Assembly (NCBI RefSeq): GCF_023638055.1
Contig: NZ_JAKRVY010000005.1
Span: forward strand, 62,001-126,000
From: Natranaeroarchaeum aerophilus
GTDB lineage: Archaea; Halobacteriota; Halobacteria; Halobacteriales; Natronoarchaeaceae
Direction: 5' to 3'
DNA length: 64,000 bases
Notes under the pieces: generated by a model
Database searches by the model: none
Told to the model about the DNA's origin: nothing
Seen by the model: the letters and a program-made list of their open reading frames with translations, nothing else
In this document: positions 1-64,000 of the stretch, one piece after another
How positions within the stretch are numbered: the stretch's first letter is position 1
How the letters are laid out: each line of letters begins with the position of its first letter
Translations under genes and position numbers: made by a program

Positions 1-36
1 GAGCAGTCGGCCCCTGGTTCTGTTGCTGGTAACAAC

Positions 37-48
37 GCTATAACAAAG
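37..48 (+). promoter_or_regulatory. recurrent upstream motif, copy 1
   Basis: GCTATAACAAAG, 77 bp before the flippase start. The identical 12-mer occurs at 4328 and 14154, and near-identical copies precede other genes of the polysaccharide region. It may be a dedicated promoter element or an operator; its role is inferred only from position and recurrence. Confidence 0.55.
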
Positions 49-124
49 CCCGTGAACGGCCCCGCTATCATAGAGCCGATCGGACGATCTCCAGCCGGCA
101 GTCGCCGAACAGAACGACAGCTCA

Positions 125-1603
125 ATGTCCCTTTCACAACGCATCTCCCGTGGTCTGAAAGCCACGCTGCTCTCACGAATCGTTCGGTCAGTCGCCAACG
201 CCGCGATGATTATCGTCCTCGCGCGCTACTTGCTCGGCCCTGATGGGTACGGGCTGTTGTACTTCGCGCTATCTGTCATCGGCGTCATCGCGATCTTCGC
301 CTCGGCCGGACTCCCGAAGTCGACGGCGCGCTACGTCAACACGTATCTCGAAGACGATCCCTCGCAGATCCCGCTGATACTCCGACAGTCGGCGACGTAT
401 ATTCTCGTGCTCTCCGGAATAGTCGGGGTAGGCCTGTTCATCGGGAACGACTGGCTTGCGACGATCCTCAACGAACCTGCGCTGGCTCCGTTCCTGCTCG
501 TCGGGATCGCCTACGTACTCTTTCGGGCATTCAACCAGTACTGTATACTCGCGTTTCAGGGATTCAACCGCGTCGACTGGAGCGCAGTGATGGGAATCAT
601 CGAGAGCGTCGCCCGGCTGGTGTGTGTCATTACGCTGGTCGTCCTCGGGTACGGCGTGATCGGTGCGTTTACGGGATATATACTCGGCTACGTTGCGTCC
701 GTGGCGTTCGGAGTCGTCGGACTGTACGTCTTCTTTTACAGCCAGTTCGACGGGGCACCACAGCTCGAGCCTGGGCTTTCACGCCGGATACTGGAATACA
801 GCATTCCGTTGACCGCCACCCGCGGTGCGAACGTCCTCGACAAGCGTGTCGATACTGTACTCGTCGGCGTACTCCTGAGCGCGACCGCGGTGAGCTTCTA
901 CACGATCGCGAGGCAGGTCGCCGAGTTCGCGGCGATTCCGGTCCGATCGCTCGGCTTTACCATCTCGCCGGCGCTTGGCGAACAGAAGTTCGCCGACGAG
1001 CCGGACGTCGCGGCCCGGATCTACGAGGAGTCCTTTCGGCACGTCTCCATGCTGTACATCCCCGGTGTGGTCGGGCTGGTACTGGTTGCGGACCCGCTGA
1101 TCCGGTACGTCGTTGGTGCGGAGTATCTCGGGGCAGTTCCAGTCCTGCAGGTCCTCAGCCTCTTCGTCCTCGTGAACGCGATCAACCTCATCACGACGGA
1201 CAGCCTCGACTATCTGGGGCGGGCGCGGATCCGTGCCATCGCGAAAGGCGTTACCGCCATTGCGAACTTCTTTTTGAACCTGCTGTTGCTCCCCCTGATC
1301 GGCGTTGTCGGGGCGGCGCTCGCGACGGTGATCACCTTCACGATGTACACGGCGATCAACGTGTACGTAATCCATCGTGAACTGGGCCTCGATTTCGTCT
1401 CGCTCGGCAGGAGCGCCGTCGTCGTAACCGGCATCTCACTGGTCATGGGAACGGTCGTCTTGCTTTCGCTCCCGTACGTTTCGGGATTGCTCACTCTCGC
1501 CGTCACGATCGCAGCTGGCGTGGCTATCTGGGCGATTCTCTCCGTTGCTGTCGGCCTGATCGATCCCGACGAGGCCGTCGCGTTTCTGGCAGAACGGAAC
1601 TGA
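125..1603 (+). CDS. polysaccharide flippase (Wzx/MATE-like, oligosaccharide translocase)
   Basis: A 492-residue, very hydrophobic protein with about 12-14 predicted membrane helices spread over its whole length. The N-terminus has the short amphipathic stretch then 'SRIVRSVANAAMIIVLARYL' style first helix typical of the RfbX/Wzx group of the MOP exporter superfamily. By family knowledge it moves lipid-linked oligosaccharide across the cytoplasmic membrane for assembly into exopolysaccharide or glycoprotein glycans. It heads the polysaccharide gene region and has a copy of the recurrent GCTATAACAAAG motif upstream. Length fits the family (roughly 450-510 aa). Which glycan it carries cannot be told. 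Confidence 0.9.
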   Translation: MSLSQRISRGLKATLLSRIVRSVANAAMIIVLARYLLGPDGYGLLYFALSVIGVIAIFASAGLPKSTARYVNTYLEDDPSQIPLILRQSATYILVLSGIVGVGLFIGNDWLATILNEPALAPFLLVGIAYVLFRAFNQYCILAFQGFNRVDWSAVMGIIESVARLVCVITLVVLGYGVIGAFTGYILGYVASVAFGVVGLYVFFYSQFDGAPQLEPGLSRRILEYSIPLTATRGANVLDKRVDTVLVGVLLSATAVSFYTIARQVAEFAAIPVRSLGFTISPALGEQKFADEPDVAARIYEESFRHVSMLYIPGVVGLVLVADPLIRYVVGAEYLGAVPVLQVLSLFVLVNAINLITTDSLDYLGRARIRAIAKGVTAIANFFLNLLLLPLIGVVGAALATVITFTMYTAINVYVIHRELGLDFVSLGRSAVVVTGISLVMGTVVLLSLPYVSGLLTLAVTIAAGVAIWAILSVAVGLIDPDEAVAFLAERN

Positions 1604-2110
1604 ACGGCGACTGTGCCGATCCGGAGGAGGACACGAACTGTATCGATCTCGTGCGCCCCTCCGAAGCGCTCTCTGTCCGACGCGATCAGCCGATACTGGC
1701 GGCACCTGAGTCGGATGCTCACGCACCTACTGTAGTAGCATCTAACTGATAATCCGGTCCACTTTGTGTTCGTGTGCCGCCGGTAAGCACATCCTTACGG
1801 GCTATTTACGGCATCTGAACGCAGATTCAGGCGAATCCGTATTCTCCCCGCTGTTCGGACTGTAGGGTCAGGAAATATCCTCTTTCCACCTGCTTCCCGT
1901 GGTAAATACTGGCATATTTTCGGCAGCGCGGTACTGGTTGCGGCTCAGGTATCTCCCCTGCGAAGTGAGCGTATCTCACCTACTTGCATATGTAACTGGT
2001 ATGTATTCATAAATATGGCTCGCTATCCGTAGTTAATCATCCTAATACTGGTACTACTACTGCTCAAATCGGTCAAAACCGTTATTATAGTAGGTTGTTC
2101 CTACCGGGAC
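1604..2110. other. intergenic region without a gene
   Basis: About 500 bp between the flippase and the Tat-exported protein. It becomes AT-rich from about 1720 onward. Short open frames here have arginine-rich shadow composition and no acidic bias, so I call no gene. The last 30 bp contain the promoter of the next gene. Confidence 0.6.
2082..2089 (+). promoter_or_regulatory. TATA element for the beta-helix protein gene
   Basis: TTATTATA centred about 26 bp before the ATG at 2111, the spacing expected of a leaderless or nearly leaderless haloarchaeal transcript. Confidence 0.55.
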
Positions 2111-3952
2111 ATGAGCGATGACCGATTGACCGATAACGACCGGCCGCAGCTGAACAGACGATCCTGCCTGCGAACTGCTGGAACAGTGGCGACTGCTCTC
2201 GGTACGGGAAGCCTACTCTCTGGTATGGCCACTGCAACCGAGATACATCTCGGCGAGGAAGGACTCCAGGAGGGCGATGATGCCGGTGCATATCTCGCAA
2301 ATCATATCGGTGATAACAGGGAAATCGTCATTCCCGCGGGAACCTACCAGTACTCGACGAGAGCGTTTACCAGAGGGCACAGTTCGGGCTATGCCGATCT
2401 CGTCGTCCGTGGTGAAGGTGAGTTCGGAGATGTCGTTTTCGAGCATCGCGATGGCTACAGCTTTTCCGAGGTGATCGCCGCCAGCGGTGGGGACGTCCTC
2501 GTCGACAACATCATCTGGCGTGGCGTCGCCGGCGGTAATGGGAACATAACCGTCCGAGCGCACGGCGATGACGAAGTGACGCTCCGCCGGATCGCCCGCC
2601 CGGACGGAAACCACGACAGCGGTGAGGGAGTGTTCGTCCGGCCGAGACACGCCGGCGTTGCGAACTTCGAGCACTGCTGGCTGGAGAACTTCCCCGATAA
2701 CGGTCTGTACGGCAGTGCGCCCGGGGGTTCGAACGGCAGCGACGGTGCGATCAACGTCACCGGTGGGCTCTACAAAAACAATAACATCGCGAACATCCGC
2801 GTGGGTGGCTCGAACTCGACGATCGAAGGAGCGACGGTCGTCCTGACCGACCAGCAACGTGGTCTGTGGGGATCCAGCCGGGCCGTCAACATGCGGGGGA
2901 TCTGGATCCGGGAAGGGACGGCGAGCAATGGACACGACATTGCGATCCGCGACTGTGATGTATACAACGAACTGCCGTACGCATCGATCGAGATCAACCC
3001 ACGAAACGGCGGCGGCAGCGGCGTCGTCGAAAACACTCGCGTGTACAACGAGGCTGACAACCCGGCGATCAACCACCGCGGTGGTGACTGGTCGGGACGG
3101 GAGAACCACGCGACAGGGTCCGGAAACCTCCGGATCGAAACTGGGACGAACAACTGTGAGGGGTCACAGTGTGATATGGCGTCGGATGTCCCCAGAGCAC
3201 CGATCGGCGACCGCGGGGAGAGCCCGTCGACCAGCGAGCATCCGGAGATGGAGCCCCACCTCGTGACGTTCATCACGACGGAGGACGCGCCCCGCTCCGA
3301 GTACCGCTTCATCGCCGACGGACCGATCGAGCCGCTGACCGACTCGCCGTACGACAGCCCGAGCGGAAACGCCGTCGCGGCGACCAGCAACTACGTCATC
3401 GAGCGCGACGACGACCGGTACGGCGCGGAGGGGAGCTCCGGGAACGGCTTCGGCGACGCGTTCGAGGTGTACGGCGCGATCACCGAGGCCCGGGTCGACT
3501 CTCCCGATATGGTGATCGAACTCGACGGCGACCGCGTCGACGCGGACGAACTCGTCGAGCGAACCAAACCAGAGGAAAAAGACGATGACGAGAACGGGGG
3601 CGACAACGACGAGACGGAGGGTAGCGACGATACCGATGAGGACTCGTCACCGCCTGACGATGAGCAGTCCGACAGCGACGACGACTCGCTGTCGAACGTC
3701 ATCATGGTTGACGGCTCCGAAAGCGACGACGTGAGCCAGTACGTGCTCACGGTTTCGGGAGAACTCGAACGGAGTGAAGCACATACTTCGATCGTCAACG
3801 AGGGGTTGGCGTGGGATACGCTGCCCTCGAACGTCTCCGGGGACAGGGCGATCGGTGTCGTCGGTCAGGGGACGGACGGCTATCGCTACTCCGGAAACGT
3901 CATCAGCGTCGAAGTCCGGGGCAATGCTGCGCTCCACATCGATCGGGAGTAG
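2111..3952 (+). CDS. Tat-exported right-handed beta-helix (pectin-lyase-like) surface protein
   Basis: A 613-residue protein with a twin-arginine signal at residues 15-21 (NRRSCLR) followed by an alanine/glycine-rich hydrophobic stretch, so it is exported folded. Residues about 50-330 contain repeated short beta-strand/turn units rich in N, G and V (for example IVIPAGTYQYS, VLVDNIIWRGV, NITVRAHGDDEV), the pattern of single-stranded right-handed beta-helix proteins such as pectate lyases, epimerases and phage-type polysaccharide-binding proteins. Residues about 495-545 are an extreme D/E/S linker, followed by a small C-terminal domain. No membrane anchor is visible. Its place between flippase and sugar genes suggests a polysaccharide-modifying or -binding role; catalytic residues cannot be assigned. 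Confidence 0.75.
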   Translation: MSDDRLTDNDRPQLNRRSCLRTAGTVATALGTGSLLSGMATATEIHLGEEGLQEGDDAGAYLANHIGDNREIVIPAGTYQYSTRAFTRGHSSGYADLVVRGEGEFGDVVFEHRDGYSFSEVIAASGGDVLVDNIIWRGVAGGNGNITVRAHGDDEVTLRRIARPDGNHDSGEGVFVRPRHAGVANFEHCWLENFPDNGLYGSAPGGSNGSDGAINVTGGLYKNNNIANIRVGGSNSTIEGATVVLTDQQRGLWGSSRAVNMRGIWIREGTASNGHDIAIRDCDVYNELPYASIEINPRNGGGSGVVENTRVYNEADNPAINHRGGDWSGRENHATGSGNLRIETGTNNCEGSQCDMASDVPRAPIGDRGESPSTSEHPEMEPHLVTFITTEDAPRSEYRFIADGPIEPLTDSPYDSPSGNAVAATSNYVIERDDDRYGAEGSSGNGFGDAFEVYGAITEARVDSPDMVIELDGDRVDADELVERTKPEEKDDDENGGDNDETEGSDDTDEDSSPPDDEQSDSDDDSLSNVIMVDGSESDDVSQYVLTVSGELERSEAHTSIVNEGLAWDTLPSNVSGDRAIGVVGQGTDGYRYSGNVISVEVRGNAALHIDRE

Positions 3953-4030
3953 TGCAATGAACGGAACTACCACCCTTTCGACGGGACCGGCTCTCGATCT
4001 CCGTATGGATCTTGCGGGGGGTGCCTGATC

Positions 4031-4240
4031 GTGGCCTCGAACGAGTGGGAGACCGTCCCGATGGATCCCGATCCCGAATCGGATCTCGGCTACGACCCGA
4101 TTGAGTGGGACATCGTCTCCACCGATACTGGCGGTCGCGAGCAACTGCTCTTTCTCCCCGCTGACGAGGACGCCCTCCGGTCGGACGCCTTCATCGTCGC
4201 CGAACGGTCGGCTGTGACCGACGTCGTCGAGAACCGCTGA
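4031..4240 (+). CDS. small acidic hypothetical protein
   Basis: A 69-residue frame starting at GTG, two bases after the end of a short non-coding interval. The composition is strongly acidic (many D and E), and it contains the phrase DIVSTDTGGREQLLFLP, with codon usage like its neighbours, which argues for a real halophilic gene. I do not recognise a family. It lies between the beta-helix protein and the acyltransferase, on the same strand. No signal peptide or membrane segment. Confidence 0.55.
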   Translation: MASNEWETVPMDPDPESDLGYDPIEWDIVSTDTGGREQLLFLPADEDALRSDAFIVAERSAVTDVVENR

Positions 4241-4327
4241 CGATCCGCGCCCTGTGGTTCGTTTGTCTCCAGCGGCTGAGACCAGTGTGCGGGACCGCGG
4301 TAACCCTGGCTTACCCGTCGAAACACG

Positions 4328-4339
4328 GCTATAACAAAG
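4328..4339 (+). promoter_or_regulatory. recurrent upstream motif, copy 2
   Basis: GCTATAACAAAG, identical to the copy at 37. It lies 51 bp before a 28-codon leader frame and 134 bp before the acyltransferase start. Confidence 0.55.
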
Positions 4340-4389
4340 CGACGCCGTCGCCTCTCGCCGATAACGCCTCGGCGGGCGTGTGACCACGC

Positions 4390-4476
4390 ATGGATCTACT
4401 CGACACTCACGCGACGAATGACAAGCGGCGAACGGCATCGAACCGGACTCCACGGCGATTCGAGGTGACCGAATGA
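4390..4476 (+). CDS. possible 28-residue leader peptide
   Basis: An ATG-initiated frame of 28 codons whose TGA stop overlaps the ATG of the acyltransferase (ATGA). The peptide begins [14 protein letters not shown] and is not notably acidic, so it may be a translational leader rather than a functional protein, or simply chance. Position between the recurrent motif and the overlapped start is the only support. Confidence 0.25.
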
Positions 4477-5051
4477 CCGGCACACAGTACGGCCCGGGTG
4501 TCGACGTTCAGCCCAACGTCACGATCGGGACACCCGGCGAGGAGGGCGACCCACCCGCTATCGGTGCTGACGCGACGATCCGATCCGGGACGATCATCTA
4601 CTCGGACGTCCAGATCGGCGACCGGTTCCAGACCGGTCACAACGCAGTCGTGAGAGAGCGAACGGCAATCGGCGACGACGTGACAGTCGGCACGAACGCC
4701 GTAATCGACGGGAAAACGACGATCGGCTCCTCGGTCAGCCTGCAAACTGGGGTCTACGTCCCGCCGTACACTGATATCGGCGATCAGGTATTTCTCGGTC
4801 CCCACGCCGTCTGTACGAACGATCCGTACCCGGTTCGGCGTGACGACGGGCTTGTTGGGCCGACGCTCGAAGATCACGTCTCGGTCGGTGCGAACGCCGT
4901 GCTGCTCCCCGGCGTCACGATCGGCGAGGGCTCCTTTGTCGCCGCGGGTGCGGTCGTCACGGAGGATGTCCCGCCCGAGACGCTGGCGGTGGGTGCGCCC
5001 GCCGTTCACAGAGAGCTACCGGAGCCGCTCGACGGAGGGAATCTGATCTAA
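4473..5051 (+). CDS. left-handed beta-helix sugar-nucleotide acyltransferase (WbpD/WlbB-like)
   Basis: A 192-residue protein made of hexapeptide repeats ([LIV]-G-x4) along most of its length, for example [29 protein letters not shown] and [18 protein letters not shown]. The C-terminal signature [21 protein letters not shown] is typical of the N-acetyltransferases that act on 3-amino sugar nucleotides. Size and the internal insertion with PYPVRRDDG fit WbpD/WlbB, which acetylates UDP-GlcNAc(3NH2)A. The stop overlaps the start of the dehydrogenase gene (TAATG), so the two are co-translated. The aminotransferase and oxidoreductase needed for that substrate lie at 16.9-19.0 kb. The exact substrate is inferred. 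Confidence 0.85.
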
Positions 5052-6427
5052 TGAGCCGAACAGTGTCTGGGCTGCTGTACGATCCCGGTCGCGAGGACGC
5101 CCCGACCGAGGCACAGCGCCACGCGTTCCGGTCCGGCGAGATACCGGTCGCCGTCTACGGGCTCGGCAAGATGGGTCTCCCGCTCGCGGGCGTGTACGCC
5201 GAGACCTGCGGGAACGTGATCGGTGCGGATATCGATGAGGACGTCGTCGCAGGGATCAACGACGGGAAGAGCCATATCAAGCGCGAGCCCGGTCTCGACG
5301 AACTCGTGACGGAACTCGTCGGGGAGGACGCACTGCGTGCGGTTGCGGATCCGGCGGATGCGGCCCGCGAGGCCACGGTTCACGTCATTATCATCCCGAC
5401 GCTCCTGACCGACGAGCACGTCCCCGACCTCTCGATCCTGCGGAGCGTCGTCGACGACGTGGCGACCGGGCTGTCCCCGGGGGATCTCGTCGTTGTCGAA
5501 TCGACGGTTCCGCCCCGGACCTGCTCGGAGATGGTCTACCCCCGGCTGCAGCGAGAGAGCGGGCTGGCAGCTGGCGAGTTCGGCCTCGCCTTCTGCCCGG
5601 AACGCACAGCGAGCGGGCGGGCGCTCGAAGACATCCGGGGAGCGTACCCGAAAGTCGTCGGTGGGATCGACACGGAGAGTACGCGCGTTGCCGGACTCAT
5701 CTACGATGCGATCAACGAGCAGGGGACGATTCCGGTCTCCGATACGACCACTGCGGAGGCGGTCAAGGTGTTCGAGGGCGTCTACCGGGACGTCAACATC
5801 GCGCTGGCGAACGAACTCGCCCGGATGACGGACGAACTGGAGATCGACGTCCGCGAGGCGATCGAGGTCGCCAACACCCAGCCGTACTGTGATATCCACG
5901 ATCCCGGACCAGGCGTCGGCGGGCACTGCATCCCCTACTATCCGTACTTCCTGATCGAGGGGCTAGAGACCAGAAACCGTCTGCTCAGGACCGCCCGCGA
6001 GATCAACGACGAGATGCCCGCGTTCACAGTGAGAAAGCTCGCCGAGGAGCTGGCGAGCGACGGGAAGAACGTGGCAGAGGCCCGGGTCGCTGTGCTCGGG
6101 CTCACCTACCGTCCCGGCGTCGAAGAGACTCGCGCAAGCCCGGCGATGCCGATCACCAACCGACTCGCAGACCTCGGTGCGGACGTCCTGACGATCGATC
6201 CGATGCTCGATGACACGAGTGAGTTCGCTGGCGAACAGGTCCCCCTCGAAACGCTGTACGACCACGACCTCGATGCCGTGGTTCTCGTCACCCCTCACGA
6301 TGAGTTCGAGGCGATCGACTGGACCGCCTTCGAGCGCCCACTCGTCGTGGTCGATGGCCACGCCGCGCTCGACCTCGCGGGGACCGATCACCGCCACTAC
6401 GCGATCGGTACGGGACGCCCACGATGA
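5051..6427 (+). CDS. nucleotide-sugar dehydrogenase (UDP-ManNAc/UDP-GlcNAc 6-dehydrogenase type)
   Basis: 458 residues. The N-terminal Rossmann motif is VAVYGLGKMGLPLA (about 33-46). The catalytic set of the UDP-glucose/GDP-mannose dehydrogenase family is intact: Lys239 in TAEAVKVFEGVYRD, Cys293 in GVGGHCIPYYPYF, and the CPER segment. The C-terminal domain carries GLTYRPGVEETRASPA. It oxidises the C6 hydroxyl of a UDP-N-acetylhexosamine to the uronic acid using two NAD+. It is translationally coupled to the acyltransferase. A second copy at 15501-16895 lacks these residues, so this is probably the only active dehydrogenase in the window. WecC versus WbpA substrate choice cannot be settled by eye. 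Confidence 0.9.
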   Translation: MSRTVSGLLYDPGREDAPTEAQRHAFRSGEIPVAVYGLGKMGLPLAGVYAETCGNVIGADIDEDVVAGINDGKSHIKREPGLDELVTELVGEDALRAVADPADAAREATVHVIIIPTLLTDEHVPDLSILRSVVDDVATGLSPGDLVVVESTVPPRTCSEMVYPRLQRESGLAAGEFGLAFCPERTASGRALEDIRGAYPKVVGGIDTESTRVAGLIYDAINEQGTIPVSDTTTAEAVKVFEGVYRDVNIALANELARMTDELEIDVREAIEVANTQPYCDIHDPGPGVGGHCIPYYPYFLIEGLETRNRLLRTAREINDEMPAFTVRKLAEELASDGKNVAEARVAVLGLTYRPGVEETRASPAMPITNRLADLGADVLTIDPMLDDTSEFAGEQVPLETLYDHDLDAVVLVTPHDEFEAIDWTAFERPLVVVDGHAALDLAGTDHRHYAIGTGRPR

Positions 6428-6440
6428 GGGGACGACCGAG

Positions 6441-7346
6441 ATGATCGACGATCACCCCTTCGCGCTGTGTCTCACGCACGACGTGGACCGCCCGTACAAG
6501 ACGTATCAGTCGGCCTACTACGCGCTCGCCGATCGGGACCCCGGACAGCTGAAAAGCCTCCTCCCGGGCCGGAACCCGTACTGGCAGTTCGAGCGGCTAA
6601 TGGATCTGGAAGATTCACTCGGCGTTCGTTCCGCCTTCTACTTCCTCGACGAGCAACACCTGCTGCGGGACCGTCCCGTCCGCGACTGGTTCGAGCCCGA
6701 CAACTGGATGCGATATATGGGCCGGTACTCGCTCGACGACCCGGCGATCGTCGACGTGATCCACGAACTCGATGAGGGTGGATGGGAGGTCGGACTGCAC
6801 GGCTCCTACGAGTCATACGACGACCGCGAGCGGCTTCGCCGGGAGAAAGCTCGCGTCGAATCGGTGCTCGGCAAGCCGGTTCGGGGCGGTCGCCAGCACT
6901 ATCTCAACCTTGACGTCCCCGAGACGTGGCGACAGCAGCGATCGATCGGTCTCCAGTACGATACCAGTCTCGGCTCCAGTCAAACCTACGGCTTCCAGTA
7001 CGGCGACTCGATCCAGCGCCCCTTCGACGACGAGTTCGTCGTCTTCCCGCTGACGATCATGGAGGTTGCCCTCCCGGACCCTTCAGAGCGCTTCGAGGAG
7101 GCGTGGGCCGAGTGCAAGCGGGTCCTCACGGAAGCAGCTGACCGCGGCGCGGTGATGACGATTCTGTGGCATCCGCGATACTTCAGCCGACGGGATTTCC
7201 CCGGCTGGGGTGCGCTCTATCGGCGGATCATCGAGGCAGCACTGGATCGCGGGGCGTGGGTCGGCCCCCCTGGCGAGCTGTACGACCAGCTCGACCACCC
7301 CACCGATGACACGTCCGAACCGGCGGTCTCCGACCCCGCCGAGTAG
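6441..7346 (+). CDS. NodB-type polysaccharide deacetylase family protein
   Basis: The start is taken at the ATG at 6441 (301 aa), because upstream codons in the same frame overlap the dehydrogenase and read as shadow. It begins MIDDHPFALCLTHDVDRPY. The HDVD holds the aspartates of the NodB metal/base motif, EVGLHGSYES gives the metal-ligand histidine region, and LWHPRYF near the C-terminus gives the late motif. Such enzymes remove acetyl groups from N- or O-acetylated sugars or act on related carbohydrate amides. No signal peptide is visible, so it probably acts on cytoplasmic or lipid-linked precursors. It follows the dehydrogenase by 13 bp in the same operon. Confidence 0.8.
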   Translation: MIDDHPFALCLTHDVDRPYKTYQSAYYALADRDPGQLKSLLPGRNPYWQFERLMDLEDSLGVRSAFYFLDEQHLLRDRPVRDWFEPDNWMRYMGRYSLDDPAIVDVIHELDEGGWEVGLHGSYESYDDRERLRREKARVESVLGKPVRGGRQHYLNLDVPETWRQQRSIGLQYDTSLGSSQTYGFQYGDSIQRPFDDEFVVFPLTIMEVALPDPSERFEEAWAECKRVLTEAADRGAVMTILWHPRYFSRRDFPGWGALYRRIIEAALDRGAWVGPPGELYDQLDHPTDDTSEPAVSDPAE

Positions 7347-7369
7347 CCGCTCATGGTGCCAGTAAGAAC

Positions 7370-7381
7370 GCGATAACAAAG
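7370..7381 (+). promoter_or_regulatory. recurrent upstream motif, copy 3
   Basis: GCGATAACAAAG, one mismatch to the copies at 37, 4328 and 14154. It lies 36 bp before the ATG of the FemAB/GNAT-like gene. Confidence 0.5.
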
Positions 7382-7416
7382 GATAGCTGTGGTTGATCAT
7401 AGACAGAATAAGCAGT

Positions 7417-8421
7417 ATGCAAATTGAGGAGCTTACTCTCGATGACTGGAGTGGTGCCCTTCCCAAGGAGGGGATCGAAGTATTTCACACGCCGAGCGCG
7501 CTGTCGGTGGTTGCCGACCACGCGCCGGGAGAGCTACGACTGTACGGCGGTTACAAGGGAGAGCAGCCGGTTGGGCTCTTCCCCGTGGTCGTGCAGGATC
7601 GTTCGGTCGGCCGCGCCGTTTTCTCTCCCCCGCCGGGAATGGGGATCCCGCGGCTCGGTCCGATCGTCATGCCGACCAGCCCGAAACAGCGAAAACGGGA
7701 GCGGGTCAACCGCCGCTTTACCGAGGCGGTGCTGGAGGAGCTCGCGGTCGAGGACTCGCTGACGCTGTTTCGATCGATCTGTACCGCAGCGTACACCGAT
7801 CCGCGACCCTACCGGTGGGCCGACATGGACGTCGAGACCAATTTCACCTACGTACTCGACCTCGAGGACCGCTCGCCCGAGGACGTCCGACGCTCGTTTA
7901 GCAAGAGTCTCCGCCGGGAAATAGGCGACGGCGAAGAGCTGGACCTTCGAATCGAGCGCGAAGGCGTCGAGGGTGCCCGCTCGGTGTACGACGCGACCCG
8001 ACGACGCTACGAGGAGCAAGACCGGGCCTTTTCGCTCGAGTGGCCGTACGTCCGTGACCTCGTAACTCGACTCGAAGACCGAGCGCGCGTCTACGTTGCC
8101 CGGACGCCCGAGGGACGATTTCTCGCCGGAATCACCGTATTGTACTCGAACGACGCGGGCTACTTCTGGCAGGGCGGGACGCGAACGACCTACGAGAACG
8201 TCGAGATCAACAGCCTGCTTCACTGGCACGTTATCCGCGACATCATCGAGGACCCCCCGATCGATTCGGTCACCGGCTACGATCTGATGGGGGCCAACAC
8301 CGAGCGACTCTGCCAGTACAAGAGCAAGTTCGGCGCGGAACTCGTTCCCTACTACGTCACGGAGTCTTCGGGGGCGGGAATGGAGGTGGCCAAACGCGCC
8401 TACCGGATGGTGGCAAAGTGA
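7417..8421 (+). CDS. FemAB/GNAT-fold acyl- or aminoacyl-transferase-like protein
   Basis: The ATG at 7417 is preferred (334 aa) over a TTG eight codons upstream. The N-terminal half resembles a first GNAT-like lobe (LYGGYKGEQPVGLFPVVVQD), and the C-terminal half carries VYVARTPEGRFLAGITVLYSNDAGYFWQGG, a typical acetyl-CoA-fold strand pair of the FemAB / lipid II:glycine transferase-like superfamily. In archaea, which have no murein, such proteins sit in polysaccharide clusters and may attach an acyl or amino acid group to a sugar. Its stop is 4 bp before the next gene, indicating one transcript with the glycosyltransferase. Confidence 0.75.
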   Translation: MQIEELTLDDWSGALPKEGIEVFHTPSALSVVADHAPGELRLYGGYKGEQPVGLFPVVVQDRSVGRAVFSPPPGMGIPRLGPIVMPTSPKQRKRERVNRRFTEAVLEELAVEDSLTLFRSICTAAYTDPRPYRWADMDVETNFTYVLDLEDRSPEDVRRSFSKSLRREIGDGEELDLRIEREGVEGARSVYDATRRRYEEQDRAFSLEWPYVRDLVTRLEDRARVYVARTPEGRFLAGITVLYSNDAGYFWQGGTRTTYENVEINSLLHWHVIRDIIEDPPIDSVTGYDLMGANTERLCQYKSKFGAELVPYYVTESSGAGMEVAKRAYRMVAK

Positions 8422-8425
8422 GTCA

Positions 8426-9445
8426 ATGAGGCACAGTATGAGTCGACACGACGAGGTCGGGGTCGTTCCGACAACCGAGGAGGACAGCGAGCCGTCGGGA
8501 CGGGCGGATCTCTCGGTATTGAATCTGGTGACGACTGCGGAGGCCCGCTTTTTCAAGCAACAGGTGTCGGTCCTGGAGGATCTGGGTGTCTCTTCGACGA
8601 CTGTCGCAGTGCCGGACGAACGCGTCACCAGGGAGGGAGCGCTCGCCGGTCGTTCGGCGGTCGATTACTTCCGATTCCTTCCCCGGGCGATCAGGGAATC
8701 GTTTGGCGAGTACGATCTGGTCCACGCGAACTACGGCCTCACTGCGCCCGCAGCGGTGCTCCAGCCGAATCTGCCAGTGGTTATTTCGCTGTGGGGATCG
8801 GATCTGTACGGCCGGTTCGGCCCACTGAGCAAGCTCTGTGCTCGACTGGCCGATGCGACGATCGTCATGTCGGATGGGATGGCCACGGAGCTGGGCGGTA
8901 CTCCGTACGTCATCCCGCACGGAATCGACCTGGATCGGTTCCAGCCTGCCGATCAGCAGGCGGCTCAGGAAGACCTTGGCTGGGATCCGGGGCGAAAACA
9001 CGTTCTCTTCCCGTACGCAAAAGGCAAGTCGGTGAAAAACGCGCCACTGGCCGAGCGCGTCGTCGCCGCGGCGCGAGAACGGGTCGGCGAACCGATCGAG
9101 CTTCAGTTCGTGACAGGGGTTCCCCACGAGCGGATGTCGGTGTATATGAACGCGGCGGACGCGCTGCTGTTAACGTCCGATCGCGAGGGGTCGCCCAACT
9201 CGGTGAAGGAGGCGATGGCCTGTAACCTGCCAGTCATCGCGACGGATGTCGGCGACGTTCGCCAGCGACTGCGCGGCGTTCAGCACTCGTTCGTCGCTCA
9301 CGACGATGCCGACCTCGTCGACTGTCTCGTTTCCGTTCTCGACGCCGATACCGACTCGAACGGTCGGGCGGTGATCGCGGAACTGCGGATCGAGCAAATG
9401 GGCGAGCGACTGCTCTCCGTGTACCGTGAGGTTCTCGATGGGTGA
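8426..9445 (+). CDS. GT4-family glycosyltransferase
   Basis: 339 residues; the start may be the ATG at 8426 or the one four codons later. Features of GT-B fold family 4 enzymes are present: the acceptor-side phrase DLVHANYGLTAPAAVL, VISLWGSDLYG in the middle, PYVIPHGIDLDRFQP at the domain junction and the C-terminal donor-binding E-x7-E element SDREGSPNSVKEAMACNLPVIATDVGDV. It transfers a sugar from an NDP-sugar to a growing lipid-linked oligosaccharide at the inner membrane face. The next gene begins within or just after its stop codon. Confidence 0.88.
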   Translation: MRHSMSRHDEVGVVPTTEEDSEPSGRADLSVLNLVTTAEARFFKQQVSVLEDLGVSSTTVAVPDERVTREGALAGRSAVDYFRFLPRAIRESFGEYDLVHANYGLTAPAAVLQPNLPVVISLWGSDLYGRFGPLSKLCARLADATIVMSDGMATELGGTPYVIPHGIDLDRFQPADQQAAQEDLGWDPGRKHVLFPYAKGKSVKNAPLAERVVAAARERVGEPIELQFVTGVPHERMSVYMNAADALLLTSDREGSPNSVKEAMACNLPVIATDVGDVRQRLRGVQHSFVAHDDADLVDCLVSVLDADTDSNGRAVIAELRIEQMGERLLSVYREVLDG

Positions 9446-9450
9446 TCCCA

Positions 9451-11280
9451 ATGTCAGATAGAGTACCACGCACTGATCCAGCCGAAACACGTACGAGAAA
9501 AGTACTCCTGATGATCGGCTTTCTCGCGCTGACCGTCGGCGTCCTCGCCGCGCGCACCACTCCGGCAACGGGATACGAGATCGCGTTCTACGCCAGCACG
9601 CCGACCCTCTTCTGGATCGGTATCGGCCTCGCGGGACTCATCGGGACTGGGGTAGGATTCACATCGCCGCGGTACAGACGGGTACGGCAGGGATCGATAG
9701 TTCTCACCGGTGCCGCTGTGCTGAGCGTACTCTCGCTTCCCCTTCTCCGTAGTTTTCGGTTCTACGGCCCCGGCGACTCCATGAGCCATCTCGGCTGGGT
9801 CCGCATGTTCGAGGCCGGAACCCTCCATCCGGCGAGTATGCGCTATCCGGCCGTGCACTCGATCGCCACGATGCTCTCCAACGGTGCGGCACTCGCGGAC
9901 ACGCATGCCCTGATGCTGACTGTCGTCGTGTTCTTCGCGCTGTTCCTGCTGTTCGTGCCGCTATGTGTCGCCTCGATTACGAACTCCGGTCCAGCGATGC
10001 TGGTCGGAGTTCTCTCGGGACTACTGTTGTTGCCGATCAACAACATCGGTGTCCACACTACGGCCCATCCGACCTCGCAGACGATCATGTTCGTACCGGT
10101 AGTCTTCTACTTGCTCTTTGGCTACATGCGCGACCGCGGGGAACGTTATCCGATCGGGTCGGTCTCCGGCATTGGGTTACTGCTCGGACTCTCGGCTATC
10201 ACGACGATGTTGATCCACCCACAGCAGGCCCTGAACCTGCTCGGAGCCTTCCTGTTGATCTCCCTGGTTCAGTATGGGTACTCGACGTTTCGGGATCCGG
10301 AACATCCGATCAACCGACAGCGATTGCTTTACGACCAGACTGCGCTCTTTACACTCCTGTTCCTGCTGTGGGTCCCACGCCTCGAACGGGTTCGTGTCGC
10401 TGTGGTCGATATCACGACTGGACTTCTCGCCGGTGGGACACCCGGCACAACCGTCGCCGGTCGGACGGTCTCGCTGGCCGTCCTCGGGGGCAGCCTCGAA
10501 GAGATGTTCGTGAAACTCTTCAGCGTTACCTTCCTGTACGTGATACTGGCGGGGCTGCTCGTTCTCGCGTTGCTGATCGGCCAGCTCGCACGGGTCGGCC
10601 CGAACGGTCGCGGGTTCTTGCAGTACCTGATAGTCGCAGCGATCCCGGCGAGCGTCTTTTTCGTTCTCTTCTTCGTCGCTGATGCAGGCGATCAGTACTT
10701 CCGGTACTTCGGGTTTGTGATGGTACTCGTCACCCTCATGGGCGCTGTCGCCATCACGATCTCGATCGATCGTCTCGGCACTCTCGGAGCGAAACCCGTC
10801 CTTTCGACCGGGATCGGGCTGCTCTTTGTCGTCTTCCTCGTCATGCAACTGATCGCATTCCACCCGTCACCATACATCTACCAGCCGAGCAACCAGATCT
10901 CCGACGGACAGATGAGCGGCTACGAGACTGCCTTCGACGACCGTGTAGAGGAGGTCCAGTTCGCCGGGATCCGCTCCGGCCCGGAGCGGTACGTCCATGC
11001 CTACTACGGTACCACCTCGCAGACGGCCGAGGAGTTCCCGGGTAGCCGTGAGGCGATCCCCGAAGACGCGTTCAACGACGATCTCGCGGGAGCCTACGAC
11101 GACCGGACCTACGTACCGGTCACCACGGCGGACTACGACCGCGAAGTCGGCCTGTTCCAGGAGCTCCGGTACACCGAACGGGGCTTCCAACAACTGGAGC
11201 ACCGGACAGAGATCGACCGCGTCCAGTCAAACGGTGAGTTCGAACTGTACCTGATCGATCCCGACGATACGGACGAGTAG
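9451..11280 (+). CDS. large polytopic membrane protein, candidate polysaccharide polymerase or GT-C enzyme
   Basis: 609 residues from the ATG at 9451; a GTG at 9442 would overlap the previous stop as GTGA. About 12 hydrophobic helices lie between residues 20 and 455, followed by a soluble acidic C-terminal domain of about 145 residues. After the third helix comes a loop with FYGPGDSMSHLGWVRMFEAG, whose early acidic residue and aromatic/His content recall the first external loop of GT-C glycosyltransferases. In a cluster that has a flippase but no other recognised Wzy polymerase, it is a candidate for the polymerase/ligase. That assignment is inference; no family signature is certain. Confidence 0.7.
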   Translation: MSDRVPRTDPAETRTRKVLLMIGFLALTVGVLAARTTPATGYEIAFYASTPTLFWIGIGLAGLIGTGVGFTSPRYRRVRQGSIVLTGAAVLSVLSLPLLRSFRFYGPGDSMSHLGWVRMFEAGTLHPASMRYPAVHSIATMLSNGAALADTHALMLTVVVFFALFLLFVPLCVASITNSGPAMLVGVLSGLLLLPINNIGVHTTAHPTSQTIMFVPVVFYLLFGYMRDRGERYPIGSVSGIGLLLGLSAITTMLIHPQQALNLLGAFLLISLVQYGYSTFRDPEHPINRQRLLYDQTALFTLLFLLWVPRLERVRVAVVDITTGLLAGGTPGTTVAGRTVSLAVLGGSLEEMFVKLFSVTFLYVILAGLLVLALLIGQLARVGPNGRGFLQYLIVAAIPASVFFVLFFVADAGDQYFRYFGFVMVLVTLMGAVAITISIDRLGTLGAKPVLSTGIGLLFVVFLVMQLIAFHPSPYIYQPSNQISDGQMSGYETAFDDRVEEVQFAGIRSGPERYVHAYYGTTSQTAEEFPGSREAIPEDAFNDDLAGAYDDRTYVPVTTADYDREVGLFQELRYTERGFQQLEHRTEIDRVQSNGEFELYLIDPDDTDE

Positions 11281-11325
11281 CGTCCCGACAGCTGGTCACA
11301 TCCGGTGTGACACGTCAGTAACGCG

Positions 11326-11337
11326 TCTATAACAATT
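11326..11337 (+). promoter_or_regulatory. recurrent upstream motif, copy 4
   Basis: TCTATAACAATT, a variant sharing the CTATAACAA core. It is 24 bp before the epimerase ATG, close enough to serve as its TATA element. Confidence 0.45.
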
Positions 11338-11360
11338 CGCAACTCTCGCCTCGTACGCGT

Positions 11361-12341
11361 ATGAACGGATCACAGGAGACACCGACCGGCACAACTCCGA
11401 CAACAGGGGTCGACACGACAACGTCGATGATCACCGACCGGACCGTCCTCGTCACCGGCGGGGCTGGATTCATCGGCGGCCACATTGCGGCCAGACTGGT
11501 AGCGGACAACGACGTCCGGGTCCTCGATAATGTCTCGACCGGCGAGATTGATCGGGTCCCGGACGAGGTCGAGTTCGTTCAGGGCGATCTCCGTGACGGC
11601 TCGGCGCTCGACTGGGCGACCGATGGCGTCGACGTGATCTTCCACCAGGCGGGACTGGTGAGCGTCGACGAGTCGATCGAGGAGCCGGTGCGCAGCCACC
11701 GCACGAACGCAACCGCGACCGTCGAACTGCTCGAACGGGCGCGTCAGGAGGACGCACGGATCGTCGTCGCCTCCAGCTGTGCTATCTACGGCGACCCCGA
11801 ACACACACCGATCGCGGAGGACGCCCCGAAGCGTCCAAAGTCGCCGTACGCAATCGACAAGCTCGCGATCGATCAGTATACCAGGACGTTCGCCGATCTG
11901 TACGATCTGGACGCCGTCCCGCTGCGCTACTTCAACGTCTACGGCCCAGGACAGACCGGCGGCGAGTACAGCGGTGTCATCACTGCGTTCCTCGAACAGG
12001 CTCGCACCGGCGGTCCCATCACCGTCCACGGAGACGGTGAACAGACCCGTGATTTCGTCCACGTTTCGGACGTCGTCGACGCCAATCTCGCTGCGGCGAC
12101 GACCGACCATACCGGGCAGGCGTACAACATCGGGACGGGGACGAGCACGTCTATCCGTGAACTCGCCGAACTCGTCCGTGACGTGATCGGATCGCGCTCC
12201 GAAATCGTCCACCGCGACGGCAGACAGGGCGATGTCCGGCATAGCGAAGCTGATCTCGCGCGCGCTCGTGAACTCCTCGATTATAAGCCATCAGTTTCGC
12301 TCGAAGACGGGCTCGCCGATCTCGTCGCAGGCAGGCGATGA
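11361..12341 (+). CDS. NAD-dependent sugar-nucleotide epimerase/dehydratase (GalE-like)
   Basis: 326 residues, or 304 if translation starts at the internal ATG at 11427 just before the conserved core. Short-chain dehydrogenase features are clear: GGAGFIGGHIA (nucleotide binding), DLRD, the catalytic Ser/Tyr/Lys set in ASSCAIYG and SPYAIDKLAIDQY, then RYFNVYGPGQ. It most resembles UDP-glucose 4-epimerase type enzymes and probably supplies UDP-Gal(NAc) or a related sugar. The extra N-terminal 22 residues are T/S-rich and unlike the family, so the later start deserves consideration. Confidence 0.87.
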   Translation: MNGSQETPTGTTPTTGVDTTTSMITDRTVLVTGGAGFIGGHIAARLVADNDVRVLDNVSTGEIDRVPDEVEFVQGDLRDGSALDWATDGVDVIFHQAGLVSVDESIEEPVRSHRTNATATVELLERARQEDARIVVASSCAIYGDPEHTPIAEDAPKRPKSPYAIDKLAIDQYTRTFADLYDLDAVPLRYFNVYGPGQTGGEYSGVITAFLEQARTGGPITVHGDGEQTRDFVHVSDVVDANLAAATTDHTGQAYNIGTGTSTSIRELAELVRDVIGSRSEIVHRDGRQGDVRHSEADLARARELLDYKPSVSLEDGLADLVAGRR

Positions 12342-12415
12342 GAACGGTCCGCTCCTCTGTGGAGTTTTGACGTCGAGCTCCCACACGAACGCCTGGCTCG
12401 TCGTGTTCACGCACT

Positions 12416-12720
12416 GAAGCGGCAAACCGCTTCGAGCCGTCACCCACCCTGTTCGTGACGACCTCGCACAGGCGGACGGGGTGGGATTCGAACCGGAGCA
12501 AGACTCGCTTTGCTCGTCTTGCAGGGCTCGAATCCCACGAAACCGTGCCACTCCTCACGTCCGTTCACCGAAGCGACGTGTCGCTTCGAGCCGTCACTCT
12601 CCCTGTTCGTGACGACCTCGCACAGGCGGACGGGGTGGGATTCGAACCGGAGCAAGACTCGCTTTGCTCGTCTTGCAGGGCTCGAATCCCACGAAACCGT
12701 GCCACTCCTCACGTCCGTTC
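12416..12720. repeat. two tandem copies (154-bp period) of a hairpin-rich, tRNA-end-like repeat
   Basis: Copy 1 spans 12416-12569 and copy 2 spans 12570-12720. From 12428-12566 and 12582-12720 the copies are nearly identical over 139 bp. Each starts with a small perfect hairpin (12416-12433, 12570-12587) whose loops differ and whose stems vary in a compensatory way (GAAGCGG/CCGCTTC versus GAAGCGA/TCGCTTC). Each then contains a 58-nt inverted repeat (12481-12538, 12635-12692) with outer arms GTGGGATTCGA / TCGAATCCCAC and inner arms GCAAGAC / GTCTTGC. The outer arm matches the 3' end of the neighbouring minus-strand tRNA-like sequence. Open frames across it are by-products. Confidence 0.85.
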
Positions 12721-12730
12721 GTCGTGTCAC

Positions 12731-12810
12731 GGAAGGGGTGGGATTCGAACCACACGAAGCCGTAAGGCCCCCACCGAGATGGTGGTGCTCTGCCACTGAG
12801 CTACCCTTCC
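12731..12810 (-). tRNA. tRNA-like sequence, probably degenerate
   Basis: Read on the minus strand, the 80-nt sequence has a perfect 7-bp acceptor stem (GGAAGGG with CCCTTCC), a good D arm (GCTC-AGTGGCA-GAGC) and the T-loop consensus GGTTCGAATCC. The anticodon arm does not fold canonically: CCACC pairs with GGTGG around only five bases (ATCTC). The variable region is about 10 nt too long, and the T stem has only four pairs unless the loop is enlarged. I therefore cannot assign an anticodon. It may be a tRNA pseudogene, an odd intron-bearing tRNA, or a tRNA-derived element linked to the adjacent tandem repeats, which share its 3' end. Confidence 0.45.
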
Positions 12811-12872
12811 AGTATGTCGCTGCGACATGGCCCCATGCCGCGGCCGCTATCAGATCTGTTGGCCGATCACTG

Positions 12873-12884
12873 TATTGTTATTCT
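12873..12884 (-). promoter_or_regulatory. weak copy of the recurrent motif
   Basis: AGAATAACAATA on the minus strand, sharing only the ATAACAA core, 63 bp upstream of the tRNA-like sequence. May be fortuitous. Confidence 0.2.
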
Positions 12885-12918
12885 GTGGATACTGTACGTA
12901 TTCTCAGCGTACCGCCAC

Positions 12919-13917
12919 TCAGTCGACCTCCCGCTCTTCTAGCTCTTCGTTTTCTACCATGTCGAAGATCATTGCGAGGACGAGCATCAGCGTGCCAAGC
13001 AACACGACTGGGAGCGAACTCTCGCGGTCGTGCTCGCGACGACGAACCACCCCGACCACGTTCCGAAGCCCCCTGAAAATTCCCACGAAGCTCGCCGCCG
13101 CACCGATCCCGTAGAGGAGGACAAGCGGGTGGAAGTCTCGTGTCAGGTACTTTACACGCAAGCGCCACAGGAAATTCGAGAGCAACATGAGCGAGACTCT
13201 CGGGATATACTCGGGGTAGGAGATGTGGCTCTCCTCGTCGGCGTATCGGCTTGGTACCGGGACGTCGGTGACTCTGAGATCGGCGGCGTTGAGCTTGACG
13301 AGCAGGTCGTTGCAGTAGCCGTAGTATTCGTACATATCGTCGATTGCGACGGTCTCCAGCGCGTGGAGCGAGATGGCGGTGTAGCCGTTCTGTGGATCGC
13401 CAATGCTCCAGTAGCCGCTTGCGATCTTTGTGAGGAAGGAGAGGATGGCGTTGCCGACGAGCCGGAACGTCGGCATTTCCTCGCGGTGTTCGGGATGTAG
13501 CAACCGGTTGCCCTTGACATATTCGGCACGCTCCTCGACGATCGGGTCGAGCAGGCGATCCAGCAGGTCGGGATCCATCTGGCCGTCGCCGCCGACGACC
13601 GTCGTGATGTCGACCTCGTCATCTCTCGCACGCTGGTAGCCGGTTTTGATCGCGCCGCCGACGCCCCGATTCACCTCGTGCTGGATCGGAACGACGTGTC
13701 GGTCGAACTGGACACCGCCGTCCGCGAGCGCCTGCTCCGTGTTTGCGTTGCGTCGGTCCGCGTGTGCCTGTATCTCTGCCCACGTTCCGTCCGTTGAGCA
13801 GTCGTCGACGGCGTACACCCGATCGACGTACTCGGGGAGTGTATCGATGACCTCGCCGACGAAGCCTTCCTCGTTGTACGCCGGGACGACGACGCCGATA
13901 CTATGCTCTCGGTACAT
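12919..13917 (-). CDS. GT2-family glycosyltransferase with C-terminal membrane helices (DPM-synthase-like)
   Basis: 332 residues. The GT-A signature is SIGVVVPAYNEEGFVGEVI at the N-terminus, VYAVDDCSTDGT follows, and the DxD-like metal site is GGDGQMD at about residue 110. The QNGYTAIS segment is typical of polyprenyl-phosphate sugar transferases. Two hydrophobic segments follow at about 255-275 and 298-315, which would anchor it in the membrane. It probably charges dolichyl phosphate with a hexose or starts a lipid-linked glycan. It is transcribed opposite to the first half of the cluster. The C-terminus ends in a run of glutamates. Confidence 0.87.
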   Translation of the reverse strand: MYREHSIGVVVPAYNEEGFVGEVIDTLPEYVDRVYAVDDCSTDGTWAEIQAHADRRNANTEQALADGGVQFDRHVVPIQHEVNRGVGGAIKTGYQRARDDEVDITTVVGGDGQMDPDLLDRLLDPIVEERAEYVKGNRLLHPEHREEMPTFRLVGNAILSFLTKIASGYWSIGDPQNGYTAISLHALETVAIDDMYEYYGYCNDLLVKLNAADLRVTDVPVPSRYADEESHISYPEYIPRVSLMLLSNFLWRLRVKYLTRDFHPLVLLYGIGAAASFVGIFRGLRNVVGVVRRREHDRESSLPVVLLGTLMLVLAMIFDMVENEELEEREVD

Positions 13918-13987
13918 TCTGGTCGGTGGGGGGAACGGTAGTACGGACGATTCGGTTCATCGTACTCCTCACGAGGTGGGAGCGTCT

Positions 13988-13999
13988 CATTGTTATACT
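13988..13999 (-). promoter_or_regulatory. recurrent upstream motif, minus-strand variant
   Basis: AGTATAACAATG on the minus strand, 71 bp upstream of the GT2 gene start. It shares TATAACAA with the other copies. Confidence 0.35.
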
Positions 14000-14153
14000 G
14001 ACCTTGTGCCGGATACTGACACTCCGACAGTCGACACACCGCCGGTAGCAGAGTGAAGGTACGTCGGACGGCCCTCTTCGGGAAAATCGGCTGTTTCCGG
14101 CCGTTGTGATCCGTATCGTAATGAGAAGAACGACCCTACGAAACGAAAGTAGC

Positions 14154-14165
14154 GCTATAACAAAG
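14154..14165 (+). promoter_or_regulatory. recurrent upstream motif, copy 5
   Basis: GCTATAACAAAG, identical to the copies at 37 and 4328. It is 15 bp before the ATG at 14180 and 36 bp before the ATG at 14201 of the secreted CARDB protein. Confidence 0.55.
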
Positions 14166-14179
14166 GCGGCAAAGCGGGA

Positions 14180-15418
14180 ATGGACCGTAACGAACGAGAG
14201 ATGGATACGAACACCGCCCAATTTCTGAGAACAGCCCTGATTGTCCTCGTCTGCATCGCCTGTGTCACCGCGCTTGTCCCGCCCGGGGCTGCGGGGACGA
14301 CAGGTGACGATGATACCTACGTGGTCACTCAGGGCGACGAAGAGTTCGAGATCTCACCGGTCGGTGACGGAACCCAGACCGCAGAGGAATTCTACGACTA
14401 CCGAACGCCGGAGACCCACGACTACCCGGACTACCTCTACAGCTCGTACGGAACCACAGAGTTCCAGGAAGACGATACGAGCATCCTCATGCTCCACGAG
14501 GGCAGTGACGGACTCAGCCTCGTTCTCGTCCACGACAGAGTCGATGGGGACACACGCGGGGGATCGCTCACGATGCAGATCGACGGGTTGCCCCAGGAGG
14601 GCGAGTGGGTCGTCGAAGACGATGCCTACAGCGAGGGCCACTTCGGTGGCCCCCTCGACACGTTCGACCACGACGACACGTCGAGCCGGATCACCTGGAT
14701 CTGGACGGAAGGGAGAACTGACGGTGGCGCGTTCACGGGAGGTCTCGACGATGGTGACTGGGAGATCACGATCGACCCGTACTTCAACGAGGAGGCGGAC
14801 TACCGCTACGAGGATCCCGAGGGATATGACGGCCAGCTCGACGACTGGAAACTGATCTCCGGCGCCGGCAACTCCCACACGGGCACATCTCTGCCAAGCC
14901 TCGACGAGCCGATCACGATCACTCCAGGTGGCGTGCCGGAGCTTTCTGTCTCCAGCCTCACTGCGTTCCCGTCGACAGTTGCACCCGGTGAAACGGTCGA
15001 GATCCGGTCCACTGTCGCGAACGTCGGGAACGCCGACGGCGAGTTTGATGTCGAGTTCACTGCCGAGGGTGAGGTGATCGAAACAAAGACGGTTTCACTC
15101 GGGGCGGGTGAGAGCACGCAGTTGACGACCGAGGTGACGTTCGAGGAGCCCGGAAGCTACGAACTGGGTGTCGCCGGGACGACTACGTCCGTGCAGGTAC
15201 TCGACGAGCCCTCGAACGGGACCGGCAGCGAGAACGGGAACGAAACTACTGGTAACGAAACCAACACCAACGGAAACCAGTCCGAGGGCAACGGTGACGG
15301 AACCGGCACCCAGGGTCAGACTGGGGATGACGGACTGCATGGCTTCGGCGTCCTCGCTGGCGTCGTCGCGCTGGCGGCCCTGATCGCTGTTAGCTACGCT
15401 CGTCGGTATCAGTCGTAG
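14180..15418 (+). CDS. secreted, membrane-anchored CARDB-domain protein
   Basis: 412 residues. It has a Sec-type signal (TALIVLVCIACVTALVPPGAAG, about residues 18-39), then a domain of unknown function of about 210 residues rich in D, Y and G. A CARDB/APHP-like Ig fold follows (about 245-345: ELSVSSLTAFPSTVAPGETVEI), then a low-complexity N/G/T linker with many N-x-T sequons. A C-terminal hydrophobic helix preceded by LHGFG and followed by RR ends it. That end resembles a PGF-CTERM signal but lacks the proline, so archaeosortase processing is doubtful. Many sequons suggest it is N-glycosylated, perhaps by products of this cluster. Either 14180 or 14201 may be the start. Confidence 0.75.
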   Translation: MDRNEREMDTNTAQFLRTALIVLVCIACVTALVPPGAAGTTGDDDTYVVTQGDEEFEISPVGDGTQTAEEFYDYRTPETHDYPDYLYSSYGTTEFQEDDTSILMLHEGSDGLSLVLVHDRVDGDTRGGSLTMQIDGLPQEGEWVVEDDAYSEGHFGGPLDTFDHDDTSSRITWIWTEGRTDGGAFTGGLDDGDWEITIDPYFNEEADYRYEDPEGYDGQLDDWKLISGAGNSHTGTSLPSLDEPITITPGGVPELSVSSLTAFPSTVAPGETVEIRSTVANVGNADGEFDVEFTAEGEVIETKTVSLGAGESTQLTTEVTFEEPGSYELGVAGTTTSVQVLDEPSNGTGSENGNETTGNETNTNGNQSEGNGDGTGTQGQTGDDGLHGFGVLAGVVALAALIAVSYARRYQS

Positions 15419-15420
15419 AC

Positions 15421-15439
15421 CGAGAGCATCCCGCTCTCG
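15421..15439 (+). terminator. hairpin between convergent genes
   Basis: CGAGAGC and GCTCTCG form a perfect 7-bp stem around ATCCC just after the stop of the secreted protein gene and before the convergent dehydrogenase homologue. No strong T-run follows, so a terminator role is only possible. Confidence 0.3.
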
Positions 15440-15500
15440 TGAACTCTGTATCCAAAATCGAACAGGAGAGGATTCACTGCAACTTGATTCGGCAGCAGTC

Positions 15501-16895
15501 TCAGTTCGACGACGAGACGCCAAACCTCGTGACGTGGTGTGCGCCGAGGCTCGCGTCGGTCGACCCATCGAGGCACCCTCTGCCGTCGAGAACTACCAGT
15601 GGCGGATCGAAGGCTGACCAGTCGAACTCGTCGAACACATCGTGATCGGTGACTACCACCACGGCGTCGAGATCCATCTCCCGGACGTGATCTACCCCCG
15701 CGAAGTAGATGTTCTCGAATGCGGATGTGTCCTCGACGAGTGGGTCGACACCGACGACTGTCGCCCCGAAGCGCGCCAACGTGTCCGACAGCTCGATCGC
15801 CGGGGCGGCCCGCGTCTCGCCAACGTTCGGATGATGAGCCAGTCCGAGCAACAACACGACGGCGTCTTCGATATGGGTCTCGGTGGCCGCTAGCTCACGG
15901 ACGAGCGTATTCGCGAGCTGTTCGGGCATCGACTCGTTAACCCCCCTCGCTGATTCGATCAGCGGGGTCGACGACGCACACTCGTTGATCAGATAGTATG
16001 GCGTGTCCGGGAGGTCGTACCCCCCGGTGCCTGGTCGCGGATCGGGGACGTCACAGCGCGGGTGCGTGTTCGCCGCCTCGATCGCACGGGGTATGTCGGT
16101 GTCAAGTTCGTCGGCCAGTCCTGCCAGTTCGTTCGCCAGTCCGATCGTGACGTCCCGGTAGACGCTCTCGACGACCCGGGCACACTCGGCGACTGTGCTG
16201 GTATTGACTGTGACGACCTCCGAGACCCGGAGTTCGTCGTACACCAGCGCGGCGGCGAGGGTACTCTCGGCGTCGACGCCGCCGACGATCTTCGGATAGC
16301 TGCCGCGCATCTCGCGGAGGGATCTCCCCGGGGTGGCACGGGATGGACAGGCCGCAACCCCGAACTCGTCGGCGTCGAGGTCGCTCCCGGCCAGCAGGAT
16401 CGGCTGAACGATATCGCGGCACGTTCCGGGTGGAACGATCGATTCGACCAGCACGAGATCTCCGGAATCCAGAGCGGGTGCGATGTCCCGAAGCAGCGTC
16501 CTGAGCTCGGAAAAGTCCGGTGCATTATCCGATCTGATACCGGTTTCGGCAGCGATAACGTGAACACTCGCTTCCTTTGCGACCGCTCCTGTTCTGGTGG
16601 TCACCGAGAACGCACCTGCGGTTGTGGCCGTTCGGACGAGGGAGGGGAGCCGTGGTTCGTCGTCGATGGGACACTCCCCCTCGTCGATACGGGTAACACG
16701 CTCTTTGTCGCTGCCGACCCCGACGACACGACCTGTAGTGCTGGCATAGACCATCGACAGCGAGAGACCGAGCCGACCGAGGCCGTATACGGCGACCGGC
16801 ACGTCGCCGGACTGAAACGCCGCACGCTGCTGGTCGGGTGTGGCGCTGCTGCGGTACAGCCGCGAACACTGGATGTCCTGGAGCGTCTTCGACAT
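15501..16895 (-). CDS. nucleotide-sugar dehydrogenase homologue lacking catalytic residues (probable pseudoenzyme)
   Basis: 464 residues, clearly paralogous along its whole length to the dehydrogenase at 5051. Shared blocks are VAVYGLGRLGLSLSMVYAST, VPPGTCRDIV, VESVYRDVTIGLANELAGLADEL and the C-terminal ETRAAPAIELSDTLARFGA. The active-site Cys and His of GGHC are replaced by Tyr293 and Asp294 (GTGGYDLP), the catalytic Lys is Arg240, CPER is CPSR, and TYRPG is AHHPN. It is therefore very unlikely to oxidise a sugar. The frame is intact and typical in codon use, which argues for a retained non-catalytic role (oligomer partner, regulator) rather than decay. It ends an operon with the oxidoreductase (2 bp apart) and aminotransferase. 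Confidence 0.85.
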   Translation of the reverse strand: MSKTLQDIQCSRLYRSSATPDQQRAAFQSGDVPVAVYGLGRLGLSLSMVYASTTGRVVGVGSDKERVTRIDEGECPIDDEPRLPSLVRTATTAGAFSVTTRTGAVAKEASVHVIAAETGIRSDNAPDFSELRTLLRDIAPALDSGDLVLVESIVPPGTCRDIVQPILLAGSDLDADEFGVAACPSRATPGRSLREMRGSYPKIVGGVDAESTLAAALVYDELRVSEVVTVNTSTVAECARVVESVYRDVTIGLANELAGLADELDTDIPRAIEAANTHPRCDVPDPRPGTGGYDLPDTPYYLINECASSTPLIESARGVNESMPEQLANTLVRELAATETHIEDAVVLLLGLAHHPNVGETRAAPAIELSDTLARFGATVVGVDPLVEDTSAFENIYFAGVDHVREMDLDAVVVVTDHDVFDEFDWSAFDPPLVVLDGRGCLDGSTDASLGAHHVTRFGVSSSN

Positions 16896-16897
16896 CG

Positions 16898-17863
16898 CTA
16901 CTGGATGACCCGTTCACCCCCGAGCGCGACGGTTTCGATCTCGCTTGCAACCCTGAGAGCGTCCAGCCCGTCCGTTCCGGTAACGACCGGTTCGGTTCCC
17001 GTCCGGACCGCCTCGGCGAAGGCAGCGAGCTCCTTTTTTAGCGGTTCGCCGTTCTCGACAGTCGGATGCTCGACGATGTTCTCGTGTCGATAGCGAAGAT
17101 CTCCGTTCTCCTCGATGTACTCCGGCAAGGAGTGGCGATGGATCTGAATCGACCGGGAGATGTAATCGACGAACACCTGACACTCGCGGGCTGTAATCGT
17201 CAGTTCGCGGACCTTGCGCTGGGTGATCCGACTGGCCGTCAATGTCCCCAGCACATCGCCGAACTCGACCGTTGCGGTAACGTGCTGGTCGTCCGCAGTT
17301 GCACTCGCGTGTCTGACCTCTCCCTTCTCGTCGAGCAGGGACAGCAATATGTCGATATCGTGAATCATCAGGTCGAGAACAGGACTGGTTCCCATCTCCC
17401 TGTCGAGCGGCGGCCCGAGACGTCTGGCGTCGACCGCGAGCACGTCGAGATCCGGAACGATATCGACGAGCGCCTGTATCGCCGGGTTGAACCGCTCGAT
17501 ATGGCCGACCTGCAGGACGAGGTCGCGTTCGCGTGCGGACTCTATGAGCTCCTGCGCATACTCCGGCGCGTGGACGATCGGTTTCTCGACGAGCACGTGT
17601 GTCCCCTTCCTGAATGCCGCCATCGCCGTCTCGAAGTGATACTCCGTCGGGACGGCGATCGAGACGGCATCGACTCGATCGAGGAGCTTCTCGATCGAGA
17701 GTGCGGTCGTTTCGTAATCCGATGCAATACCCGTCGCGGCCTCCAGATCGGCGTCAGCAACACCGATTAGCTTCGTCGTCGGGAGTTCCTGATACACCCG
17801 CGCGTGGTGTCGTCCCATGTTGCCAACGCCGATCACGCCGACGTCGATCGTATTCGTACTCAT
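16898..17863 (-). CDS. Gfo/Idh/MocA family oxidoreductase (WbpB/WlbA-like)
   Basis: 321 residues. The Rossmann start is DVGVIGVGNMGRHHARVY, and the family hallmark EKP occurs in HVLVEKPIVHAPEYA at about residues 90-105. The second domain carries LDLMIHDIDILLSLL, the histidine pair typical of sugar dehydrogenases. WbpB/WlbA enzymes oxidise the C3 hydroxyl of UDP-N-acetylglucosaminuronate before transamination. The gene lies directly downstream of an aminotransferase and upstream of the inactive dehydrogenase homologue, all on the minus strand, matching that pathway order. Substrate is inferred from context. Confidence 0.87.
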   Translation of the reverse strand: MSTNTIDVGVIGVGNMGRHHARVYQELPTTKLIGVADADLEAATGIASDYETTALSIEKLLDRVDAVSIAVPTEYHFETAMAAFRKGTHVLVEKPIVHAPEYAQELIESARERDLVLQVGHIERFNPAIQALVDIVPDLDVLAVDARRLGPPLDREMGTSPVLDLMIHDIDILLSLLDEKGEVRHASATADDQHVTATVEFGDVLGTLTASRITQRKVRELTITARECQVFVDYISRSIQIHRHSLPEYIEENGDLRYRHENIVEHPTVENGEPLKKELAAFAEAVRTGTEPVVTGTDGLDALRVASEIETVALGGERVIQ

Positions 17864-17881
17864 GATTGTGGTATCAAACTG

Positions 17882-18970
17882 TTATCCGTAGTAGGACTGC
17901 ACAACTGTGGTAATGGATCGCACGTCATCGGTCGAGAGTCCGGGGTGAACGGGCAGGGCCAGCACTTCCTCGGCGGCCTGCTCGGCAACTGGTGCGTCCA
18001 CATCGATGTGGTCGTAGGCTGGCTGCTCGTGGATCGGTGTCGGATAGTAGACACCGGTACCGATCCCCGCATCGTCGAGATAGGTCCTGAGAGAGTCCCG
18101 ATTCTTGCATCGAATCGTATACTGGTGATATGCGTGTCTCGCGTACGCGGGCTCGAACGGCGTCGCGACCGCGGGCTGGCTCCGGAGTCGGTCGGTCAGC
18201 ATTCGGGCGTTCTCCCGCCGCTTTGCGACGTACTCGGGCAACTTCTCGAGCTGAACGAGCCCGATTGCCGCCCCGATGCTCGTCATCCGGAAGTTGTGCC
18301 CGAGTTCGACGTGTTCGTAGGTATCGCTCCGCCCGTGATTGACGAACTGGGCGGCACGCTCGGCGACGTCCTCCCGATCGGTCGTGATCATCCCACCTTC
18401 CCCGGTCGTCATATTCTTCGTGGGGTAAAACGAGAAACAGGCTGCGTCGCCAAACGACCCAACCCGTTCACCGCTGTAGGTGGCTCCATGGGCCTGTGCG
18501 GCGTCCTCGACGAGCAGTAGATCGTGCTCGTCCGCGAGCTCTGCCAGCGGCTCGATGTCTGCAGGCAACCCGTAGAGGTGGACGGCGAGGATCGCGTCGA
18601 TGGTCCCGCCCTGGGCGTCGAGTAGCTCTGCGACTGCGTCCGGATCGAGATTGTACGTTTCGGGATCGATGTCGGCAAAGACCGGCTCCGCTCCGGCCAG
18701 CCGAATCGCGTTTGCACTTGCCACGAACGAGAACGGCGTCGTGACGACCCGATCTCCTGGGCCAATATCAAGCGCCTCGAACGCCGCGTGCAGGGCGGTC
18801 GTCCCGTTCGAGGTTGCCACCGCGTGCTCGGCGTCGCAGTAGTCGGCGAACGCCGATTCGAACTGTCTGACGGTCGGCCCGTCGGCGACCATCCCACTGT
18901 CGATCACGTCGGCGACTCGTTCTGCCTCAACTCTGCCGAGATCGGGGTCTGCAATCGATATGTTCGCCAT
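17882..18970 (-). CDS. DegT/DnrJ/EryC1/StrS sugar aminotransferase (WbpE/WlbC-like)
   Basis: 362 residues, the usual family length. PLP-dependent aminotransferase landmarks are TSNGTTALHAAFEAL, VEDAAQAHGATY (aspartate contacting the pyridine N), and FSFYPTKNMTTGEGGMI with the Schiff-base lysine in PTKNM. HNFRMTSIGAAIGLVQLEKL and the C-terminal HPGLSTDDV complete the fold. It likely aminates the 3-keto sugar produced by the oxidoreductase encoded 18 bp downstream, using glutamate as donor. A copy of the recurrent motif lies 142 bp upstream. The product would be acetylated by the enzyme encoded at 4473. Confidence 0.9.
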   Translation of the reverse strand: MANISIADPDLGRVEAERVADVIDSGMVADGPTVRQFESAFADYCDAEHAVATSNGTTALHAAFEALDIGPGDRVVTTPFSFVASANAIRLAGAEPVFADIDPETYNLDPDAVAELLDAQGGTIDAILAVHLYGLPADIEPLAELADEHDLLLVEDAAQAHGATYSGERVGSFGDAACFSFYPTKNMTTGEGGMITTDREDVAERAAQFVNHGRSDTYEHVELGHNFRMTSIGAAIGLVQLEKLPEYVAKRRENARMLTDRLRSQPAVATPFEPAYARHAYHQYTIRCKNRDSLRTYLDDAGIGTGVYYPTPIHEQPAYDHIDVDAPVAEQAAEEVLALPVHPGLSTDDVRSITTVVQSYYG

Positions 18971-19111
18971 TACGGCACCTCACTGCACACTGGGGGTTCA
19001 GAGACCCTGCTGGTTGAACTGTCCAATACTGGGCTATTGAAAATCGATATGATGGTCTGTAGCATTGTTACTCCGGTCTCGGGAACTATGACATTGTTGC
19101 CGACCTGCTAC

Positions 19112-19123
19112 CTTTGTTATAGA
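19112..19123 (-). promoter_or_regulatory. recurrent upstream motif, copy 6
   Basis: TCTATAACAAAG on the minus strand, 142 bp upstream of the aminotransferase start. Confidence 0.5.
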
Positions 19124-19268
19124 CGGGTTGTACGTCAGGTAGCGCGTGTTTTCCCGGCAGGCGGTGGATCAGCGGGTGGCGAACTCTCCGAGCCCAATCG
19201 AGAAATCGGGTCGTCTCCCACCTGTCACGGTCAAAGACTGCATATTTTCCATCGATTCGTTTAGCCGG

Positions 19269-19280
19269 TCTGTAACAAAG
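19269..19280 (+). promoter_or_regulatory. recurrent upstream motif, copy 7
   Basis: TCTGTAACAAAG on the plus strand, 76 bp before the HTH protein gene. One mismatch to copy 6. Confidence 0.45.
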
Positions 19281-19355
19281 TAACGAATAGCTGACCTGCA
19301 ACTGTAGAGGGTCAAAAGCGCATGCGGGGGATATGACCAGTATGAGACGAAACTA

Positions 19356-19901
19356 ATGTCCAGAGCCGACAGTGACAAGTTGTCACAAGATGTGGTGTTT
19401 GATCTGCTGAGTAGTCCACGGCGTCGATTCGTGCTGTACTACCTGAACCAGGTCGACGAACCCGTAACTATCGGCGATCTCGCCGACGAGGTTGCGGCCT
19501 GGGAGAACGAAGTCGACGTCGAGGAGTTATCGAGCCAGCAGCGAAAGCGCGTCTACGTCTCCCTGTATCAGACGCACGTTCCGAAGATGGACGATGCCGG
19601 AATCATCGAGTACGACTCCGATTCCGGCGACGTTGTACTGGCTGATCAGGCAGTCGATATCAGCGCGTATCTTTCGCGAGACGAGGAAGAACAACCGTGG
19701 CAACAGTACTACCTCGCGATTGCGATCGTCGGCGGGCTCTTTTATGGTGCGGTGGCGATCGGTCTCATCGGTGGGATCTCACAGTTCGCCGCCGGGTTGC
19801 TCATTATTCTCGCGTTCGCAGTCACAGCGATCGGCCATCTGATCACCACCCAGCGACGTGGGGACGGACTGTCCTCGGAACTGATCGACAAGCGTCAGTA
19901 G
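19356..19901 (+). CDS. DUF7344-like membrane-anchored helix-turn-helix protein
   Basis: 181 residues. Residues 5-95 form a winged-helix-like domain with the phrase VVFDLLSSPRRRFVLYYL at the N-terminus, characteristic of the haloarchaeal DUF7344 group, and VYVSLYQTHVPKMDDAGIIEYD as the recognition/wing part. Two hydrophobic helices at about 120-165 (YLAIAIVGGLFYGAVAIGLI and the following one) would tether it to the membrane. Such proteins are common beside surface-glycan and secreted-protein clusters and are thought to be regulators. The upstream copy of the recurrent motif makes autoregulation conceivable, which is inference. Confidence 0.75.
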   Translation: MSRADSDKLSQDVVFDLLSSPRRRFVLYYLNQVDEPVTIGDLADEVAAWENEVDVEELSSQQRKRVYVSLYQTHVPKMDDAGIIEYDSDSGDVVLADQAVDISAYLSRDEEEQPWQQYYLAIAIVGGLFYGAVAIGLIGGISQFAAGLLIILAFAVTAIGHLITTQRRGDGLSSELIDKRQ

Positions 19902-19990
19902 CCTGTTCTCTACTCGGTACGAACTGACGAGACGGAAAAGCAGTCTGGGGCCACGTGGTTGTCAGATCGCGTGAAGTAGAAAGGAGGAGC

Positions 19991-20998
19991 TCACACGCCG
20001 TCGACGGTAATCCAGAGGTGGTCATCTGCCGTCTCGGAATCGGCGTCCTCTGGTGCATCACCCTCGTAGAGGTAGTAGTTGAGCCGGATGTTCTCGCCCG
20101 CCATGGGTGGCGAGATCGTGGTTTCCTGGGTCGCACGCTCGCCCGGCTCCGGAGTGAGCTGTAGCCGACCGAGTTCCGCCTCCTCGAGGACGGCTAACTC
20201 GTCGCCATCTTCCTCGACATGCTGGGCCTCGATGACGACGGTATACGTCGACGACTCCGTCCCGTCGCTGGTAACGCCAATGATCATTTCGGCGCTCTCA
20301 CCCGGTGGGATTGCCTCCGGATACTCTCCGGCGACGAGTTCTCCGTCATCGGTTTCAGTGAGCAGTTGTACCTCTGTCGAGCCCGCTTCCAGCTGGGGTG
20401 CAGCCAGCCCGTACGCGACCGCCCCCATCGCGAGAATGACGCTTGCCAGAAGAACGGCGTTGAGAACTCCGTCGACAGGACTACCCTCCGGGAACAGGCT
20501 GGTATCCGACGCGGCACCCGGATACTGAAACCGTTCTTCCTCGGGGAGCTGGACCCGCCGTGCGACCCCGCCGAGCATCACGACAACGATGAACACGGCC
20601 AGAGAGACAAGCACCGGGCCGGCGGAGAACCCCCACGGCGTTGTCGCCAGAACGAGACCGAACAGGGGCAAGAGTGCGACGCTCATCCCGACCGACAGGG
20701 CAAGCCGCTCGTACCACCCCGGAACACCGGTCGCGAGCAGCCCAACTGACGACTCTTCACTCCCCGGGGGCGGCCGTGTTTCGTCGGTCCCCCCCGGAAA
20801 CGCGAGCGAGACGAGCGCGTAGCCGGGCAAGACGAGGAGGATGGGTAGTCCCAGAATCGTTCGAACGACTCCGCCGATGTCGGCAACATACAGGAGCGTC
20901 CCAACCACGCCGACGTAGCCGATGACGAACGTCGCGTCCGCGGAACCAGAGGTAACTAGCTCTCGGGCCCGCTCTGTGGTGGATTTGTCCCCACTCAT
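19991..20998 (-). CDS. DUF1616-type membrane protein
   Basis: 335 residues from the ATG at 20998; a GTG four codons upstream is possible. The N-terminal 210 residues carry four to five hydrophobic helices, including the DUF1616-style LGLPILLVLPGYALVSLAFPG. The C-terminal part (about 225-335) is an extracytoplasmic beta-rich domain with repeated Ser/Thr/Glu-rich strands, compatible with an Ig-like fold (GESAEMIIGVTSDG, RATQETTISPPMAGENI). Family members are widespread next to archaeal polysaccharide and S-layer glycosylation genes; the molecular role is not known. It converges with the HTH gene. Confidence 0.75.
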   Translation of the reverse strand: MSGDKSTTERARELVTSGSADATFVIGYVGVVGTLLYVADIGGVVRTILGLPILLVLPGYALVSLAFPGGTDETRPPPGSEESSVGLLATGVPGWYERLALSVGMSVALLPLFGLVLATTPWGFSAGPVLVSLAVFIVVVMLGGVARRVQLPEEERFQYPGAASDTSLFPEGSPVDGVLNAVLLASVILAMGAVAYGLAAPQLEAGSTEVQLLTETDDGELVAGEYPEAIPPGESAEMIIGVTSDGTESSTYTVVIEAQHVEEDGDELAVLEEAELGRLQLTPEPGERATQETTISPPMAGENIRLNYYLYEGDAPEDADSETADDHLWITVDGV

Positions 20999-21544
20999 CC
21001 GCGATACCACGGCTGAGAACAGGCTACTCGGCAGATTCTACACTCCCGCTGCACTGAACTGACTTCCCACATTGATCGCTCATCTGCGATGATGGCGACA
21101 GTGGCGTTTTGTTATTCCCCTCCTATGGATGGTCCCCGGCCGGTCACAGCGCCATGGGCTGGGTGATCGTTGTTTGATCGGGACCGTTCCCGTGGGTGTC
21201 GATCCTCACTGACCGATGACCTGTCTCCTCTGGACGGAGGCGTTCGGTCACATTTCGATCGTTCGATCCAGAGCAAGTATCGTTCAGACTCTGAAAATAC
21301 CCAAAACCAACGGAGTGTACGATCAGGTATTACTGGGCTACCAGATAGTAACACAATAGCACACAGGATTATACAGTATACAATATTTTCTAACAAACAG
21401 TATAAATAGCTTATATCACGCGATCCACGAACGGATATAGTTTTACGAAGCTTAAAATATGATTTATTGGGGAATTCAGTTTTGACGATAGACATGTATT
21501 AAGCCGCCTGGCGTAGACCAAGCGATAGCAAGCGAGATCCAATT
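20999..21544. other. intergenic region with an AT-rich island
   Basis: About 545 bp. From roughly 21290 to 21500 the sequence is much richer in A+T than its surroundings and has two ACAGTATA direct repeats about 27 bp apart. A minus-strand 127-codon frame crosses it but is basic and Cys/Ser-rich, unlike halophilic proteins, so it is not called. The island probably serves as the control region of the winged-helix gene. Confidence 0.5.
21107..21118 (-). promoter_or_regulatory. weak copy of the recurrent motif
   Basis: GGAATAACAAAA on the minus strand, about 108 bp upstream of the DUF1616 gene. Only the ATAACAAA core is shared. Confidence 0.25.
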
Positions 21545-21823
21545 ATGAATGATGAATGGGACGAGATCGGCTTCGTTATCAGCTCGCGGTATCGTGTGGA
21601 AGTACTTCGGAGACTGTCAGAGGGTCCGGCGACGCCGACCCAGATAGCCAGCGACTCCGGGGCGGGGATTGCCCACATTTCACGGGCACTCAGTAGTTTG
21701 CGTGAGCGAACACTGGTGGACCTGCTCGTTTCGGAGGATCGCAAAAAGGGCCGTGTCTACGGGATTACGGAGGCCGGAGAAGAGATCTGGGAACAGATCC
21801 AGGCCGAGAACATGGTCGAGTGA
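21545..21823 (+). CDS. small winged-helix transcriptional regulator
   Basis: 92 residues, wholly a winged helix: VISSRYRVEVLRRLSEGPATPTQIA (helices 1-2), then a recognition helix in GAGIAHISRALSSLRERTLVDLL, and a wing in SEDRKKGRVYGITEAGEEIW. This is the layout of haloarchaeal ArsR/MarR-like single-domain regulators. No ligand-binding extension. It lies alone between AT-rich non-coding DNA and an unannotated stretch, at the end of the polysaccharide region, and might control it. Confidence 0.8.
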   Translation: MNDEWDEIGFVISSRYRVEVLRRLSEGPATPTQIASDSGAGIAHISRALSSLRERTLVDLLVSEDRKKGRVYGITEAGEEIWEQIQAENMVE

Positions 21824-22187
21824 TCGGCGACGAATCGAGCAGACTGTTGATCGACCTGCCGTGGCAGCGTGAGCGTTCTCGGAGGTGACTCTCTGGCTCT
21901 CTCCGCCACTGGAGTCCGTATGGCCTATCACCCGATAGTAGTGCCTCCGCAGGTCCAGTCGGCGTTATCCCCGACAGAACGGTCCCGTATCGGCGCTCTG
22001 GCTCGCCGTGGAGCGGCTCTGGTAGCGCGTACTGGTCGACTCGCCACTGACAGTGAGCGCGTAGTTCCCGGACTCGACGCGCTCTGGACTCCGCACGTGT
22101 CCGGCGCGGATGCGTTGATCCAGATCTGCTCCCCCATCGGGGCTGTAGCTAGCGCTATCCGGGAAATGCTCTGGCTCTGGAGGCTCG
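21824..22187. other. intergenic region, no convincing gene
   Basis: About 360 bp. Several overlapping open frames exist on both strands but are arginine/serine-rich and lack halophilic composition. On the minus strand a stretch reading GNYALTVSGES hints at a decayed secreted-protein fragment, too short to call. Confidence 0.45.
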
Positions 22188-22307
22188 CTACTCGTCGTCT
22201 TCCTCGTCGTCGTCCGGTGCCAGCATCTCGGGGTCCCGTTTGTATTTCGGCGTCGCCGCGAACTCTGCAATACGCTCTCGATCGCTTTCTGATAGCCACT
22301 TCGGCAT
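22188..22307 (-). CDS. 39-residue small acidic protein
   Basis: An ATG-initiated frame beginning MPKWLSESDRERIAEFAATP and ending in a run of Asp/Glu. Composition and codon use look genuinely halophilic. The initial WLSESDRERIAEF is a good amphipathic helix. A TATA-like GTATATAC lies about 26 bp upstream of the ATG, matching a leaderless promoter. I think small proteins of this look are widespread in haloarchaea, but I know no function. Confidence 0.65.
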   Translation of the reverse strand: MPKWLSESDRERIAEFAATPKYKRDPEMLAPDDDEEDDE

Positions 22308-22329
22308 GGAACGTAAGTTCAGGTTAGCC

Positions 22330-22337
22330 GTATATAC
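22330..22337 (-). promoter_or_regulatory. TATA element of the 39-residue protein gene
   Basis: Palindromic GTATATAC, centred 26 bp upstream of the minus-strand ATG at 22307. Confidence 0.5.
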
Positions 22338-22687
22338 ATCTGACGGGAGCTGTTAGAAAGTCATCATATTGATCTATCATTGACTACATGGGCGGCTCGA
22401 CTCGGAACGACACCCTATCGCAGTCTTGCGGTTTGGCGTCCTCGAACCTCAGACGTATACTATCGCTGAAATGTGCTCCCGGCGTGTCCAGTTCTGCCCG
22501 CCTCTCGAGTAGTACTCGACCAGATAGTATCTAACACCTACTGTCGAGAGTCGTCGCATTACCGGCTGAACCCTTACTGCTGGCCACGCAGTAGGAACGT
22601 TCTTCCAGCGGGTAACACACCATTACCGGCCGAATGCTGCTCTCGACAAGTCACCGTGACGCCCGGTGGTGTCCACTGAAAAGAAAG

Positions 22688-22696
22688 TATTTATTT
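22688..22696 (+). promoter_or_regulatory. TATA element of rdfA
   Basis: TATTTATTT centred 27 bp before the GTG at 22719; this spacing favours that GTG over the upstream TTG at 22707. Confidence 0.55.
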
Positions 22697-22718
22697 CACC
22701 ACTACGTTGGGTAGAGAT

Positions 22719-23369
22719 GTGAACTCATCCGACGAGCGGTTCGAAGACGTACCGTGTAACTGCAAGGTCGGTCGGGTCCTCGAGGAGTACGACCTCGCAG
22801 CGCTGAACGACGAACTGGTGGCCTACTGGACTGGACGTGGCGAGGAGCGGTACAGTTTACGCGAACTGGCGACGTACGTCAACCGATCGACCCTCCGTGC
22901 GGCGATGGACGAAGCCGGTGTCGCCTACAAGGACGGCGAGGTCGAGAACACCTACCGCCTGTTGACCGACGACGATGTAAGCAGCGGGATGCGAACCGAG
23001 ACGCGCCGTGAACTCGAACACGATTCCGTGCCGGTCGAACAGGTCGAGAGTGATTTCGTCTCCCACCAGACCGTTCACAACCACCTGACGGACTGTCTCG
23101 ACGCGTCCATGGTGACGCCGGACGACGAAGAACGCGTCGAGAGCGCGCGGGACAAAATCCGGGCGCTTCAGAATCGTACCGTGGCGGTAACGGACGATAC
23201 GATCGACAGACTCGATCGATCGGACGTGATCGATCTCGGTGAGTACGACGTGCTGGTCGACGTCTCGATTATCTGTAGCGACTGTGGCCGCCAGTACACG
23301 GCGGGTGACCTTCTCGAACGCGGTGGCTGCGAGTGTCAGACGGACAGCGCCCCTGAGCGTAGTGAGTGA
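22719..23369 (+). CDS. rdfA: rod-determining factor RdfA family protein
   Basis: 216 residues from the GTG at 22719, chosen from promoter spacing. Conserved blocks of the haloarchaeal RdfA family are present: CNCKVGRVLEEYDLAALNDEL at the N-terminus, YSLRELATYVNRSTLRAAM in the first third, and a C-terminal four-cysteine zinc-binding segment (CSDCG...CEC). Genetic work in Haloferax volcanii assigns RdfA a role in the rod/disk cell-shape switch; here function is inferred from homology. The middle resembles a helical linker with two helix-turn-helix-like parts. The downstream gene encodes the SMC-related partner that commonly accompanies rdfA. Confidence 0.8.
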   Translation: MNSSDERFEDVPCNCKVGRVLEEYDLAALNDELVAYWTGRGEERYSLRELATYVNRSTLRAAMDEAGVAYKDGEVENTYRLLTDDDVSSGMRTETRRELEHDSVPVEQVESDFVSHQTVHNHLTDCLDASMVTPDDEERVESARDKIRALQNRTVAVTDDTIDRLDRSDVIDLGEYDVLVDVSIICSDCGRQYTAGDLLERGGCECQTDSAPERSE

Positions 23370-23472
23370 CGACTGTTTCGCTGTCACACGTCCGCCTCCC
23401 GCGAGAAGTTTACAGATGTACTCGTGTAATACGTGGCTCACGAGACGGTTTCTGATTGCCGGGATGAACAAC

Positions 23473-23479
23473 AAATAAG
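23473..23479 (+). promoter_or_regulatory. TATA element of the SMC-related gene
   Basis: AAATAAG centred about 29 bp before the ATG at 23505. Confidence 0.4.
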
Positions 23480-23504
23480 TAGGATGGCCGAGTCGTTTTG
23501 AATA

Positions 23505-25466
23505 ATGGAATCAGGCGCTACTGTAGACGACGAGGTACTCCCCGAAACAGTCACTGTCCGGGCAGAGAATATCGGCGGGATCGACGAAACATCGGTGACG
23601 CTCGATCGAGGGATTACGGCGCTTACGGGCCGGAACGCGACGAACCGAACCTCACTTCTGCAGGCGATCATGGCGGCGCTCGGCAGCGACCAGATCTCGC
23701 TCAAGGCGGACGCCGATACCGGGCATGCCAGTATCGAGATTGGCGACGATGTCTACGAGCGGTCGCTCGAACGGAGCGGTACCGCGATCGTGACCGACGG
23801 CGACCCGTATCTGGAGGACAGCGAGATCGCGGATCTGTTTGCCTTCCTGCTGGAGTCGAACGAAGCTCGCCGTGCCGTAGCCCGTGGAGACGATCTCCGC
23901 GAACTCATCATGCGTCCCGTCGATACGGCTGTAATCCGGTCAAAGATCGACGAGCGCACCGAAGAGAAGCGACGGATCGACGACCGACTCTCGGAACTGG
24001 ACGATATTTCCGCCAAGCTCCCGGGACTCGAAGAGCAACGAACGCGCCTCGACGGCGAAATAGAGGATCTGGAGTCCGAGCTCGCCGCTATCGAGGCGGA
24101 GATCGACGATGTCGACGCCGACGTGGAGACGTCGCGCGCCGAAAAACAGGAGCTCGAATCGAAGCTCGACGAGCTCCAGTCGGTTCGGTCGGAACGCGAA
24201 CGCACGAGGCGGCGGATCGACACCGAACGAGAGAGCATCGACGCGCTGGAATCGGAATACGAGGAACTCGAATCGGAGCTGGCCGAACTTCCGGAGGACC
24301 GCGCCGCCGAACTCCAGCAACTGCGAAGTGAGATCGAGATGCTGGAGGGTCGCAAGGAGTCGCTGACGGCGGAGATCAGCCAGCTCCAGAGTACGATCCA
24401 GTTCAACGAGGACCGGCTAGCGGACGCACAGGCTGGCGAGCTAGACGCCGGTCGCTCGGACACCGACAGCGACGTCACCGACCAGCTCCTTTCCGAGCAG
24501 GATTCGGTCGTCTGCTGGACCTGTGGCTCCGAAGTCGCGCGCGAGCAGATCGAGACCACAGTCGAACAGCTCCAGTCCAGCCGGAAGGAGAAACTGGAGG
24601 AACGAACTGACGTGTCAAACCGGCTGCGCGAGCGACGACAGGACGCCGACGAGCTGGAATCCAAGCGGTCGGAAGTCGACGAGCTAGAACGCCGGATCGA
24701 ACAGGTCGAAGGCGAAATCGAGGATAGAACCGATCGACTGGAGGGCTACGAGGAGCAGCTGGACGAACTTGCGGACGCTGTCGAGCAGCTCGAATCAGAG
24801 GTCGAGGCACTGGAGTCCGAAAGCTACGAGGAAGTGCTCGACAAACATCGGGAGGCCAACTCCGTCGAGTTCGAGATCGAACAGAAAGAACAGAAGCGGC
24901 GTGAGATCACCGAGGAGATCGAAGAGATCGAGTCACGACTGGACGAGCGTGACCACCTCGAAACGAGACGCGATGAGGTCGCGGAGGCCCTCACCGAACT
25001 CCGGACCCGGATCGACAGAATCGAGGCGGACGCAGTCGAGGCGTTCAACGAACACATGGAACGGCTGCTGGAGCTCCTGGCGTACGACAATCTCGACCGC
25101 ATCTGGATCCAGCGAAACGAACGGGAGGTTCGTGAGGGCCGTCGAAAAGTGACGAAGAGCACGTTCGATCTCAAGATCGTCCGGACGACCGAGGACGGCA
25201 CGGCCTACGAGGACGATATCAACCATCTCAGCGAGAGCGAGCGCGAGGTGACAGGACTGGTGTTCGCGCTCGCTGGCTATCTTGTTCACGACGTGTACGA
25301 GACGGTGCCGTTCATGCTGCTGGACTCGCTGGAGGCCATCGACTCCGACCGTATCGCCGATCTTGTCGCGTACTTCCGGGAGTACGCGCCCTACCTCGTC
25401 GTTGCCTTGCTGTTCGAGGACGCCGATGCGCTCGATATTGATCACGAGCGCGTCACCGATATCTGA
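23505..25466 (+). CDS. archaea-specific SMC-related protein
   Basis: 653 residues with Rad50/SMC architecture. The N-terminal nucleotide-binding half (1-150) is followed by coiled coil (about 150-325, E/L/R heptads), a CxxC zinc-hook-like apex at Cys337-Cys340 (CWTCGSE), returning coiled coil (about 350-520) and a C-terminal head (about 530-653). The ATPase motifs are unusual: the P-loop reads TGRNATNRTS, with Arg where Lys is expected; the signature is LSESEREVTGL and Walker B ends LLDSLEAID, with Ser in place of the catalytic Glu. It lies 135 bp after rdfA with its own promoter. A role in chromosome organisation or cell shape with RdfA is plausible. Confidence 0.85.
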   Translation: MESGATVDDEVLPETVTVRAENIGGIDETSVTLDRGITALTGRNATNRTSLLQAIMAALGSDQISLKADADTGHASIEIGDDVYERSLERSGTAIVTDGDPYLEDSEIADLFAFLLESNEARRAVARGDDLRELIMRPVDTAVIRSKIDERTEEKRRIDDRLSELDDISAKLPGLEEQRTRLDGEIEDLESELAAIEAEIDDVDADVETSRAEKQELESKLDELQSVRSERERTRRRIDTERESIDALESEYEELESELAELPEDRAAELQQLRSEIEMLEGRKESLTAEISQLQSTIQFNEDRLADAQAGELDAGRSDTDSDVTDQLLSEQDSVVCWTCGSEVAREQIETTVEQLQSSRKEKLEERTDVSNRLRERRQDADELESKRSEVDELERRIEQVEGEIEDRTDRLEGYEEQLDELADAVEQLESEVEALESESYEEVLDKHREANSVEFEIEQKEQKRREITEEIEEIESRLDERDHLETRRDEVAEALTELRTRIDRIEADAVEAFNEHMERLLELLAYDNLDRIWIQRNEREVREGRRKVTKSTFDLKIVRTTEDGTAYEDDINHLSESEREVTGLVFALAGYLVHDVYETVPFMLLDSLEAIDSDRIADLVAYFREYAPYLVVALLFEDADALDIDHERVTDI

Positions 25467-25876
25467 GGGCCGCTCAGGTTTCTGGACGACCGGACTTCGA
25501 TTCGTTCATCTCATACCTATCGGTGATCCGGGACGTACGAAGTACCGGTCCGGCGTGATCCACAGACCGTTTTCGGTAGCCGATTTGAGTGGCATCTATC
25601 GTGATCACACATTGTAGAAATTCTAAACATTGTGGCCAGTATTCCCGTTATCACGGCTCCGAACCACTGTATTCTGACCAATGTCACACTACCGGTCAAG
25701 TAACAAGTTCCTACCACTGCCGACTTCAAAGTCAGGCCAATCTCATCCTGAAGAACAACGATTCAGCCTTCGAATGCTCGCAGTGCTCCCGTGAGCGTCG
25801 ACGCGATGGCGTCCCTGTCGAACTCTCTGGCCGACGCCACGTCGCCGACTCTCTAGATTGCGCCAGCGGGAACCAC
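25467..25876. other. intergenic region, mostly without gene
   Basis: About 410 bp. Left half is AT-rich, with no acidic frame. The right third holds a possible decayed coding fragment on the minus strand, described separately. Confidence 0.45.
25763..25852 (-). pseudogene. possible decayed C-terminal coding fragment
   Basis: A minus-strand frame bounded by stops reads VGDVASAREFDRDAIAST and continues amphipathically for ten more residues. It looks like a genuine C-terminal helix of an acidic protein (for example the last helix of a glycosyltransferase). It has no start codon, and a stop separates it from the 49-residue gene in the same frame. Too short to identify; could be chance. Confidence 0.2.
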
Positions 25877-26026
25877 TCAGGTAGAGGGATTTGCGACGAC
25901 GCCGCCCTCCCGGACAGCCGTCCGATCACAACAGCTCATACATCCCTGTACGTTGTCCTGGTTGTCGCCGAATACTCGAACGAAGTTCTGCGTGACGAAG
26001 CCGCCGCAGTTATCACATCGTGGCAT
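25877..26026 (-). CDS. 49-residue putative zinc-finger protein
   Basis: Starts MPRCDNCGGFVTQNFVRVFG and carries two knuckles: Cys4-x2-Cys7 and a later CMSCC (Cys29, Cys32/33), enough to bind one zinc. The phrase CxxCGxFVTxxFxRVFGDN recalls the haloarchaeal DUF7563 family of single-zinc-finger micro-proteins. A TATA-like element (TATAG at about 26056) lies about 30 bp upstream. No membrane segment. Function unknown; small zinc fingers of this kind have been tied to biofilm and stress phenotypes in Haloferax. Confidence 0.7.
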   Translation of the reverse strand: MPRCDNCGGFVTQNFVRVFGDNQDNVQGCMSCCDRTAVREGGVVANPST

Positions 26027-26149
26027 GGTTCATCCATGCAATGTTCTCAGTACGGTATAGTTACTCACCGTATACCTGACGTTATATTCTCCTTAAAACA
26101 TGTTAGAGCGCCTCTACGGCAGTTCTGGCCCGTTCGGCTTGTCTGACGA

Positions 26150-27409
26150 TCAGGCGGGGTTCCACCTGTTTGAGGGATCACGGAGGCGTCGTTTCGCCCA
26201 CGTTACCAGCTCCGGGATATCGCTGAGATGAAGGAGTTTACGGATCGCAGCTTTGTCGCCGTCGTTGGCTCTGGAGAGTGTTTCGTCGTCCAGACGGTTG
26301 AGATCCGTCATGAGCCGATCGTAGCGGTCGTTCGGCGCGAGATACAGGATTTCGGTCATCAGCAATCTAGATTTCATTTTCGGTGCGACCTGCTCGTGCC
26401 ACAGGTCCTCGTATACGGAGAGTCGATCGGCGGAGGTATCCGGTTCTTTTGGCGTGAGCGCGTGGTCCGAGGCGATCGCCGCGGCCCGTCCCGACTGCAT
26501 GCACTTGTTGATGCCTTCACCCCAGAGCGGATCGATCGTCGGAACAGTGTCGCCGATCGCCATGAAGCTATCAGTGTGCATCCTGCCGGGCATCTGGATG
26601 TGCGCGGAGCCACGCAGTACCTCACCGCCCTCGATCTTGCTCGCGTTCTCGAAGCGGGGGTCGGTGTCGAGCCAGTGTTGCATGTACCCGTCGATCGTCA
26701 TCCCGCTTTTGGCCTTCTCGCGGTGGCGCTCGTTCTGGATGTAGCAGACGCCGACCTTCGCGGTATCCTCTCCGGTGTGGAAGATCCACGAGTAACCGCC
26801 GGGTGCGATGTCGTGATCCAGCCGGAGCATCATCGCGTCGTGGAGGTCACCATACCCCTCGTGGTCGAGGTCGATCCCCTCCATGTGGTAGTCGATCCCG
26901 ATCGCCTGGTTCTCGCGTTCGAGCGTGCTCACGCCGAGTTCGGATGCCAGCGGCGCGCTCGGACCGGTCGCGTCGATGACGATCTCGCCGTACACTTCCC
27001 TGTCGCCGTCGAACCGAACGCCGACGATTTCGCCACCATCCATCACCGGCCCGGCGACCCGGGCGTCGAAGCCAAACTCCGCGCCGTTCTCCCGGGCCTC
27101 CGCAACAAGCCAGCGCTTGAACGCGGCAAAGTCGAGGACAGCCCCGGAGAGGTCGCGTGTGAAGTGCTCGTTTGGGGACTCCAGTACGACCGAATCGGTG
27201 TACTGCTGGACCACGTCGCCGGGGACCCCAAACGCCGACATCATCGACGGGAAGGTTCCGGCTGTGGATTTGTTGCTCTGACGGGGGAACTCCGCTTCAG
27301 GTTCGGTTTCAAGCACGAGAACGTCGTAATCCCGTGCGGCGAGATCCCGGGCACACTGACCGCCCGCGGGACCTGCGCCAGCGATCACGACGTCGTACTC
27401 GTCGTTCAT
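26150..27409 (-). CDS. geranylgeranyl-reductase family FAD-dependent oxidoreductase
   Basis: 419 residues. The FAD-binding Rossmann start is YDVVIAGAGPAGGQCARDLA. Mid-protein IVIDATGPSAPLA is the second FAD contact, and SFMAIGDTVPTIDPLWGEGINKCMQSG is the GD motif region typical of geranylgeranyl reductases and related hydroxylase-fold flavoproteins. In archaea members saturate the isoprenoid chains of ether lipids (digeranylgeranylglycerophospholipid reductase) or of menaquinone. Several paralogues usually coexist, so the exact substrate is open. It stands alone, with 88 bp to the TauE/SafE gene on the same strand. Confidence 0.85.
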   Translation of the reverse strand: MNDEYDVVIAGAGPAGGQCARDLAARDYDVLVLETEPEAEFPRQSNKSTAGTFPSMMSAFGVPGDVVQQYTDSVVLESPNEHFTRDLSGAVLDFAAFKRWLVAEARENGAEFGFDARVAGPVMDGGEIVGVRFDGDREVYGEIVIDATGPSAPLASELGVSTLERENQAIGIDYHMEGIDLDHEGYGDLHDAMMLRLDHDIAPGGYSWIFHTGEDTAKVGVCYIQNERHREKAKSGMTIDGYMQHWLDTDPRFENASKIEGGEVLRGSAHIQMPGRMHTDSFMAIGDTVPTIDPLWGEGINKCMQSGRAAAIASDHALTPKEPDTSADRLSVYEDLWHEQVAPKMKSRLLMTEILYLAPNDRYDRLMTDLNRLDDETLSRANDGDKAAIRKLLHLSDIPELVTWAKRRLRDPSNRWNPA

Positions 27410-27497
27410 ATGCTGTGATTGGGTGTCCCCGTTATCAATGTTTCTTAACAGTTCATATCATGGAAAGCGTGTTATATATAACTGGGATGCAGACTGG

Positions 27498-28304
27498 TCA
27501 TGCGATCCCTGCCCCACCCAGCAGCAGGCGAATTCCGATGATAGTCAGCAGGGCGAGCACGACCCGGCGACGCAGGCTCTCACCGATCCGATGACGGAGT
27601 CGCTTGCCGATCAGGACGCCAGCGACGGCAGGGACGGTTGCCGCGACAGATGCCAGAAAGACGAGGCTGTCGGGGTAGAGTCCGAGCGCTCCGGCCGTCC
27701 CCACACGCACGGCGTTGAGTCCCAGAAAGAGCATCGCCGTGACGCCGACAAACAGGCCATGTGAGAGGTTACAGCTCTTGAGATACGCGACCAGCTGGAC
27801 GCCGACGTTCGTCGCACCGAAGAGGACGCCGGAGACGAGGCCGACAGCCGCCATACCGCCCGTAGACTCGACGAAACACGCCTCTTTTGCCCGGCTGACC
27901 GCAGGGATCGACACTGCTCGCTGGAGGCTCCCCACGAACGCGAGCGTCACGAGTCCGAGACCAACTCGCAACGGCGCGTCCGGCAGGGCGTCGAGAGCGA
28001 CCATTCCGACGATCATCCCCACGAGCGCGGCGATCAGCAGCGGTGCGAACCGTCGTCCACAGGTTCGTAGCTGTTCGCCCGAGACCTCGCCGACGAGCGA
28101 GAGATTCACCCCGAGTATGGGGACGATCATGAACACGACCGCAGTCGCCGGATCAATGACAGTCGCAAGCGCCATCGTGGCAACGACGGCGAAGCCAAAG
28201 CCCGCGAGTCCGTTCACCGCACCGGCGAGGACGATAACGGCAATGAGGGCTGCCACGGAGGCCAGCGAGTCGATCATTACTCGTTCGTCTCGTAGCAGGT
28301 ACAT
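27498..28304 (-). CDS. TauE/SafE-family anion permease
   Basis: 268 residues from the ATG at 28304, or 259 from the ATG at 28277, which begins directly at the first helix and may be correct. Eight hydrophobic helices in two repeats, with GFGFAVVATMAL in the first half and GVLFGATNVGVQLVAYLKS in the second, match the sulfite exporter TauE/SafE fold. Such permeases move sulfite, sulfonate, sulfoacetate or similar anions. No neighbouring sulfur genes are visible, so the substrate is unknown. Confidence 0.83.
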   Translation of the reverse strand: MYLLRDERVMIDSLASVAALIAVIVLAGAVNGLAGFGFAVVATMALATVIDPATAVVFMIVPILGVNLSLVGEVSGEQLRTCGRRFAPLLIAALVGMIVGMVALDALPDAPLRVGLGLVTLAFVGSLQRAVSIPAVSRAKEACFVESTGGMAAVGLVSGVLFGATNVGVQLVAYLKSCNLSHGLFVGVTAMLFLGLNAVRVGTAGALGLYPDSLVFLASVAATVPAVAGVLIGKRLRHRIGESLRRRVVLALLTIIGIRLLLGGAGIA

Positions 28305-28771
28305 ATCCCTGTGGTGGTTGTGTGTGCAGGATGCTCACAGATCGACAGTCGATCGTCGAGTGGCTGATCCGGAGAAGCAGCCTGCCTATATATAGGACTG
28401 TTGTACTATCGTACTAAATAACAGACTATTAATTGTTCCTGTAGCACCTCACGTGGAGAGATTGATGCGACACAGCACCGGTAACAGGTGAGGGTCAGAC
28501 GTCTCTGGCATAATAAGTCTCCCAGCCCCTCGACCAGCTCTATACTGGCGAAAAACAGATCGTCAGACACTGAAACCGTATGTTACGGCTTGAAAAGGCA
28601 TTTTCATCGAGATTCCACTTCATTGAGTGTTTCGTTACCTCGTTTCGGATCACGGCCTGCGCTTAACTCTCATATCTATAAACATACTCGTATCCTGTTC
28701 TTTGTGCAGGCTGTTCCTGGTTTCGGCACGACTTCGATCCCACACCAGTCTGCGCCAACCCCGAATTTATT
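28305..28771. other. divergent intergenic region
   Basis: 467 bp between divergent genes with a 12-bp perfect palindrome CCTATATATAGG (28385-28396), about 80 bp upstream of the permease, probably its TATA element or an operator. The remainder shows no gene. Confidence 0.5.
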
Positions 28772-31465
28772 ATGGATGACGCGCCGAGTAGTACCGTGTC
28801 TTTCCCGCTGGCGAAACCCGTCGATCGATTGTACGAGGAGGTCGCAGGGTTCGACCTCGTGGTTGTACCGGATGCACCGCTTGCAAGCGCGCTGAATCGT
28901 CGGCTCGACCGTCCGCATCTCGGGACGTTTGCGACCACGCCGCGCCGGCTTGCGGCCGGGCGACGCGAGACTGCCGAGGACCGACTTGCCTTTCTGTCCG
29001 TGATCGAGGATGCCGATATCGGGTGGAAACCCGCAGCTCACGCGATTGGTGATATCCTCCAGTGCTGGGAGCATCAGGGCACCCGGGAGGCGATCCTGGC
29101 CTACGAGGAGCATATCAACGACGTGACGCGGGACGTGCTCGACCGCGTCGGCGCGCTGGAGACAACCTCGAAACGCCTGACGGAGTACCGAATCGAGAGC
29201 GAGAACGTCGCGGTCGTCGGCCTCGACCAGCTGACGCCGCTGGAACGGGCTGTCCTGCCGGAGTCCTACGAGGTCGTTGATCCGTTCAGCGACGATGCCT
29301 TCGAGCTCCCGCCGTTCCGGATATTCGAAACCACGACTGCCATCGTCGAGACGGTTGTCGAGGCCGCACAGTCCGGCGCTCCCGAGGACATCGCAGTCGT
29401 CCTCGATGCCGGAAGCGAGTACTCGCCGCTCATTGAATCGGCGCTGTCGGCGGCTGACGTTCCGTTCTACGGCGGTCCGGGATTCGCTGACGATCCTGAT
29501 CATCGCGCGTTCGTCCAGCTACTGCGAACGCTCCACGGAAGCTCCAACGTGCGCGTGGGAGATGTCCGACCCGTACTTTCTCGGCTCGGCGTCGACGTCT
29601 CCCGTGAGCACAACGAAAAACGGCTTTCGGAACTGGACGAATCGGCTGCCGACCTGTCGTGGCTCCGCTCGCTTGCAGCGGCTGCCCACGAGTACACACT
29701 CGTCGACGTGCTCGCGGAGTACGAGGACCGGGCCGACTGTTCGCTGTCCGCGTTCGGGACGGAGTTAGGGCGCCTCGGACTGGCAGACGCCCCGGCGACC
29801 GAAGCGAACGTCGACCGGTTGACCTTCTACCTCTCGACGTACGAGATGCCGGTAGACCGCGAAAACGAGGGTGTCCTGCTCGCCGACGCGAAATCAGCGG
29901 CCTACGTGGACCGCCCCACGGTCTTTTTCCTCGGTATGGACGACCGCTGGACGCATTCGGCACCGCGGCGACCGTGGGTGGATGGGGCGGAGCAGTTCAC
30001 GCGGAACATCCAGGACTTCCAGTTGCTGCTCCAGAGCGGCGTCGAGCAGCACTACCTCGTACAGGACGCGACTGGCGGCTCGCCCGTGACGCCGTGTCTG
30101 TACTTCGAGGAACTGCTCGATCGGGAGTACGAGCGCTTCTCGGACCTGCCGAGCGTGGCCTACGGGCGAATACGCGACGAAGAGACGCAAGCGATGGAGA
30201 CGGACGACGGTACAGGCAGTTTCGACCGTGACCGACTCGTCGATGGCTCCGAACCCACTGCATCGACGCGCCTGCTGGGCGTCGACGCCGTCAGCCAGTC
30301 CTCGCTCGGCTCCTATGTCAACTCGCCGCGGGACTACTGCTTCGACACACTGCTTTCCTCGCCCGACAGGGAGTACTTCGCCGAGGGGAACCTGTTTCAC
30401 GACTTCGCCGAGTTCTACGTGAACCACCCCGACTTTGTCGACGAGTCGGTCCGCGAATCGGTCGTCGACCTGCTGGTCGAGGAGACGCGCCCGTTCCGCC
30501 GGAGCGTCGACGAGGGGCGAAAACGAACCGAGTACCGTGTCGGCGTCGACACGCTCGTCGCGTATCTGGACGACGTCAGCCCCGAGGATACCGCTTTCCT
30601 GTCGCCGTCCGATGGGTGGGGAACGAACGCAGTCGCCGAGCACTTCGACAGGTCGATCGACTCGCCCGTGACCGAACGCTGGTTCGAGGACGAGGAGCTG
30701 GGCGTCAGAGGGAAGATCGACCTCGTCGCCGATCCCACACACCTCGTCGATTTCAAAAGCGGCAGCAAAAAGGGGGCAACAGCGGTCGTGGGCAACGCCG
30801 CGATCGACCCGCCCAGCGACACGCCCGACTTCCAGGCGCTGCTGTACCTCACCTACTGGCGCTCGCAGTATCCCGACCGCCAGCTATCCTTCACGTTCGT
30901 CCACTTCCTCGAACTCCTCGACGAGATCGTGACGGGCGAACTCGCGCTGGAGGACCTCGACGTCGAGGACGGCGAGCTCGACGACGCGCTGACCACGATC
31001 ACCTACTACCCGAAGCACTTCTCCGAGTACGCGAGCTCCCGGTCGACGTTCGAGGCGCTCCGGGATGAGGGTGCGAAGAAGTGTCAGAAGACCCTCTCAC
31101 AGGTCGAGTACCGGGACTACGCCGCGGTCTTCGAGCAGGTTCCGATCCACCACACGACGGATAGCGACGAACTCATCGAGTCGGCCTTCGGCGAGAGCTT
31201 CATCGACCGAATGCAAGCGATTGTCGGGGAATACAAGTACGTCGTGGCGGGCTGTAAACAGGCGATGCGCGAACTGACTCGGATCAGGGACCGGAACTAC
31301 TTCGAGGGGGATCTGGACGCGTTCGAGACGTTCCTCGACGACCAGCTCGCGGAGCTAAACCGTCGCCACACCGGAGAGGAGCGGTTTCCGGTCGGCGGTC
31401 CCGGCGAGGAGCCAAACGAGCGCTATCTGAACCACCGGGATCTGCTGCTGGAGGGCGAACGATGA
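28772..31465 (+). CDS. AddB-like PD-(D/E)XK nuclease / inactive helicase subunit
   Basis: 897 residues. The first 450 residues look like a degenerate superfamily 1 helicase core without a P-loop. The last third is a RecB-type nuclease: the LSSLGSYVNSPRDYCFD-like entry motif, then GVRGKIDLVADPTHLVDFKSGS with Asp650, Asp660 and Lys662 as the metal/catalytic triad. Its stop overlaps the start of a UvrD/AddA-like gene (ATGA), so the two products almost certainly form a complex analogous to bacterial AddAB for double-strand end resection. The AddB iron-sulfur cysteine set (one upstream plus CxxCx5C) is not evident. Archaea usually use HerA-NurA with Mre11-Rad50, so this is an additional system. 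Confidence 0.85.
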   Translation: MDDAPSSTVSFPLAKPVDRLYEEVAGFDLVVVPDAPLASALNRRLDRPHLGTFATTPRRLAAGRRETAEDRLAFLSVIEDADIGWKPAAHAIGDILQCWEHQGTREAILAYEEHINDVTRDVLDRVGALETTSKRLTEYRIESENVAVVGLDQLTPLERAVLPESYEVVDPFSDDAFELPPFRIFETTTAIVETVVEAAQSGAPEDIAVVLDAGSEYSPLIESALSAADVPFYGGPGFADDPDHRAFVQLLRTLHGSSNVRVGDVRPVLSRLGVDVSREHNEKRLSELDESAADLSWLRSLAAAAHEYTLVDVLAEYEDRADCSLSAFGTELGRLGLADAPATEANVDRLTFYLSTYEMPVDRENEGVLLADAKSAAYVDRPTVFFLGMDDRWTHSAPRRPWVDGAEQFTRNIQDFQLLLQSGVEQHYLVQDATGGSPVTPCLYFEELLDREYERFSDLPSVAYGRIRDEETQAMETDDGTGSFDRDRLVDGSEPTASTRLLGVDAVSQSSLGSYVNSPRDYCFDTLLSSPDREYFAEGNLFHDFAEFYVNHPDFVDESVRESVVDLLVEETRPFRRSVDEGRKRTEYRVGVDTLVAYLDDVSPEDTAFLSPSDGWGTNAVAEHFDRSIDSPVTERWFEDEELGVRGKIDLVADPTHLVDFKSGSKKGATAVVGNAAIDPPSDTPDFQALLYLTYWRSQYPDRQLSFTFVHFLELLDEIVTGELALEDLDVEDGELDDALTTITYYPKHFSEYASSRSTFEALRDEGAKKCQKTLSQVEYRDYAAVFEQVPIHHTTDSDELIESAFGESFIDRMQAIVGEYKYVVAGCKQAMRELTRIRDRNYFEGDLDAFETFLDDQLAELNRRHTGEERFPVGGPGEEPNERYLNHRDLLLEGER

Positions 31466-34311
31466 GCGAGTTCACGCCGAACCCCGGTCAACGAGAACTG
31501 ATCGACAGCACCGAGGGGACCTACCTCGTCGACGCCGGTGCCGGGACGGGGAAAACATTCTCAATCACGCGCCGGTATGCCGGAATCGTCGATACGGAGG
31601 GAGTCGAGCCCGATGACGTGTTGCTCGTCACGTTCACGAACAACGCCGCCGGGGAGATGCGAGAGCGGATCGTCGACCGCTCGGGGTACGGGACGCGCGA
31701 ACTGAAAGACGCGCCGATCCAGACGTTTCACTCGCTGTGTCACGATCTGTTGCTCGAACACGGCCACGATGCGCCGGGACTGCTGGGCATCGACGATTAT
31801 ATCACCGACTCGACGCGCCTGCTCGACGACGAGTTCGTCGAGCGGAGCCTGTTCGGCGAGTTCATCGACGGGTTCAGTGACGACCATCCCGAGTACGAGG
31901 ACATCTTTGCCGCCCTGTCGGAGCCGACAGACCTGCTCGACCTGCTCAACGAACTCGCCGCGAAGGGTGTCTTTCCGACCGCCGAGGGCTGGTACAGGGA
32001 CGGCGAGCGCCACCTCGATGGCGACTTCGAGGGCTTCAGAGAAATCTTCGATGAGCGCAATGAGCCACGCAACGGCGGCAACAAGCAATCTGCGCTCCGC
32101 TCCGCGCTCTACAGCTACGGCAACTCCGGGACGTATCTACCGGACGCTCCATCGAAATCCGAGATCCGCGGCGAGGGCAAGCAGGTGCCCGACGTACTCG
32201 CCAAGCACGCGTTCCACGAGGACCGCGAGCGTCTCAAATCGTTCGTTCACGACGTGTACTTGGGCTATCTCCGCTTCTCGCTTCGCCGGAACTACCTGAA
32301 CTTCGGCTTCCTGCAGCTGCTCGCGTACGTGTTGCTCTGTGAAGACCATGCGCTGCGCGAGCGGATCGCTTTCGAGTACGTGATGGTCGACGAGTTCCAG
32401 GACACGAGCGAGATCCAGTTCAAACTCGCCTTGCTCTGTGCGGGCACCGAGAACTTCTGTGTCGTCGGCGACTGGAAACAGAGCATCTACGGGTTCCAGT
32501 ACGCCGACGTGGAGAACATCGTCGCGTTCGAGGATCGACTGGGGCGGTTCGCCGCCGAGTTGAACCGCGACCACGACCGGGTCGGCTTCGAACAGCCGGA
32601 TGTCGAGACAATCTCACTCGTCGAGAACTACCGTTCGACCGAGGCGATCCTCGACCTCGCAGAGGACGGGCTGGTTGCCCCGGCAACGAGCAAGGAAGCG
32701 GTGGACGCGGAGTCGATCCTCGAAGACGTCACGTCGCTCGACGCCGTTTCCGACTACGACCACTCCCGGATCGAGGCCTTTCAGAGCGAGGACGAACAGG
32801 AGGCGCTCCTCTCGCGGATCCACGATATCGTCGGGGACGAACGGTTTCCGGTCGAGGACGAGGGTGGCGACCTCCGAGCGCCGGAGTACGGTGACATCGC
32901 GGTGCTGACGCGCCGACGCGCGTTCGGCCGCGAACTGCTCGCGGCGGCCACCGAGAATGGCCTCCCGATGGCCTACGAGGGCGGCGTCGAGATCTATCGG
33001 ACCGACCCGGCGAAACTGCTGCTCGCATGGCTGCGCGTTCTGGAGTACGATGCGGACCGTGGGTGGGCCCCGCTGCTCGAACGTGTGGGCTACTCGTTAC
33101 CAGAGATCGACGCCATGCTATCCTCGGGGACCTACCCCCAGAACCTGGTCGGGTTCGCCGACGAACTACGCGACCGCGAGACTGTGGGTGCGATTGCCCG
33201 ACACGTCTTCGAGCGCTACGGCTACGACGGCCCGGTCGCCGACGCTATCTTGCATGCCGTCCAGTCCGTCCACGATGCGACGACGATGAGCCGTGGCGAC
33301 CTGCTCCGGTATATCGAGCGCGGCATCGAGACCGGGACGACCCGCGAAGTCCACGTCGGGGCAGGGACGGACGCCGTCACCGTCCAGACGATCCACGCGA
33401 CGAAAGGGCTCGAACATCCCATCGTGATCCTTGCGGACATGAATCAGCACTCGTTCCCGCCCTCCGGCGGCGGGACGAGCGATATCACGTTCGGGGATCC
33501 GGTCGGCCTCCGACAGCGGACGGTCTTCGATGCCGAGGCCTACGACCGGCCACACGTCTTCCGGAACTGGCGCTCGGACGTCCTGAAGCGGACGCTCCCG
33601 CGGAACTACGATGAGGAGCGCCGTCTGCTCTACGTGGCGATTACGCGGGCCGAGCACCACGTCCTCTTTTCGGCGGGCGAGACACCCAGTGCCTTCCTCG
33701 AATCATTACCCGTAGCGGTCGAACAGATCGATCCGGACGTCGCAGGGGTGTCGGCTTCCACAGAGGCGAAACCGACGTTCACGCCAGACGTACAGGGTCG
33801 CGACGGTCCAGCGGCGGAAACTCCCCACACAATCATGCGCGACGATGTCTTCGAGGGCGTGGATGACGGACGCGGTGTCGAGTTCGGGAGCCGAGTCCAC
33901 GAGTTCGCAGAAGCGTACGCGCTCGGCGAGGGAGTGACGCCGGAGGGGTCGGACGAACGCGCCGTTGCGGCGTTTCTCGATGGCCTCGACGGCGAACTGC
34001 TCGTCGAGGAGGACATCCATCTCCCCCTGGACGTCGACGGCGAAACGGTAACGATCACCGGCGTCGTCGATCTGGTCCACGTCACCGATGAGCGCGTCGA
34101 CGTGATCGATTACAAGACCGACCGTGGCCGACACGCCGAAGATGAGTACCGAAAACAGTTGAGCGTGTATCATCACGTCCTCGAAGCTGTCTACCCCGAC
34201 CGTGAGGTTACGACGAGTATCTTCTACACGGACGGGGGCGAGCGCGTCCGCGTGGAGCCGCTCTCGGAGACGGAGTTATCGAACGTCGTTTCGGCGGCGC
34301 GCGAACGCTGA
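31462..34311 (+). CDS. AddA-like UvrD-family helicase-nuclease
   Basis: 949 residues with all SF1A motifs: I DAGAGTGKTFSITRRYAG (Lys31), Ia VTFTNNAAGEM, II MVDEFQDTSEIQ, III VVGDWKQSIYGFQ, IV VENYRSTEAIL, V IHATKGLEHPIVIL, VI LLYVAITRAEHHVLF. The C-terminus is a second PD-(D/E)XK nuclease, ITGVVDLVHVTDERVDVIDYKTDRG followed by the family Q-x3-Y helix. This is the domain order of bacterial AddA: ATP-driven unwinding with strand cleavage. It overlaps the AddB-like gene by 4 bp. It probably resects DNA ends or degrades foreign DNA. Confidence 0.9.
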   Translation: MSEFTPNPGQRELIDSTEGTYLVDAGAGTGKTFSITRRYAGIVDTEGVEPDDVLLVTFTNNAAGEMRERIVDRSGYGTRELKDAPIQTFHSLCHDLLLEHGHDAPGLLGIDDYITDSTRLLDDEFVERSLFGEFIDGFSDDHPEYEDIFAALSEPTDLLDLLNELAAKGVFPTAEGWYRDGERHLDGDFEGFREIFDERNEPRNGGNKQSALRSALYSYGNSGTYLPDAPSKSEIRGEGKQVPDVLAKHAFHEDRERLKSFVHDVYLGYLRFSLRRNYLNFGFLQLLAYVLLCEDHALRERIAFEYVMVDEFQDTSEIQFKLALLCAGTENFCVVGDWKQSIYGFQYADVENIVAFEDRLGRFAAELNRDHDRVGFEQPDVETISLVENYRSTEAILDLAEDGLVAPATSKEAVDAESILEDVTSLDAVSDYDHSRIEAFQSEDEQEALLSRIHDIVGDERFPVEDEGGDLRAPEYGDIAVLTRRRAFGRELLAAATENGLPMAYEGGVEIYRTDPAKLLLAWLRVLEYDADRGWAPLLERVGYSLPEIDAMLSSGTYPQNLVGFADELRDRETVGAIARHVFERYGYDGPVADAILHAVQSVHDATTMSRGDLLRYIERGIETGTTREVHVGAGTDAVTVQTIHATKGLEHPIVILADMNQHSFPPSGGGTSDITFGDPVGLRQRTVFDAEAYDRPHVFRNWRSDVLKRTLPRNYDEERRLLYVAITRAEHHVLFSAGETPSAFLESLPVAVEQIDPDVAGVSASTEAKPTFTPDVQGRDGPAAETPHTIMRDDVFEGVDDGRGVEFGSRVHEFAEAYALGEGVTPEGSDERAVAAFLDGLDGELLVEEDIHLPLDVDGETVTITGVVDLVHVTDERVDVIDYKTDRGRHAEDEYRKQLSVYHHVLEAVYPDREVTTSIFYTDGGERVRVEPLSETELSNVVSAARER

Positions 34312-34376
34312 GGCGGCAGTCGCTTCACGTTACACCGTGCAGAACACACTTTTTACTCGTCTCCCAAGGGGTTGTC

Positions 34377-36413
34377 ATGAACCGCATCACTGCTGCGGAC
34401 TACCACGATATCGTGCAGGTCGAGGAGCCACGGGTCGCGCCCGACGGTGACCGGGTGGCTTACGTCAGGAAAGTTCCGGAGGACGACGACTCCTACGAGG
34501 CGACGATCTACGTCGTTCCGACAGGAGGGGGCGAGCCGCGGCGCTTCACGATCGAGGAGGGCGTTGACAGCGAGCCACGGTTCAGCCCGAGCGGTGATCG
34601 GCTCGCCTTCGTTTCGACGCGCGGGGAGGACGACGACCGACCGCAGTTGTGGGTGCTACCAACCGACGGTGGCGAGGCGAGACAGGTGACCGCGGTTTCG
34701 GGTGGCGTCGGATCGATCGCCTGGCGACCGGATGGAAGCGCAATCACCTTTGTCCAGCAGGCCAGCGCCGAGGACCGGGAGGAAGAACGCGATCTCGAAG
34801 CGCCGGACGACTGGGAGGCCGACCCCGCCGACCCTCGCGTGATCGATCGGACTGTCTATCGGTCGACACAACAGTACTTCGACGGCAAGCGCAGTCACGT
34901 CTACCTCGCGGACCTCGAACGCGACGATGTCAACCGCCTCACGGAGGGCGACCGGGATTTCGCCGCGCCCGAGTGGGGCGACGCGAACACACTGTACTAC
35001 ACCGAGAGCGTCGGCGACGACCCTGACGACTCGATGGAGTACAACATCATCGAACACGATGTCAAAAGGGGGACATCCGCGGCGGTTCACACGGCGGCGG
35101 GCTGGGCGACACACCTCGCCGCGACGGCGGATGGTCGCGTCGCGCACCCGCACACTGATCCGGACCGAGCCACGCTCAACCAGACCGACCTACACGTCGT
35201 CGATGTCGACGCCGAGCACGTCACGACGCCGACGGCCGATCTCGATCGGACACTCGGGCTCGACGCCGCACCGCAGTGGGGGCCCGACGAGGAGCAGCTG
35301 TACTTCACGGCGCCCGACGAGGGGGCCGTCACGCTGTGGGCAGTCGGGTGGGAGGACACCGAGCCCGAGCGAGTCTTGCGTGAAGACGGAGCGAGTATCG
35401 ACGGTGTCGATGTCGGCGCGGATGTCGTCGCGCTGGTCAAAAGCGAGTGGGACCATCCGGGCGACGTGTTCGCCATGACACTCGGCGGCGCGGAACAACA
35501 CCGTCTCACCCGTGTCAATGCCGAATATCTGGACGAACGAGGGGTCAGTCAGCCCGACCCCGTGCGTTACGAGGGACCGGATGGCCAGGAGCTGGAGGGC
35601 TGGCTGCTCACGCCGCCGGATTTCGACCCGTCCGAGCAGTACCCGCTGGTCGTCGAGGTACACGGGGGCCCTCACGCGATGTGGACGACCAGCGGGACGA
35701 TGTTCCACGAGTTCCAGACGCTCGCCGCGCGCGGCTACGTCGTTTTCTGGTCGAACCCCCGCGGGTCGGCGGGCTACGGCGAGGCGTTCATGTCGGCGAT
35801 CGACCGCGACTGGGGCACAACGACCATGGACGACGTGCTTGCGGGGGTCGACCACGTCACGGATCGCGAGTACGTCGATGGCTCGCAGGTGTTCCTGACC
35901 GGCGGAAGCTTCGGCGGGTTCATGACCGGCTGGATGGTCGGCAACACCGATCGGTTCGAGGCCGCCGTCGCCCAGCGAGGGGTCTACGATCTCACCGGAT
36001 TCTACGGATCGACCGACGGGGCGTACAAACTCGTCGAGGGCGACTTCGGAACGACGCCGAGCGAGGAGCCGGAGTTCCTCTGGCAGCAGTCGCCGGTTGC
36101 CCACGCGGACGCCGTCGAGACGCCGACGCTCGTGGTACACAGCGACGACGACTACCGAACTCCTGCAAGCACTGCGGAGCTGTTCTACCGACTCCTGCGG
36201 AAACACGGCGTCGACACCCGCTTCGTCCGGTATCCCGACGAGGGCCACGAACTCTCCCGAAGCGGCCAGCCCGCCCACGTCGTCGACCGGATCGAACGGA
36301 TCGCCCGCTGGTTCGACGGCTACTCGGAGTCTCACGACGCACCCCCCGCACTCGAACGGGACGACGAGGCGGAACTTTCGGCGGGCGAGGGCGCTGACGA
36401 CACGGAGAAATAA
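34377..36413 (+). CDS. S9-family serine peptidase (acylaminoacyl-peptidase type)
   Basis: 678 residues. Residues about 1-390 form a beta-propeller with TolB-like blades (RFSPSGDRLAFVSTRG, WRPDGSAITFV). Residues 400-660 are an alpha/beta hydrolase with the prolyl-oligopeptidase triad: Ser511 in GGSFGGFMTGW, Asp592 in VHSDDDYRTP and His624 in YPDEGHELSRSG. It cleaves short peptides or acylated amino acids in the cytoplasm; no signal peptide. A T-rich TTTTTA about 26 bp upstream may be its promoter. The last 40 residues are an acidic tail. Confidence 0.9.
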   Translation: MNRITAADYHDIVQVEEPRVAPDGDRVAYVRKVPEDDDSYEATIYVVPTGGGEPRRFTIEEGVDSEPRFSPSGDRLAFVSTRGEDDDRPQLWVLPTDGGEARQVTAVSGGVGSIAWRPDGSAITFVQQASAEDREEERDLEAPDDWEADPADPRVIDRTVYRSTQQYFDGKRSHVYLADLERDDVNRLTEGDRDFAAPEWGDANTLYYTESVGDDPDDSMEYNIIEHDVKRGTSAAVHTAAGWATHLAATADGRVAHPHTDPDRATLNQTDLHVVDVDAEHVTTPTADLDRTLGLDAAPQWGPDEEQLYFTAPDEGAVTLWAVGWEDTEPERVLREDGASIDGVDVGADVVALVKSEWDHPGDVFAMTLGGAEQHRLTRVNAEYLDERGVSQPDPVRYEGPDGQELEGWLLTPPDFDPSEQYPLVVEVHGGPHAMWTTSGTMFHEFQTLAARGYVVFWSNPRGSAGYGEAFMSAIDRDWGTTTMDDVLAGVDHVTDREYVDGSQVFLTGGSFGGFMTGWMVGNTDRFEAAVAQRGVYDLTGFYGSTDGAYKLVEGDFGTTPSEEPEFLWQQSPVAHADAVETPTLVVHSDDDYRTPASTAELFYRLLRKHGVDTRFVRYPDEGHELSRSGQPAHVVDRIERIARWFDGYSESHDAPPALERDDEAELSAGEGADDTEK

Positions 36414-36465
36414 GATCCGAGTCTTACCGAAGGGTTCTTGAAATAGCACCGATTCACCAGTTCGT

Positions 36466-37125
36466 ATGAACATCGACGATACGAAGGCGATCTTCACCGC
36501 GGTGTTCGCGGGGTCGGTCGTCCTCGCGAACGTACTGGCAGCAAAGCTCACCGGGTTCGAACTGCCGTTGATCGGCCCCGTGGCGATCCCCGCGGGTTTT
36601 GTCGCCTTCGGTCTGGCGTATCTTGCCTCGGACTTACTGGTCGAATATCACGGCCGGGAGTATGCCGCCGCGGTGGTCAACGGCACCGTCCTGACATTGG
36701 TGCTCTCGTACGCGCTCGTCTTCATGGCGATCTGGATGCCCACGGCCCCAGTCTTCGAGGAGCAGGAGGCGTTCGCACAGACGCTCGGGGACTCGGCGTC
36801 GATCATTCTCGCCTCTGTCGTCGCACTGGCGCTAGCACAGCACCTCGATGTCCGATTGTTCTCGGAGCTCAAGCAGCGAACGGCGGGCCGATATCGATGG
36901 GTCCGCAACTGCGGTTCGACCGCCGTCAGTCAGGGAGTCGATACGGTCGTGTTCATCACGCTTGGCTTTGCGATCTTCCCCGCACTGGGGCTGGGTGGTG
37001 ACCCACAATGGGGCTGGGCGCTCGCCTCGATCGTGCTGGGCCAGTATCTCGTGAAGCTACTGGTCGCGGCGATCGACACCGTGCCGTTCTACGCGGTGAC
37101 GGAAATCGTGGATCGGACGGCGTGA
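36466..37125 (+). CDS. YhhQ/VUT-family queuosine or archaeosine precursor transporter
   Basis: 219 residues with six hydrophobic helices. Characteristic stretches are VLANVLAAKLTGF near the start, AYLASDLLVEYHG, the middle VALALAQHLDVRLFSELKQRT, and the late SQGVDTVVFITLGF. These match the VUT (YhhQ) family, which imports preQ0/preQ1-type deazaguanines. In archaea the imported base would feed archaeosine modification of tRNA. It stands alone downstream of the peptidase. Confidence 0.87.
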   Translation: MNIDDTKAIFTAVFAGSVVLANVLAAKLTGFELPLIGPVAIPAGFVAFGLAYLASDLLVEYHGREYAAAVVNGTVLTLVLSYALVFMAIWMPTAPVFEEQEAFAQTLGDSASIILASVVALALAQHLDVRLFSELKQRTAGRYRWVRNCGSTAVSQGVDTVVFITLGFAIFPALGLGGDPQWGWALASIVLGQYLVKLLVAAIDTVPFYAVTEIVDRTA

Positions 37126-37215
37126 ATACCACTGACCGTTCCGTCCCCAGCCGGTCCCTTCTTGCCCACAATCACGGCGGCGAGCCTATCTGTCTTCATT
37201 CCCTAATTCGCGTGT

Positions 37216-37965
37216 ATGGACCCCCACTCCGCACAGAGCCTGTATAAATCTCCTCGAACTGATGTCTCGCAGAATCAGGGCAAGTTCCGGACACATTTCA
37301 ATTTTCCCGGCCGGAACCATCCCGACCACGACGACCACGGCTACGGCCCCCTCGCGACCGTCGTCGAGTCGTTCATGGACCCAGACACGCTGATCCGGAT
37401 GCACCAGCATCGAAACGAGGAGATAATCTCGTGGGTGCCCGACGGCGTCATGCGCCATGACGATGGTGAGGGGAATAAACTCGTCACCGACGCGGAGAAC
37501 ATGCTGGTGATGAACGCCGGGAGCGGCTTCTGGCACGAAGAACGCACACTTGCTGACGATCCACCGCTTCGCATGCTCCAGATATTCGTTCGGCCGCCCA
37601 GTCTGGAACTGCCGTCGAAGATTCAACACGAACCGATCCCAGCTCCGGTCGCAAACGAGTGGCGGCATCTGTTCGGCCCCGAGGGATCCGACGCGCCGCT
37701 GTTCGTGCGGAACGAGGTCGATTTCTACGATATCCGGCTAGGTGAGGGGGAAACCGTCGATCTCCCGTCCGCGTCGGGACGGGATACGTACTTCTACGTG
37801 TTCGAGGGCGAGGTGACGGCTGGCGATACCAGTTTCAGCAAGGCGGAAAGCGGCCTGCTCGTCGACGGAGAGCTCCCGGTTTCGGCGGCAACCGATTCGA
37901 TACTGGTGGCGTTCCTGATCGATCCGGACGCGCCCGTGACTCGGCAGGGAACGATCGGGCGCTGA
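37216..37965 (+). CDS. pirin family protein
   Basis: 249 residues of double cupin fold. The N-terminal domain has the pirin motif region HGYGPLATVVESFMDPDTLIRMHQHRNEEIISWVPDG with His and Glu metal ligands and GSGFWHEE later. The C-terminal domain is shorter and more divergent. Pirins bind iron or other metals, and some oxidise quercetin. Function here is unknown. The spacing to neighbours suggests a separate transcript. Confidence 0.87.
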   Translation: MDPHSAQSLYKSPRTDVSQNQGKFRTHFNFPGRNHPDHDDHGYGPLATVVESFMDPDTLIRMHQHRNEEIISWVPDGVMRHDDGEGNKLVTDAENMLVMNAGSGFWHEERTLADDPPLRMLQIFVRPPSLELPSKIQHEPIPAPVANEWRHLFGPEGSDAPLFVRNEVDFYDIRLGEGETVDLPSASGRDTYFYVFEGEVTAGDTSFSKAESGLLVDGELPVSAATDSILVAFLIDPDAPVTRQGTIGR

Positions 37966-38013
37966 GGGCGGTCCATTGATCTCTCCTGTCTGTCCGATCG
38001 CACCGGACCGGCA

Positions 38014-38020
38014 TTTAATA
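38014..38020 (+). promoter_or_regulatory. TATA element of hflX
   Basis: TTTAATA about 49 bp before the ATG at 38066, implying a short untranslated leader of about 20 nt. Confidence 0.45.
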
Positions 38021-38065
38021 GGTATCGAGCGCCTATCGGTAGCCACAGCTGACAGGCCCACTCAC

Positions 38066-39364
38066 ATGAACGCGATAATCGCCAAACGCGTCGACTCCGG
38101 CACGCCCGACACGTCCGAAATCATCGACCTCGCCCGCGCGGCGGGCTATACCGTCGTCGGCGAGGTCACCCAGACCCGGACGGAAGACCCTGCCCTGGGG
38201 ATGGGAGAGGGGAAAGTCGAAGAGCTGGCGGTACTGACGGCCGAGACCGACGTTGAGGCCGTGATCTTCGACAACCGTCTCGATCCGTATCAGACGTACA
38301 ATCTGGGACAGAAGCTCCCGACCGGCGTCGAGGTGATCGACCGGTTCACGCTGATCCTGGATATCTTCGGCCAGCGCGCCCAGACGCGCAAGGCCCAGCT
38401 ACAGGTCGAACTGGCCGAGCTCCGCTACGAACTCCCGCGCGCCGAGGCGAAGACGAGCCTGGCGAAACGCGAGGAACGCCCAGGTTTCATGGGCCTTGGC
38501 GAGTACGACGAGAGCCGCGAGCAGGACATCAAAAAGCAGATCAGTAACATCCGCGACGAGCTCGAACGGATCGAAAAGACCGAGGAGCACCGACGCCAGC
38601 AACGGCGGGAGTCGGGCTTCGATCTGGTCGCACTGGCGGGCTACACCAACGCGGGCAAGTCGACGCTGATGCGCCAGCTCGCGGCCGATCTGGACGTCGA
38701 CGAGAACGAGGAGCTTCATCCCGACCTCGATTCCACCGCCGAGTCCGAGGATCGACTCTTTACCACGCTCGGGACGACGACCAGGAAGATGGAGGCGCGC
38801 CGGCGTGACGTCCTGCTTACCGACACGGTCGGCTTCATCAGTGATCTGCCTCACTGGCTCGTCGAGTCGTTCAAGTCGACGCTAGATCAGGTGTACCGCG
38901 CCGATCTCATCCTGCTGGTCGTCGACGTCAGCGATCCCGTCGAGGAGATCCGCGAGAAACTGGTGACCAGCCACGATACGCTCTACGAGCGCAACGAAGC
39001 GCCGATAGTCACGGTGTTGAACAAGATCGACAAAGTCGACGCCGAGGAGCTCGACGAGAAACGTGCAGCGCTGTCGGCGCTCGCGCCGAACCCCGTTGCA
39101 GTGAGTGGACAGGACGGTGAGAACGTCGACGCGCTGATCGACCGGATCGACGCCGATTTGCCCGACTGGAAGCACGAACGGCTCGTCCTGCCGATGACAG
39201 AGGAGACGATGAGCGTCGTCTCGTGGATCCACGACAACGCACAGGTCAACGACGTGAACTACGGCGACGACGACGTGCTCGTCGACTTCGAGGCCAGACC
39301 GACCGTCGTCGAGCAGTCGCGGTCGAAAGCCAGCGACCTTTCGCCGGCTGCCGAGTCGGCCTGA
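38066..39364 (+). CDS. hflX: ribosome-associated GTPase HflX
   Basis: 432 residues from the ATG at 38066 (the frame opens earlier but without family similarity). The N-terminal HflX domain contains DPALGMGEGKVEEL and FDNRLDPYQTYNLG. A long coiled region includes the ETxxRxIxxRI-like block LGEYDESREQDIKKQISNI. The G domain follows: G1 GYTNAGKSTLMRQL, G2/G3 LFTTLGTTTRKM...DTVGFISDLP, G4 LNKIDK. HflX binds the large ribosomal subunit and rescues or splits stalled ribosomes. It is followed 38 bp later by a CobW-family gene. Confidence 0.93.
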   Translation: MNAIIAKRVDSGTPDTSEIIDLARAAGYTVVGEVTQTRTEDPALGMGEGKVEELAVLTAETDVEAVIFDNRLDPYQTYNLGQKLPTGVEVIDRFTLILDIFGQRAQTRKAQLQVELAELRYELPRAEAKTSLAKREERPGFMGLGEYDESREQDIKKQISNIRDELERIEKTEEHRRQQRRESGFDLVALAGYTNAGKSTLMRQLAADLDVDENEELHPDLDSTAESEDRLFTTLGTTTRKMEARRRDVLLTDTVGFISDLPHWLVESFKSTLDQVYRADLILLVVDVSDPVEEIREKLVTSHDTLYERNEAPIVTVLNKIDKVDAEELDEKRAALSALAPNPVAVSGQDGENVDALIDRIDADLPDWKHERLVLPMTEETMSVVSWIHDNAQVNDVNYGDDDVLVDFEARPTVVEQSRSKASDLSPAAESA

Positions 39365-39402
39365 CGGTTGGGGTTTTTGCAGTCGGGAACGAACTCGTAC
39401 GT

Positions 39403-40473
39403 ATGGGGGAGAACGACACGATCCCGGTGACGGTAGTCTGTGGCTATCTCGGAGCGGGAAAAACGACGCTAATCAACCACCTGCTGTCGAACCCGGGTGA
39501 CCGGGAGATCGCAGTAATCGTCAACGACATGGGGGAAATCAACGTCGACGCCGATTTGCTCACCCGGGAGAGCGACGAGGAGGGGGTCGTCGACCTCTCG
39601 AACGGCTGTATCTGCTGTGAGTTGGGCGACGATCTGGCGACCGAAACAGAGCGACTGGCCGAAACCCGCGAGTTCGACGTGCTCGTCGTCGAGGCGTCCG
39701 GGATCAGCGAGCCGATCCCAATCGCGCAAACACTGGTCGAGGATACGGCCGACCGACTTGAACTTGACACGATGGTGACGGTGCTGGACAGTTTCGGGTT
39801 CTGGAACGAGTTCGACCCGGAGAATCGCCAGCCCGATGAGGACGTCGAACGGCCGCTCTCTACAGTGTTCATCGATGGCATCGAGTTCTGTGACGTGCTG
39901 TTGCTCAACAAAACCGATATGCTCCCGGACGATGCGCTCGGCGAGATCGAGGCGACGGTCCGTGAACTACAGCCACGGGCCCACATCGAGCGAACGGAGT
40001 ATTCGATGGTCGATCCGGATCTGGTTCTCGGTACTGGTCGATTCGACTTCGAGGAGGCCAGCCAGTCACAGGGCTGGAAGCGCAGTCTCGCTCACGACCA
40101 CGACGAGCACGAACGTTCGCCCGCGGAAGCCCACGGCGTTACCTCCTTTGTCTACCGCGAGACACAGCCGCTTCATCCCGAGCGATTTGCCGACTGGCTC
40201 GACGACTGGACGGGCGAGATAATCCGGGCGAAAGGTATCTGTCGGATTGCGGGTCGCGAGGAGGAGGTAATCGGCCTCAGTCAGGCCGGACCATCCGTCG
40301 AAGCCGGACCGATCGGCCGGTGGGATCCCGAGCGGGACGACCCGCGAACGGAGCTGGTCTTCATCGGTCGCTCGCTCGATGAGACGGGCATTCGCGAGGA
40401 ACTCGACCGCTGTCTCGTCGAGGAGACGACGACCGGGGAGTGGGAGTCGGCGGGCGATCCGTTCCCACTATAG
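39403..40473 (+). CDS. CobW/ZNG1-family zinc-regulated GTPase
   Basis: 356 residues from the ATG at 39403; the frame is open upstream only as a shadow of hflX. P-loop is GYLGAGKTTLINHLL, the metal-binding CxCC motif is in LSNGCICCELGDDL, and the Walker B region is VVEASGISEPIPI. The C-terminal CobW_C domain has TSFVYRETQPLHPERF. Members insert or chaperone metals (zinc in ZNG1, cobalt in CobW). The His-rich insert HDHDEHE around residue 230 supports metal handling. The target enzyme is unknown. Confidence 0.9.
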   Translation: MGENDTIPVTVVCGYLGAGKTTLINHLLSNPGDREIAVIVNDMGEINVDADLLTRESDEEGVVDLSNGCICCELGDDLATETERLAETREFDVLVVEASGISEPIPIAQTLVEDTADRLELDTMVTVLDSFGFWNEFDPENRQPDEDVERPLSTVFIDGIEFCDVLLLNKTDMLPDDALGEIEATVRELQPRAHIERTEYSMVDPDLVLGTGRFDFEEASQSQGWKRSLAHDHDEHERSPAEAHGVTSFVYRETQPLHPERFADWLDDWTGEIIRAKGICRIAGREEEVIGLSQAGPSVEAGPIGRWDPERDDPRTELVFIGRSLDETGIREELDRCLVEETTTGEWESAGDPFPL

Positions 40474-40491
40474 GCGCGATTGAACCTCAGC

Positions 40492-40644
40492 TCACCCCTC
40501 GAACGTCTCCCGAAGCTCGTCCCAGTCCTCGTGAAAGCCGTGTGTCGACTGCGTCTCGCTCGCCATCGCTGACTGGTAGACATCGTCGTATTCGAGTAGC
40601 TGCGACCAGCCCTCGTGGAAAGCGGCGCTGCAGTACTGGCACAT
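40492..40644 (-). CDS. 50-residue putative zinc-binding protein
   Basis: A minus-strand frame starting MCQYCSAAFHEGWSQLLEYD and ending FHEDWDELRETFEG, with Cys2-x2-Cys5 and later His residues that could complete a zinc site. It is acidic and convergent with the CobW-family gene. TATCTA about 25 bp upstream is a possible TATA element. I do not recognise the family with certainty. Confidence 0.55.
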   Translation of the reverse strand: MCQYCSAAFHEGWSQLLEYDDVYQSAMASETQSTHGFHEDWDELRETFEG

Positions 40645-40782
40645 ACGCGTGGGTTCGACGGGCGCGTAGATAGGGTTTGTCCCGTCGCCTATTGCCCCAC
40701 GCAATAACGGCGGAGGCCAACAAGTACTTATCCCTGTACTGGAGAGAGACAGCAACGACTTCAGCAGTCGGATAGCACAAAA

Positions 40783-40941
40783 ATGAACTCGGCAACGTAC
40801 ATCGAACAGGACGAACAGTGGGTTGAACACGGTTGCAGCAAATGCGAATGGGCGATTTTCGCCGACTCCTTCCCCGAGGCGATTAGTGCGTACCACTCAC
40901 ATCTACGAGAACAACATCCTGACGCCTGGTTACAGGCCTGA
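40783..40941 (+). CDS. 52-residue C2H2-like zinc-finger protein
   Basis: Starts MNSATYIEQDEQWVEHGCSK; the core has Cys18-x2-Cys21, then after 17 residues His39-x5-His45, a classical C2H2 spacing range, followed by DAWLQA. It is divergent from the 50-residue protein with about 138 bp of shared control region. It may bind nucleic acid or protein; function unknown. Confidence 0.65.
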   Translation: MNSATYIEQDEQWVEHGCSKCEWAIFADSFPEAISAYHSHLREQHPDAWLQA

Positions 40942-40961
40942 AAAAACGAAAACGGGCCGTC

Positions 40962-42137
40962 CTACGGTTCGAGCAGGACCTTGATGACGCCCTCCTCACG
41001 CGCGTCGAACCGTTCGTACATCTCGGGAGCTTCCTCCAGATCGACTCTGTGGGAGACCACCCACGACGGGTCGGCGCGTCCCTCGATAATCAGGTCGCGT
41101 AGCTGCCGGTTGTACTGCTTGACGTTACACTGACCCGTCCCGAGCTTGAGACCCTTCTCGAAGAGCTTCCCAAAGTCGATTCCGAGGCGTCCCTGCGCGG
41201 CCATATCGTCCGGCGCGCCGGGGTCCTCTGGGACGTACAGTCCCGGGATACCGAGCTGTCCGGTCGGGCGGACCACCTGAATCAGCTGGTTGAGCACGAC
41301 AGCCGGATTCTCCTTGGCCGGGTCGTAGGCGTAGTCCTCGGTATCCGTATCGACGTCTTTGGGATCGGTGGCCTGGTAGCCGACCGCGTCTACGCCCTTG
41401 TCGACTTCACCACCGTGCTGATCGATAATCTGCTCGACTGGATCGCCCTCGGTGAAGTCGATCCCCCTCGCGTCACAGTGTTTCTCGGCGAGTTCGAGGC
41501 GACTCGGGACCTGATCGACGACGTAAATCTCCGAGGCACCTTTGATACTGGCGCTGTAAGCGGCCATCAGTCCGACCGGACCGGCACCGAAGATCGCGAC
41601 GGAATCACCCGGCTGCAGGTTCGCCAGTTCGGTTCCGTGCCAGCCGGTCGGGAAGATATCCGCGAGCAGCGCAAACGAGTCCTCGTGGGTGCGCCCCTCC
41701 GGTAGTTTGAGCGCGTTGAAGTCCGCATACGGGACGCGGAGTTTTTCGGCCTGTCCCCCCTTGTACGGTCCCATCGCAACGTAGCCGTACGCCCCGCCAG
41801 CAAAGCCCGGATTAACGTTCGTACAGAATCCCGTAAAGCCATCCTCGCAGTTCTGACAGAACCCACACGCAACGTTGAATGGGAGGACGATCCGGTCGCC
41901 CTCCTCCAGCGTGCTGACCGCTTCCCCGACTTCTGTCACGACCCCCATGTTCTCGTGTCCGAAGACGATGCCTGGTTCGGCTGCAGTCCGGCCCTCGTAC
42001 ATATGCAGGTCGGACCCGCAGATGGCCGAAGTCGTGATGTCGATCACCACGTCGTTCGGGTGTTGAATTTCCGGTTCCTCTACCTCTTCAATCGTGACGT
42101 CGTACTCCCCCTGATATACGACTGCGTTCATTGACAT
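40962..42137 (-). CDS. zinc-dependent alcohol/formaldehyde dehydrogenase (glutathione-independent type)
   Basis: 391 residues of medium-chain dehydrogenase fold. Catalytic zinc ligands are in AICGSDLHMYEGR and FGHENMG, and structural-zinc cysteines in VACGFCQNCEDGFTGFC. The NAD-binding motif is VAIFGAGPVGLMAAYSA. The long insertions and IDFTEGDPVEQII segment fit the formaldehyde dehydrogenase/dismutase-like group, which carries bound NAD and needs no glutathione. It would make formate, the substrate of the formate dehydrogenase encoded 2 kb upstream, so the neighbourhood forms a C1 oxidation set. The upstream region 42178-42260 is strongly AT-rich. Confidence 0.88.
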   Translation of the reverse strand: MSMNAVVYQGEYDVTIEEVEEPEIQHPNDVVIDITTSAICGSDLHMYEGRTAAEPGIVFGHENMGVVTEVGEAVSTLEEGDRIVLPFNVACGFCQNCEDGFTGFCTNVNPGFAGGAYGYVAMGPYKGGQAEKLRVPYADFNALKLPEGRTHEDSFALLADIFPTGWHGTELANLQPGDSVAIFGAGPVGLMAAYSASIKGASEIYVVDQVPSRLELAEKHCDARGIDFTEGDPVEQIIDQHGGEVDKGVDAVGYQATDPKDVDTDTEDYAYDPAKENPAVVLNQLIQVVRPTGQLGIPGLYVPEDPGAPDDMAAQGRLGIDFGKLFEKGLKLGTGQCNVKQYNRQLRDLIIEGRADPSWVVSHRVDLEEAPEMYERFDAREEGVIKVLLEP

Positions 42138-42306
42138 ATGGTAACTCCCCCCGCAAGACAGGTTTCCACAGTTCGGCTATTATAGTTAATTCCGAACACC
42201 TGAGAGTATCATTCCCTCAGTATTAATTTCAAGACTATATTAATATAGTAAATATATCACATCTGCACCAGATACCGGGATCTGGCGGGAGCTCTGTAAC
42301 CCCATA

Positions 42307-44010
42307 TCAGTGAATATCCGACAGATCCAGCCGATCCAGCAGTGACCGAGTCGGCTGGCCATCGGCCGTCCACTCGCGGAGGTCGTAATAGTGATCCAGC
42401 ATCGACTCGAACGAGTCTCGGTCGACCCCCTCCGGCCCGGCGAGCGGTTGTGGAAGCACGTCGTCGGTCCGGCCGAAGCCTTCGCGGACGTTGAACAGTC
42501 GGGTAAGTGTCCAGATACGCTCGCCGACGGTTCGCAGGTCGGTATCGGGCGCTACGCCGACAGCCGCAAGCCATTCCGCGCCGAGATCGTCGAAGACCGG
42601 GGCAACGAACTCGTCGATGACGAGACTCCAGAGCACCGATCGCCGGTCCTGCTCCACAGCGACCTCCCTTGCGACGCGTTGGGGCGTCCAGTCGCCCGCG
42701 AACGCCTCCCGTTCGATCGGGAGCGCCCGGCGGTGGCACGCGCCCCTGTCGCTGGTGGCGTATGCGAGCGCCATGCTCTGCGCTCCTCTGGGGTCGTATC
42801 CTGGCAGCGCCATCGCCTTGACGGTGGGAACGAGTTCGCCCCCACCAAACCGCTCAGCGGCGGCGTCCACGCCATCCGCCAGCGCGTCGCCGAGCGCGGC
42901 TTCTCGCAGTGCGATCTCCCCGAGCAGTTCGCGTGCTCCGTTCGGGTCACCGAACTCGATCTCCCGGTCGACGATCCCGCGATCGCTCGCCCGGATCGTC
43001 CACGCCACGGCGCTTCCGGCGTCAATGAGGTCGAGACCGAGTTCATCACACAGCCCCCCCAGTTCCACGACGGCGTCGAACTCGTCAATGCCGAGGCCCG
43101 CGCCGAGCGACATCGCGGTCCCGCCGCGGGGAACGTGCTCGCCGGACTCCGTCTCGACGCGGAAGTCGCCGGGCGAAACCTCGTCCGGGCGTTCGCGGCC
43201 GGTTGCGCGCTCGCGGATCGCCTCGATCCCCAGCGTGTCGACGTCCTCAACGCCGCGTCGTTGCCACCCTTCGGCGGCGAGCGCACCCACTGCGTCGGCG
43301 AAGTCGATACTTTCGACAGTGCCGCTCGCGCGGTGCCAGTCGGTCGCCGTGTCGGTCTCGTACCGGCGCTCGTACCGCTCCCGGAGCGTCTCTAGTCCGG
43401 TCGGCGGATCGCCGCGCGCAACAACAGCCTTCAGACGCTTTGCGCCCATTACCGCGCCAGCACCGCCCCGCCCGGCGTGATGCTCCCCGGCGTCCGACGC
43501 AATCGTCGCGTAGGCCACACGGTTCTCCCCTGCCGGGCCGATACAGGCGACTGATCCGTCGTAGTGTCTGGCGGTCGCGACCGTCTCTTCGCCCCAGCTG
43601 TCCGTGGGAACGACCGACGCCTCGCCGGATTCGACGTCGATCCTGACCGGCTCGCTCGCCGCCCCCTCGATCAGAAGCCCAATATGCTCGTCGAGCGCGC
43701 CAGCCAGCACCGCCGGGAACTCGCCGCCGGCGTACGAGTCCAGAAAGGTACCGGTCAGTGGAGACTTCGTCACGGCGGCGTACCGCGCATCGCCCGGTAC
43801 GAGCCCGGTAAGCGGACCGAGCATAAACAGGAGCGCGTTCTCGGGACCAAGCGGGTCGGTTCCCGGCTCCAGCTCTTCGTAGAGGTAGCGCGCACCGAGG
43901 CCTTTCCCGCCGATGTACTGGCGGAGCCATCGCTCGGGGACGCGCTCGCTCGTCACGGTCCGCCTCCTGAGATCCACCCGAAGAAGGCGGTTTGGAGCGA
44001 TCACAGCCAC
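42307..44010 (-). CDS. aldehyde:ferredoxin oxidoreductase family protein lacking the [4Fe-4S] cysteines
   Basis: 567 residues, GTG start, 1 bp after the formate dehydrogenase gene. The N-terminal AOR domain is clear: LLRVDLRRRTVTSERVP, IGGKGLGARYL, GPLTGLVPGDARYAAVTKSPLTG, DSYAGGEFPA, ACIGPAGENRVAYA. The C-terminal AOR domain has LGLDLIDAGSAVAW and SDRGACHRRALP. Only three cysteines exist (156, 321, 425). The family's CxxCxxxC is absent: the equivalent stretch at about 268-284 is RERPDEVSPGDFRV. The fourth ligand near the C-terminus is replaced (SLVIDEF). Without the cluster, electron transfer from a tungstopterin to ferredoxin is hard to imagine, so its role is uncertain. Confidence 0.82.
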   Translation of the reverse strand: MAVIAPNRLLRVDLRRRTVTSERVPERWLRQYIGGKGLGARYLYEELEPGTDPLGPENALLFMLGPLTGLVPGDARYAAVTKSPLTGTFLDSYAGGEFPAVLAGALDEHIGLLIEGAASEPVRIDVESGEASVVPTDSWGEETVATARHYDGSVACIGPAGENRVAYATIASDAGEHHAGRGGAGAVMGAKRLKAVVARGDPPTGLETLRERYERRYETDTATDWHRASGTVESIDFADAVGALAAEGWQRRGVEDVDTLGIEAIRERATGRERPDEVSPGDFRVETESGEHVPRGGTAMSLGAGLGIDEFDAVVELGGLCDELGLDLIDAGSAVAWTIRASDRGIVDREIEFGDPNGARELLGEIALREAALGDALADGVDAAAERFGGGELVPTVKAMALPGYDPRGAQSMALAYATSDRGACHRRALPIEREAFAGDWTPQRVAREVAVEQDRRSVLWSLVIDEFVAPVFDDLGAEWLAAVGVAPDTDLRTVGERIWTLTRLFNVREGFGRTDDVLPQPLAGPEGVDRDSFESMLDHYYDLREWTADGQPTRSLLDRLDLSDIH

Positions 44011-44011
44011 G

Positions 44012-46144
44012 TCAGTCGTCCGCCGGCGCTCCCTCTGCGGGTTCGATTCCGACGTCTATCTCGGCAGCGGCCGTCTTGTACTCGGGGATCTTTGCGCGCT
44101 CGTCGAGGACGTTGTTCGTCAGGACGTTCGCGGAGGCTTCGGCGAAGTGTGGTGTCGTCCACACCGATCCCTCCTTGATGTCCGTGGTGACCTGCGCTTT
44201 GAGCGTGATCTCGCCGCGCCGGGATTTCAGCGTGACGTACTCGCCGTCCTCGATACCGTACCGTTCGGCGTCGTTCGGGTGGACGTCGACGAAGTTCTCG
44301 GGGTGCTGTCGATTGAGCGTCGGCGACCGGCGACTCATCGTCCCCGTGTTGTAATGCTCTTCGAGCCGCGCCGTCGTCAGCGTCAGTGGGTACTCGTCGT
44401 CGGGCACCTCCGCTGGCGGCTGGTGGACCACGCCCTCGATCTGTCCGAGCCCGTTCTCGGTGTCGAACGAGTCCTCGTAGAGGAACGGATCGCCCTCGTC
44501 GCCGATCTCGTAGCAGGGCCAGTGCAGTCCCTCCTCACCGAGTAGCTCGTAGGTCATCCCGTAGTAGCTCGGGCAAACCTGCCGGAGCTCCTCGAAGACA
44601 GCCTCGACATCCTCGAAACGGAAGGTCTCTTCGTCGAAGAGCCGACTCCCGATCTCCATCAGGATCTCCAGGTCGTGTTTCGTGTTTTCATGCACTTTGT
44701 CGACGCCGCGCATCCGCTGGACGCGCCGGTCGGTGTTCGTGACCGTCCCGCTGCGCTCCGCCCAGGTCGTCGCCGGAAGGATTACGTCGGCGAACTCCGC
44801 CGTTTCGGTCATGAAGATGTCCTGGACGACCATGAACTCCAGCTCCTCGAAGCGCTCTCTGACCTCGTTGGCGTCCGGCTCGGACATCACCGGGTTCTCC
44901 CCCATGATGTAGAGGCCGTGGATGGAGCTCCCTGCCGCATTCGAGATTTCGACGTTGGTCAGACCCGGCTCCGGCGGGATCTCGAACCCCCAGACGTCTT
45001 CGACGCTCTCGCGGGCCTCGTCGTCGTCGACGAGCTGATAGCCGGGAAGAACGTTCGGCATCGCGCCGACGTCACAGGTCCCCTGCACGTTGTTCTGGCC
45101 GCGCAGCGGGTTGACGCCGGTCCCCGCCCGGCCGAGGTTGCCCGTGATCAGCGCGAGGTTGATCTCGTTTTGCACGTTGTCGACGCCACAGGCGTGCTGG
45201 CTCATTCCCATTCCGGTGAAGATGGCGGCGTTATCCGCCTTCGCGTACTTTTCGGCGGCGCGTTCGATCTCCTCCAGTGGGATGCCACACTGCTCGGCGG
45301 CTTCTTCCTTATCGAACTCCGCGAGTGTCTCTTTCAGGTCGTCGAACCCCTCGGTGCGCTCGGCGATGAACTCCTCGTCGATCCAGCCCGCATCGGGATC
45401 GTCCTCGTGCTTTTCGAGGATCGTCGTGAGGACGATGTTCAGCAGCGGGATGTCCGTTCCCGGATTTAACTGGAGATGCTGATGACGGTCGGTATCCTCG
45501 ATCTCGAAGGATCTGGTCGTCTTGTTGGCGTGTGGGTCCACCTGAATGACGGTTGCCCCTTCCAGCACGGCCTGACGGAAGTACTGGCTGTTGGCGATCG
45601 GGTGCTGCTCGCCGGGGTTTGCCCCCTGAATCCACAGCAGGTCGGCCTCCTCACGCAGGTCGCGCATGCTGTTGGTCATCGCCCCCGCGCCCAGACTCGT
45701 CCGGAGCGCCCAGACCGTCGAGGCGTGACACATCCGCGTGCAGTTGTCGATGTTGTTGGTGCCATAGCGCCGGGCAAGTTTCTGGAGCAGGTAGTTCTCC
45801 TCGTTCATCACCTTCGAGGAGCCAAAAAAGCCCATCGCGTCCGGCTGGTACGCCTCGCTGATGCGCTCCATCTCTTCGGTGATCCGATCGTACGCCTCTT
45901 CCCATGACGCCTCCCGGAACTCGTCTCCCTCTCGGATCAGCGGCTCCGTGAGGCGGTCCTCGTGGTCGACGACCTCGGTCGCCGCACCGCCCTTGATGCA
46001 GATGCGCCCCTCGTTGACCGGGGCCTCGCCCCACGGCATGAACCGGACGTCGCCCGGTTGATCGCCTTGCTGTACCTTGATCCCGCAGCCGACGCCGCAG
46101 TACGGACAGATCGTTTTGACCGGTTCTGATTGCTCACTTGCCAT
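44012..46144 (-). CDS. formate dehydrogenase alpha subunit (molybdopterin oxidoreductase)
   Basis: 710 residues from the ATG at 46144; an upstream GTG at 46162 adds six residues. Cys13, Cys16, Cys20 and Cys49 (CPYCGVGC...CIKGG) bind [4Fe-4S]. Cys139-His140 in NCTRMCHASTV is at the Mo-ligand position of E. coli FDH-H (selenocysteine there, cysteine here). RGQNNVQGTCDVGAMPNVLPGYQ and GENPVMSEPDANEV match the FdhA subfamily, and the C-terminal MGD-binding domain is complete. It oxidises formate to CO2. No beta subunit or FdhD is nearby. The cofactor genes mobA and moaC lie 3-5 kb upstream. Confidence 0.92.
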   Translation of the reverse strand: MASEQSEPVKTICPYCGVGCGIKVQQGDQPGDVRFMPWGEAPVNEGRICIKGGAATEVVDHEDRLTEPLIREGDEFREASWEEAYDRITEEMERISEAYQPDAMGFFGSSKVMNEENYLLQKLARRYGTNNIDNCTRMCHASTVWALRTSLGAGAMTNSMRDLREEADLLWIQGANPGEQHPIANSQYFRQAVLEGATVIQVDPHANKTTRSFEIEDTDRHQHLQLNPGTDIPLLNIVLTTILEKHEDDPDAGWIDEEFIAERTEGFDDLKETLAEFDKEEAAEQCGIPLEEIERAAEKYAKADNAAIFTGMGMSQHACGVDNVQNEINLALITGNLGRAGTGVNPLRGQNNVQGTCDVGAMPNVLPGYQLVDDDEARESVEDVWGFEIPPEPGLTNVEISNAAGSSIHGLYIMGENPVMSEPDANEVRERFEELEFMVVQDIFMTETAEFADVILPATTWAERSGTVTNTDRRVQRMRGVDKVHENTKHDLEILMEIGSRLFDEETFRFEDVEAVFEELRQVCPSYYGMTYELLGEEGLHWPCYEIGDEGDPFLYEDSFDTENGLGQIEGVVHQPPAEVPDDEYPLTLTTARLEEHYNTGTMSRRSPTLNRQHPENFVDVHPNDAERYGIEDGEYVTLKSRRGEITLKAQVTTDIKEGSVWTTPHFAEASANVLTNNVLDERAKIPEYKTAAAEIDVGIEPAEGAPADD

Positions 46145-46156
46145 GATCGGAATCCC

Positions 46157-46169
46157 CCACACGGTGTGG
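46157..46169. promoter_or_regulatory. perfect inverted repeat upstream of formate dehydrogenase
   Basis: CCACAC-G-GTGTGG, 13 bp upstream of the formate dehydrogenase ATG. It could be a repressor site or a 5'-leader hairpin. An AT-rich GTAATTTAC lies about 40 bp further upstream. Confidence 0.35.
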
Positions 46170-46287
46170 ACTGTGTTAGGGAATGACGTTCGGAACCGGC
46201 ATCAATGTAATTTACGCGATCTGAACGGTTCACCGATCGGAGGGAACTGCACACTGGTTCGAGACCGACAGGGGCCAAGGCTGACAA

Positions 46288-46866
46288 ATGACCAGATCGA
46301 TACCACACACGATGGAGCTATCTCCGGGTACTGTGGACCGACTCGCAGCGGAGTACGAACGGGAAGCACCGTTTCACACCGTCGAACAGGAGGCCATCGA
46401 GACGCTTCCCGCCGCGTTCGAGACGGGCGAGTTCGGTCGGCGGGACGCCATCTGGGTCGTCGAGTGGTACTACCGCCGCGAGATGGGGGCGATCTCGAAC
46501 CGCGAGCGTCGCGAGCGCGAGGACGCGTTCGAGGGGAACGACCGCAGGGTAGTCAAACGGGCCATCGTCGACGCCGCCCACGCGGAATCGCTCGACGACG
46601 CGCTCGATACGCTCACCGCGCTCGACGGCGTCGGCGTCCCCGTCGCGTCGGCGTTTCTCTTTTTTATCGATCCCGACCGCTATCTCGCTGTGGGCGAGTG
46701 CGAGTGGACAGCTCTTCTGGAGGCCGGACAACTGGACGAGCCGTACCCGGATCCGCCGACGCGTGAGGAGTACGAACGGTATCTCGATAGCTGTCGGTCG
46801 GTGTCAAAAGCGATCGACTGCGACCTCTGGACGCTGTATCGTTCGCTTCGGCAACTGACCATCTGA
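46288..46866 (+). CDS. conserved hypothetical protein with helix-hairpin-helix-like segment
   Basis: 192 residues, or 184 from the ATG at 46312. All-helical and acidic. Residues about 110-128 (LTALDGVGVPVASAFLFFID) resemble the helix-hairpin-helix of DNA glycosylases (L-x-G-x-G-x-x-x-A), but the rest does not match a glycosylase domain that I can recognise and no catalytic Lys/Asp pair is placed. Divergent from formate dehydrogenase. Function unknown. Confidence 0.65.
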   Translation: MTRSIPHTMELSPGTVDRLAAEYEREAPFHTVEQEAIETLPAAFETGEFGRRDAIWVVEWYYRREMGAISNRERREREDAFEGNDRRVVKRAIVDAAHAESLDDALDTLTALDGVGVPVASAFLFFIDPDRYLAVGECEWTALLEAGQLDEPYPDPPTREEYERYLDSCRSVSKAIDCDLWTLYRSLRQLTI

Positions 46867-46896
46867 TATTCGTCAGAGAGATTCGCAATATCGCAG

Positions 46897-48828
46897 TCAC
46901 TGGCCTCGGTACCGAGAGAACAAAACGGTCCCGAGTACTGCAAGGACGCCGATTATGATCCCAAATCCGGGGAGCGTTTCGTCATCGTTGCCGCTCTCTC
47001 GGTCCCCATCGGCAGTTTCGTCGCCGTTCGTGTCGTCCACGGACTGGCTATCATCGACCGAATCGGGCCCATCCGAGCTGTCGTCCCCCGACTCGGATGC
47101 ACCGGGATCGGATACTGTGACCGTGCCGATCGGCTCACCGTTTGCCAGCAATTCGTACGTCCCTGGCTCGTCGAATGTGTGCTCGGTTTCTACATCAATC
47201 TCCGTAGCACCGGTTCCCATGTACTGTTGTCTTTCGATCTCTTCGCCGTTCGCGGTCACTGTCACCGCGTACGGACTCGTCAATCCTTCAGTGCTTTCCA
47301 GCTCGGCTTCGATCCCCACTGGTTCACCCGGCTCTACGTCGTCGGTCGATAGGTTGCTCTCGACGAGCCGGAAGTTTTCCACATTGTAGACGGTGAGATC
47401 CTCTAGCGTTGATCGACCGTTGACTGCGACATCGAGATCACCTCCGGCAGTCACCGTATGCCGGAGTTTCACATCACGGTCCTCGTACACATCGAGTTCG
47501 ACCGTCCGTTCTTTGACCGTCTCTCCATTGATCGTCAGGTCGAGGGACAGTTCGCCGGGAGCCTCTCCTTCGTTGGTCACTGGGACTTCTACGATCAGTT
47601 CGTCCCCCTGATCGAGCGTCTCGTCGGAGAGGCTAGGAGATACCCCGAACGGTCCGATTTTCGTGTCCGCAAGCTCCTCCTCGGGTGGTTCCATCAGCAA
47701 CTCCTGTTCGGCCACGTGTGTTTCCCCATCAACAGTTGCATACAGCGTGACGGTCTCGTCCGGTGTCGCGTGTGTAACGGTTTCTCCCGTCTTGTCGATC
47801 TCTCCGTCACCGGTCAGGTCCCATTCGTACAACGGGTCCGCGCCGTCGTACCACGATCGGTCGAGTTCCTCGATCACTTCCGGTGTCCGGGCATCGAACG
47901 TCACCGCTTCGTCGTCATCGTTCGGGGAGATGACATACGGCTCGTAGGTGAATGCCGGAAGGATCGCATCCCCGTCTTCCATTCTGGTCTGCTGTGTATT
48001 CGTCTGGGCGACGAAATCGTCCCGAATCTCATCGTACTCCTGGCCGGTAGCATTTTCCAGCTCGTTGCCGAAGCCGCCGCCATCCGGCCAGACCCAGCTC
48101 GTCGTGTAGATCACATCGAACGCTTCCCGATCGTACTCGTAGAGGAGATACTCGGTAAAGAGCGCGAGGTCGTCGTACTCGTCACCGCTCGCGTCTCTGT
48201 TCGTGAAGTACTCGTCCTCGTTGATCCGGTACGTTGCATCCTGGGCAATCTCGTCGTCAGGCGACTCAAGATAGCGAGCGGATCCTTCGACAGAGACTTC
48301 GAGCGGCGACTGGCCGCCCATCTCGAGAACGCCAGCATGCAGCTGGTGCAGGTGAATCAGCTCGTGGTAAAACAACGACGGATCGTCATCCGCCACGTAG
48401 ATATGTCCCGGCGGAACCCGGAAGCAGCCATCAACCCCCTCAGAGCTTTCGCACGGAAGATCCGACATCGGACCGACTTCGACAACCTCGGGGTCGTCGG
48501 ATGGTTCCGTGCCGAACTTCTGGAAGATCATCTCGTAGTACTCGTCGGCGAACTCGGCGATCTCCTCCGCCTCCGACTCGTAGCCATCGTGATATCTGAT
48601 CTCGAAGTGATCAGTTTCGATCGCAGCGATCGGATCACCAGCAGTTCCGCCCTCTACAGCATGTACGGACGCCGCTGGCCCGATCGTACCGTCTTCGGTT
48701 CCGGTGTCGCCGACACTGGCACCTCCAACAGCACCAGCGGTACCAACCAGTAGTAGTGCCACAGCGGCCACCACGACTATTACTACCGCGTCATTCGTGT
48801 CACAATACGGAAACGACCCGCGTATCAT
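46897..48828 (-). CDS. surface-anchored HExxH protein with PGF-CTERM signal (Hvo_1808-like)
   Basis: 643 residues. An N-terminal hydrophobic signal (VVIVVVAAVALLLVGTAGAVGG) is followed by a gluzincin-like peptidase domain: FYHELIHLHQ gives HExxH, and SVEGSARYLES downstream could supply the third ligand Glu. A PKD-type segment (YEWDLTGDGEIDKTG), two CARDB-like Ig domains and a D/S/E-rich linker lead to LPGFGIIIGVLAVLGTVLFS then RYRGQ, a full PGF-CTERM tripartite signal for archaeosortase processing and lipid attachment. It probably works outside the cell as a protease or a binding protein. The Hvo_1808 family link is from memory of family layout. Confidence 0.82.
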   Translation of the reverse strand: MIRGSFPYCDTNDAVVIVVVAAVALLLVGTAGAVGGASVGDTGTEDGTIGPAASVHAVEGGTAGDPIAAIETDHFEIRYHDGYESEAEEIAEFADEYYEMIFQKFGTEPSDDPEVVEVGPMSDLPCESSEGVDGCFRVPPGHIYVADDDPSLFYHELIHLHQLHAGVLEMGGQSPLEVSVEGSARYLESPDDEIAQDATYRINEDEYFTNRDASGDEYDDLALFTEYLLYEYDREAFDVIYTTSWVWPDGGGFGNELENATGQEYDEIRDDFVAQTNTQQTRMEDGDAILPAFTYEPYVISPNDDDEAVTFDARTPEVIEELDRSWYDGADPLYEWDLTGDGEIDKTGETVTHATPDETVTLYATVDGETHVAEQELLMEPPEEELADTKIGPFGVSPSLSDETLDQGDELIVEVPVTNEGEAPGELSLDLTINGETVKERTVELDVYEDRDVKLRHTVTAGGDLDVAVNGRSTLEDLTVYNVENFRLVESNLSTDDVEPGEPVGIEAELESTEGLTSPYAVTVTANGEEIERQQYMGTGATEIDVETEHTFDEPGTYELLANGEPIGTVTVSDPGASESGDDSSDGPDSVDDSQSVDDTNGDETADGDRESGNDDETLPGFGIIIGVLAVLGTVLFSRYRGQ

Positions 48829-48934
48829 ATCCGAACTCTTACCTAATTGTACTTAATTTTATTCATCTCTGTCGTTTTAGAGCTATCGACTCCGAGGTCA
48901 AGGCGTTAACAATCAGGGCCGCCAAGGAACAACC

Positions 48935-49549
48935 ATGTCCACCGCCGTCATCCTCGCAGGCGGACGCTCGACGCGCTTTGACGACCGCGACAAAGCCGTC
49001 GCCGACCTCGCGGGGACGCCGATGATCCGCCGGGTCGCCGACGCCGTCGACGAGGCGGTCGACGCGGTAGTCATTAATTGCCGTACTGATCAGCGAGCGG
49101 CGATCGAGTCGGCGATGACGGGCTCCCGGACGCCGGTCCGCTATGCCGAGGACGAACGGCCCGACGAGGGGCCGGTCGCCGGGATGCTAACGGGACTCCG
49201 CGCCGTCGATACCGAATACGCGTTCGTTGTCGCTTGCGACATGCCATTCGTCCAGACGTTACTCATCGAGTATCTGTTCGAGCGCGCGGCGGGCCACGAC
49301 GCCGCCGTGCCGCGGCTCGACGACGGCTGGTTCCAGACGACACAGGCCGTCTACCGGGCCGCAGCGATGGCCGACGCCTGCGAGGCGACGCTGGACGCCA
49401 ACGAGCGAAAGGTCACCGCGGCGCTCGACCGGATCGAGTACGTCACCGTGGGTGAGGCGGCGATCCGCGAACACGCCTCCCTGCGGACGTTCGAGAACAT
49501 CAATACCCGCGAGGAACTCGCCGAGGCGGCCGCGACGTTCGAGCAGTAG
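48935..49549 (+). CDS. mobA: molybdenum cofactor guanylyltransferase MobA
   Basis: 204 residues. The N-terminal nucleotidyltransferase signature LAGGRSTRFDDRDKAVADLAG fits MobA (LAGGxSxRxxxDK), and FVVACDMPFV gives the metal-binding Asp. It links GMP to molybdopterin to form the MGD cofactor that the formate dehydrogenase encoded nearby needs. It converges with the YqeC gene 3 bp away. Length and C-terminus are normal. Confidence 0.92.
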   Translation: MSTAVILAGGRSTRFDDRDKAVADLAGTPMIRRVADAVDEAVDAVVINCRTDQRAAIESAMTGSRTPVRYAEDERPDEGPVAGMLTGLRAVDTEYAFVVACDMPFVQTLLIEYLFERAAGHDAAVPRLDDGWFQTTQAVYRAAAMADACEATLDANERKVTAALDRIEYVTVGEAAIREHASLRTFENINTREELAEAAATFEQ

Positions 49550-49552
49550 GCG

Positions 49553-50299
49553 TCAGCGGTACAGCTCCTGAACCGGCTTCTCGGCGATCATCGAGGTGAG
49601 TGCAACTGCGTCGATCCGGGGTTCCGCGACGACGCGCTCGGCAATCTCACGAGCGCTATCGAGATCTTCCGCGTCGTCGACCATATTGAGGACGGCGACC
49701 ACGGTCGCAGCTTCGGGAACCCCTTTCAGCCCGCCTGCCTCGCTCGTCAGGACCCGAGCCACGTCCCGCGGCCGGATCTCGTCGCCGACGGAGCGGTCGG
49801 TGATCGCGCTTACACGTTCGGGCCGGTGGACGTACTCGTCGATGAGCGGCTTGCCGACCGCCTGCACGCTGGCGACCGGGAGCACGGTATCCACGGTACT
49901 CGGGATCTGGGGTTCGTGCTCGTCGGGCGCTTTCAGCAGTCGGGTCCGTGCGCCGTCTGCTTTCACGAGCACCGACTCCGTGACGTCCGCCCCGGCGAGC
50001 GCGTCGACCGCCTCCGGTTCGTAGCCCAGATACCGATCCTCTCGCTCGCGTTCCGGGACGAGACCGAGCGGCCACGCGCTGGCCTCCCTGACCGTCGCCA
50101 CCGGGTCGTCAGTGACGAAGACCTTGGTCACTTGTCGGTCGAAGATCGGGATCCGTACCGTTGCAGTCAGGATCGCCCGATCCAGCCGACTCGCCAGGGC
50201 GTACAGCGTCGTCTTCTTCCCTCCTGCACCGACGACTGCGACGAGCCCGGAACGAGCGGCGAGCGCATCCGGTAGCGGTGGTGGGTCGGGCGTTTCCAT
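49553..50299 (-). CDS. yqeC: YqeC-family protein (selenium-cofactor/molybdoenzyme accessory, putative)
   Basis: 248 residues. A modified P-loop VAVVGAGGKKTTLYALASRL is near the N-terminus, then LVKADGARTRLLKAPDEHEPQIP, the hallmark of YqeC, and SVQAVGKPLIDEYVHRPERV. YqeC is known as an accessory factor of selenium-dependent molybdenum hydroxylases. No selenium genes (SelD, YqeB) are visible here, and the formate dehydrogenase uses Cys. It is in an operon with moaC and the NAD(P)HX repair gene (7-bp gap to moaC), so a role in molybdopterin maturation without selenium is likely. Confidence 0.83.
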   Translation of the reverse strand: METPDPPPLPDALAARSGLVAVVGAGGKKTTLYALASRLDRAILTATVRIPIFDRQVTKVFVTDDPVATVREASAWPLGLVPEREREDRYLGYEPEAVDALAGADVTESVLVKADGARTRLLKAPDEHEPQIPSTVDTVLPVASVQAVGKPLIDEYVHRPERVSAITDRSVGDEIRPRDVARVLTSEAGGLKGVPEAATVVAVLNMVDDAEDLDSAREIAERVVAEPRIDAVALTSMIAEKPVQELYR

Positions 50300-50305
50300 C
50301 CTCGC

Positions 50306-50794
50306 TCAGAGTCGCTCCTTGCGTTTCTGTACTACTCGGACGTTCTCGATCCGGGTGTCGGGATACTGGCCCTCGGCGTCTTTCTCCGCGGCTTTCACCA
50401 TGTCCCAGACGACGTTCAGCCCGGTTGTCACGCCTTCGAGCGCTTCCATCTCGCAACCGGTCTTGCCCGTCGTCTCGACGCCGACCGTCAGCGCCACTCG
50501 GTCGCTCTCGACCTCAAACTCCACATCGACGTTCGAGACTGGGATCTGGTGGCACATCGGGATCGTCTCCCAGGTGTGTTTGACGGCCTGAATCGCGCCG
50601 ATTCGGGCGGTTGCCAGCACGTCGCCCTTCTCGACATCGTTGGCACGGATCGCCTCGACCGTCGAGGGCTGGAGGTGGATCTCGCCCTCTGCGACGGCCC
50701 GGCGATCGCTGTCGGGCTTGTCCCCGACGTCGACCATCTGCGCCTCACCGGAGTCGTCGACGTGGGTTAGCTCGTTTTCACGTTCCTCACTCAT
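50306..50794 (-). CDS. moaC: cyclic pyranopterin monophosphate synthase MoaC
   Basis: 162 residues from the ATG at 50794, the usual MoaC length; the longer frame upstream overlaps the next gene and has no similarity. Landmarks are MVDVGDKPDSDRRAVAEG at the N-terminus, IPMCHQIPVSNVDVEF and TTGKTGCEMEALEGVTTGL with the active-site Lys near the C-terminus. It makes cPMP, the first stable molybdopterin precursor. It overlaps the upstream gene by 8 bp. Confidence 0.94.
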   Translation of the reverse strand: MSEERENELTHVDDSGEAQMVDVGDKPDSDRRAVAEGEIHLQPSTVEAIRANDVEKGDVLATARIGAIQAVKHTWETIPMCHQIPVSNVDVEFEVESDRVALTVGVETTGKTGCEMEALEGVTTGLNVVWDMVKAAEKDAEGQYPDTRIENVRVVQKRKERL

Positions 50795-52229
50795 CCCGAT
50801 CACCCCAGAGCGCATCGGCGACAAGCGGTGGGAGTTCGGTCGCGACGAGCCCGTAGCCGTGGTCCTCGACCGCGAGATCACCTGCGCGGCCGTTCGCGTA
50901 CGCCGCGATCCCCGCTGCCTGCACGGGGTCGTCGAGCGCCGTCACGAGCGCGGCGGTGATCCCGGCGAGCACGTCGCCCGTCCCACCGACGGTCATGCCG
51001 GGGTTACCTGTTCGATTCACTCGCGTTCGCTCGCCGTTACTTACGATATCGTGTGCGCCCTTCACGAGCAGGGTCGCGCCGATGTCTTCGGCGAAGGTCT
51101 CGACGGCGTCAGCCCGGTCACGCCAGTCCTCCTCGCGCGGGCCGCCCATCGCCGCCAGTTCGCCCTGATGGGGTGTACAGACGAGATCGGCGTCGGTCTC
51201 GACCCCGGGAACGGTCCGGAGTGGGTCAGCGTCGACGACTACCCGCCCATCGAACTGCCCGAGGAACTCGCCCACTGCGTCGAGGCTTCCCTCGGCGTCG
51301 CCCAGTCCGGGACCGACGAGCACGGCGTCGACGTCCTCCGCGAGCGCGAGCAGAGTATCGACGTGGACCGGCGCGAGCCGGTCACCGGGCAGCGCCTCGA
51401 CGATCAGGTTCTCGGAGTAGCCCGCGACGGCGTCGGCGACGGACTCGGGCGTCGCGACGTAGACCAGATCCGCACCGGCCCGGAACGCCGCCTGCGCGGA
51501 GAGCGCCGGCGCGCCGGAGTAGGGGCCGCCGCCGACCACCAGCACAGTGCCGTGGTCCCCCTTGTGAGACTCGGGCTCACGGGAGAGCGAGCGCAAATCC
51601 CCGCGCTCGACGAACAGCTCGGCGGCCGCCGGGATGCCGATATCGGCGACCGTCACGTCGGCATCGACTGAATCAAGACCGGGCTTTTCGTCGTGGAAGG
51701 TCACGACGTGGTCGGCTTCGACTGCGGCCCCTGCAGCCTCACCGGTGTCGGCGTCGATCCCGGAGGGGATGTCGACCGCGACGACTGTGCCACTGCTCGT
51801 GTTGATCGCTTCGGCGGCGCTCGCGGCCGGTTCCCTGAGCGCCCCCGTGACGCCGGTGCCGAGCATCGCGTCCACTATCACGTCGGCCTCGGGGAGCGAT
51901 AGCTGAGTCGAGTCCCGGACTTCCTCGATCTCGTACTCGCCCTGCTGGAGCGCCGTCCAGTTCTCGCGGGCGATGTCGGTGGTGATCGTTTCCGCGCGGC
52001 CCAGCAGATGGGCCGAGACGTCGTAGCCGTCCAGAAACCGTGCGGCGACGAAGGCGTCTCCACCGTTGTTCCCCCGTCCGGCCACGACGACGACCCGTGC
52101 GCCCGGTTCGGCGACGTCTCGGACGGCCTGTGCGACGGCGTTGCCGCTCGACTCCATGAGCTGTTTTCGCGGGACGCCAAGCGCCTCGGCGTTCGCATCA
52201 ACCGCGGCCATGCGCTCGCTCGTGATCAT
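50787..52229 (-). CDS. nnr: bifunctional NAD(P)H-hydrate epimerase / ADP-dependent dehydratase
   Basis: 480 residues. The N-terminal YjeF_N epimerase domain has VVVVAGRGNNGGDAFVAARFL and DVIVDAMLGTGVTG. The C-terminal ribokinase-like dehydratase begins SHKGDHGTVLVVGGGPYSGA and carries GPGLGD and NPGMTVGGTGDVLAGI with the catalytic Asp. The enzyme repairs hydrated NAD(P)H. The order domain N then C is normal for archaea. It is the first gene of the operon with moaC and yqeC. Confidence 0.93.
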   Translation of the reverse strand: MITSERMAAVDANAEALGVPRKQLMESSGNAVAQAVRDVAEPGARVVVVAGRGNNGGDAFVAARFLDGYDVSAHLLGRAETITTDIARENWTALQQGEYEIEEVRDSTQLSLPEADVIVDAMLGTGVTGALREPAASAAEAINTSSGTVVAVDIPSGIDADTGEAAGAAVEADHVVTFHDEKPGLDSVDADVTVADIGIPAAAELFVERGDLRSLSREPESHKGDHGTVLVVGGGPYSGAPALSAQAAFRAGADLVYVATPESVADAVAGYSENLIVEALPGDRLAPVHVDTLLALAEDVDAVLVGPGLGDAEGSLDAVGEFLGQFDGRVVVDADPLRTVPGVETDADLVCTPHQGELAAMGGPREEDWRDRADAVETFAEDIGATLLVKGAHDIVSNGERTRVNRTGNPGMTVGGTGDVLAGITAALVTALDDPVQAAGIAAYANGRAGDLAVEDHGYGLVATELPPLVADALWGDRDE

Positions 52230-52382
52230 ATGCGGGCTTCGGCGCCCGACGACAAAACGGTGCTGGAGAGGTGGGTGGGACCAACTCGACGTGCTCGTCC
52301 GTGACTTCGAAATCTGTAGTAATATACTTCGTTAACTGTAGCTGTTCACTTCGAATACTGTAGTAATGGCGTCTACGCTTCC

Positions 52383-52658
52383 TCACCGCCGAATACGGAA
52401 CCCGTCTTCGCCCTGTGGCTCCTCGTACTCCACGTCGACGTCCTCGACGCTCGCGGCGGGACTGCCGGTGTGACACCACTCGACCATCGCCTCGACGGCG
52501 TCCTCGTTCCCCTCGAAGACCGCTTCGACGCGCCCGTCCTCGAGGTTCCGGACCCAGCCGTGAACCCCCTTCGATTCGGCGGTTTCCTTTGTCGTTGCAC
52601 GGTAGAAGACGCCCTGAACGCGACCCGAGACGAACACGTGTGCGCGAGTTCTGGACAT
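52383..52658 (-). CDS. acylphosphatase
   Basis: 91 residues from the ATG at 52658, the normal size. Conserved motif I RAHVFVSGRVQGVFYRATT contains the phosphate-binding loop and catalytic Arg, and motif II GVHGWVRNLEDGRVEAVFEG contains the catalytic Asn. It hydrolyses the carboxyl-phosphate bond of acylphosphates in the cytoplasm. It is divergent from the GH31 gene. Confidence 0.93.
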   Translation of the reverse strand: MSRTRAHVFVSGRVQGVFYRATTKETAESKGVHGWVRNLEDGRVEAVFEGNEDAVEAMVEWCHTGSPAASVEDVDVEYEEPQGEDGFRIRR

Positions 52659-52790
52659 ACCCAACGATGGATTCCCCGTAATCAAAAAGGGTCGGGAGCC
52701 AGTCGACAGGGAACTGGACCGCATCGACAGCGCGTCGGTCGTTTCGACATCGAATCCGCGCTCCTCAACGGCCGGGATCGACCGGCAGAA

Positions 52791-52797
52791 TTTAACA
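52791..52797 (+). promoter_or_regulatory. TATA element of the GH31 gene
   Basis: TTTAACA centred about 28 bp before the ATG at 52821, supporting that start and a leaderless transcript. Confidence 0.5.
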
Positions 52798-52820
52798 ACC
52801 CACCAGTGTGGGATCGTGAT

Positions 52821-55475
52821 ATGGAGTTACAACCGCATCACGTGCCGGAGTTCGATCCCGTTGCTGACGAGGACGCGATCGTCAGGGCACCGAACTGCAG
52901 GGTTACGATACTCGCGCCGCGGCTGGTTCGGCTCGAATACGACTCCGAGGAATCCTTCGAGGACCGACCGAGCCAGCTCGTCTGGTATCGCAACCAGCCC
53001 GTCCCGGAGTTCGACGTCGAGCGAACCGAGACGGACCTCCGGATCGAGACCGCGGAGCTGACGCTCCAGTACGAGTTCGGTGAGGGGTTCACCGACGACC
53101 GGCTCTCGATCGAACTCGCCGACGGGACCGTCTGGCAGTACGGCGAGGACGAGTCGAACCTCGGCGGTGCGCTCCGGACGGTGGACATGGTCGACGGTGC
53201 GGCCGAACTCGAAGACGGCCTGTTCTCGCGGGAGGGCTGGGCCGTCGTCGACGACACCGACCGGCTCGTCTTCGAGGACGGCTGGATCGCACAGCGGGAC
53301 GCGGGCGACGACTACGAGGATCTGTACTTCTTCGGCTACGGCACCGACTTCGAGGCCGGGCTGGACGCCTACACGGATATCACCGGCGACACGCCGATGA
53401 TCCCACGATGGGCGCTTGGCAACTGGTGGAGCCGCTACTGGGACTACACGCAGGCGGAACTCCGCGAGCGCGTCGAGGGGTTCGCCGACCACGACCTCCC
53501 GCTGTCGGTCGCCGTGATCGACATGGACTGGCACGTCATCGACAATCCACATCACGACGGCTGGACGGGCTGGTCCTGGAACGAGGAGTACTTCCCCGAT
53601 CCCGGCGGCTTCGTCGACTGGCTTCACGACAACGACGTGCGGACCACGCTCAACCTGCATCCGGCAGACGGCGTCCACCCACACGAGGACCAGTACGAGG
53701 CGTTCGCGGCGGACATGGGGATCGATCCCGCGAGCGAGGAGCCGATCCCCTTCGACGCCGCGGATCCGGCGTTCATGCGGGGCTACTTCGAGCACCTCAT
53801 CGACCCGATCGAAGACGAGGAGGGGATCGACTTCTGGTGGATCGACTGGCAGCAGTGGGAGGAGTCCCCGGAGCTGGAGGGGCTGGACCCGCTGTGGGCG
53901 CTCAACCACCTCCACGCGCTCGACCGGACCCGCGATGACAAACGGCCGTTCATTTTTTCGCGCTGGCCCGGTCTCGGCGGCCACCGCTACCCAATCGGAT
54001 TCTCCGGCGACACGATCATCTCCTGGGACTCGTTCCGGTTCCAGCCCACGCTTACCGCAACGTCGGCTAACGTAGAGTACGGCTGGTGGAGCCACGACAT
54101 CGGCGGGCACATGGGCGGCACCATCGACCCGGTCGATTTCGGCGAGCTCTACGCCCGCTGGACGCAGTTCGGGGCCTTCAGCCCGATCAACCGGATCCAC
54201 ACGACCAAGTCGGCCTCGACCGACAAGCGGCCGTGGCAGTTCGACGGCGAGGTCTTCGACGCGCTGGCCGACGCGCTCCGCTTGCGCCACGCGCTCGTCC
54301 CGTATCTCTACACGATGGCGTGGCGCGACCACCGCGACAGCGTCCCGCTCGTCCGGCCGATGTACTTCCACACCCCCGACGCCGAGGCGGCCTACGAGAC
54401 GCCACACCAGTATTACTTCGGCAGCGAACTGGTCGTCGCCCCACACACCCGCGAGCGCGACGACGACACCAATCTGGCTCGCCGGTCGGTCTGGCTTCCC
54501 GACGGCGAGTGGATCGACCTCTTTACCGGCGAGCACTTCGAGGGTGGTCGCTGGCACGCCCGCTACGGCGATCTCGGGGACATCCCCGTCTACGCCAGAG
54601 CCGGTGCGATCGTCCCGCTGGACGCAGACGTCAGCTCGAACGACGTGGCCAACCCCGACGCGATGCGGCTCGTCGTGGTCCCCGGTGCCGACAACGAGTT
54701 CACTCTCTACGAGGACGACGGCGTCTCCCGCGAGTACCGCGACGGCGAGCACGTCACGACCACGATCACCCAGCACGACGACGGGGATCGATCGACCGTC
54801 GAGATCGGCCCGGCCGAGGGGGCGCTCGATCTCGTCCCCGACAAGCGCACGTACTCGATCGAGTTCCGCGGCGTGGCCGAGCCCGGGACTGTCGAGGCGT
54901 CGATCGGTGAGCAGTCCGTCGAGGTGCTGGCGACCGAGTACGACGCCGACCGGGACAGGTTCACCGTCGACCTCCCCGCAGTCGACGTCTCCGAGCGGCT
55001 GACGGTGACGCTCGACGTCGACGATGCCACTCTCGCCCGGCGTGACCGAACCGACGAGCACGTCGAGCGGCTCCTCCGGTACTGCAAGCTCCCGGCGAGC
55101 GTGAAAGACCAGTTGCTCGAGGAGTCCTACGATCGGGCGGAGCTCGGCTGGCTCGCCGACTACCTGCAGGTCATGTCCGCGTCACAGCAGCGTGCGTTCT
55201 TCGAGACGCTCACCGGTGCCGGGATGGACCGGATCGATCACGACGGTGACGAGCGAATCGTCGTCTGGAACGGCGACGGTCGGTCGGACATCAGCTACCG
55301 TTACACCGCCTGGGACTACGATATTCACCCCTTCGAGCAGAGCGGCGAGTCGGAAACGGGTGTCGTCCCCGCCTTCGATCTGTTCGACGTCGACGACCCG
55401 GATCTCGACGCAACCGTCGCGATGCAGTACGGTGATCTCGCGACGATCGAACAGACGGCTCCGGCCGACGACTGA
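52821..55475 (+). CDS. glycoside hydrolase family 31 (alpha-glucosidase/alpha-xylosidase type)
   Basis: 884 residues from the ATG at 52821, chosen because of the TATA spacing and because upstream codons read as an acylphosphatase shadow. An N-terminal beta-sandwich (1-220) precedes the catalytic barrel: WALGNWWSRYWDYTQAEL, the nucleophile Asp342 in FWWIDWQQWEE, the probable acid/base Asp397 in GFSGDTIISWDS, and YGWWSHDIGGHMGG. Beta domains and an all-helical acidic C-terminal extension of about 150 residues follow, longer than usual. No signal peptide, so it acts inside the cell, probably on imported or stored alpha-glucans. Confidence 0.9.
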   Translation: MELQPHHVPEFDPVADEDAIVRAPNCRVTILAPRLVRLEYDSEESFEDRPSQLVWYRNQPVPEFDVERTETDLRIETAELTLQYEFGEGFTDDRLSIELADGTVWQYGEDESNLGGALRTVDMVDGAAELEDGLFSREGWAVVDDTDRLVFEDGWIAQRDAGDDYEDLYFFGYGTDFEAGLDAYTDITGDTPMIPRWALGNWWSRYWDYTQAELRERVEGFADHDLPLSVAVIDMDWHVIDNPHHDGWTGWSWNEEYFPDPGGFVDWLHDNDVRTTLNLHPADGVHPHEDQYEAFAADMGIDPASEEPIPFDAADPAFMRGYFEHLIDPIEDEEGIDFWWIDWQQWEESPELEGLDPLWALNHLHALDRTRDDKRPFIFSRWPGLGGHRYPIGFSGDTIISWDSFRFQPTLTATSANVEYGWWSHDIGGHMGGTIDPVDFGELYARWTQFGAFSPINRIHTTKSASTDKRPWQFDGEVFDALADALRLRHALVPYLYTMAWRDHRDSVPLVRPMYFHTPDAEAAYETPHQYYFGSELVVAPHTRERDDDTNLARRSVWLPDGEWIDLFTGEHFEGGRWHARYGDLGDIPVYARAGAIVPLDADVSSNDVANPDAMRLVVVPGADNEFTLYEDDGVSREYRDGEHVTTTITQHDDGDRSTVEIGPAEGALDLVPDKRTYSIEFRGVAEPGTVEASIGEQSVEVLATEYDADRDRFTVDLPAVDVSERLTVTLDVDDATLARRDRTDEHVERLLRYCKLPASVKDQLLEESYDRAELGWLADYLQVMSASQQRAFFETLTGAGMDRIDHDGDERIVVWNGDGRSDISYRYTAWDYDIHPFEQSGESETGVVPAFDLFDVDDPDLDATVAMQYGDLATIEQTAPADD

Positions 55476-55481
55476 GGGCTC

Positions 55482-55904
55482 TCACAGCACCGAGCGATCC
55501 AGATCTTCCGGCACCACCGTCACCGGTACCTCGACGCCGTCGGCGACGACAAGCGCCGTGTGTCCCTCGGTGAACTTCCCTAGCCAGGACTTCGACCGGT
55601 GGCCGATTACGACGTGGTTGATCGAGACGTCGTCTGCGAGATCCGCGAGCTGGCGGCCGACAGCAGCGCTCGTCCGGAGTCCGGACCGGTTGACGTGCTC
55701 GATTGCCACCTCGAACGTGACGTCTTTCCCCTCGAACTGCTCCCGGAGGTCGTCTCGAACCTGTCGTTCGTGTGCGTTCGCGTACTCGTTTTCCGTGAGG
55801 TGAACGACGTACAGATCCTCGTCGAGACACAACCCCAGTTTGCTGGCGACATCGACGACGCCCGCAGAGACTTCGTCGTCGGCAACTGCGACGAGAACTG
55901 TCAT
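55482..55904 (-). CDS. universal stress protein (UspA family)
   Basis: 140 residues, single Usp domain. N-terminal VLVAVADDEVSAGVVDVA, and the late GHRSKSWLGKFTEGHTALVV segment corresponds to the ATP-binding G-x2-G-x9-G-S/T region but is modified, so ATP binding is uncertain. Convergent with the GH31 gene, 6 bp apart. Role in stress adaptation is by family. Confidence 0.88.
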   Translation of the reverse strand: MTVLVAVADDEVSAGVVDVASKLGLCLDEDLYVVHLTENEYANAHERQVRDDLREQFEGKDVTFEVAIEHVNRSGLRTSAAVGRQLADLADDVSINHVVIGHRSKSWLGKFTEGHTALVVADGVEVPVTVVPEDLDRSVL

Positions 55905-56007
55905 ATCGGTTCTTGTAACCGATCGGATTTGTAGTTACCGACGGTTCCCAGTTGGGTGCATACCTGACGGTCTCGGCTGTCCGAGAGGCCGTTCCGGAGA
56001 ACGCAGG

Positions 56008-56013
56008 TTTATA
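56008..56013 (+). promoter_or_regulatory. TATA element of the flavoprotein gene
   Basis: TTTATA centred about 28 bp before the ATG at 56038. Confidence 0.55.
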
Positions 56014-56037
56014 CGGATCTACTCGCTAGAACGGGTA

Positions 56038-57102
56038 ATGAGTACGAGCGACAGCGACGAGTACGAACTCGCGGTCGTGGGGGGCGGCCCTGCCGGACTG
56101 ACGACCGCGCTGTACGGTGCCCGACTGGGCCACGAGACCGTCGTAATCGACCGCGGCGGCGGGCGTGCAGCGATGATGACAGACACACACAACGTGATCG
56201 GCGTGACCGAGGAGATTTCCGGCAACGAGTTCCTCGAAACTGCCCGCGAACAGGTACGGTCGTACGGAGCCGATTTCGAGCGCGGCTTTGTCACCGACGC
56301 CGAGCAAACCGATGACGGACAGTTCCGCCTCTCGACGGGGAACGGAGAGATTCTCGCCGAGCGAGTCACACTTGCAACCGGCTTCTCCGACGAGCGTCCC
56401 GACCCGCCCCTCCCCCGGACCGGCCGCGGTCTGCACTGGTGTCTCCACTGCGATGCGTACATGTTCGTCGACGAACCGGTCTACGTGATGGGCCATGGTA
56501 CGTCGGCGGCCTACGTCGCAATGATAATGCTCAACGTCACCGACGAGGTCGACCTGCTGACCCGCGGGGAGGAGCCGACCTGGAGCGAGGAGACCGCAAC
56601 GATGCTGGAACATCACCCCATCGACGTCATCCACGAGGACGTGGCTGGCATCGAGAAGGATTCCGATTCGGGCTGGCTCGAAGCGTTCGAGTTCGAGGAC
56701 GGAGAGCGCCGGGAGTACCGCGGCGGCTTCCCGATGTACGGCTCCGATTACAATACCGATCTCGCGGAGTCACTGGGCTGTGAGCTCACCGACGACGGCA
56801 CGATCGATGTCGACGACCACGGCCGGACGAGCGTCGAGGGCGTCTTCGCGGTCGGCGACGTGACGCCGGGACACAACCAGATCCCGGTCGCGATGGGACA
56901 GGGTGCGAAGGCGGGTCTGGCGATCCACAAGGAGTTGCGCAAGTTCCCACGATCGGCGGCGGAGATCGAGGAGGACGGCCCCGTAACTGAAGAGGACGTC
57001 CCCGCTATCTCGCCAGAACTGCTCGCGACCGCGATCGCCCACGAGGGACACGCGGGCGGCCCGAGAGATGCCCCGGCTCCTCAGACGGCGGACGACGACT
57101 AA
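56038..57102 (+). CDS. thioredoxin-reductase-like NAD(P)/FAD-dependent oxidoreductase
   Basis: 354 residues from the ATG at 56038, supported by the TATA element. FAD motif LAVVGGGPAGLTTALYGA, redox-active pair Cys135-x2-Cys138 in HWCLHCDAYMF, NAD(P)-site region VYVMGHGTSAAYVAMI, and the FAD-binding end GVFAVGDVTPGHNQIPVAMGQGAKAG. The CLHC replaces the usual CATC, and the second Rossmann glycines are altered (GHGTSA), which may change cofactor preference. It reduces a thioredoxin/glutaredoxin-like partner or another disulfide. An extension of about 40 residues follows the core. Confidence 0.9.
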   Translation: MSTSDSDEYELAVVGGGPAGLTTALYGARLGHETVVIDRGGGRAAMMTDTHNVIGVTEEISGNEFLETAREQVRSYGADFERGFVTDAEQTDDGQFRLSTGNGEILAERVTLATGFSDERPDPPLPRTGRGLHWCLHCDAYMFVDEPVYVMGHGTSAAYVAMIMLNVTDEVDLLTRGEEPTWSEETATMLEHHPIDVIHEDVAGIEKDSDSGWLEAFEFEDGERREYRGGFPMYGSDYNTDLAESLGCELTDDGTIDVDDHGRTSVEGVFAVGDVTPGHNQIPVAMGQGAKAGLAIHKELRKFPRSAAEIEEDGPVTEEDVPAISPELLATAIAHEGHAGGPRDAPAPQTADDD

Positions 57103-57120
57103 CCCCGTCGACTTCCCCGG

Positions 57121-57420
57121 CTACTGGCCCGGTTTCGGCGTATCGAAGTAATCCAGCATGTCGAGGATCGCGCCGAGGAGAAAGCTGATGACGGCGACAA
57201 CCAGGACGGCTGCCGTCAGGAGGTTCGAGATCGGCTCAGGAAGCGTCAGCTGAAAGGCGGCAACGAACACACAGGTGATGATTCCGACGGTCAGCAAGAA
57301 AGACCCGGCGTTGGGGTCTTCGCCCGTGATGAACACGATGTTCTCGAGGAAACTGGATCCGTCACCGACCTCGTCTTCGGCAAACTGTTCTTCGGGCTCG
57401 GAGGTGGCTTCGTCGGTCAT
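57121..57420 (-). CDS. small two-helix membrane protein
   Basis: 99 residues from the ATG at 57420, which overlaps the stop of the preceding 80-residue gene. An acidic N-terminal 40 residues is followed by two hydrophobic helices (AGSFLLTVGIITCVFVAAFQ; LLTAAVLVVAVISFLLGAIL) and a short tail. Family not recognised. Probably a partner of the 80-residue membrane protein. Confidence 0.65.
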   Translation of the reverse strand: MTDEATSEPEEQFAEDEVGDGSSFLENIVFITGEDPNAGSFLLTVGIITCVFVAAFQLTLPEPISNLLTAAVLVVAVISFLLGAILDMLDYFDTPKPGQ

Positions 57421-57659
57421 GACTCTGCTGCTGCGGCGTTCTTCTGTTGAACCGCTCTGTGGACGACCCCGACCAGATGTGAGACCCAGAGCCCAGCGGT
57501 GAAGCCAAACAGCGTCCCGACGAGCGCGACCTGTGTCAACTCGGCCAGCGGTGCCACGGCGGCGAGCAGACACAGCCCCCCGAACAGGATCATCAACGCG
57601 TACTGGACGCGGGTGTCCATATCGATCTTCCCGAGCGACTGCGACAGGCTTGTGCTCAT
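57417..57659 (-). CDS. small membrane protein
   Basis: 80 residues with two hydrophobic helices (YALMILFGGLCLLAAVAPL; VALVGTLFGFTAGLWVSHLVG). The stop overlaps the following gene (ATGA), making a two-gene operon of tiny membrane proteins. A TATAG about 25 bp upstream of the ATG is a likely promoter. Function unknown. Confidence 0.65.
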   Translation of the reverse strand: MSTSLSQSLGKIDMDTRVQYALMILFGGLCLLAAVAPLAELTQVALVGTLFGFTAGLWVSHLVGVVHRAVQQKNAAAAES

Positions 57660-57791
57660 TACTGATACTCGTTAGTATCTATAGAATCATAAGCGTACAG
57701 GCTGGTTCGACGGTCTGGGTCGAAGACGCTTTCCACACGTTGGTGATGGATTTGTTTCGGGCACCCCTGGGACCCGGATCGGATATCGGGA

Positions 57792-60521
57792 TTAGTTCGA
57801 TGACGATCCGCCGTCGAGTTCGCGCTGTAACTCGTCGAGGAGCTGTAACGCCTCCAGCGGCGTTGTATCGGCGAGGTTCACGTCTCGAAGCGTTGCGAGG
57901 GCTGTGGCGTCGGTACGTCCACCGTCTCCGATCGCCGCCGATTCGTCGACTGCAGCGGAGATGCCGTCTTCTGCGGGCGGTTCGGCCGGTGAACCCTTCG
58001 AGTTCCCCGGCTGCCCGTCCTCGTCGAGTAACTCTCGTGCACGCTCGACGACTCCCGCGTCGACACCGGCCATACTGGCGACCTCGACGCCGTACGAGGC
58101 TGTCGCCGAGCCCGCAGAAAGTTGATGATCGAACGAGACCTCGTTGCCCGTCCGTCGCGCAGCGAAGTGACGGTTCACGACCCGCGGAAGTTCTCCGGCG
58201 ATTTCGGTGAGATCGTGGTGATGTGTGGCAAAGAGCGTCGTTGCCCCGGTCCGGTCGTGGACGTGCTCGGTGAGCGCCTGTGCGATGGCGAGGCCATCCG
58301 TCGTGCTGGTCCCCCGTCCGACCTCGTCGAGCAGGACGAGCGAGCGCTCGGTCGCCGAGTCGAGAATTTCGGCGAGTTCGGTCATCTCGACCATGAACGT
58401 CGATTTCCCGCTGGCGATGTCGTCGCTCGCGCCGACGCGGGTGAACACTCGATCGACGAGTCGCAATTCCGCGTGTTCGGCCGGGACGAAACTTCCGATC
58501 TGGGCGAGCACGACGATCAACGCGACCTGTCGCATGTACGTCGACTTGCCCGACATGTTGGGGCCGGTCAGGATCGTGACGACCGCGTCCCCGTCGAGGC
58601 GGGCATCGTTCGGAACGAACTGTTCCTCGGTACGCTCGACGACCGGATGACGACCGCCTACGATGTGGATCCCCTCGCCGCCCAGTTCGGGACGGCTGTA
58701 ATCGTGCTGGGCTGCGACCGTGGCCAGCGAGACGAGTGCGTCGAGTTCCGCGATCCGCTCGGCGACCGTCTGGACTCGTGCGGACTCGGCAGCCACATCA
58801 GCGCGCACCTCGGTAAACAGCCGATACTCCAGATCATCGGCGCGCTCCTCGGCGCTGATGATCTCGTCCTCGCGGGATTTGAGTTCGGGCGTGACGAATC
58901 GCTCGGAGTTCTTCAGGGTCTGTCGACGCTGGTAGTTGTCGGGTACCGCATCGAGATTCGGGTTCGTCACCTCGATGTAGTAGCCATGCACTGAGGTGTG
59001 ACCGACCTTCAGGGAGTCGATCCCAGTGCGCTCGCGCTCGCGGGCTTCGAGGTCGTCGATCCACGCTTTCCCCTCACGTTCAGTCGCCCGGAGTTCGTCG
59101 AGATCGTCGCTGTACCCTTCACTGATCAGGCCCCCGTCCGTAACCTCTGTCGGCGGATCGGGACGGATCGACGCCCCGATGAGTTCGCGAACGTCCGCCA
59201 GCTCGTCGAGGTCCGTACGAAGATCGACCAGTGCGTTGGTCTCGACGCCGTCGAGTGCCGCCCGAAGGTCCGGAACCACGTCGAGCGTATCCTTGAGCGA
59301 GCGGAGGTCGCGGGCGTTCGCACGCCCCCGTGCGACCCGAGAGATCAGCCGCTCGATGTCGTAGACGTCCCGGAGCAGGTCGCGCAACGCCTCGCGGGTT
59401 CGGAGGTCGCCGACGAGTTCCCCCACGGCATCGTGACGCCGTTCGATCGCGTCCCGGTCGATCAACGGTCGCCGGAGCCAGTCTTTCAGTTCCCGGCTTC
59501 CGAGTGCACAGGCAGTCTCGTCCAGCACGTCGACCAGTGCTGGTCCGGCCTGATCGTGAGCGGTCCTGCGCTCGAACAGTTCGAGACTCCGGATCGCCAC
59601 CCTGTCGAGCACCATGTACTCCTGTGGGTCGTACCGGGTGAGGTGGTTGATGTAATCGAGCGTGGCGTCCTCGCTGGCTTCGGCGTCGTCTGGCTGGTCT
59701 GTCTCCCGATCGGAGTCTTCCGCTGCGTGTCGCGCGAACGTGTCCGGGGCGAGTGCGGTGTGTTTCCCGCCACGGGTGTACTCGGCGTATGAAAGCAGTG
59801 CACCGCAGGCGCGGACTTCAACGTCCCCCGCGAGCAGGCGATCGGTGTCACCGAAGTATGCGCAAACTTGCTCGCGGGCCTGACCGTGGTCGAAGGTCCG
59901 CTCGTCGTGTGGCGTGACCATACAGCCATCGGGGAACGGCTCGGTGTCGGCGTTCGGCCCGACGATCGCTTCCTGTGGGTCGAACCGACTGATCTCGTCG
60001 CGGAGTGCAGCCGCAGAGCCGACGGCAGTCGCGTAGAAATCGCCCGTCGAGACGTCGAGCAGCGCGAGGCCGTACTCCCCCCCGTCCGCGGTCAGCGCGG
60101 CGACGAAGTTGTTGTCGTCGGTCCTGAGCAGTTCGTCCTCGGTCAACGTCCCGGGTGTGACGATCCGGGTCACCGCACGATCGACGACGCCCGACACCTG
60201 CGATGGCTCTTCGACCTGATCGGCAACGGCGACCCGGTACCCGGCGTCCAGTAGCGTCTCGATGTACGATTCGGCGTTGTCGATCGGGATCCCCGCCATC
60301 GGGTAGGTGCCGGTCGAATCCTCGCGCCTGGTCAATGTTATTTCCAGCAGGCGTGAGATAGCCTCGGCGGCCTCGCAGAAGGCCTCGTAGAAGTCGCCGA
60401 CCTGAAACAGCACGAGTGAGTCCTCGTACTCCGAACAGAGCTCGTAGTACTGCGAGAGCATCGGCGTCAGCTCGTCGTCCCGCTCGGCCATCTTCTCGGG
60501 CGGTCCAAGCGCCGTGTCCAT
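57792..60521 (-). CDS. mutS: DNA mismatch repair protein MutS
   Basis: 909 residues from the ATG at 60521; the frame opens 60 codons earlier without similarity. Domain I carries [17 protein letters not shown], which includes the mismatch-wedging F-x-E motif. Lever/clamp domains follow, then the ATPase: [73 protein letters not shown]. It recognises mismatches and works with MutL, which is not in the window. A disordered acidic insert lies at about residues 250-290. Confidence 0.94.
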
Positions 60522-60659
60522 ACCTATGGGCGGTGGCTCCGCGCAAAAATACTCTCCGCTTGCCAGTACCTGCTGAGAGAAGGGCCACGGTATGGTCGAT
60601 AGGTGAGTGTGTGGTATTTCGATGGTAGCCGACAGATTCGCCCGAAGTTTGATTGTTCC

Positions 60660-60675
60660 GTATACACGAGTATAC
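60660..60675. promoter_or_regulatory. palindromic operator upstream of vapB
   Basis: GTATAC-ACGA-GTATAC, two self-complementary hexamers 4 bp apart, 7 bp before the antitoxin ATG. Typical place for autoregulation by an antitoxin-toxin complex. Confidence 0.5.
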
Positions 60676-60681
60676 GACAGG

Positions 60682-60912
60682 ATGAGTAAATCAGTCCGCA
60701 TCTCCGAGGAGTTCCACGAATTCGTCTATGCACACAAGCGAGACGACGAGACCATGGAGGAGACCCTTCGACGTCTTATTGGGGGGCCGAATCCTGAGGA
60801 TGTCGCCGGGATACTGTCGACCGAGACGGCAGCGATCATGCGAGACAATCTCGAAGAGAAGGAGGGTGCAGACGCCGAGGACAAACACGAACTTCGGAAA
60901 CGGTTCGAATGA
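60682..60912 (+). CDS. vapB: VapB-type antitoxin
   Basis: 76 residues from the ATG at 60682. The start [20 protein letters not shown] followed by [14 protein letters not shown] is the strand-helix-helix pattern of archaeal ribbon-helix-helix-like VapB antitoxins; the charged C-terminal tail would wrap the toxin. The stop overlaps the toxin start (ATGA). The palindrome immediately upstream fits autoregulation. Confidence 0.83.
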
Positions 60913-61301
60913 TCCTCGATACCTCGTTTCTCATTGATCTCTTCGAGGGCAAACAGAATGCATTCGAGAAGGGTGTCGAGCTTTCAGACGGACAGACAGT
61001 TCAGCGGATTCCCTCGCCAGTCGTCATGGAACTCACCTACGGATCCGAGTTTGGAGACGAATCGGAGCGTCGAAAGGTCCGTAACGCCCTCGGAATGTAT
61101 CCGGTTGTCGAACAGAATGAACGGATTGCACGCCGTGCCGGACAGTTACTCGCGGGTGCTGACAGGCGAGCCGGCAGTGACAGTGGAATCGACAAGGTTG
61201 ATCCGATGGTTGCAGCGGTTTCGGACATCTACGATGAGCCAGTCCTCACCGCCAACGTCAGGGACTTCGACGCACTCGGTGTTGCTGTGGAGACGTATTG
61301 A
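60909..61301 (+). CDS. vapC: VapC-type PIN-domain toxin
   Basis: 130 residues. The PIN acidic residues are present: Asp4 in [14 protein letters not shown], Glu41 in VVMELTYG, Asp98 (or Asp95) in GIDKVDPMVAAV and Asp119 in NVRDFDALG. VapC proteins are Mg-dependent RNases that cut tRNA or rRNA when antitoxin is lost. Co-translated with vapB. Confidence 0.88.
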   Translation: MILDTSFLIDLFEGKQNAFEKGVELSDGQTVQRIPSPVVMELTYGSEFGDESERRKVRNALGMYPVVEQNERIARRAGQLLAGADRRAGSDSGIDKVDPMVAAVSDIYDEPVLTANVRDFDALGVAVETY

Positions 61302-61378
61302 TCCACTGGCCGGATTCTCTCGGCGGAGCGACCAGAGTGGCTCGAAACCATCGGAGAACTGTCAGGTTTTGTGACGTA

Positions 61379-62161
61379 TCAGTTCCGCATCCGGGCGATG
61401 CCGTCCTCGAACACGACCCGGTTGGGCACAATGAACTCGGCGTCGTCGTTCTCGATTCGCGTAGTCAACAACGTCATCTCCTGAACGATGCCCTGTCGGT
61501 CGCCGATCCGGACCTCGTCACCGATCCCGTAGGGCTGGTTGAGGAGGAGATACATCCCCGCGGCCCCTGATGATAGGAAATCCTTGAACGCTAGCCCGCC
61601 GATCAGGACGACGCCGAAGACGTAGACGGTCAACAGGACGAGCAACGCCGTCGTGTTGACGCCGACCTGTCCCAGCGCGATCAACAGGGCGATGTAGAGA
61701 ACGCTGTACTTGACGATCAGCGGGAGGATGTTGATCTCGGGAAGCTTGACGTTTTTGAGGCGTTCGCCCACCGCCAGCTCGGCCTTGTCTGCGAGGATGA
61801 AGCCCGCGATCATCACGAGGACAGCGATAAACAGCCGCGGGACGAACTCGGCCACACTGAACCAGAACGTCGGCGCGTCGAAGATACCGGAAATGTGGAT
61901 CGCGGTCAGGATCGTGACGCCGTAGATGAACCACGAGGTGACGCGTGCGATGAGCGAGACGGTCGAAGTACCGATGCTCCGCGCAGTGCGCTCGAAGGGC
62001 GTCCCCTCGACGGCGTCACCGATCCCCGCCGTCATGAGGATCTGTTTGTTGACCCGCCCGACCGCGACACCCAGCAAGAGACCGAGTACCAGTACCAGCA
62101 ACCCGAGTACGATCGGCTGCTGAAGCAGGTGGCTAACCTCGACGAGCGTCTGGTCGAACAT
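61379..62161 (-). CDS. MscS-family mechanosensitive ion channel
   Basis: 260 residues with about five hydrophobic helices. The late part carries GGLAFKDFLSSGAAGMYLLLNQPYGIGDEV followed by a short beta domain (VQEMTLLTTRIENDDAEFIVPNRVVF), the pore-helix/beta-domain layout of small MscS channels; the C-terminal portal domain is missing, as in many archaeal members. It opens on membrane tension to release solutes. Its start is 1 bp from the stop of dacZ, so c-di-AMP signalling and this channel are co-expressed. Confidence 0.87.
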   Translation of the reverse strand: MFDQTLVEVSHLLQQPIVLGLLVLVLGLLLGVAVGRVNKQILMTAGIGDAVEGTPFERTARSIGTSTVSLIARVTSWFIYGVTILTAIHISGIFDAPTFWFSVAEFVPRLFIAVLVMIAGFILADKAELAVGERLKNVKLPEINILPLIVKYSVLYIALLIALGQVGVNTTALLVLLTVYVFGVVLIGGLAFKDFLSSGAAGMYLLLNQPYGIGDEVRIGDRQGIVQEMTLLTTRIENDDAEFIVPNRVVFEDGIARMRN

Positions 62162-62162
62162 C

Positions 62163-62978
62163 TCAGTAGTTCTCCGGATCGATCTCCAGGATCAGTTCGC
62201 CGCCCTTGAACGCGCGCACCAGTCCGTCGCTCTCGCTCAACACGATCGCCGTCGCGTTCGTATCGCGGGTGATCGCTCCGGCCGCCATATGCCGTGCGCC
62301 GAGCCCTTTTGGGATATCGACACCCTCCGCAGCCGGTTCGAGATACCGGTAGGCACTGACGATTTTCCCGGCGTCGCTGATGACAAAGGCGCCGTCGAGC
62401 CGAGAGAACTCCTTGAGCATCACCGTCACGATCGGATCGCCGACGTGGACGTGGGACTTCTCGAAAGGGTTGTAGCTGAGCGGCCGGGACTTGTTCATCA
62501 CCTTCCCGGCGTCGCCAACGACAAACAGTGCACCGACTGGTTTACCCTTCTGTCCCTTTTGCCCCAACTCGATAGCCACCTCGAAGACTGCTCGGATCAC
62601 CGACGGCTCCGCCCGAGACTGGGTAAAGAGGTCGTAGATCCCCGAGTTCTCACCGGCGCTCGCCCGGACACGAGCGACCGTGTCGATATCGTCATCCGAG
62701 AACAGTTTTGCGCCGCAGATCAGCTCGTCTCCCTCCTCAACGATGTCGTCGTCAAGCGCCCCCTCGATGGCGAAGGTTAGCTGGTCGGCAACATCCTCGA
62801 ACGCCAGTGGGAGTTCGACGAACCGGTCCGCGCCGTGCTCGTTGTCCGGCGCGGCGACGATAACGTCGAGATCCTCCAAGTCGGTAAACGTCTGGTAGTA
62901 CGAACTGCTCGGCGAGAACAGGACGATCCCGTCCGCGTCGGTAAAAAGGCCCCCGAATAACTCACTGACATCCGACAT
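62163..62978 (-). CDS. dacZ: diadenylate cyclase DacZ
   Basis: 271 residues from the ATG at 62978, beginning MSDVSELFGGLFTDADGIVL; an upstream extension of 32 codons is possible but atypical. The DAC domain is at the C-terminus: DGAFVISDAGKIVSAYRYL followed by GLGARHMAAGAITRDTNATAIVLSESDG, carrying the DGA and RHxxA motifs (RHM here). The N-terminal part matches the archaeal pyruvate-kinase-like accessory domain. DacZ makes c-di-AMP, which is essential in Haloferax and linked to osmotic balance. Confidence 0.93.
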   Translation of the reverse strand: MSDVSELFGGLFTDADGIVLFSPSSSYYQTFTDLEDLDVIVAAPDNEHGADRFVELPLAFEDVADQLTFAIEGALDDDIVEEGDELICGAKLFSDDDIDTVARVRASAGENSGIYDLFTQSRAEPSVIRAVFEVAIELGQKGQKGKPVGALFVVGDAGKVMNKSRPLSYNPFEKSHVHVGDPIVTVMLKEFSRLDGAFVISDAGKIVSAYRYLEPAAEGVDIPKGLGARHMAAGAITRDTNATAIVLSESDGLVRAFKGGELILEIDPENY

Positions 62979-63088
62979 TGCTCGTACCCACTCCGCGTGA
63001 CGGCAAAAGGTTTTGGTCACTGATGCCCCGCGCTGCGCTTCTCGATCTAACTCAATCGATTCAAGGTCCGTCATTTCTTAGATCCGGT

Positions 63089-64000
63089 ATGACCGACGAC
63101 TCACGGGAGCACGTACTCCCCGATAGCGACGAAGAACTGGAGACCGCGGACGTCGAGGGATTCGATTTTACCGGCGACATCACCCTCGATACCGTCCTCG
63201 ATTCGTACGCGACGACCGGCTTTCAGGCGACTGCACTCGCCGACGCCATCGATATCGTCGAGCGGATGCAGGACGATGAGGCGACGATCTATCTTACCTG
63301 CACCTCAAACATCGTCTCCTCGGGACTGCGCGAGATCGTCGCGGCGCTGATCCGCGAGGGGCACGTCGACGTCCTGATCACCACCTCGGGCTCGCTGACC
63401 GAGGACGTCATCAAGACCGCGAAGCCGTTCAAAATGGGCTCGTGGGACGCCGACGAGGCCGAACTTCGCGAGAAGGGGATCAACCGTCTGGGCAACATCT
63501 ACGTCCCCTCGGATCGGTACGTCTGGCTCGAGGAGTATCTCAACGACTTCTTCGAGGACTTCTTCGCCGAGGAGCCGGTCCGGACGCCGACCGACTTTGC
63601 CGCCGAACTGGGTGCGACGCTCGATGATGAGAACTCCATCCTCAAACAGGCCGCCGACAACGACGTTCCTGTCTTCTGTCCGGCCCTGACTGACGCCGAG
63701 GTCGGTAACTTCCTCTACTACTACCGCCAGCAGGCAGAGGAAGATATCGGCATCGAGATTCTGGAGGACTACGAGACGCTGATCGAGGACGGCATGCTCG
63801 CGAACAAGACGGGCCTGATCGCGCTCGGCGACGGCGTCCCGAAACACCACGCCATCATGACGAACCTCTTCCGCGGCGGCGCGGATTATGCGGTCTACGT
63901 CTCCACCGGAATGGAAGGCGATGGATCGCTATCTGGCGCACCACCGGAAGAAGCCGTCTCGTGGGGGAAAATCAAGAACGCCGACAAGAACTACACGCAG
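63089..64000 (+). CDS. deoxyhypusine synthase (truncated by window end)
   Basis: 304 codons are visible without a stop; the rest lies beyond the window. It begins MTDDSREHVLPDSDEELE. Recognisable blocks are YLTCTSNIVSSGLREIVAALI, the NAD/spermidine region DVLITTSGSLTEDVIKT, and EEAVSWGKIKNADKN, with the catalytic lysine (Lys294) in WGKI, essential for the enzyme-imine step. It transfers the aminobutyl group of spermidine to a lysine of aIF5A. Divergent from dacZ across a 110-bp control region. Confidence 0.93.
   Translation, partial: MTDDSREHVLPDSDEELETADVEGFDFTGDITLDTVLDSYATTGFQATALADAIDIVERMQDDEATIYLTCTSNIVSSGLREIVAALIREGHVDVLITTSGSLTEDVIKTAKPFKMGSWDADEAELREKGINRLGNIYVPSDRYVWLEEYLNDFFEDFFAEEPVRTPTDFAAELGATLDDENSILKQAADNDVPVFCPALTDAEVGNFLYYYRQQAEEDIGIEILEDYETLIEDGMLANKTGLIALGDGVPKHHAIMTNLFRGGADYAVYVSTGMEGDGSLSGAPPEEAVSWGKIKNADKNYTQ

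What the first reader, a model, noticed from the sequence alone, without database searches (positions are those of the whole stretch)
37..21118. A shared motif, [GT]CTATAACAAAG, marks the transcription units of the polysaccharide region
Three identical copies of GCTATAACAAAG (37, 4328, 14154) and near-identical ones (7370 +, 11326 +, 19112 -, 19269 +) lie in intergenic DNA before seven different units, on the strand of the gene that follows. Weaker ones occur at 13988 -, 21107 - and 12873 -. I found none with the full consensus after 21.2 kb. Distance to start codons varies from 15 to 142 bp, so it is either a special core promoter with 5' leaders or an operator for a cluster-wide regulator. 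The HTH proteins at 19356 and 21545 are candidate binders (inference).
Basis: seen in the sequence. Interest (0 to 1): 0.75.

Follow-up and report, generated by a model that had tools for sequence, protein, structure and literature searches.

The report
Shared promoter element for haloarchaeal surface sugars
A short DNA signal that occurs in this salt-loving archaeon almost only in front of its surface-polysaccharide genes is a conserved promoter element found in front of similar genes across the haloarchaea, so one dedicated, still unproven factor probably switches this whole sugar-coat regulon.

Summary
All five exact copies of [GT]CTATAACAAAG in the 3.29-Mb genome lie in one 27-kb stretch of the polysaccharide cluster, which starts about 11 kb before the window. 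The invariant core is shorter, TAACAAAG: 8 of its 18 genomic copies lie in a 28-kb stretch there.

The element is conserved across the order. Of 91 exact sites in other haloarchaeal families, 73 have a same-strand gene start within 200 bp, against 2 of 40 sites of the reversed pattern; 29 precede homologues of this cluster's genes. Orientation is strict (40 same-strand only, 0 opposite only).

Position says what it is. A conserved A lies 10 bp before the core. In sites without a nearby ATG, a purine is favoured 32 bp after the core start, so the element covers about -43 to -25 and occupies the BRE and TATA positions with a different sequence. I conclude it is a dedicated core-promoter class.

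DUF7344 winged-helix, probably membrane-anchored proteins sit in many of these clusters, and their own promoters often carry the core. In two families the cluster also holds a divergent TFB with the same Glu-to-Val change in its BRE-reading helix.

The parts
37..48 (+). GCTATAACAAAG promoter element before the flippase-like gene 125-1603
   Evidence: the sister species keeps ATAACAAAG here with shifted spacing
4328..4339 (+). GCTATAACAAAG before hexapeptide acetyltransferase / UDP-sugar dehydrogenase unit (4473-7346), long leader
   Evidence: conserved in G006, G008, and before Hexapep orthologues in other families
7370..7381 (+). GCGATAACAAAG before FemAB/GNAT gene 7393-8421 and GT4 8426-9445
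   Evidence: GAGATAACAAAG at the same place in two species of another genus
11326..11337 (+). TCTATAACAATT before epimerase 11361-12341; ATG 35 bp after the element start, leaderless spacing
   Evidence: sister has TCCATAACAAAC
12873..12884 (-). weak copy AGAATAACAATA 5' of tRNA-Arg(TCT) 12729-12811
   Evidence: doubtful member
13988..13999 (-). weak copy AGTATAACAATG before GT2 gene 12919-13917
   Evidence: 12-mer identical in sister while the upstream flank is 62% identical
14154..14165 (+). GCTATAACAAAG before CARDB-domain gene 14180-15418 (start may be 14201)
19112..19123 (-). TCTATAACAAAG before DegT / GFO-IDH-MocA / UDP-sugar dehydrogenase operon (18970 down to 15501)
   Evidence: GCATAACAAAG at the orthologous place in G008
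19269..19280 (+). TCTGTAACAAAG before the DUF7344 regulator gene 19356-19901
   Evidence: (T/C)GTAACAAAGT-type sites before DUF7344b genes in other families
21107..21118 (-). weak copy GGAATAACAAAA before DUF1616 gene 19991-21010
   Evidence: identical in sister; DUF1616 homologues in other families have TAACAAAG 74-101 bp upstream
19356..19901 (+). DUF7344 winged-helix protein with two hydrophobic C-terminal helices; candidate regulator
21545..21823 (+). small winged-helix protein (HVO_A0261_N), frequent neighbour of DUF7344 in these clusters
125..1603 (+). polysaccharide flippase-like protein
4473..7346 (+). hexapeptide acyltransferase, UDP-sugar dehydrogenase, unknown protein
7393..11280 (+). 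FemAB-like GNAT, GT4 glycosyltransferase, unknown 612-aa protein
15501..18970 (-). UDP-sugar dehydrogenase, GFO/IDH/MocA oxidoreductase, DegT aminotransferase

Best explanation
The element is a dedicated core promoter for a surface-polysaccharide regulon of haloarchaea. Shown: TA-N5-[GT]CTA-TAACAAAG lies on the gene's strand at about -43 to -25 from the inferred transcription start, exactly where ordinary haloarchaeal promoters have BRE (CGAAA) and a T-rich TATA box, but with a different near-invariant sequence. TAACAAAG is the octamer at the TATA position and [GT]CTA lies at the BRE position. Some genes are leaderless from it; others (glmS-like, hexapeptide, DegT units) have leaders of roughly 100-150 nt. 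Inferred: a non-standard pre-initiation complex reads it. In this genus, a sister genus and the Natrialbaceae-like family f7 the likely reader is the cluster's own divergent TFB. DUF7344 winged-helix proteins, probably membrane-anchored, control it in most lineages and feed back on their own promoters.
For: Restricted to the cluster in the genome and order-wide before homologous glycan genes, with a reversed-pattern control. Strict orientation, 40 same-strand only against 0 opposite only. Position equals generic BRE/TATA. Start-site signature at +32 (28 of 35 purine, no C) and AT at +21 (24 of 35) in sites without an ATG there; A at -10 in 91% of them. The core is kept between species when flank or spacing changes. 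TFB in the cluster of f1 with a conserved variant site before it, and TFB beside a DUF7344 gene in 11 f7 clusters. Both TFB groups share Glu-to-Val at position 303 in the helix aligned with 1d3u VTEVTVRNRY; 22 of 24 other TFBs have Glu. DUF7344b promoters carry the core in f1, f4 and f5.
Against: No transcription start or binding was measured. Clusters in several f4, f5 and f12 genomes have the element without a TFB beside it, and none of the aligned TFBs of G173 or G281 has Val at that position, so this TFB cannot be the universal reader. In the f7 TFB/DUF7344 intergenic regions no core-like site was found. DUF7344 proteins were within 4 kb of only 6 of 29 glycan sites. The +32 and +21 signals are modest (p about 6e-4 each), and related sites are not independent.
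Confidence: 0.62

Rival explanations
1. It is an operator: DUF7344 (or another winged-helix protein) binds TA-N5-[GT]CTATAACAAAG on top of the TATA region and represses or gates otherwise ordinary promoters; the TATA function is incidental.
For: DUF7344 is a winged-helix fold by prediction, is divergent to the DegT operon with two sites between them, and the core precedes DUF7344 genes in three families. The TA 11 bp before the core TA suggests two contacts one helical turn apart.
Against: The site is asymmetric, one-way oriented and fixed relative to the inferred start, which operators of dimeric winged-helix proteins usually are not. DUF7344 is near only a minority of glycan sites within 4 kb.
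Confidence: 0.25
2. It is just a strong form of the ordinary haloarchaeal promoter that these genes share by ancestry or composition, with no dedicated factor.
For: It sits at the TATA position and is AT-rich; some non-glycan genes (a PadR gene in f7, a membrane protein in f17) also use it.
Against: The sequence differs from the generic CGAAA / T-rich consensus, is near-invariant over 12 bp, and is almost confined to this cluster among thousands of promoters.
Confidence: 0.08
3. A PadR/RosR-type regulator binds it, as its gene carries the element in 28 f7 genomes.
For: Element exactly 50 bp before the ATG in 28 genomes; 5e-19 match to hsRosR.
Against: Outside f7 only about 60-69% identical PadR paralogues exist, while the element is order-wide.
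Confidence: 0.04

Closest known systems
Haloarchaeal basal promoter (BRE CGAAA, TATA TTWT, -10 WW; PMC4983044)
   Same: Same positions relative to the start site, a -10 AT preference, leaderless use in many units
   Different: BRE and TATA sequences replaced by a near-invariant [GT]CTA-TAACAAAG, plus an extra TA about one turn upstream; used by one functional regulon
Multiple TFB/TBP system of haloarchaea (e.g. TbpD/TfbA of Halobacterium, PMC2121645)
   Same: Idea of TFB paralogues specifying promoter classes; a TFB paralogue is present in the cluster
   Different: Here a TFB paralogue sits inside the polysaccharide cluster with a change in its BRE helix and the cluster has its own promoter sequence; no such association was found in my paper searches
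TFB-RF1 type activators (Pyrococcus; PMC5937170)
   Same: A factor compensates for promoters with a non-consensus BRE
   Different: TFB-RF1 binds a palindrome just upstream of BRE; this element is asymmetric and covers BRE and TATA
Generic archaeal TFB (PDB 1d3u/1ais)
   Same: Cluster TFB has Zn ribbon and two cyclin repeats; about 70% identical to the ubiquitous haloarchaeal TFB
   Different: Glu-to-Val in the second-repeat recognition helix, shared by cluster TFBs of two families

Membership tests
Archaeal core promoter (BRE/TATA) | Located about -37 to -25 from the start site | tested here: met
   element start mode -36 in leaderless genes; purine at +32 from the core start elsewhere (start site inferred, not mapped)
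Archaeal core promoter (BRE/TATA) | Consensus sequence CGAAA / TTTWW | tested here: not met
   [GT]CTA and TAACAAAG at those positions
Archaeal core promoter (BRE/TATA) | Fixed orientation relative to gene | tested here: met
   40 same only, 0 opposite only, 32 both of 91
Archaeal core promoter (BRE/TATA) | Bound by TBP and TFB | not testable with these tools
   Needs footprinting or ChIP
TFB (transcription initiation factor IIB) | Zn ribbon plus two TFIIB repeats over the curated score | tested here: met
   PF00382, PF08271, NF001658 at 430 bits (cut-off 384)
TFB (transcription initiation factor IIB) | Conserved BRE-reading helix (TEVT.RNRY) | tested here: not met
   Glu replaced by Val in cluster TFBs of f1 and f7; the rest of the helix is kept
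DUF7344 (PF24035) | Domain over the gathering score | tested here: met
   115 bits (cut-off 27.8); winged-helix fold, best PDB matches are ArsR-like regulators (E 0.015, probability 0.99, weak)
Operator of a dimeric winged-helix regulator | Dyad symmetry and free orientation | tested here: not met
   logo is asymmetric; orientation is strict

The most novel reading that the evidence does not exclude
A cluster-encoded TFB with a changed BRE-reading helix works like a dedicated sigma factor: it reads an alternative BRE/TATA (TA-N5-[GT]CTA-TAACAAAG) and so gives a whole surface-polysaccharide regulon its own class of archaeal promoter, gated by a membrane-anchored winged-helix sensor.
Probability: 0.3. 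Interest if true: 0.87.

Novelty: new variant of a known kind. Interest (0 to 1): 0.74.

Why it matters
How haloarchaea use their many TFB and TBP paralogues is an old open question, usually studied with global transcriptomics. Here is a compact case: one promoter sequence, one functional regulon, a resident TFB with a single shared change in the DNA-reading helix, and a candidate membrane-anchored sensor, conserved over several families. It can be tested directly in culture. It also gives a motif for predicting which genes belong to the haloarchaeal sugar coat, including unknown proteins and small membrane proteins.

Tried and rejected
Chance or composition: rejected by shuffles, the reversed-pattern control and genome-wide counts. 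'TATAA box only': rejected, because orthologous sites read GCATAACAAAG, TCTGTAACAAAG or TCAATAACAAAG, so TAACAAAG is the kept part. Reader universal = cluster TFB: rejected for f4/f5/f12. Reader = PadR: confined to f7. Literature: no paper in the library holds DUF7344, and none ties TAACAAAG to archaea. A phylum-wide scan used N6 instead of N5 between TA and [GT]CTA by my mistake, so it says nothing about lineage range. A home-made gene caller was used for other genomes; start codons are approximate. The GlmS scan of named genomes gave 11 haloarchaeal loci, mostly paralogues without the element.

Full report
Observation. Nine matches with up to 2 mismatches were found where 1.3 are expected. 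In the whole genome (32 contigs, 3.29 Mb; the window is C5:62001-126000) there are five exact copies, all in C5:53734-81123, and nine of the thirteen copies with up to one mismatch lie in C5:51176-81280. The octamer TAACAAAG occurs 18 times in the genome: 8 in C5:53.7-81.3 kb, all between genes and on the strand of the next gene, and 10 in the other 3.26 Mb. By my arithmetic, 8 of 18 in about 1% of the genome is about 1e-12. There is none in window 24-64 kb or in two other 20-kb stretches of the contig.

The cluster. The element precedes nearly every transcription unit of a surface-polysaccharide cluster that starts before the window. Units in order: TFB (C5:51288-52259), DUF7344a, a GlmS-type transaminase, DUF354, two type I phosphodiesterases and a FemAB-like protein, then in the window flippase, unknown, hexapeptide transferase, UDP-sugar dehydrogenase, FemAB-like, GT4, epimerase, GT2, CARDB, DegT/GFO/UDP-sugar dehydrogenase operon, DUF7344b, DUF1616. 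Hexapeptide + DegT + GFO + dehydrogenase resembles the Wbp route to diacetamido-uronic acids (inference from family names).

Conservation. In the sister species the 12-mer is identical at 11 of the 13 candidate sites of the cluster region, and the core survives where flank or spacing changed: flippase GCTATAACAAAG versus GGCATAACAAAG, epimerase TCTATAACAATT versus TCCATAACAAAC. In another genus the DegT unit has GCATAACAAAG and DUF7344b has ATGTAACAAAG. Across 295 genomes of the order the exact 12-mer has about 117 hits against 86 for its reversed control, so counts alone are weak; context is decisive. Of 91 exact sites outside the family, 85 are intergenic and 73 have a same-strand start within 200 bp, 29 of them homologues of this cluster; of 40 control sites, 25, 2 and 0. 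Of the 73, 28 are one orthologous PadR site in f7 and about ten are one phosphodiesterase site, so they are not all independent. Stretches fetched by DUF7344 homology or neighbourhood rather than by the motif are also rich in TAACAAAG: 23 in 348 kb of glycan regions against 1 of the reversed octamer, and 1 in 212 kb around ordinary TFB genes.

Anatomy. A logo of 55 sites chosen on the core only shows an unselected A at -10 (89%) preceded by T or C and G or T, [GT]CTA at -4 to -1, then TAACAAAG. In 35 sites with no ATG near +32, +32 is a purine in 28 and never C, +21 is A/T in 24, and A at -10 is kept in 32. Generic promoters from the same loci have C-37 G-36, A-rich -35 to -33, T-rich -30 to -26 and AT at -11/-10, matching the published haloarchaeal promoter (PMC4983044). 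In leaderless genes the 12-mer starts at -38 to -35, mode -36. If +32 is the start site, the core spans -32 to -25, [GT]CTA the BRE position, and the extra TA lies at -43/-42. Orientation: 40 sites have only a same-strand gene, 0 only an opposite-strand gene, 32 both. A one-way, start-locked, asymmetric element is what a core promoter looks like, not a dimer's operator.

Who reads it. (i) TFB. The gene at the head of the cluster is a true TFB, about 70% identical to the ubiquitous one and 86-99% to orthologues at the same place in two genera. Its upstream region holds a conserved variant, TCTATAACTAAG or TTTATAACTAAG. In family f7, 11 of 12 glycan clusters examined have a TFB divergent to a DUF7344 gene; one f4 genome, G269, also has a TFB beside DUF7344 genes. 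A tree joins the f1 and f7 cluster TFBs only weakly (87/47). Both share Val instead of Glu at position 303, one of four shared changes; it lies in the helix aligned with VTEVTVRNRY of 1d3u, the archaeal TBP-TFB-BRE complex, next to residues that by established knowledge contact BRE. The G269 TFB has Glu. (ii) DUF7344. Two in this cluster, 15 in the genome, present in 267 of 290 genomes at E below 1e-22. AlphaFold2 gives a winged helix plus two C-terminal helices (pLDDT 81); those are hydrophobic, so the protein is probably membrane-anchored. PDB matches are mostly winged-helix regulators at modest significance. DUF7344b genes of f1, f4 and f5 have the core with distinctive flanks, GTAACAAAGT, which suggests autoregulation. 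(iii) The small HTH at 21545 is a recurring neighbour only.

Judgement. Shown: a conserved, oriented, start-locked element of a polysaccharide regulon across several haloarchaeal families. Inferred: it is an alternative BRE/TATA needing a dedicated reader. The four TBP genes of this genome all lie outside the cluster.

Limits. No expression or binding data; start codons outside the window come from my own gene caller; one search used a wrong spacing and is not evidence.

Noticed in passing
window 12729-12811: tRNA-Arg(TCT) sits inside the polysaccharide cluster, also in the sister species, with a weak motif copy 5' of it.
   Followed up: partly
window 22707-25466; L023; L391: Rod-determining factor A and an AAA_23/SMC-like gene flank the glycan cluster, and homologues lie near such clusters in another genus and in family f4: a possible link of cell shape and sugar coat.
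   Followed up: no
L060 and 27 other f7 loci (e.g. L207-L245): A 91-aa PadR/RosR-like gene has the full element exactly 50 bp before its ATG in 28 genomes of one family, with a Shine-Dalgarno-like GAGGGTGATC.
   Followed up: partly
L046, L187-L190, L192: A 131-133-aa membrane protein of unknown function in one genus of f17 has the element 36 bp before its start.
   Followed up: no
window 4328-4473; L015 11734-11880; window 18970-19123: Hexapeptide, glmS-like and DegT genes keep leaders of about 100-150 nt over families, unusual for haloarchaea; the hexapeptide leader has a GC-rich inverted repeat.
   Followed up: no
window 19356-19901; L015:11019-11654: DUF7344 proteins look like membrane-anchored winged-helix regulators (two hydrophobic C-terminal helices).
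   Followed up: partly
L324-L326, L339, L340, L343, L344: GAAACAAT recurs near DUF7344a genes in f4 genomes, possibly a second site or shared ancestry.
   Followed up: no
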